From a virus, in IMG/VR virus record IMGVR_UViG_3300044612_001127, positions 1 through 21,834 of that record: a stretch of DNA of 21,834 nucleotides; one strand, given 5' to 3'. A model generated the notes under the pieces. It did no database searches, was not told the DNA's origin, and saw only the letters and a list, made by a program, of their open reading frames with translations. Below are positions 1 through 21,834 of the stretch, in pieces (position 1 is the first letter of the stretch; the number at the start of each line of letters is the position of its first letter). Both the position numbers and the translations under genes were made by a program.

Positions 1-835
1 ATTTGGAACCAGAGATTAATGTTGCTGAAGAACCAATAAACTCAGTTTCAAATTCTTGTCTGAATTGTTCTTCAGAGGTGTTTCGTATCGTTTCTTCTTT
101 CCACTTTTCATCACGGCCTGGTACCAGTGACCAGTGAATCTCAAGTGTCTTATATGTGGAACGCTTTTCTAAAGCATCAGTCCACATCTTGTAGAATAGA
201 TTCAGACCGTTTGGTGTAGAAACAATAATTACTTTAGATGTTTTACCAGATGAGATAACCGGGTAAGTAGAAGTGAAAAAGTCTACTGCCATGTTATGCG
301 GCACGAACGCAAATTCATCAAGGAAGATTAGATTGTATGAACCACCTCGGACACCTGCTGCTGATGTTGCATACGCATAAATCTTTGAGCCATTTTCCAA
401 TTCAATTGAACGTTTGTTCCAGTTGATGATACCTTGCTGAAGCCACATAGGTAGATACTCATAGGCTTTTTGTATCTTGGCAAGAATGTCTTGTGCAAGT
501 TGAAGTTTATTGGCAAGAATACCAATTACAAATTCTTCGTTGAATAATGCAGACCAAAGCATATAGCCAACAGTTGTGGTTGTTTTACCAACCTGTCGTG
601 GCATCTTTGCAATGACAAAACGATTGTTATGAAATTGATTGACCATCTCTTCCTGAAACGGCCACATCTCGAATGGAACAAGACCCTTATCTACGTTGAC
701 AATTTTAACGTAGGTACGAATAAAGTACACCGGATCTTCGGTGCATTTTACAATTTCTTTTAGTTGTTCTTCGGTATAGGATATTTCAACACCGACTCTT
801 TTAAGTCGGGCATTACCAAGGTATCCGTCATCCAT
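1..835 (-). CDS. gp17: Terminase large subunit gp17, N-terminal ATPase part (cut by left edge)
   Basis: Large terminase, the motor that packages DNA into the prohead and cuts the concatemer. I translated 278 codons from the ATG at 835 to the window edge without a stop or frameshift. Visible motifs are those of the packaging ATPase: a Walker A-type P-loop KMPRQVGKTTT at residues 77-87, Walker B LIFLDE at 169-174 with catalytic Glu 174, and a coupling motif STPNGLN at 206-212. The last visible part (FRQEF..EFIGSS) is where the ATPase leads towards the nuclease domain, which lies outside. The P-loop is nearer the N-terminus than in T4 gp17 (near residue 161), so the T4 N-terminal extension is missing. 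The start lies 3 bases after the Dps-like stop and has no obvious Shine-Dalgarno, so translational coupling is likely. Identification is very secure. Confidence 0.96.
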   Translation of the reverse strand, partial: MDDGYLGNARLKRVGVEISYTEEQLKEIVKCTEDPVYFIRTYVKIVNVDKGLVPFEMWPFQEEMVNQFHNNRFVIAKMPRQVGKTTTTVGYMLWSALFNEEFVIGILANKLQLAQDILAKIQKAYEYLPMWLQQGIINWNKRSIELENGSKIYAYATSAAGVRGGSYNLIFLDEFAFVPHNMAVDFFTSTYPVISSGKTSKVIIVSTPNGLNLFYKMWTDALEKRSTYKTLEIHWSLVPGRDEKWKEETIRNTSEEQFRQEFETEFIGSSATLISGSK

Positions 836-838
836 AAT

Positions 839-1273
839 TTAACGTGTGAAACTCTTTAGCATCCAGCCATGTTTCTGATGAGCATCAAGAATATCTTGCA
901 AAAAATTTCCTACGGCAGGTTCGTCAGCAGCGTCAGCAATTGCAATACCAGCACGTAGTTCCATAATGTATTTGTCGTTATCGGCAACAAGTTCGGACAT
1001 CATGATGAGTGGTGAAGGAATAGCAACGATGTCTTGCACCTTTGATAGTTCCATCATTCTTGCCAAAGTTGTTGGTGCGTATGAACCTAACGCACGAATG
1101 TGTTCTGCAATTGGGTCTGTGTTGGCAAACACACCTTCATAAAAAGCACCAAGAAAATTATGATACTCAATAAAGTTTGGTCCTTCTACATTCCAATGAA
1201 AGGTATGTGCTTTAAAATACAAACCAAAGTTTGTACCCAAAATGACCTTCATCTGTTCGATTAATTGTTCCAT
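839..1273 (-). CDS. dps: Dps-like ferritin-family protein
   Basis: 144-aa protein of the Dps/ferritin-like family. Dps proteins form 12-subunit shells that oxidise and store iron and protect DNA from oxidative damage. The Dps signature KAHTFHWNVEGPNF starts at residue 21, and the ferroxidase ligands are all present at family spacing: His26, His38 (12 apart), Asp53 (15 further) and Glu57 (4 further), followed by IRALG. No lysine-rich DNA-binding tail is visible, and the length is slightly short for Dps. It sits between the small and large terminase genes with gaps of only 4 and 3 bases, so it is expected to be made with the packaging machinery. A purine-rich AAAGGAAA lies 13 or more bases before the ATG. 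Family assignment is strong. Whether it protects packaged or host DNA, handles iron, or is a virion part is inference. Confidence 0.9.
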   Translation of the reverse strand: MEQLIEQMKVILGTNFGLYFKAHTFHWNVEGPNFIEYHNFLGAFYEGVFANTDPIAEHIRALGSYAPTTLARMMELSKVQDIVAIPSPLIMMSELVADNDKYIMELRAGIAIADAADEPAVGNFLQDILDAHQKHGWMLKSFTR

Positions 1274-1277
1274 AATT

Positions 1278-1679
1278 TTATTTATTTCCTTTAATCATTT
1301 TAAGTAATTCGTTAGTGGAGCCAACAAAGACTGCTTTATCTATGTTGACACCTTTTGTTGACTCGGATTGGGGTGCAAGTTCTTTTTTACGTTTCTGAAG
1401 TTCCAACAAATCTTTGTTCATCTCAGCCAGATTTTTCATCATTGTGGCTAAGACTTCATATGCTCTTGGTGACTCTGACTGATTTGCAACTGATGCCAAT
1501 TCTGTCAATGCTCTATTGCCATTGTCAATCAATGTACGCATATTTGTGCGGGCAAATTCAGCATCAGCATCAATTTCATTGCTATTGTCGTTTACAAGAA
1601 CAGGTAATGTTTCTAAAGTTTTTTCTTCGATTGGTTCAACATCAAAAATTTCAGATAAATTTTTATTTAATTTTTTCAT
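1278..1679 (-). CDS. gp16: Terminase small subunit gp16
   Basis: 133-aa small terminase, which binds DNA as a ring and regulates the large subunit ATPase during packaging initiation. It resembles T4 gp16 (164 aa) in two blocks: a helical core with SPRAYEVLATMM at residues 70-81 followed by NKDLLELQK (88-96), matching the T4 pattern SPRHMEVFATLM; and a C-terminal VFVGSTNELL (117-126), matching T4 VFMGSPTELM. The N-terminus is acidic and probably flexible. The ATG overlaps the gp15 stop as ATGA, and no good Shine-Dalgarno is visible, which fits translational re-initiation. In T4 gene 17 follows directly; here a Dps-like gene intervenes. Confidence 0.9.
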   Translation of the reverse strand: MKKLNKNLSEIFDVEPIEEKTLETLPVLVNDNSNEIDADAEFARTNMRTLIDNGNRALTELASVANQSESPRAYEVLATMMKNLAEMNKDLLELQKRKKELAPQSESTKGVNIDKAVFVGSTNELLKMIKGNK

Positions 1680-2677
1680 GATAATGTATCAGGCCATTCT
1701 TTAATTGTTTCAATAAATCCATAATCAGCAGGTGGTGCAGTGTTTGCAGGAGTAGGCTCTACTATTACAGCCGCCGCATTAATTGAAGTGGAATCCAATG
1801 TAGACACATTGTATCTTGCACCAGAGTAATCACCTGTAAGTGTGTATCCTGGTTTAATGTATTCATTGCCACCTGTAATAACTAATGTACCAAGTGAAGT
1901 ATTGCTGAAGTATTCTACAGTACCGAAGAAGCCATTTGCGCTGTCACGAATCGTTTCACCTGTGGTAAATACATTGTTACCGTTTGCATAATCAACATAG
2001 ACTTTTTGTATTTGTTTAGATGTAAGGTCAATGTTGATGTTTGTATTAGCTTGATTGATAAGTTTACCAGATTTGACTGGTGGCCAAATGAAACTCTTGG
2101 CAGTAAATGTCAAATCCCAAATAATGATTCTTGTGGTGCCATCACCCATGCCACCCTCATACTCAACCGTAGATGCTACAGAATTTAATATGATAGGAAC
2201 AGTATACTTTTGACCCATTTGTGGAATAAAATCTACCACAACACTGAAATCTGGTGTGAAGAATGGTAAAATTTGTTCTAGTATCTGTGTGCCATCTTCT
2301 GTATTTCGAACATAGATCGATAAACTAAATTCAAAGTTATATGGTACAGGTAAATATTGTGTTGCAACACCCGTGTTTGTAGCAGCAGCAAAATTTTGTA
2401 AGGTTGAAATCTGTTTGCGGCTCATATCATACTCAAGACTGTCAAGATTAAATGACATTCTTGGTATAACAGAATTGATTGATTTAACTAAATTTGGATC
2501 AGAAGTAATCTGTGTTAGATATCTCTCTTTTGGTCCATACGACAACGGAACTTTAAGTTTTTCTTTTGGTGCACCTGCTTGTGTGTAACGAACAATTTCA
2601 AGATCATTGAACATTGTACCAAACACAACGACCATCTTACGAATAGTGCGGTGATAAAATTGTGCATTACCTAACAT
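1676..2677 (-). CDS. gp15: Tail completion / sheath stabiliser protein gp15
   Basis: 333-aa homologue of T4 gp15 (272 aa), the hexameric terminator that caps the finished tube and sheath and contacts the neck. Residues 1-205 follow T4 gp15: FYHRTIRKMVVVFGTMFND near the start, KVPLSYGPKERYL (42-54), IPRMSFNLDSLEYD (71-84), EQILPFFTPDF (134-144) and WDLTFTAKSFIWPP (187-200). Beyond this comes an extra stretch at about 228-296 with the pattern FTTGETI ... GTLVITGG ... LTGDYSGA that has no counterpart in the T4 protein as I recall it, then a C-terminal KEWPD. The start overlaps the gp14 stop as TAATG, and a GGAGA inside the last gp14 codons is a good ribosome binding site. Confidence 0.92.
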   Translation of the reverse strand: MLGNAQFYHRTIRKMVVVFGTMFNDLEIVRYTQAGAPKEKLKVPLSYGPKERYLTQITSDPNLVKSINSVIPRMSFNLDSLEYDMSRKQISTLQNFAAATNTGVATQYLPVPYNFEFSLSIYVRNTEDGTQILEQILPFFTPDFSVVVDFIPQMGQKYTVPIILNSVASTVEYEGGMGDGTTRIIIWDLTFTAKSFIWPPVKSGKLINQANTNINIDLTSKQIQKVYVDYANGNNVFTTGETIRDSANGFFGTVEYFSNTSLGTLVITGGNEYIKPGYTLTGDYSGARYNVSTLDSTSINAAAVIVEPTPANTAPPADYGFIETIKEWPDTLS

Positions 2678-3582
2678 TACGGTTCTCCAAACGGATTAAC
2701 TTCCGTAAAGTCAATGATGCCATCACTTGCTGCTTCAATACGAGCATTGTCAATGATGTCTTCAAATGGTGTATTTTGTGTTGGCGCATCAGACGCTAGT
2801 GTTACTGTCCACTGTGCGCTGCTTGTATTGCCATGTACATTTGCAGTTGAAGTAAAATCACCTTGCATACGGTACACATCAATATATGCATTTGGTTGAA
2901 AATCATAAACTAAGGCTTGTGCTGTAGCAGTTGATAATGAAGAGCCTTGGTATACGATTTCATCATTCAAAAATTTACCTGAACCAGAACCTAATGAAAT
3001 ACGAAGTTTAGGATAGTAATTACGTATATTTCCATCAATTTCTGAAATGCCAGTTTCAATAATCTCATTGGAGAAATAAAACTGTTTCAACTTCAAAGCA
3101 TACACATACACATTACCACCACGACCACGACCCAATGTGTAAAACATTGCTTGATCATTTTCTGATTCTACATTGGTAATTTCAAAGAAACTTGTGGTCA
3201 TTGGTATGTAAATCAAATCACCCTCAAGAGGACGTGTTAAACCATTGACTGCATATCTAAATCTTAATCTAGATACAAGTAATGTTACTTCGTCACGAAT
3301 CTCTAAACCAAATTTAGATATAAAGTCTTGATCACCATCAAAACCATTTACATTTTCCAAATACATTTCAATTGGATGTGCAATGCGATATTCTTTCAGA
3401 ACATCTTCACCAAACAGGTAATCTACTTGATCACGTGTTGTACGTGGTAAATAATAAACATCCAATCCATAAATCTTGAGTGCTTCAATAACAAGATTTT
3501 CAACCAATAACTGTTCAGGAGTGATGACATTACCACCACCCAACTTTGACGGAAAATTATTAAAATAAAAATTAGTAGTCAT
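2677..3582 (-). CDS. gp14: Neck protein gp14
   Basis: 301-aa homologue of T4 neck protein gp14 (256 aa), which with gp13 closes the filled head and provides the tail docking site. Diagnostic similarity: VYYLPRTTRDQVDYLFGED (42-60), with the same layout as T4 CYYVPREYVSPDLIFGED; FGLEIRDEVTL (91-101); and EGDLIYIPMTTSFFEI (120-135), against T4 EGDLIYFPMDNSLFEI. A segment at about 198-262 (SGKFLNDEIVYQG ... GNTSSAQW) seems to be an addition relative to T4 and resembles the extra segment of the gp15 here. The C-terminus is NPFGEP. The gene is linked to gp13 by a one-base TAATG overlap. Confidence 0.92.
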   Translation of the reverse strand: MTTNFYFNNFPSKLGGGNVITPEQLLVENLVIEALKIYGLDVYYLPRTTRDQVDYLFGEDVLKEYRIAHPIEMYLENVNGFDGDQDFISKFGLEIRDEVTLLVSRLRFRYAVNGLTRPLEGDLIYIPMTTSFFEITNVESENDQAMFYTLGRGRGGNVYVYALKLKQFYFSNEIIETGISEIDGNIRNYYPKLRISLGSGSGKFLNDEIVYQGSSLSTATAQALVYDFQPNAYIDVYRMQGDFTSTANVHGNTSSAQWTVTLASDAPTQNTPFEDIIDNARIEAASDGIIDFTEVNPFGEP

Positions 3583-4535
3583 TAGCCAGTAAAGATTTCA
3601 GAAGGTAGTGAGCCCATCATGTAAATCTGTTCTTCCATTTCTTTTATTTCTTCAGACGCCTCATCGTAAATCTTTTGGCCGTTCAATGTGACGCCACCCG
3701 GCATTTGAATGCCTTCAAATTTTTTGAGATTGTTGCCCCATTGTTGCTTAATCTTTGCCGTGGCTAACTGTTTGAGGAAACGATCATTCCACACATCAGT
3801 TGTGCCTTCAATTGAAATAGCAGCGTTATCATGTGTCAATGTTGGTGGTCCAACCAATGTGATACTTGTCGGCGATTGAATATTACCTACTTGCTTTGAT
3901 TCACCGCCAATTGTGATGAAGTCAAATGGCACAATCTCTTGATCAAATTTTGTACCATAACCAACTATTGTGTTTGACGATGGTGAACCCGTTACAGTAC
4001 CAGTAAGTGTCACTGTTTCTGGCCTAATCAAACGATAACATTCAACGACAACATAATCTCCTGGTTGAACATCACGTGTCCAATCAATATCAAGAAATAC
4101 TTTATTTTGATGACGATTAAAACGAAACTGTGGTGTACCAGAGAACAATAAATTCAATGTACGTAAATGCTGCATTGTGATTTCATACGACACATATGAT
4201 ACTGATGTGAAGTCATACAAATCATGCAGGCGTAATTGATAACGCAGGTCAAACATATTAATCGATGCGTTTGATTGATCAAACGGAAAAATACCAGTAA
4301 CAAATTGTACAGCATCAGGACAATAAATCCATTGGCGATCAATATCTGCTTGAGTAATTTGATGTTTCATAAATAATTTCTCTGTGCCATCATAGTGATA
4401 GTCACGCCAGAAATTTAAAGCGTCATCAATGCGATCATCTACTTGATCATCATCAACGTTAATTTCAATGACTGGCCAACCAAGTCGGCGCAAGCAGTAG
4501 TCTTTGAATTGTTGTCTTGTGTTTATAGTTGCCAT
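3582..4535 (-). CDS. gp13: Neck protein gp13
   Basis: 317-aa homologue of T4 neck protein gp13, partner of gp14 in head completion. The N-terminus FKDYCLRRLGWPVIEINV (10-27) with DDRIDDALNFWRDYHYDG (33-50) is the family hallmark, and the C-terminal part WNDRFLKQLATAKIKQQWG with GVTLNGQKIYDEA (281-293) also matches marine T4-like gp13. Between CYRLIRPET (167-174) and DVWNDRFLKQ (247-256), parts that would normally adjoin, lies an apparent insert of about 70 residues (175-244) with GTVTGSPSSNTIVGYGTKF ... IGGESKQV, a beta-rich pattern seen in other phage virion proteins. No Shine-Dalgarno precedes the ATG. An AATAAATA box ends 8 bases before it. This is the first gene of the gp13-gp17 run. Confidence 0.92.
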   Translation of the reverse strand: MATINTRQQFKDYCLRRLGWPVIEINVDDDQVDDRIDDALNFWRDYHYDGTEKLFMKHQITQADIDRQWIYCPDAVQFVTGIFPFDQSNASINMFDLRYQLRLHDLYDFTSVSYVSYEITMQHLRTLNLLFSGTPQFRFNRHQNKVFLDIDWTRDVQPGDYVVVECYRLIRPETVTLTGTVTGSPSSNTIVGYGTKFDQEIVPFDFITIGGESKQVGNIQSPTSITLVGPPTLTHDNAAISIEGTTDVWNDRFLKQLATAKIKQQWGNNLKKFEGIQMPGGVTLNGQKIYDEASEEIKEMEEQIYMMGSLPSEIFTG

Positions 4536-4542
4536 AGTTGTT

Positions 4543-4550
4543 TATTTATT
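4543..4550 (-). promoter_or_regulatory. Possible late-type promoter box AATAAATA before gp13
   Basis: AATAAATA on the minus strand in the 15-base gap before gp13, one base from the T4 late promoter TATAAATA. With T4 spacing (start about 6 bases downstream) the RNA would begin within two or three bases of the gp13 ATG, giving an almost leaderless message. That would fit the missing Shine-Dalgarno, but the gap is AT-rich and chance is possible. Confidence 0.35.
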
Positions 4551-7121
4551 TTATGTCCATTTGATAATAACCACACCAGAACCACCTGTTCCACCAAAAT
4601 AAGTGTATCCTCCGCCACCACCGCCACCACCAGTGGCATTATTTGCATTTGTTCCAACTGTATATAAGGGGCTATAATTACCACCACCATTACCTGCACC
4701 ATAAGGCGTTCCTGTTACTACACCATTAGAACCATATGATGCGTATCCACCACCACCAAATCCAACAGTACCGTTAGTATAAACACCTGCACCACCACCG
4801 CCAGCATATGCTGTATTTGCACCAGAGATTGATGAAAATAAACCAGCGCCGCCATTTGCACCAAATGGACCAGTTGAGTCAGCGGAAAGTCCTACTGAAC
4901 CTGCACCGCCGCCACCACCTCCAGAATGATCTGGCACGCCGCTGGTTCCATTTTTGCCAGCGCCACCATTGTTGCCTTGACCTGGTGTTCCTAAACCACC
5001 AAGGCCTGAAGAACCACCACCAGGATTATCTTGTCCACCACCGCCACCTGAACCTCCAGAAAATCCATTGGTACCGGCATATGGATTACCACCTCTTGCA
5101 CCACCACCTCCACCACCTGTTGACCACAACGAAGTCGTTGCTGTATAAATGCCCGAGTTCGTACCATTACTTCCATTAACACCTGTATCTGTGCCACCAG
5201 CACCAGCACCACCAGCACCAACAACAACTGTCCATGTTTGTGCAGAACTTACACCAAAACCTGAACCAGTACGATAGCCACCAGCGCCACCTCCACCACC
5301 AAATGAACCGCCGCCACCTCCACCAGCAACTATAAGATATTCAATAGAAGTGACTCCAGTAGGGACAAGCCAAGCCGATGCGGTTGTGAAGGTCAATACT
5401 TTATTTACTGTTGAAGAGACTTTAATAACAGCAAAACCTGAACCACCTGCACCACCAACTGTGCCAGGTTCTCCTGCGTACCCACCACCTCCACCTCCAC
5501 CGCCTCTATTTGAAACAGCAACTCCACCTGTTGCCGAACTTGGAGTATTTACACCATTTGCACCACCACAAATAGAATGTCCAAAAGGTGTGTTAGTTGG
5601 ATTTAAATAAGAACTGCCCCCACCACCACCAGCAAACCCTGTGTTTGAACCTGTGATTGACGAAAATATTCCTATACCACCATTAGAACTTGTTCCCGAT
5701 GGTCCACCAAACCCAGCACCGCCAGCACCACCACCTCCACCGGAACGATCACCCGAATTACCACCAGCACCACCGGCGATACTTCCAGCAAATCCTTGTC
5801 CGGGTGTTCCTAAACTAGCACCAGCACCAGGTCCTCTTCCACCACCACCACCAGAACCTCCAGAACGACCGGGTCCACTGTCTGTGTAAGCACCACCACC
5901 TCCGCCTATTGCTGAGAATAAAGCAGTTTGTGCAACATTTGCTGTGCTTGTATTACTAGTAGCAAGAATTGTTTGTGCGCCATTAGCACCAGAACCAATT
6001 ATATTATTATACGCCGCTGCACCAGCAGCACCACCAGCACCAATTTGGATCGTGTATAAAAAGCCAGGACTTACAGGATAACCTGTTCCCTGCAACACAC
6101 CACCGCCACCGCCACCACCACCAATACGACCACCGCCACCACCTCCACCAGCGACTAACAAATAATCAATTGATGTAACGCCTTCTGGTATTACTAATTG
6201 GCCTGTGTTTGCAAAAACATAAATGCCATTAGTGTTCGGTGTTTCTGTATAACGAAGAATGACCGTGCCAGAGCCACCATTGCCTGCTCTGGCCACTCCA
6301 CTAATAGGATTGTCTTGTGACCCACCGCCACCACCACCTCTTGCAAAAACTCCATCCACATTAGTGTTTGCTGGTTGTCCAGCGGCATAACCATACCCAC
6401 CACCACCATCACCACCAGGACGATTTGAACCCGCACCAGTGCCACCTCCAGCGTAACCAGTGTTTGATCCTGTTATTGTGCTAAAACTTCCAACACCACC
6501 CTGACCTACTCCTGGAGGAGTTCCAGTTTGTCCAGCGCCTCCAGCACCGCCGCCACCTCCACCACATGCTGGTGCTGGCCAAGTGGGTGCACCAGCACCT
6601 CCATTATTTCCCTGTCCCGGTGTGCCAAGACCACCTGAAGTTGAGCCACCATTATTTTGTCCACCACCACCGCCTGAACCACCAGAATGTCCTGGACTGC
6701 CTGTTGAATTTCCATAATTTCCCGCACCACCTCCACCTGTTGACCAGACAGCAGGAAACGGTGACGCTGCCCATACACCAGAGTTGGAACCATTTGCACC
6801 ATTACCACCCGATTGAGCATCACCTACATGACCAGCACCACCTGCACCAACGGTAATTGTGTATGTTTCTCCTGGTGTTATGGAAAGACTTGGACTTATT
6901 CTGTATCCACCTGCACCTCCACCACCACCATATCTTCCTCCACCACCGCCACCCGCAACGACAAGATACTCAACTGATGATACACCAGATGGTGCTACCC
7001 AGTTAGTTGTTTCAGTGAATATTCGACTAACTGTGAATGTAGTTAAACCGGCACTGGCAGAGATACCTCTACCAAGAATTCCAGGAAAAGAAGCAACCGC
7101 AAAAGTTGACAACAAAGGCAT
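4551..7121 (-). CDS. Glycine-rich three-module protein, candidate adhesin (copy 1)
   Basis: 856-aa protein dominated by runs of glycine, with a short N-terminal cap (MPLLSTFAVASFPGILGRG) and three homologous modules at about 30-297, 298-572 and 573-856. Each module opens with a W/Q-x-VPxGV-x-S-x-EYLxVAGGGGGG strand, continues with YTITVGAGG-like and SGGSGGGGG / GTPGQG blocks, has a SxITGSNTxYAGGGG-like element, and closes with GGSGVVIIKW or a variant. No signal peptide or membrane segment is visible. Comparable glycine-rich proteins occur in fibre regions of aquatic T4-like phages, and the T-even gp38 adhesin uses a polyglycine II core to display variable loops. By analogy this is a receptor-binding candidate, which is inference. 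Its ATG overlaps the stop of the 46-aa gene (TAATG). Confidence 0.85.
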   Translation of the reverse strand: MPLLSTFAVASFPGILGRGISASAGLTTFTVSRIFTETTNWVAPSGVSSVEYLVVAGGGGGGRYGGGGGAGGYRISPSLSITPGETYTITVGAGGAGHVGDAQSGGNGANGSNSGVWAASPFPAVWSTGGGGAGNYGNSTGSPGHSGGSGGGGGQNNGGSTSGGLGTPGQGNNGGAGAPTWPAPACGGGGGGAGGAGQTGTPPGVGQGGVGSFSTITGSNTGYAGGGTGAGSNRPGGDGGGGYGYAAGQPANTNVDGVFARGGGGGGSQDNPISGVARAGNGGSGTVILRYTETPNTNGIYVFANTGQLVIPEGVTSIDYLLVAGGGGGGGRIGGGGGGGGVLQGTGYPVSPGFLYTIQIGAGGAAGAAAYNNIIGSGANGAQTILATSNTSTANVAQTALFSAIGGGGGAYTDSGPGRSGGSGGGGGRGPGAGASLGTPGQGFAGSIAGGAGGNSGDRSGGGGGAGGAGFGGPSGTSSNGGIGIFSSITGSNTGFAGGGGGSSYLNPTNTPFGHSICGGANGVNTPSSATGGVAVSNRGGGGGGGGYAGEPGTVGGAGGSGFAVIKVSSTVNKVLTFTTASAWLVPTGVTSIEYLIVAGGGGGGSFGGGGGAGGYRTGSGFGVSSAQTWTVVVGAGGAGAGGTDTGVNGSNGTNSGIYTATTSLWSTGGGGGGARGGNPYAGTNGFSGGSGGGGGQDNPGGGSSGLGGLGTPGQGNNGGAGKNGTSGVPDHSGGGGGGAGSVGLSADSTGPFGANGGAGLFSSISGANTAYAGGGGAGVYTNGTVGFGGGGYASYGSNGVVTGTPYGAGNGGGNYSPLYTVGTNANNATGGGGGGGGYTYFGGTGGSGVVIIKWT

Positions 7122-7261
7122 TACATTCCACCGAATAAAAATGCATCGTCAAAAATATCGGGAGGTGATACAATGTTATTAGAACTAACAGCATTATTTG
7201 CAATTAGATTACCTGTAACTGCACCAACTTGTATTATTCCAGTTTGAACTTTCTGTATCAT
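7121..7261 (-). CDS. 46-aa small protein ending FLFGGM
   Basis: Small gene. The ATG at 7261 is preceded by AAGGTG at good spacing; the stop TAA forms TAATG with the next glycine-rich gene. The N-terminal half (QTGIIQVGAVTGNLIANNAV) resembles the start of the 185-aa protein just upstream (residues 8-34: IAEGAVIGNKIASNAI), a short motif typical of phage fibre hinges and tails. The C-terminus FLFGGM recalls the FGG ends of the 1815-aa and 121-aa proteins. The codons for the final Gly-Gly (GGTGGA) can also serve as ribosome binding site for the downstream gene. It may be a real small fibre component, or a remnant of a longer fibre gene that lost its middle and keeps only the conserved ends. Function unknown. 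Confidence 0.65.
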   Translation of the reverse strand: MIQKVQTGIIQVGAVTGNLIANNAVSSNNIVSPPDIFDDAFLFGGM

Positions 7262-7269
7262 TTAACACC

Positions 7270-7827
7270 TTATGGATTCTGATTTAATGCTCTTTGAAAA
7301 CTACTGTTTGATGCCAATACAGTGTAAGTATTTGACGCTGTTTTTATAACATTGAAAGAGTAAAGATCAATTGATTCTTGTTGTGTCGTGGCAAAAGAAG
7401 GAGCAGAATTTCCCAAATAAAAAGGAGATTGTAAAGTTCCATCAATATAAACATTGGCACGATATCTTGTAGCACCCTGTTTCAACAAAATTGCTGTTGT
7501 GATTGATTGACCAATTAATAACTGTGAGTCAAGAGTATTTTGAGTATTTGCTCTAAAATTAAAAGTTACATTTGCTGTTGTGTTTGAAGAGAAGAAATAA
7601 ACTGTATTATTTTCTAAATCAATGTTTACATTACCACCAACAGCAGTCGAATAAACGTTTGCGGTTTCTAGTACCTGCGCCAAAGATATGTGAAGGTTTG
7701 AAGCAAGAGTATTACCTGCAATTTGACCTGCAACAATATTGTTTGCACGAATAGCATTGCTTGCAATTTTGTTACCAATAACTGCACCCTCTGCAATACG
7801 ACCCGATTCTACTTTTTGTTCTGACAT
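7270..7827 (-). CDS. Fibre-associated small structural protein (paralogue of the 167-aa neighbour)
   Basis: 185-aa protein of a type I associate with fibre regions of marine T4-like phages. The first 45 residues carry two hinge-like repeats (GAVIGNKIASNAIRANNIVAG, then QIAGNTLASNL). The rest is a beta-rich domain with GNVNIDLENNTVYFF at about 64-78, NVTFNFRANTQNTLDS, GQSITTAILLKQGAT, YIDGT and SIDLYSFNVIKTASNTYTVLAS near the C-terminus. The same domain occurs in the adjacent 167-aa protein, so the pair arose by duplication. Four bases separate it from that gene and 8 bases from the 46-aa gene. A structural, virion-exposed role is inferred from family resemblance and context; the precise function is not known. 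Confidence 0.8.
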   Translation of the reverse strand: MSEQKVESGRIAEGAVIGNKIASNAIRANNIVAGQIAGNTLASNLHISLAQVLETANVYSTAVGGNVNIDLENNTVYFFSSNTTANVTFNFRANTQNTLDSQLLIGQSITTAILLKQGATRYRANVYIDGTLQSPFYLGNSAPSFATTQQESIDLYSFNVIKTASNTYTVLASNSSFQRALNQNP

Positions 7828-7831
7828 TTAA

Positions 7832-8335
7832 TTAACCAAATCCATATGATGTTCTTGATCCTAAAACTGAAAACGAATTGGATCCTATTTTTATTGACGT
7901 AAAGGTATAAACATCTAATTGTTGATTCGTAAGTGATGCTGAATAAGTTGGTCTGGTATTGCTGCTCCATCGTGTGTTACTCGATTGATAAAGACCATCG
8001 ATTGCAAGGTTGGCCAAAAATTGTGTAGAACCCTGCGTCAGTATGAACGCTGTAGTAATTGATTGACCATTTGCCATAAAACTATTCAAAGAAGTTTCTG
8101 GACTTACCCGAATATTGAATGTAACATTACCAGCAACGTTACTCGTTACATAGTACACCGAATTATCATCAAGAGACACATTTACATTACCACTAGTTGA
8201 ACTTGAAATTAAATTGGCATTTTCCAATAAACGATTTACTGGAGCAAGTTTTACGGAAGTAATCGTATTATTTGCTATTTTAACTCCAGTAACCGAAGTA
8301 TTAGCAAATCTATTAGTGTTTATTCTTTGCGTCAT
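7832..8335 (-). CDS. Fibre-associated small structural protein (paralogue of the 185-aa neighbour)
   Basis: 167-aa paralogue of the next gene downstream. Shared blocks in the same order: GNVNVSLDDNSVYYVTSN, NVTFNIRVSPETSLNS, MANGQSITTAFILTQGST, AIDGLYQSS and LDVYTFTSIKIGSNSFSVLGS. Its N-terminus (NTSVTGVKIANNTITSVKLAP) is a fibre-type hinge motif, as in the 185-aa copy and at the end of the 1815-aa fibre. The C-terminus SYGFG is short of the FGG seen elsewhere. No Shine-Dalgarno is visible before the ATG; a CTAAATA box sits in the 26-base gap after the giant fibre gene and may give it its own late transcript. The role in the virion is inferred, not shown. Confidence 0.8.
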   Translation of the reverse strand: MTQRINTNRFANTSVTGVKIANNTITSVKLAPVNRLLENANLISSSTSGNVNVSLDDNSVYYVTSNVAGNVTFNIRVSPETSLNSFMANGQSITTAFILTQGSTQFLANLAIDGLYQSSNTRWSSNTRPTYSASLTNQQLDVYTFTSIKIGSNSFSVLGSRTSYGFG

Positions 8336-8351
8336 TTTATTTCATTTTTGT

Positions 8352-8359
8352 CTATTTAG
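8352..8359 (-). promoter_or_regulatory. Possible late-type promoter box CTAAATA after the giant fibre gene
   Basis: Minus-strand CTCTAAATAGAC in the 26-base gap between the 1815-aa and 167-aa genes. The CTAAATA core equals that ahead of the 111-aa gene and resembles T4-like late boxes. A start about 6 bases on would leave a leader of about 10 bases without a Shine-Dalgarno. Confidence 0.35.
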
Positions 8360-8361
8360 AG

Positions 8362-11300
8362 TTAACCACCAAATACAATTGACATTGCAATTGCTTTACC
8401 TGTTGTCGCCGCAGACTGAATTGAAGTATTCAGTGATGTCTCAAGTTTTTGAGATGTTATGCTACCGTCTGCAATAACAAATGCGTTTGCTGTTGTGTAC
8501 ATAGTGGCAACACGTACCAATTCACCACTAGCAGGAATTTCATCTAATGTAATTGTTTGTGTAGCCGTATTGACAGTATAATCATTTATAGACTGAACAA
8601 TACCATCAATCGTTACAATTAATGTTTCACGTGCTTGAGGGTTAAACCCTAAGTTAAATGTTGCAGTTGTTCCGTTCGATGTCGTTTCAAACACAGATAC
8701 GGAAACATTTGAACTTACATACTGAATAAAGTAAGGGTTGATTTTTTCAAAACCAACAATTCGAATGTTTTCATTATTACCTGGCGCTGTGATAAATGTA
8801 ACCGTGTTTGTTGATGGGTTTACAGTATATGCACTTTCAGGTTGTAAAATACCACCAATAGAAACAAAAATGGCTTTGTTTGATTCGGGTTTAAATCCAA
8901 TACTAAATGCTTGAGTTGAACCATCACCAACAGTATCATATGTTGACACAACAGCACCAGCGGAATTTGCAACATCAAGAAAATATGGATTTACGTTATT
9001 GAAACCAGCAACACGAATCTTTTGTCCTGCTGGTGGCGGTTCGTTAAACGAAATAGAATTATTAGTTCTATTAATCAAATAATCATCTTGTTCTAATTGA
9101 ACAATACCACCAATCGATACAATCACAGCACTATTTGATGCTGGTGTAAATCCTAAAGCGTAAGTAGAAACAGCACCATTCGATGTTGTAGTGAATGTTG
9201 TAACTTCAGCATTAGCACCTGTATTTGCCTTATCAAAAGCGGCGTTTGCTTGTATGAAGGCCGCATTTGCTTGTCCACGAACCCACGGATCCGATGCATT
9301 ATTTGCTGCATTGAAAGCAGCATTTGCATGAATGTAGGATGAATTAGCATGAATGAACCCACTATTGGCGTGATTAAACGCCGACTGTGCATGGAAAATA
9401 CCGGCATTTGCTTGTATAAACGCCGCATTAGCGGTATTAAATGCTGGTTGTACTTGTGGTGCTACATTGTTCGCAGAAGCAAAGGCTGCATTCGCATGAT
9501 CAAATGCTGCATTAGCCTGTGACGAAGTTGCATTCGCTACAATGAATGATGCATTCGCTTGATTATATGATGCATTCGCTTGAATAAATCCACCATTTGC
9601 ATGGAAGAATGCAGAGTTTGCTTGCACAAATCCAGAATTTGCATGATCAAAAGAGGCATTGGCTTGAATCGTCGTAGCATTCGCAACGATAAACGCCGCA
9701 TTGGCACGGTTACTTGCCGTTACTGCTTTACCGTCAGCAGTGTTTGCAACGTCAAATCCAGCATTTGCATGATGAAATGCTGACTGTGCATGAAGAATAC
9801 CGGCATTGGCTTGAATGAATGCTGCATTTGCGGTGTGAAACGCCGGTTGAACTTGCGGTGCTACATTATTAGCAGCAGCAAAAGCGGCATTTGCATATGC
9901 ACCCGCAGACAATGCATTGGCGTCAGCATTATTTGCTTTATCAAACGATGCATTGGCTTGAATAAACGCAGCATTAGCCGTATCGTATGACGGTTGAATC
10001 TGTGGGAATACATTGTTAGCGGCAGCAAAAGCGGCATTGGCATGAATAAATGCCGCATTAGCGTATTGACCGGTTGTGTTTTGTGCATTGAATGCTGATT
10101 GTGCATGAACTATTGCACCGTTAGCCTGTAAGAACGCAGCATTTGCTGTATCATACGAAGGTTGAACTTGCGGTGCCACATTGTTTGCAGCAGCAAAGGC
10201 AGCATTAGCATGATTGAATGATGCGTTGGCTTGAATGAATGCAGAGTTGCCTGTGTCATATGCACCCCGTGTAAATCCAATTACACTTACACCATTAACC
10301 GCAAGAGTACCGAATACATTCGTAGTGCCACCAGCGTTACCAATATTAACAGTTGTTGCTGCACCACCCATACGAATTGCGGTAGCAGTTGTATTGAATA
10401 TTAAGCCAGTAGGTGATGCAGCAAGTATAGATGAAGTTGTTACAGATTGACCAAATTGTCCTAGTTGAGCAGAAAGTATTTGTAGTGTAGGATGATATGT
10501 CAGTCCTGTGTTACCACCGATAATAACATTACCAGTTGTAGCATCAAGCAAAGCAACATTATAGTTTCTAGCACCAGACTTTGTTGTAACTTCTACATAT
10601 TTTGCTACATTTGCAGTGCCAGCAACGATACTATTATTTGCAATAGAGTTTGCTAAATTGTAGCCAGTGTTTGCTTGTTCGAACGCTGCATTTGCATATT
10701 GACCAGTTGCATTCTGGCTTTCATATGCACTATTAGCGTGAACAAATGCCGAGTTTGCATATTGACCAGTGGCGTTTTGACTTTGATATGCGGCATTAGC
10801 GTGAACGAACGCTGCATTCGCATACTGTCCAGTTGCATTTTGTGATTGATATGCAGCGTTAGCATGTACAAAAGCAGAATTAGCATACTGACCAGTTGCA
10901 TTTTGTGACAAGTATGCAGCGTTAGCGTGAACAAAACCAGAATTGGCATGAATGAATGCTGCATTCGTCAAATCAAAAATGATATTCGTTCTTGGTAGAA
11001 TATCAATGTTTTTGATTGTAACGTATGTTGAACGTAAATTGGCGTGTAGTGTATCAGTTATAAACGATGGATCATTGATATCAACATTGTTTTCGCCACC
11101 AATTTCTGGAGTGTAACCTTTAAATAAATGCCATTCTTTTGTTCCTGCATCACGAATTAGACCAGAGTGAGCATTTGTGCCATCATTATAATGACCAGCA
11201 AAACCTAAATCTTTCAGATCAGAAAAATAATTACCAGAACCAAGTATAATGAGAGTATCATTTGCAACGAAAGTGCTTGAGTTGATACTAACAACTTGGC

Positions 11301-13809
11301 CAGTAACAAACAGGTTACCAACAAAAAGATTCTGAGTAACGGTTAGGTTACCAGTAATTACACCACCACCATTGGCATCAATCGAATTATTCGCACGAAT
11401 GAATGCAGCATTTGCATACTGACCTGTTGCATTCTGACTTTCATATGCACTGTTAGAATGAATGAACGCTGAGTTCGCATGAATGAATGCTGAGTTGGTT
11501 GAGTCTCTAGCAACATTATCAATACCATAACCAATAAACGCAGTGCTTTGTTTTGTAGTATCTGGGAATGTTATCTGACCATCTGTACCAAAGTCCCATG
11601 TATACGTCCCAGCGGCTTGAATATGCGCTCCAGCCGGATCGACCCATACCACCGATTGGTCAGCATAATTCATTCTTACATAACCTGCACCACCGTTATT
11701 GTTATATAAATCAATACCATTAGTGTAACCACTTCTACCGATCTGTCCAGATGAATCTGGTAATGTTAATACACTATCTTGACCAAAAGTAAAACTTTTT
11801 GTTGGTGAATCAAAAAGACCTTGATTTGTCTGAATGAGAACACTAGTTTTACCATATAATACTGCTTGACCAGCATTGTCCAAATATATTCCAGTATTAC
11901 CACTTTGTGCATTTGCTGTTATTGCTAATACACCATCACCCTGATTGGTAATTCTTGCTTTGGATGGTTGAAATAATAAATTACCAGGAAGACCAAATAC
12001 ACCATTTGAATATAACTGTGCAGTATTACCGCTGTTGACTAAGTTTGCTTTGTCTGTATTTGCTTGATTGTACGCAGCATTTGCCCAAATGAATGCAGCA
12101 TTAGCATATTGACCAGTGGCGTTTTGTGACAAATATGCAGCGTTAGCATGAACAAATGCACTGTTTGCATGTGTAAATGCAGCATTAGCGTATTGACCCG
12201 TGGCATTTTGTGAAATATATGCTGCGTTGGCATGATCAAAGGCAGCATTTGTTTTTATAAATGCACTATTAGCCTGAATATATGCGGCATTAGCAGCAGC
12301 AAAAGCACCGTTAGCATTTGCAAATGCGGCGTTGGCTCTAGCAAAAGCACCGTTAGCGTTTGCAAAAGCATATGATGTGTAGACATACAGGTCTACTGTG
12401 CCATTTGCACCAAAGAAATAATTAGAGAAGATAGCATTAGCACCTGTAATGCTACCGTTTGAACCTGTTGTTGTTAATGTATTTGATGTGAGATTACCAA
12501 CGATAACAACATCACCGGTAACTTGACCACCAACATTGGCATTCAGTGAATTGTTTGCACGAATGAATCCTGCATTTGCATGATTGAATGCTGCATTGGC
12601 TTGAATAAATCCGGAGTTTGCATGATTATATGCAGCATTAGATTTCGCAAAAGCACCATTGGCATTTGCAAAGGCTGCATTAGCGGCAGCAAAGGCACCG
12701 TTGGCATTTGCAAAAGCTGCATTCGCATGATCAAATGCTGAGTTTGTTTTTATGAAGCCACTGTTTGCATGTATAAATGCAGCATTTGTTTTTATAAATG
12801 CACTATTAGCCTGAATATATGCGGCATTAGCGGCAGCAAAAGCACCGTTGGCATTTGCAAAGGCGGCGTTAGCGTGATGATATGCAGAGTTGGCTTGAAT
12901 GAAACCGCTGTTTGCATAACTGCCTGATGCATTTTGAAACTGAAACGCAGAATTGGCGTGAATGAATGCTGCATTGGCTTGTTCAAATGCCGAGTTTGCT
13001 CTGATGCCACTTGTGTTCTGACTTGTGTATGCCGCATTTGCATGTAAGTATGCCGCATTTACATGAAAGAAAGATGAATTGGCTTGAATGAATCCAGAGT
13101 TAGCATGAATGTATGCCGCATTAGCAGCAGCAAAACCCGCATTCGCATTTGCAAAAGCAAAATTAGCATGTAAGAACGACGAATTGGCTTGAATGAAGCC
13201 ACTGTTTGCATGATTGAATGAATAATTAGCATGTAAGAATGCCGAGTTGGCTTTTACAAATGCAGAGTTTGCATAAGATGCTGGCGCTGAACCACCTAAG
13301 TCATCATAATTTATACCATCATTTGTAAATGTCCACTTGTTATCTGTTTCGTTCCATAACAAGTAAACGTTTGGCTGTGCGCCACGATCAATCTCAATAC
13401 CCGCATTCATTGTCGGTTCACCCGACGGACTGATTGCAGTGTTCAATGAAATTATATTGTCACCAATTAACACAACAGGTACATTGGCACCAATCGAACC
13501 ACCAATGATGCTTAGATTACCTTGAATAGTAACATCACCGGTAATTAAACCACCAACGTTAGCGTTTAACGCATTGTTTGCACGAACATAAGCGGAGTTT
13601 GCATGATTGTGTGCAGTATTTAATTTGCCATATGCAGAAATGCCACGAATGTAAGAATCATAGCCACCAATAGCAATTGGTCCATCACTACCTGGTGAAC
13701 CAATGAATAATGTATTACTGCTATATGAATAAGCCGGTTCGCCGATGTTTAGTGTTGCTGGTGTGTTCGACGTTAGCGAACGTTTTATTTGAATTGGTGT
13801 ATTTGCCAT
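8362..13809 (-). CDS. Giant Ala/Asn-repeat fibre protein
   Basis: 1815-aa protein, by composition and architecture a long tail or accessory fibre. Residues 1-175: a globular start with IQIKRSLTSNTPATLNIGEPAYSYS-type sequence known from T4-like marine fibre proteins. Then five blocks of a seven-residue repeat ANxAFxx (about 176-420, 478-583, 766-803, 945-1050, 1188-1530) separated by non-repeat segments (for example 803-945 with NLTVTQNLFVGNLFVTG and DLGFAGHYNDG). Residues about 1533-1777 hold three tandem beta modules of roughly 82 residues (TSNGxxxxYxLGFxPxSNxAxxVSIGGIxQ ... VxGFxxxNPYF). The tail is DGSITSQKLETS with a terminal SIVFGG. No signal peptide or membrane segment. With phenylalanine or tyrosine at a and alanine at d, the repeat could form an oligomeric coil, but occasional Pro-containing units make the fold uncertain. 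Confidence 0.85.
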   Translation of the reverse strand: MANTPIQIKRSLTSNTPATLNIGEPAYSYSSNTLFIGSPGSDGPIAIGGYDSYIRGISAYGKLNTAHNHANSAYVRANNALNANVGGLITGDVTIQGNLSIIGGSIGANVPVVLIGDNIISLNTAISPSGEPTMNAGIEIDRGAQPNVYLLWNETDNKWTFTNDGINYDDLGGSAPASYANSAFVKANSAFLHANYSFNHANSGFIQANSSFLHANFAFANANAGFAAANAAYIHANSGFIQANSSFFHVNAAYLHANAAYTSQNTSGIRANSAFEQANAAFIHANSAFQFQNASGSYANSGFIQANSAYHHANAAFANANGAFAAANAAYIQANSAFIKTNAAFIHANSGFIKTNSAFDHANAAFANANGAFAAANAAFANANGAFAKSNAAYNHANSGFIQANAAFNHANAGFIRANNSLNANVGGQVTGDVVIVGNLTSNTLTTTGSNGSITGANAIFSNYFFGANGTVDLYVYTSYAFANANGAFARANAAFANANGAFAAANAAYIQANSAFIKTNAAFDHANAAYISQNATGQYANAAFTHANSAFVHANAAYLSQNATGQYANAAFIWANAAYNQANTDKANLVNSGNTAQLYSNGVFGLPGNLLFQPSKARITNQGDGVLAITANAQSGNTGIYLDNAGQAVLYGKTSVLIQTNQGLFDSPTKSFTFGQDSVLTLPDSSGQIGRSGYTNGIDLYNNNGGAGYVRMNYADQSVVWVDPAGAHIQAAGTYTWDFGTDGQITFPDTTKQSTAFIGYGIDNVARDSTNSAFIHANSAFIHSNSAYESQNATGQYANAAFIRANNSIDANGGGVITGNLTVTQNLFVGNLFVTGQVVSINSSTFVANDTLIILGSGNYFSDLKDLGFAGHYNDGTNAHSGLIRDAGTKEWHLFKGYTPEIGGENNVDINDPSFITDTLHANLRSTYVTIKNIDILPRTNIIFDLTNAAFIHANSGFVHANAAYLSQNATGQYANSAFVHANAAYQSQNATGQYANAAFVHANAAYQSQNATGQYANSAFVHANSAYESQNATGQYANAAFEQANTGYNLANSIANNSIVAGTANVAKYVEVTTKSGARNYNVALLDATTGNVIIGGNTGLTYHPTLQILSAQLGQFGQSVTTSSILAASPTGLIFNTTATAIRMGGAATTVNIGNAGGTTNVFGTLAVNGVSVIGFTRGAYDTGNSAFIQANASFNHANAAFAAANNVAPQVQPSYDTANAAFLQANGAIVHAQSAFNAQNTTGQYANAAFIHANAAFAAANNVFPQIQPSYDTANAAFIQANASFDKANNADANALSAGAYANAAFAAANNVAPQVQPAFHTANAAFIQANAGILHAQSAFHHANAGFDVANTADGKAVTASNRANAAFIVANATTIQANASFDHANSGFVQANSAFFHANGGFIQANASYNQANASFIVANATSSQANAAFDHANAAFASANNVAPQVQPAFNTANAAFIQANAGIFHAQSAFNHANSGFIHANSSYIHANAAFNAANNASDPWVRGQANAAFIQANAAFDKANTGANAEVTTFTTTSNGAVSTYALGFTPASNSAVIVSIGGIVQLEQDDYLINRTNNSISFNEPPPAGQKIRVAGFNNVNPYFLDVANSAGAVVSTYDTVGDGSTQAFSIGFKPESNKAIFVSIGGILQPESAYTVNPSTNTVTFITAPGNNENIRIVGFEKINPYFIQYVSSNVSVSVFETTSNGTTATFNLGFNPQARETLIVTIDGIVQSINDYTVNTATQTITLDEIPASGELVRVATMYTTANAFVIADGSITSQKLETSLNTSIQSAATTGKAIAMSIVFGG
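9220..10245 (-). repeat. ANxAF heptad repeat block 5, with NNVAPQVQP spacers
   Basis: Coding repeat inside the 1815-aa fibre (about residues 1188-1530), a 21-bp unit encoding ANAAFxx or variants. Four spacer units encoding NNVxPQ(V/I)QP(S/A) begin near 9443, 9842, 9989 and 10157. Their separations (399, 147 and 168 bases) are all exact multiples of 21, so the lattice is unbroken through the proline-containing spacers. Confidence 0.85.
10660..10975 (-). repeat. ANxAF heptad repeat block 4, with four 63-bp units
   Basis: Within the 1815-aa fibre (about residues 945-1050). From 10694 to about 10945 there are four tandem 63-bp units, beginning at 10694, 10757, 10820 and 10883, each encoding three heptads (SQNATGQ, YANxAFV, HANxAYx order). 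Copies differ mainly at synonymous positions. Confidence 0.85.
11400..11510 (-). repeat. ANxAF heptad repeat block 3 (short)
   Basis: A handful of 21-bp units in the 1815-aa gene (about residues 766-803), including one SQNATGQYANAAF unit as in block 4. It lies between two non-repeat domains. Confidence 0.75.
12060..12375 (-). repeat. ANxAF heptad repeat block 2
   Basis: 21-bp coding repeats in the 1815-aa gene (about residues 478-583). Two NATGQYANAAF units start at 12104 and 12188, 84 bases apart (four heptads). The upstream end is an ANANGAF-rich stretch. Confidence 0.8.
12560..13280 (-). repeat. ANxAF heptad repeat block 1
   Basis: 21-bp coding repeats after the N-terminal domain of the 1815-aa fibre (about residues 176-420). 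Units vary at the two positions between ANxAF cores (IQ, IH, LH, DH, IK, AA). Codon usage varies from copy to copy while the protein motif is kept. Confidence 0.85.
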
Positions 13810-13818
13810 TTGTAATTC

Positions 13819-14040
13819 TTAGAATAATCCACCGTCAAGTTTTTCTAAAACGGTAGTAGCAATTTTCATTTCAAAACGATTATTTGCTGAATTGTAAACT
13901 AAAGAGTCGCCATCTTGAACACCCTCAGTAGATACATCATTTATTTCAGCTAAAGTAACGTTTGGTTTTGGTTTGTAATTTGGTGATACAAGCGTTGTTC
14001 TGTTTGGTTGAAAAACCGTGACCTTACCTAAATCTGGCAT
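13819..14040 (-). CDS. 73-aa small fibre-region protein
   Basis: Small protein with the layout DLGKVTVFQPNR, then LAEINDVSTEGVQDGDSLVYNSANNRFEMK (about residues 30-59), and a C-terminal KLDGGLF. The DVxxxGxxDGDxLVYNSxxNRFE pattern is common in phage fibre and baseplate-associated proteins, where it forms a short beta unit. It has a good Shine-Dalgarno (CGAGGTAAGTC before the ATG) that overlaps the end of the 111-aa gene, and is followed within 9 bases by the giant fibre gene. It is probably co-expressed with that fibre and may help attach or fold it; that link is inference from position. Exact role unknown. Confidence 0.75.
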   Translation of the reverse strand: MPDLGKVTVFQPNRTTLVSPNYKPKPNVTLAEINDVSTEGVQDGDSLVYNSANNRFEMKIATTVLEKLDGGLF

Positions 14041-14043
14041 GAC

Positions 14044-14379
14044 TTACCTCGTAACTGATGGAAGAACAACAGCAGTGCCTTCTACAACACGTGTCACAGA
14101 ATTATCAGTTGAATTTCGAATAATCAAATCATAAACATAACGACCAGGTGTTAGATTTGATGTGTTTGCAGCGGTCATCGATAATGTGATTTGACCGTTT
14201 GCATTGCCAGTAATTGTTGCTGTTAATGTGTTTGCTGATGAAGAATAATATGATTTGCGTAATTGTGCCGAAGCAGAATATGTTGAAAGATTTACAGAGT
14301 CACCTTGCGTATCGTTGACGGTAACTGTTGATGTAAGGTTTGCACCTTGTTCAATGGTAATTTCTACATATGCGGCCAA
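14044..14379 (-). CDS. 111-aa beta-sandwich-like small virion protein, TTG start
   Basis: 111-aa protein of a family I recognise from T4-like marine phage fibre regions: ITIEQGANLTSTVTVNDTQGD at the start, SAQLRKSYYSSSA (about 34-46), GQITLSMTAANTSNLTPGRYVYDLII (about 63-88) and TRVVEGTAVVLPSVTR at the end. The alternating pattern suggests an Ig-like or BppU-like beta fold. The start codon is TTG at 14379: AAGGAG lies 7 bases upstream, and the only nearby ATG (overlapping codons 3-4) is out of frame. It heads the run 111 aa - 73 aa - giant fibre and follows a terminator and a CTAAATA promoter-like box, so it probably opens that transcript. Confidence 0.82.
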   Translation of the reverse strand: MAAYVEITIEQGANLTSTVTVNDTQGDSVNLSTYSASAQLRKSYYSSSANTLTATITGNANGQITLSMTAANTSNLTPGRYVYDLIIRNSTDNSVTRVVEGTAVVLPSVTR

Positions 14380-14400
14380 GATTGTCTCCTTCTAATTGTG

Positions 14401-14408
14401 TATTTAGT
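14401..14408 (-). promoter_or_regulatory. Possible late-type promoter box CTAAATA ahead of the 111-aa/73-aa/giant fibre run
   Basis: Minus-strand GACTAAATACAC lies 22 bases before the TTG start of the 111-aa gene and just downstream of the terminator at 14424-14450. The CTAAATA core resembles T4-like late promoter boxes. Its position after a terminator is where a new promoter is needed. Confidence 0.5.
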
Positions 14409-14423
14409 CAATCTCATACCGCT

Positions 14424-14450
14424 AATAAAAAACCCTGCCGAAGCAGGGTT
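14424..14450 (-). terminator. Rho-independent terminator with UUCG tetraloop
   Basis: On the minus strand AACCCTGC-TTCG-GCAGGGTT forms a perfect 8-bp stem with a C(UUCG)G loop, an exceptionally stable tetraloop, followed directly by a T run (TTTTATTAGC continuing the stem Ts). It lies 30 bases past the stop of the 134-aa gene and so ends that transcript. The plus-strand reading lacks a T run. Confidence 0.9.
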
Positions 14451-14480
14451 CTTTGAAATAAAAATAATTTATACGTCAAG

Positions 14481-14885
14481 TTAAGATGCAAATTCAGGAG
14501 GTGGAACTGGTTCCACTTCATCCCATGATGTTGTTTCTTCATTCCATGCATACATCTTCTTACCTTCACCCATTCCCATGTCTGCTGGTTGTGCTACGGG
14601 TGCTTCCCAATTTGCTTCATCATTGTCTAGTACCCATGATGGATATGGTTTAGGGGGAACGAATGCATCAAGTTCTGAATTGTATGTATAACCGATACCT
14701 GCGTAACGCTTACGGAAGTTATGATTGTATGATGTTTGCTTCCAATTGCCACCGAACAATCTTTGGCAAAAACCAATACCCATTTCTTCACGTTCCTGAC
14801 CAGATGCGTCAAGCAGTTCATTGTTAGACACAACAATGACTTGTGTTACTACGTTGTTTTCATCAAGTTGTGCAAAATGTGCCAT
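14481..14885 (-). CDS. 134-aa MAHFAQLDENN family phage protein
   Basis: Member of a small protein family common in aquatic phages. Hallmarks: MAHFAQLDENNVVTQVIVVSN at the start, WKQTSYNHNFRKRYAGIGYTY (48-68), FVPPKPYPSWVLD (74-86), ANWEAPVAQP (91-100) and a closing YAWNEETTSWDEVE (112-125). No enzyme motif, signal or membrane segment is visible; the repeated W-containing strand-turn pattern suggests a small fibre-associated protein. Function unproven. It is preceded by a strong Shine-Dalgarno AAGGGAG (9-base spacing) and two late-type promoter boxes, and followed by a terminator, so it forms its own transcription unit between two fibre genes. Confidence 0.85.
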   Translation of the reverse strand: MAHFAQLDENNVVTQVIVVSNNELLDASGQEREEMGIGFCQRLFGGNWKQTSYNHNFRKRYAGIGYTYNSELDAFVPPKPYPSWVLDNDEANWEAPVAQPADMGMGEGKKMYAWNEETTSWDEVEPVPPPEFAS

Positions 14886-14919
14886 TTGTTAAAACTCCCT
14901 TGTGTTAAAAATTACTTTA

Positions 14920-14939
14920 TATTTATAAATCTATTTATG
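14920..14939 (-). promoter_or_regulatory. Tandem T4-type late promoter boxes
   Basis: TATAAATA at 14920-14927, an exact match to the T4 late promoter box, and CATAAATA at 14932-14939, overlapping the stop codon of the upstream glycine-rich gene. From the inner box a T4-like start point would give a leader of about 30 bases carrying the AAGGGAG ribosome binding site of the 134-aa gene. In T4 such boxes are read by host RNA polymerase with gp55 and gp33; those genes are not in this window. Confidence 0.7.
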
Positions 14940-17571
14940 TCCATTTGAGAATGACTACGCCGGAACCACCCCGTCCACCAACACCAATTGCAGGTGTTTC
15001 TACGCCACCACCTCCTCCACCACCCGTTGAGGTATTTCCGCTTTGCGCTGTGCGACTGACTGGTGCATCAATACCACCGTTACCACCACCACCTTGTCCA
15101 CCAACACAACCACCCGGATTTGTTCCAACATTATCACCACCACCACCGCCGCCCCCAGCGTATGCGGTATTAGAGCCTGTGATTGTTGAGAATATTCCTA
15201 TACCACCATTACCAAAAGCACCAGGTGTTGCGGCAGCACCAGCACCACCACCACCTGAGCCAGCATATTGTGCGCCGCCAGGATTTGAACCACCAGAATT
15301 TCCTTGACCTGGTGTTCCAGCGGCACCAACTGGTTGACTAAAACCAACACCGCCACCACCAGATCCACCTACTGCCGCAGCATAATAAGCGGGAGCAAGA
15401 TAACCTCCACCACGACCTCCACCTATTGCAACTATTGCTGTTCCATTTGCATTAAACGAAGAGTTGCTGCCACTAGTTGATTGAGAAGGTGCCGATGCTG
15501 CTCCACCACCACCAACGGTAATGGTGTGTGTGTTTCCTGGTGTGACTGATGTGGTGCCTGATAATAAACCACCAGCACCACCACCTCCGGCTCCGGCAGC
15601 ACCAATGCCAGTGCCACCTGCACCACCACCAGCAACAATAAGATATTCGACTGATGTTACGCCATTGGGAACAGTCCATTGCCCTGTGTTATAAAATATT
15701 GCAACATTATTTTGTGTTGCAGATATTTTGATAACAGCAAATCCTGAACCGCCGGCGCCACCACTTTGGCCAGCGGCAGGTGATGGTGAATATCCACCAC
15801 CTCCACCACCACCGCCAGTGTTTGTGTTGCCAGTTGAACCTGCAATTAATACTCCACCATTTGCTCCACCAAAACTGATTGCACCAATTCCTGCTATACC
15901 AGTACCAAATTGATTATCTACACCGCCTCCACCGCCTCCAGCATACCCAGTGTTTGAGCCAGTAATTGTTGAGAATATTCCTATACCACCATTACCGCTT
16001 CTATAAGGAGTAGTGGTAGAACCGTTGCCACCTATATTAGCAGCGCCGCCGCCACCACCACTAGTTGCGTATATTCCTGGTTGAAATGCTGCACCACCTC
16101 CAGCAAATCCTTGTCTCGGTGTTCCTGCACCACCACCGGGAGCATTTGACCAACTGCCAGCACCCCCACCAGAACCACCAGAACGAGCAGTACCGCCGTT
16201 GTAAGAACCACCTCCACCGCCGCCTATTGCAGTTAATAAAGCAGTGTTAGATGCTCCATTTGCTGTACTTGTATTGCCAACAGCAAAGATTGTATTTACC
16301 CCATTAGAACCTGGCACATTATCTGCGGTTGAACCAGTACCACCAGAACCAATTTGAACGGTGTACAATTGATTTGGTGCTACAGGATAACTAGTTCCTT
16401 GAAGAACACCCCCTGCACCACCACCTCCGCCATAAAATCTACCTCCACCACCACCACCACCAACAAGCAGATAATCAATTGTTGTGACACCATCAGGTAC
16501 TCTAAATTGACCTGTGTTTGCAAAAACGAATGTTTGATTTGGTGTTACGCCAAAAGTCCATTTGAGAATGATGACACCAGATGCTCCGGATCCTCCTCCT
16601 TGATTGCCTGAAGGATTGGCACCGCCTCCGCCTCCACCTCCGCCGGTGTTTGTATTTGCATTTGCAGCAGTGCCGGCAATAGCAGTGGGTCCAACACCAC
16701 CAAGTCCACCGTCACCACCACCAAACGGTGTGCCCAACCAAGGTGATCCTGTTGAGTAGTTTGCATAACCACCGCCACCTCTGGCAGAATCGGCTATGGG
16801 TGATCCATATGCGCCGCCGCCACCACCACCAGCATATGCAACGTTTGCACCACTTATCGAAGAAAATATTCCTATACCACCATTACCACCCGCTACAATT
16901 CCACCCCCACCCGGTGTTCCGTTTTGTCCAACACCGCCAGCACCGCCACCACCACCCGAACCGTAGTTGCCACCACCAGCATAACTATCGCCACCGTTGA
17001 AACCTTGTCCTGGTGTACCTAAGCCTGCTGGTCCAACTGGAAAGCCTTGTGGAGATACTGTACCACCCCCACCAGATCCGCCGGAATTTCCAAATGTTGC
17101 AATTCCAGGTGATTGTCCACCACCACCGCCACCGCCAATAGACCAGATTGATGGAAAGGGTGATGACGACCAAATGCCAGAGTTTGAACCGTTGGAGCCT
17201 TTAACTTGAGAAGCAGAAGGTCCACCCGAACCACCTGCACCAACAGCGATTGTATATGATTGTCCTGGTACAACTGACAAAGAAGTTCCAGTTAAAAACC
17301 CACCTGCGCCGCCACCACCACCATCTCCAGCACCACCGCCACCACCACCGGCAATAACAACATAATCCACTTGTGACACACCCGACGGTACAACCCAAGA
17401 AGTGCTTTCTGTGAAGATTTGAACACCAATCGAAGGTGCAGCGTAAGTTGGCCAAATGCCCACAAGTCTTGCTAATTGAATTTCGTTTGCATTCCACAAA
17501 CCAATGGCAGAAGTGTTACTAGAAATATTTCTAGCACCAATTAAACCACCGTTAAATCTTCTTAATGCCAT
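14935..17571 (-). CDS. Glycine-rich three-module protein, candidate adhesin (copy 2)
   Basis: 878-aa glycine-rich protein. N-terminal cap of about 50 residues (NGGLIGARN ... GLWNANEIQLARLVGIWP) is homologous to that of copy 3. Three modules follow: about 53-343 (opens ESTSWVVPSGVSQVDYVVIAGG, closes ILKWTFGVTPNQ), 344-620 (opens VFANTGQFRVPDGVTTIDYLLVGG, closes FAVIKISATQN) and 621-878 (opens YNTGQWTVPNGVTSVEYLIVAGG, closes VVILKWT). Each holds the GGIGIFS-x-I-(T/S)G-(S/A)N element and GTPGQG/GTPRQG. A polyglycine-packed adhesin is plausible by analogy with T-even gp38; the sequence alone does not prove receptor binding. Start chosen at the ATG 3 bases after the preceding stop; the GGA of the preceding KWT codons lies at ribosome-binding distance. 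Confidence 0.85.
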   Translation of the reverse strand: MALRRFNGGLIGARNISSNTSAIGLWNANEIQLARLVGIWPTYAAPSIGVQIFTESTSWVVPSGVSQVDYVVIAGGGGGGAGDGGGGGAGGFLTGTSLSVVPGQSYTIAVGAGGSGGPSASQVKGSNGSNSGIWSSSPFPSIWSIGGGGGGGQSPGIATFGNSGGSGGGGTVSPQGFPVGPAGLGTPGQGFNGGDSYAGGGNYGSGGGGGAGGVGQNGTPGGGGIVAGGNGGIGIFSSISGANVAYAGGGGGGAYGSPIADSARGGGGYANYSTGSPWLGTPFGGGDGGLGGVGPTAIAGTAANANTNTGGGGGGGGANPSGNQGGGSGASGVIILKWTFGVTPNQTFVFANTGQFRVPDGVTTIDYLLVGGGGGGGRFYGGGGGAGGVLQGTSYPVAPNQLYTVQIGSGGTGSTADNVPGSNGVNTIFAVGNTSTANGASNTALLTAIGGGGGGSYNGGTARSGGSGGGAGSWSNAPGGGAGTPRQGFAGGGAAFQPGIYATSGGGGGAANIGGNGSTTTPYRSGNGGIGIFSTITGSNTGYAGGGGGGVDNQFGTGIAGIGAISFGGANGGVLIAGSTGNTNTGGGGGGGGYSPSPAAGQSGGAGGSGFAVIKISATQNNVAIFYNTGQWTVPNGVTSVEYLIVAGGGAGGTGIGAAGAGGGGAGGLLSGTTSVTPGNTHTITVGGGGAASAPSQSTSGSNSSFNANGTAIVAIGGGRGGGYLAPAYYAAAVGGSGGGGVGFSQPVGAAGTPGQGNSGGSNPGGAQYAGSGGGGAGAAATPGAFGNGGIGIFSTITGSNTAYAGGGGGGGDNVGTNPGGCVGGQGGGGNGGIDAPVSRTAQSGNTSTGGGGGGGVETPAIGVGGRGGSGVVILKWT

Positions 17572-17574
17572 TTG

Positions 17575-20253
17575 TTATGTCCATTTGAGAATTACGATGC
17601 CAGAACCACCGGCAGCACCAGCGCCATTTGGGTTTCGACCGCCACCACCGCCACCGCCGCCCGTTCCACCCGTTCCTGTTGTTGACGAAATAGGAGTGCC
17701 CAAACCTCCATTACCGCCTCCGAAGGGTGTGCCCAATGAAGTTCCATAGGATGAATAGCCACCACCACCAAATCCAGGAAAGTTTGGAGCGGGAGTGAAT
17801 GATCCACCACCTCCACCACCGGCATATGCAGTGTTTGAGCCTGAGATTGTTGAAAAAATTCCTATACCGCCATTGCCGCCAAAAAGTGGTGAACCACCCG
17901 CATTCGTTCCGTTAGCACTAGCACCACCACCTCCACCACCACTTCTAAAAGATGCGCCATCAGATATGCCTATTCCACCACCAAATCCTTCGGCAGAAAC
18001 ATACGCTCCAAGATTTCCTCTTCCAGCATTTCCTGCAGTTGATCCTTGTGTGGCACCGCCACCTCCAGAACCACCAGAAAGACCGTTTGAAATAGTAGCA
18101 GTGCTATCACTACCACCTCCGCCACCACCACCTGTTGACCAGACGGCGGGAAATGGTGATGTAGACCAAATACCTGAATTTGAACCATTACTTCCAAGAA
18201 CGCTTACTGTTGGAGCGCCAGTACCACCAGCACCAATCACAACTGTATGTGTTGCGCCTGGTGTTACTGTTAAAGAAGGGCTTACTCTATAGCCTCCGGC
18301 ACCTCCACCACCACCACCGTTGCCACCACCTCCACCACCACCTCCAGCAATCATCAAATACTCAATTGATGTCACACCAGCAGGCACATTCCATGTTGCT
18401 GTATTGGAAAACACTGCTACCTTATTTTGTGTTGCTGAGACTTTAATGACAGCAAAACCTGAACCACCTGCGCCACCTGGACCACCACTGCCCGGTGCGC
18501 CACCACCACCGCCACCACCACTACCACTATTAACATTAGCAGAAGAGGCCGCAAAAGGTCCGGTTGTACCATCAGTGGCACCAAATGGAGTTCCCAATAA
18601 AGTTCCGAAAGAAGCATAACCACCGCCACCTTTTCCTGATGTGCCTCCATTGAATGTTGCTCCACCGCCACCACCAGCAAAAGCGGTATTTGAACCTGTG
18701 ATTGTTGAAAAGATTCCTATACCACCGTTACCACCAACAGTAGTTGTACCATTCACTCCAACACTGCCTGCTCCACCGCCTCCACCAGCACCCCAATTAG
18801 GTACTCCTGGATTTCCGGCACCCAAACCACCACTATTTCCTTCTGATGGTGTATAACCACCTATATTACCTAGACCTGACACCGTAGCGCCTGTAGCACC
18901 ACCTCCTGATCCACCAGATAAACCATTACCACCACCAGGGGTATCACCTCTTCCACCGCCACCGCCGCCGCTGGCTGATATCAATACAGAATTTGCTGTA
19001 TTTCCACTAGAAATAACAGAATTAGAACCATTAGATGATCCAAATACAGAAGAACCACCTGAACCAATTTGAATTGTATATAATTGACCGGGACCTACTG
19101 GATATCCTACACCTTGACGCACTCCACCAGCACCACCACCGCCGCCAATACCAAACGCTGGACTGGACGATCCTCCACCGCCACCACCAGCGACTAACAA
19201 ATAATCGATTGATGTGACACCCTGCGGCATTACTAACTGACCCGTGTTCGCAAAGACAAATATTTGATTTGGTGTTACACCAAAAGTCCATTTAAGAATG
19301 ACTACACCAGAACCGCCGTTGCCCTCTTTTGCTAACCCAGTTGGATTGTCTGTGCCACCTCCACCACCTCCGCCGGTTGAAGCAGTTCCATTGGCTGCTG
19401 GAATTCGAGGTGCATTAGACATCTGTGCGCCTCTACCACCACCACCTAATCCACCTACACCAGCAGTTGCATAATTGGAACCTCCACCACCACCAGCATA
19501 ATAAGTTGATGTTCCTGTTATCGAACTTGTTAAACCTATTCCTCCAGCGTATGGTGCAGGCGATGGTACACCTTGACCAACAGCACCCGCACCGCCGCCA
19601 CCACCACCAGAACGACCGCCACCGCCAGGCGAACCCGCACCTGTACCACCATTAGATCCTTCTGCTGGAGAATATCCACCGATATTTCCTGCACCACCGG
19701 GATATGAAAATGGTCCAGAAGTTCCGCCACCGCCACCAGAACCACCAGCAAAACCATAACCACCTGTCCCCGGGACACCAGCATTTCCACCGCCGCCGCC
19801 ACCACCACTTGACCATATTGAAGGAAATGGTGATGTGCTTAATATGCCCGAATTGGAACCATTTGAACCATCCGTGTTCACTGCACCACCTGGAGTTTGT
19901 GGACCACCACCGCCTCCGGCACCAACAACGATAGACATAGTTGTGCCTGGTGTTACAGGCAGTGCGGGGCTTGTTCTGAACCCACCACCACCTCCACCAC
20001 CACCAAGTGAACCACCACCTCCACCTCCACCACCAATGACAAGATATTCAACTGATGATACATCTTGTGGCACTGTCCAAGAAGTGCTTTCTGTAAAGAT
20101 TTGAACGCCAGTGGAAAGAAGAGTATCAACAGGCCATAAACTAGCAAGTCTGTTGACGTTTACTTGATCAAGCGTCCAGATGCCACTTGTTGTTCCGAAT
20201 CTTGAACTTTGATTTACTAGGCCAATGATGCCGCCATTTAAACCTAAAGGCAT
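17575..20253 (-). CDS. Glycine-rich three-module protein, candidate adhesin (copy 3)
   Basis: 892-aa protein closely parallel to copy 2: cap NGGIIGLVNQS ... GIWTLDQVNVNRLASLWP, then modules at about 51-327 (ESTSWTVPQDVSSVEYLVIGG to ILKWTFGVTPNQ), 328-609 (VFANTGQLVMPQGVTSIDYLLVAGG to FAVIKVSATQN) and 610-892 (SNTATWNVPAGVTSIEYLMIAGG to IVILKWT). The middle module carries the GVRQGVGYPV element, matching GVLQGTxYPV in the middle modules of copies 1 and 2. The first module differs from the others in having GGIGLTSSITGTSTYY in place of GGIGIFSTITGSNTAY. The ATG overlaps the stop of the 127-aa gene as TAATG. Likely an adhesin or fibre component by analogy; unproven. Confidence 0.85.
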   Translation of the reverse strand: MPLGLNGGIIGLVNQSSRFGTTSGIWTLDQVNVNRLASLWPVDTLLSTGVQIFTESTSWTVPQDVSSVEYLVIGGGGGGGGSLGGGGGGGGFRTSPALPVTPGTTMSIVVGAGGGGGPQTPGGAVNTDGSNGSNSGILSTSPFPSIWSSGGGGGGGNAGVPGTGGYGFAGGSGGGGGTSGPFSYPGGAGNIGGYSPAEGSNGGTGAGSPGGGGRSGGGGGGAGAVGQGVPSPAPYAGGIGLTSSITGTSTYYAGGGGGSNYATAGVGGLGGGGRGAQMSNAPRIPAANGTASTGGGGGGGTDNPTGLAKEGNGGSGVVILKWTFGVTPNQIFVFANTGQLVMPQGVTSIDYLLVAGGGGGGSSSPAFGIGGGGGAGGVRQGVGYPVGPGQLYTIQIGSGGSSVFGSSNGSNSVISSGNTANSVLISASGGGGGGRGDTPGGGNGLSGGSGGGATGATVSGLGNIGGYTPSEGNSGGLGAGNPGVPNWGAGGGGGAGSVGVNGTTTVGGNGGIGIFSTITGSNTAFAGGGGGATFNGGTSGKGGGGYASFGTLLGTPFGATDGTTGPFAASSANVNSGSGGGGGGGAPGSGGPGGAGGSGFAVIKVSATQNKVAVFSNTATWNVPAGVTSIEYLMIAGGGGGGGGNGGGGGGAGGYRVSPSLTVTPGATHTVVIGAGGTGAPTVSVLGSNGSNSGIWSTSPFPAVWSTGGGGGGGSDSTATISNGLSGGSGGGGATQGSTAGNAGRGNLGAYVSAEGFGGGIGISDGASFRSGGGGGGASANGTNAGGSPLFGGNGGIGIFSTISGSNTAYAGGGGGGSFTPAPNFPGFGGGGYSSYGTSLGTPFGGGNGGLGTPISSTTGTGGTGGGGGGGGRNPNGAGAAGGSGIVILKWT

Positions 20254-20636
20254 TAACTGATCTCTTCAAAAGATGAAATGAAGTGTAGACGATTGTTTGC
20301 ATCACCTTTTACTTTGATTTGGTCACCTTCTTCTAGATAAAGTGATTTAGACAAAATATCAAGTGACGATCTAGCAGGTACAGTAACCGTATTGGCAATA
20401 GCATATGTTGCATTACCACTACCTGTACTTGTGTTTTGTGCGCCAAATTTAAACAATTCTACTGAAACATTGCCAGCGTTTGTGCCGTCAACATTCGAAA
20501 CAATCAATGTGTTAATTTTAAACACTTTGCCTGAATTAACAGCATTGACAATCACTGACGATGAAACTGTTGTAATGTTGGCGACATTACTTTTACCTCT
20601 AATATCTATTACGCTAACAATGTTTGGCGCAGCCAT
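20253..20636 (-). CDS. 127-aa small structural protein (MAAPNIV family)
   Basis: 127-aa protein of a family I recognise from fibre and tail regions of T4-like cyanophages and relatives: MAAPNIVSVIDIRGKS at the start, NAVNSGKVFKINTLIVSNVDGTNAGNVSVELF (about 32-63), NTVTVPARSSLDILSKSLYLEEGDQIKVKGD (about 82-112) and a closing FISSFEEIS. The pattern suggests a single beta-sandwich domain; no enzymatic motif is seen. The ATG is preceded by GGAGG at good spacing, formed by the last two glycine codons of the 121-aa gene. Its stop overlaps the start of glycine-rich copy 3, implying coupled translation. A virion role is inferred from the family and neighbours. Confidence 0.82.
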   Translation of the reverse strand: MAAPNIVSVIDIRGKSNVANITTVSSSVIVNAVNSGKVFKINTLIVSNVDGTNAGNVSVELFKFGAQNTSTGSGNATYAIANTVTVPARSSLDILSKSLYLEEGDQIKVKGDANNRLHFISSFEEIS

Positions 20637-20639
20637 TTA

Positions 20640-21005
20640 TTAACCTCCGAAAATGATTGAGCCGACTAAGCCCGAACCTGTAATTTTTGAATTTGCGGAT
20701 GGCGCAAATTTTGATACTGTAACCGATCCATCAACTGGAACTTGTGTTGCCATAACTCCATTACCTAGATGATGTGCAACAACATTATTTGTACCTGATG
20801 CTGGCGGTGTTGTAAAAACCAGGTAATCTACATTTAATACATAATCGACACCTGGAGTCTTATAAGAACCATCAACAAAAACTGCCACCGAAGCAGCAGT
20901 GGCGGGTATGCGTATCATTGGTCCAAAGACCGTGGCGCTTCCTGTACCACTGAAAACGTCAGCAGTAAAAGGTACAGATGTTACTTGATTTCCAATGTAC
21001 GACAT
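20640..21005 (-). CDS. 121-aa fibre-tail-like protein ending FGG
   Basis: 121-aa protein with one beta module of the type tandemly repeated at the C-terminus of the 1815-aa fibre: SGTGSATVFGPMIRIPATAASVAVFVDGSYKTPGVDYVL, then LVFTTPPASGTNNVVAHHLG. The remainder, VDGSVTVSKFAPS followed by GSIIFGG, matches the end of the giant fibre (DGSITSQKLETS, then SIVFGG). It is thus a miniature of that C-terminal region, starting with MSYIGN as many marine phage fibre proteins do. AAGGAA precedes the ATG, and a GATAAATA late-type box lies 20 bases upstream. It may be a small fibre tip, connector or decoy partner; only the shared architecture is seen in the sequence. Confidence 0.8.
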   Translation of the reverse strand: MSYIGNQVTSVPFTADVFSGTGSATVFGPMIRIPATAASVAVFVDGSYKTPGVDYVLNVDYLVFTTPPASGTNNVVAHHLGNGVMATQVPVDGSVTVSKFAPSANSKITGSGLVGSIIFGG

Positions 21006-21023
21006 TTAATTCCTTATTTGTTT

Positions 21024-21440
21024 TTATTTATCAGTTCTTACCGGCGGCTCACCATCAGGTCTTGGAAACTTGTCATTCACTTCTTTAATAGTGTTATAGA
21101 ATTTAGTTCCTTTTCCTGGAATCTCACTGTTGTCCATTGCATCGTAAAGATGATTGACCAGAGTGACAATATCAGGATAGTTTGCAGCACGGTCTAAGAA
21201 ATGCTGCCAGTAATCAATAAACTTATTCTGATATTCTAGTTCAGCGAAAATCTCATCTTTTGTTGGTGGTTTTGTTCCTGCATCGTCTTCCCAACGTGTA
21301 AACTCAAAGTGTCCACCAGAAGCAGACATGTCATATCGAGCCGATGGTCTTAACGCTTTAATTGCAGTATCGATACCACAAACAAGTTTGTTATTGTTAC
21401 CAATTAAATATTGTGCATAAGAAATTTGTTCGTTATTCAT
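21024..21440 (-). CDS. 138-aa small phage protein with ALRPSARY / KPPTKDEI motif
   Basis: 138-aa protein. The middle (IDTAIKALRPSARYDMS ... FEFTRWEDDAGTKPPTKDEIFAELEY, about residues 23-71) resembles a short domain frequent in tail-region proteins of T4-like and other phages (ALRPxAxW ... IxWxDxxxxPTxxEI), sometimes annotated XkdW-like. Flanking parts are predicted helical, with KFIDYWQHFLDRAANYPDIVTLVNHLYDAMDN after it. Function is not established. AAAGGTGA provides the ribosome binding site, and an AATAAATA box lies 23 bases before the ATG. Its stop codon lies inside the late-type box of the next gene. Confidence 0.75.
   Translation of the reverse strand: MNNEQISYAQYLIGNNNKLVCGIDTAIKALRPSARYDMSASGGHFEFTRWEDDAGTKPPTKDEIFAELEYQNKFIDYWQHFLDRAANYPDIVTLVNHLYDAMDNSEIPGKGTKFYNTIKEVNDKFPRPDGEPPVRTDK
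21025..21032 (-). promoter_or_regulatory. Late-type promoter box GATAAATA before the 121-aa gene
   Basis: GATAAATA on the minus strand, 7 of 8 bases of the T4 late box, overlapping the end of the 138-aa gene (its last codons GAT AAA TAA). The start codon at 21005 lies 20 bases away, leaving room for a short leader with AAGGAA. Confidence 0.55.
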
Positions 21441-21462
21441 TCAATCACCTTTAAAATAAAAC

Positions 21463-21470
21463 TATTTATT
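21463..21470 (-). promoter_or_regulatory. Late-type promoter box AATAAATA before the 138-aa gene
   Basis: AATAAATA on the minus strand in the 37-base gap between the partial glycine-rich gene and the 138-aa gene, at a distance from the ATG (21440) that leaves room for a leader with AAAGGTGA. Confidence 0.55.
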
Positions 21471-21477
21471 TGACGAT

Positions 21478-21834
21478 TTACCACTTAATAATTACGATAC
21501 CTGAACCACCAGCACCACCACCATAATATTGACCACTACCTCCACCACCAGTGTTTGTGTTGCCTGAAGTGACTGCGGCTGGTGCGGCTGGTGCTGCGCT
21601 TGCTGTAGCACCACCAAATGGTGTGCCTAACCACGGTGCGCCAGTAGAATATAAAGCATAACCGCCGCCACCTTTACCTTGATTATTGGCACTAGCGCCA
21701 TCACCAGAACCGCCACCGCCACCAGCGTATGCTACGTTTGAACCACTCATTGATGAGAAGATTCCTATACCACCATTACCACCAATAATTGCTGCACCAT
21801 ATGCTGGAGTTCCGGCACCACCAGCACCACCACC
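21478..21834 (-). CDS. Glycine-rich protein, C-terminal end only (copy 4, cut by right edge)
   Basis: Open frame from the right edge to the TAA at 21478, 118 residues, the C-terminal part of another glycine-rich module: GNGGIGIFSSMSGSNVAYAGGGGG, GGGGYALYSTGAPWLGTPFGG, GNTNTGGGG and the closing GGSGIVIIKW. The final Thr of the usual KWT end is absent, as it ends KW. The nearest relative in the window is the first module of copy 2 (YANYSTGSPWLGTPFGGG). An internal ATG exists at 21750, but the frame is open to the edge and the motif starts before that ATG, so the true start lies outside. Confidence 0.85.
   Translation of the reverse strand, partial: GGGAGGAGTPAYGAAIIGGNGGIGIFSSMSGSNVAYAGGGGGSGDGASANNQGKGGGGYALYSTGAPWLGTPFGGATASAAPAAPAAVTSGNTNTGGGGSGQYYGGGAGGSGIVIIKW

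What the first reader, a model, noticed from the sequence alone, without database searches (positions are those of the whole stretch)
4551..21834. Three complete and one partial glycine-rich proteins sharing the same A-B-C module order
Copies 1-3 each consist of three homologous modules in a fixed order: the first closes at ILKWTFGVTPNQ or ILRYTETPN, the second has GVLQG/GVRQG-x-x-YPV and closes FAVIKxS, the third closes VVI(L/I)KWT. This points to duplication of a whole three-module gene rather than random module shuffling. Conserved frames with differing loops between Gly runs recall the T-even gp38 pattern of glycine motifs flanking hypervariable segments. A phage carrying four such genes might display several adhesins at once or use them as a recombination reservoir.
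Basis: partly seen in the sequence, partly recalled or inferred. Interest (0 to 1): 0.62.

Follow-up and report, generated by a model that had tools for sequence, protein, structure and literature searches.

The report
Swappable three-module phage attachment proteins
A T4-like phage fragment carries four related glycine-rich proteins that look like host-attachment tips: each gene position keeps its own short docking tail, while the three binding modules behind it differ between otherwise near-identical phages.

Summary
Three complete genes (4551-7121, 14935-17571, 17575-20253) and one cut gene (21478-21834), all on the minus strand, consist of tandem Pfam PF21722 glycine-rich modules in a fixed A-B-C order. 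Trees reject clustering by gene (AU p<1e-4). The middle module is a solid positional clade; A and C mix. The fold is confidently predicted (pLDDT 91.5): a TNF-like base carrying a polyglycine lattice. Best solved match is the Pam3 cyanophage tail fibre, then the Bxb1 tail tip and ALK; S16 gp38 is not matched.

Relatives add more. The genes sit in fixed slots of a tail-fibre cluster. The N-terminal 30-48 residues are slot-specific (permutation p=0.0005), but the modules carry no slot signal. A/B/C identity lies mainly at module ends; the middle loops carry almost none. In phages 92-95% identical in flanking DNA, slot 1 keeps the docking peptide but has unrelated modules plus a lectin-like domain, or holds that domain alone.

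Best reading: tail-tip adhesins with slot-specific docking and modules drawn from a shared pool. "Duplication of one three-module gene in this phage" is too simple. Virion presence, receptors and stoichiometry are untested. New variant of a known kind.

The parts
4551..7121 (-). g1 (slot 1): 856-aa A-B-C glycine-rich protein, directly upstream of gp13
   Evidence: PF21722 x3, E 3.9e-53; synteny
7032..7121 (-). slot-1 docking peptide, residues 1-30 (MPLLSTFAVASFPGILGRGISASAGLTTFT)
   Evidence: identical in L091 and near-identical in L031, while the modules differ
6228..7028 (-). g1 module A
5403..6227 (-). g1 module B
   Evidence: B clade 100/99
4554..5402 (-). g1 module C
14935..17571 (-). g2 (slot 2): 878-aa A-B-C glycine-rich protein
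   Evidence: PF21722 x3, E 1.3e-57
17425..17571 (-). slot-2 docking peptide (RRFNGGLIG...GLWNANEIQLARL..IWP)
   Evidence: slot-specific HMM and identities
16537..17424 (-). g2 module A
15709..16536 (-). g2 module B
14938..15708 (-). g2 module C
17575..20253 (-). g3 (slot 3): 892-aa A-B-C glycine-rich protein
   Evidence: PF21722 x3, E 2.1e-47; full-length AF2 pLDDT 70.3, pTM 0.56
20107..20253 (-). slot-3 docking peptide (MPLGLNGGIIGLVN...GIWTLDQVNVNRLASLWP)
19267..20106 (-). g3 module A
18424..19266 (-). g3 module B
17578..18423 (-). g3 module C; modelled as TNF-like base plus polyglycine lattice
   Evidence: AF2 pLDDT 91.5, pTM 0.90; Foldseek Pam3 fibre prob 1.00
21478..21834 (-). g4 (slot 4), 3' part only: last 118 aa of a glycine-rich protein, 5' end off the contig
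   Evidence: phrog_2295 E 9e-9; position upstream of the slot-3 block in relatives
14481..14885 (-). phrog_7759 protein directly downstream of slot 2; candidate assembly partner (inferred from neighbourhood only)
   Evidence: follows glycine-rich genes in near and far relatives; no Pfam or PDB match
20253..20636 (-). phrog_1276 protein, immediately upstream of slot 3
8362..13809 (-). 1815-aa tail-fibre-like protein in the same cluster
   Evidence: PF03906 T7 tail fibre N-terminal domain E 8e-6; phrog tail fiber
7270..7827 (-). phrog_5906 protein (copy a) upstream of slot 1; its homologues abut gp13 where slot 1 is empty

Best explanation
These are tail-tip receptor-binding proteins (adhesins) of a T4-like phage, built on one plan. 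A short N-terminal peptide, specific to the gene slot, docks each protein at its own place on the virion; three tandem TNF-like plus polyglycine modules then present variable loops to the host surface. The module ends (first beta strands and last strand) carry the positional identity A, B or C and keep the chain assembled. The loops, held on a glycine lattice, are free to vary and to move between positions, slots and phages by homologous recombination in the conserved glycine frames. Several slots filled at once would let one virion carry several specificities, and swapping the cassette behind a fixed docking peptide changes specificity without touching the rest of the particle. Shown: module order, fold prediction, slot-specific N-termini, lack of slot signal in modules, cassette replacement at slot 1. 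Inferred: presence in virions, docking by the N-terminal peptide, receptor binding by the loops, simultaneous display.
For: Fold: single-module AF2 model pLDDT 91.5, pTM 0.90; Foldseek best solved matches Pam3 tail fibre 7ypx E 1.6e-4 prob 1.00, Bxb1 tail tip 9d93 E 3.6e-4, then ALK/LTK glycine-rich domains; only the Pam3 fibre is found by sequence profile at a meaningful E (0.006). In Pam3 gp24 these domains are proposed to bind the host, with a conserved glycine stem and hypervariable distal tip (PMC9608196). Context: cluster between baseplate/fibre genes and gp13, the tail-fibre region of cultured relatives. Slot-specific N-termini: within-slot 59% vs between-slot 31% identity, p=0.0005, while the three modules give p=0.19, 0.41, 0.55; most backbone proteins of the same phages average 84-93% (p10330 72%). 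Positional information concentrated in residues 1-26 and the last strand, close to none in loops 123-180. Replacement: L091 and the window share 92-95% identical flanking DNA and the first ~60 residues of g1 (90% aa), then only 41% of non-Gly positions, and flanking identity resumes at window 4561, the last codons of g1. L091 adds a C-terminal domain weakly matching a serum lectin (E 0.013); L089 has that domain alone in the slot-1 region. In L010 slot 4 holds a DUF7483 tail-fibre protein with a similar basic N-terminal motif, followed by a PF16778 tail assembly chaperone.
Against: No virion proteomics, binding or host data exist for this uncultured phage. Full-length model only pLDDT 70.3, pTM 0.56, N-terminal 45 residues unresolved, so docking is inferred from conservation. 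TM-scores to Pam3 are moderate (0.43/0.47). Slot 1 has two N-terminal types (MPLLSTFAV... and MPIRKYTN.RFSL.RF), the second resembling slot 4, so slot specificity is strong but not absolute. Many relatives have no glycine-rich gene in slot 1, so that copy is dispensable there.
Confidence: 0.74

Rival explanations
1. Single-chain pseudo-trimer: the A, B and C modules of one chain pack around a pseudo-threefold axis and replace the three identical subunits of a Pam3-type homotrimeric fibre tip, so each tip shows three different loop sets. (A refinement of the best explanation, about module packing.)
For: Pam3 gp24 is a homotrimer of one TNF-like plus glycine-rich unit (PMC9608196); three modules is the commonest number in the sample (37 three-, 21 two-, 16 one-module complete ORFs); positional identity sits at module ends in the beta base, and the B class is deeply conserved (22 of 24 middle modules).
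Against: Two-module proteins are common, and near-identical slot-4 docking peptides carry two (L017) or three (L012, L022) modules, which a strict threefold does not predict; one ORF (L070) has three modules plus half of a fourth; module arrangement was not resolved and multimers could not be modelled.
Confidence: 0.25
2. Beads on a string: the modules do not pack together; tandem copies add avidity or several specificities along one flexible chain. (The alternative refinement of the best explanation.)
For: Module number varies 1, 2, 3, even behind near-identical docking peptides; single modules fold confidently alone.
Against: Order A-B-C is strongly kept and B is nearly always in the middle, and linkers between modules are very short, suggesting defined contacts.
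Confidence: 0.35
3. Non-specific envelope-binding brushes: the polyglycine fingers insert into or stick to the host envelope, as proposed for brush or polyglycine domains of mycobacteriophages, and the loop diversity is not about receptor choice.
For: Brush domains with exposed hydrophobic patches are presumed to contact lipid-rich layers (PMC13243795; PMC13252515); a Bxb1 tail-tip chain is the second best solved match.
Against: Cassette-wide replacement in near-identical phages and fusion or replacement by a lectin-like domain look like specificity switching.
Confidence: 0.15
4. Recent whole-gene duplication inside this phage, the copies serving as an intragenomic recombination reservoir.
For: Same architecture in all copies; modules group by position.
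Against: Nearest neighbours of window modules lie in other phages at up to 69% non-Gly identity against at most 45% among window modules; within-phage copies are barely more alike than between-phage ones; only short shared DNA stretches (about 75 bp or less) between window copies.
Confidence: 0.07

Closest known systems
Pam3 myocyanophage tail fibre gp24 (PDB 7YFW, 7YPX)
   Same: TNF-like base plus polyglycine-rich distal domain with variable tip; best match by profile (E 0.006) and by fold (prob 1.00)
   Different: One module per chain and an N-terminal helical bundle docking to the baseplate; here up to three modules per chain, several genes per phage and short slot-specific N-termini
Pfam PF21722 Gly_rich_2 / PHROG 2295
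   Same: Sequence members at high significance
   Different: The PHROG has no assigned function and a full-text search found no phage paper naming the Pfam family; the positional A-B-C code and slot system were not found described
T-even gp38 adhesins (S16, T2, PP01)
   Same: Glycine-rich motifs flanking hypervariable receptor-recognition segments, polyglycine II lattice (PMC12892980)
   Different: gp38 has a beta-helix base and sits on a gp37 trimer; S16 gp38 is not among the 41 fold matches, and no gp37-like partner was identified here
Bxb1 tail-tip chain (9D93 Qa) and mycobacteriophage brush or polyglycine domains
   Same: Second best solved fold match
   Different: Siphophage tail-tip component, one domain in the matched chain
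ALK/LTK extracellular glycine-rich domain
   Same: TNF-like plus polyglycine fold, weaker match
   Different: Animal receptor domain; no membership claimed
Pelagiphages HTVC008M AGE60399 and Mosig QOI69026; phage DSL-LC04 WJZ48128
   Same: Phages with complete genomes and one- or two-module PF21722 proteins in the fibre region
   Different: One or two modules, in Mosig with an Ig-like domain; annotated only as hypothetical

Membership tests
PF21722 Gly_rich_2 | Pfam gathering score | tested here: met
   162-196 bits against a cut-off of 24.3 in g1-g3; g4 fragment below threshold
Pam3 gp24-type tail fibre | TNF-like plus polyglycine-lattice fold | tested here: met
   Foldseek prob 1.00, E 1.6e-4, moderate TM 0.43/0.47
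Pam3 gp24-type tail fibre | sequence relatedness | tested here: inconclusive
   profile E 0.006, aligning mainly the TNF-like part
Pam3 gp24-type tail fibre | one module per chain, long N-terminal helical bundle | tested here: not met
   three modules per chain; 30-48 aa N-terminus with one short predicted helix at low confidence
Pam3 gp24-type tail fibre | homotrimer; located on the virion | not testable with these tools
   no multimer prediction, no proteomics
Pam3 gp24-type tail fibre | dedicated Tfa-like chaperone next to the fibre gene | tested here: inconclusive
   phrog_7759 protein follows the genes in many relatives but has no Pfam or PDB match
T-even gp38 adhesin | beta-helix base attached to a gp37 trimer | tested here: not met
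   fold match is TNF-like; S16 gp38 absent from the 41 matches; no gp37 neighbour identified
T-even gp38 adhesin | glycine motifs flanking hypervariable segments | tested here: met
   invariant glycines with variable loops in 120 modules
T4-like phage genome context | gp13-gp14-gp15-gp16-gp17 order | tested here: met
   PHROG assignments, terminase about 62% identical to Kyanoviridae
Diversity-generating retroelement target | reverse transcriptase and template repeat nearby | tested here: inconclusive
   no reverse transcriptase among the annotated window ORFs and variation includes loop length changes, but template repeats were not searched for and regions outside the contig were not seen

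The most novel reading that the evidence does not exclude
Each protein is a single-chain hetero-pseudo-trimer: positional classes A, B and C are the three faces of one fibre tip, so one tip presents three different loop sets, and the phage fills up to four separate docking sites with such tips, drawing loops from a community-wide pool.
Probability: 0.22. Interest if true: 0.72.

Novelty: new variant of a known kind. Interest (0 to 1): 0.56.

Why it matters
If right, this separates two layers in one adhesin gene: a conserved address (the N-terminal docking peptide, specific to a virion site) and an exchangeable specificity cassette, with a third code at module ends that keeps module order. That would explain how closely related phages change attachment proteins wholesale without altering the rest of the particle, and it gives a simple sequence rule for finding such proteins, now labelled only 'glycine-rich domain-containing', in aquatic phage genomes. 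It also makes testable whether multi-gene adhesin sets widen host range or only add avidity.

Tried and rejected
Whole-protein tblastn against cultured phages gave nothing, probably because low-complexity filtering removes the query. Position labels A and C were not confirmed as separate clades. A strict 'three modules always' rule was rejected: one, two and three modules occur, plus one ORF with three and a half. Intragenomic gene conversion as main source was rejected for lack of within-phage similarity. S16 gp38 as fold relative was not found. The phrog_7759 protein could not be tied to any known chaperone by Pfam or PDB. The lectin reading of the extra domain in L089 and L091 rests on weak matches only (E 0.009-0.013) and no Pfam hit. 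The B-module scan added few loci because glycine patterns saturate the search. A first blastn with an identity filter missed most shared segments and was redone. The full-length model cannot show how modules pack: coordinates and error matrices were not available.
Full report
WHAT IS THERE. The window is a 21.8-kb IMG/VR virus fragment. Its left end holds gp17 (partial), a Dps/ferritin-like gene, gp16, gp15, gp14 and gp13 of a T4-like phage; the terminase is at best 62-63% identical to cultured cyanophages and pelagiphages of Kyanoviridae. Upstream, on the same strand, lies a tail-fibre gene cluster with three complete glycine-rich genes and one cut by the contig end. Each complete gene has three PF21722 modules.

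MODULE PHYLOGENY. In a maximum-likelihood tree of the nine full modules and the partial one, clustering by gene is rejected for all three genes (AU p 1e-6, 7e-5, 1e-5). B modules form a clade at 100/99. A and C do not separate cleanly; the partial g4 sequence falls with g2 A, with which it shares a distal loop, although it is the end of its gene. In a 114-module tree with IMG/VR relatives, 22 of 24 middle modules group together, while first and last modules intermix, and the nearest neighbours of window modules lie in other phages. So the A-B-C plan is old and shared; it was not made by a recent duplication in this phage.

FOLD. An AF2 model of module g3C from a 120-module alignment has pLDDT 91.5 and pTM 0.90. 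Against solved structures the best matches are the Pam3 cyanophage tail fibre (E 1.6e-4, probability 1.00) and the Bxb1 tail tip (E 3.6e-4), followed by ALK/LTK glycine-rich domains. The profile search by sequence also finds only the Pam3 fibre at a meaningful level (E 0.006). The Pam3 paper describes a TNF-like domain whose strands extend into a lattice of glycine-rich motifs, with a conserved stem and a hypervariable tip proposed to bind the host, in a homotrimer (PMC9608196). BFVD contains over two hundred related predicted proteins at E <= 0.001, most of those listed named only 'glycine-rich domain-containing'.

SYNTENY AND SLOTS. Relatives with 80-98% identical backbone proteins show a fixed order: slot 4, phrog_9114, a fibre-like gene, phrog_1276, slot 3, slot 2, phrog_7759, phrog_1084, phrog_13853, the large fibre, two phrog_5906 genes, slot 1, gp13. 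The N-terminal 30-48 residues differ by slot and are shared between phages at the same slot. Quantified, anchors are 59% identical within and 31% between slots (permutation p=0.0005), while modules 1, 2 and 3 show no slot effect (p=0.19, 0.41, 0.55) and within-phage copies are hardly more alike than unrelated ones. Most backbone proteins of the same set average 84-93% identity; one (p10330) averages 72%. Slot 1 has two anchor types, one resembling slot 4, so the rule is strong but not absolute.

WHERE POSITION IS ENCODED. Across 69 modules of three-module genes, information about A/B/C is highest in residues 1-26 (mean excess 0.42 bits, 16 of 26 columns above z 5) and at the last strand, and close to zero in residues 123-180 (0.03 bits, none above z 5). 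These ends are also the junctions between modules, so part of the signal may be linker-specific. Shared DNA segments between genes cross slots and positions, for example 889 bp at 85% between L021 (slot 2/3) and slot 4 of L024, and L031 module 3 with L010 module 1.

CASSETTE REPLACEMENT. A scan anchored on gp14, independent of the glycine-rich genes, gave 496 confirmed stretches, of which the best 80 were loaded. In the 62 loci where a gene within 400 bp upstream of gp13 could be read (some are near-duplicates), 17 have a glycine-rich gene in slot 1 (10 complete with three modules, 1 with two, 3 with one, and 3 cut by the contig end); in the other 45 another gene lies next to gp13. In L091, flanking DNA is 92-95% identical to the window and identity runs into g1 to about residue 60, then stops, and resumes at window 4561, the last codons of the gene. 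Between these points the proteins share 41% of non-glycine positions, against 90% identity in the first 60 residues. L091 keeps A-B-C and adds a C-terminal domain; L089 has that domain alone. It matches a serum lectin only weakly (E 0.009-0.013). The L092 pair (same contig as L031) breaks at similar places. In L010, slot 4 holds a DUF7483 protein with PHROG tail-fibre matches and a similar basic N-terminal motif, followed by a PF16778 tail assembly chaperone. These replacements are the best indirect evidence that slot genes are adhesins.

MODULE NUMBER. Complete distinct ORFs in all fetched loci: 37 with three modules, 21 with two, 16 with one; one of the three-module ORFs (L070) has half of a fourth. 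Most loci were fetched by similarity to the query, so the proportions are not unbiased. Two- and three-module proteins share the slot-4 anchor, which weakens a strict pseudo-trimer model but does not exclude it.

VERDICT. Shown: architecture, fold class by confident prediction, slot-specific N-termini, slot-free modules, cassette replacement. Inferred: virion location, docking, receptor binding, parallel display. The most likely account is a set of tail-tip adhesins with fixed addresses and exchangeable specificity modules; the arrangement of the three modules is open.

Noticed in passing
window 839-1273 (-): A Dps/ferritin-like gene (PF00210, E 2.7e-21) sits between gp16 and gp17 and is kept in relatives, mostly at about 90% identity; cultured phages have only distant homologues (about 32% in S-SRM01).
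   Followed up: partly
window 8362-13809 (-): The 1815-aa fibre-like protein consists largely of short 'HANAAF/QANSAF'-type repeats.
   Followed up: no
window 7270-7827 and 7832-8335 (-): Two adjacent phrog_5906 paralogues; their homologues carry repeated 'NxIxANNIVA'-like stretches and vary in number and length in relatives.
   Followed up: no
L091 8478-8517: A 40-bp stretch 97.5% identical to the start region of window gene 7270-7827 lies between the slot-1 gene and gp13, also in L089 and L090; possibly a relic of a rearrangement.
   Followed up: no
L091 7419-8264; L089 2114-3016; L101 5598-6500; L014 2129-3031: A 280-300-aa domain (84-91% identical between phages, weak match to a serum lectin) occurs alone or fused behind A-B-C modules.
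   Followed up: partly
L143 1581-4532 and L144 488-2923: A Vgb_lyase-like repeat region (PF24684) is followed by one PF21722 module in a single protein.
   Followed up: no
L108 5153-5725: An extra 190-aa ORF lies between the Dps gene and gp17 (looks like a GIY-YIG-type endonuclease by eye, not tested).
   Followed up: no
L070 4001-6913: A 970-aa protein with three full modules and about half of a fourth at its C-terminus.
   Followed up: partly
window 14481-14885 (-): phrog_7759 protein, 50-60% identical in quite different phages and often near glycine-rich genes; no known domain.
   Followed up: partly
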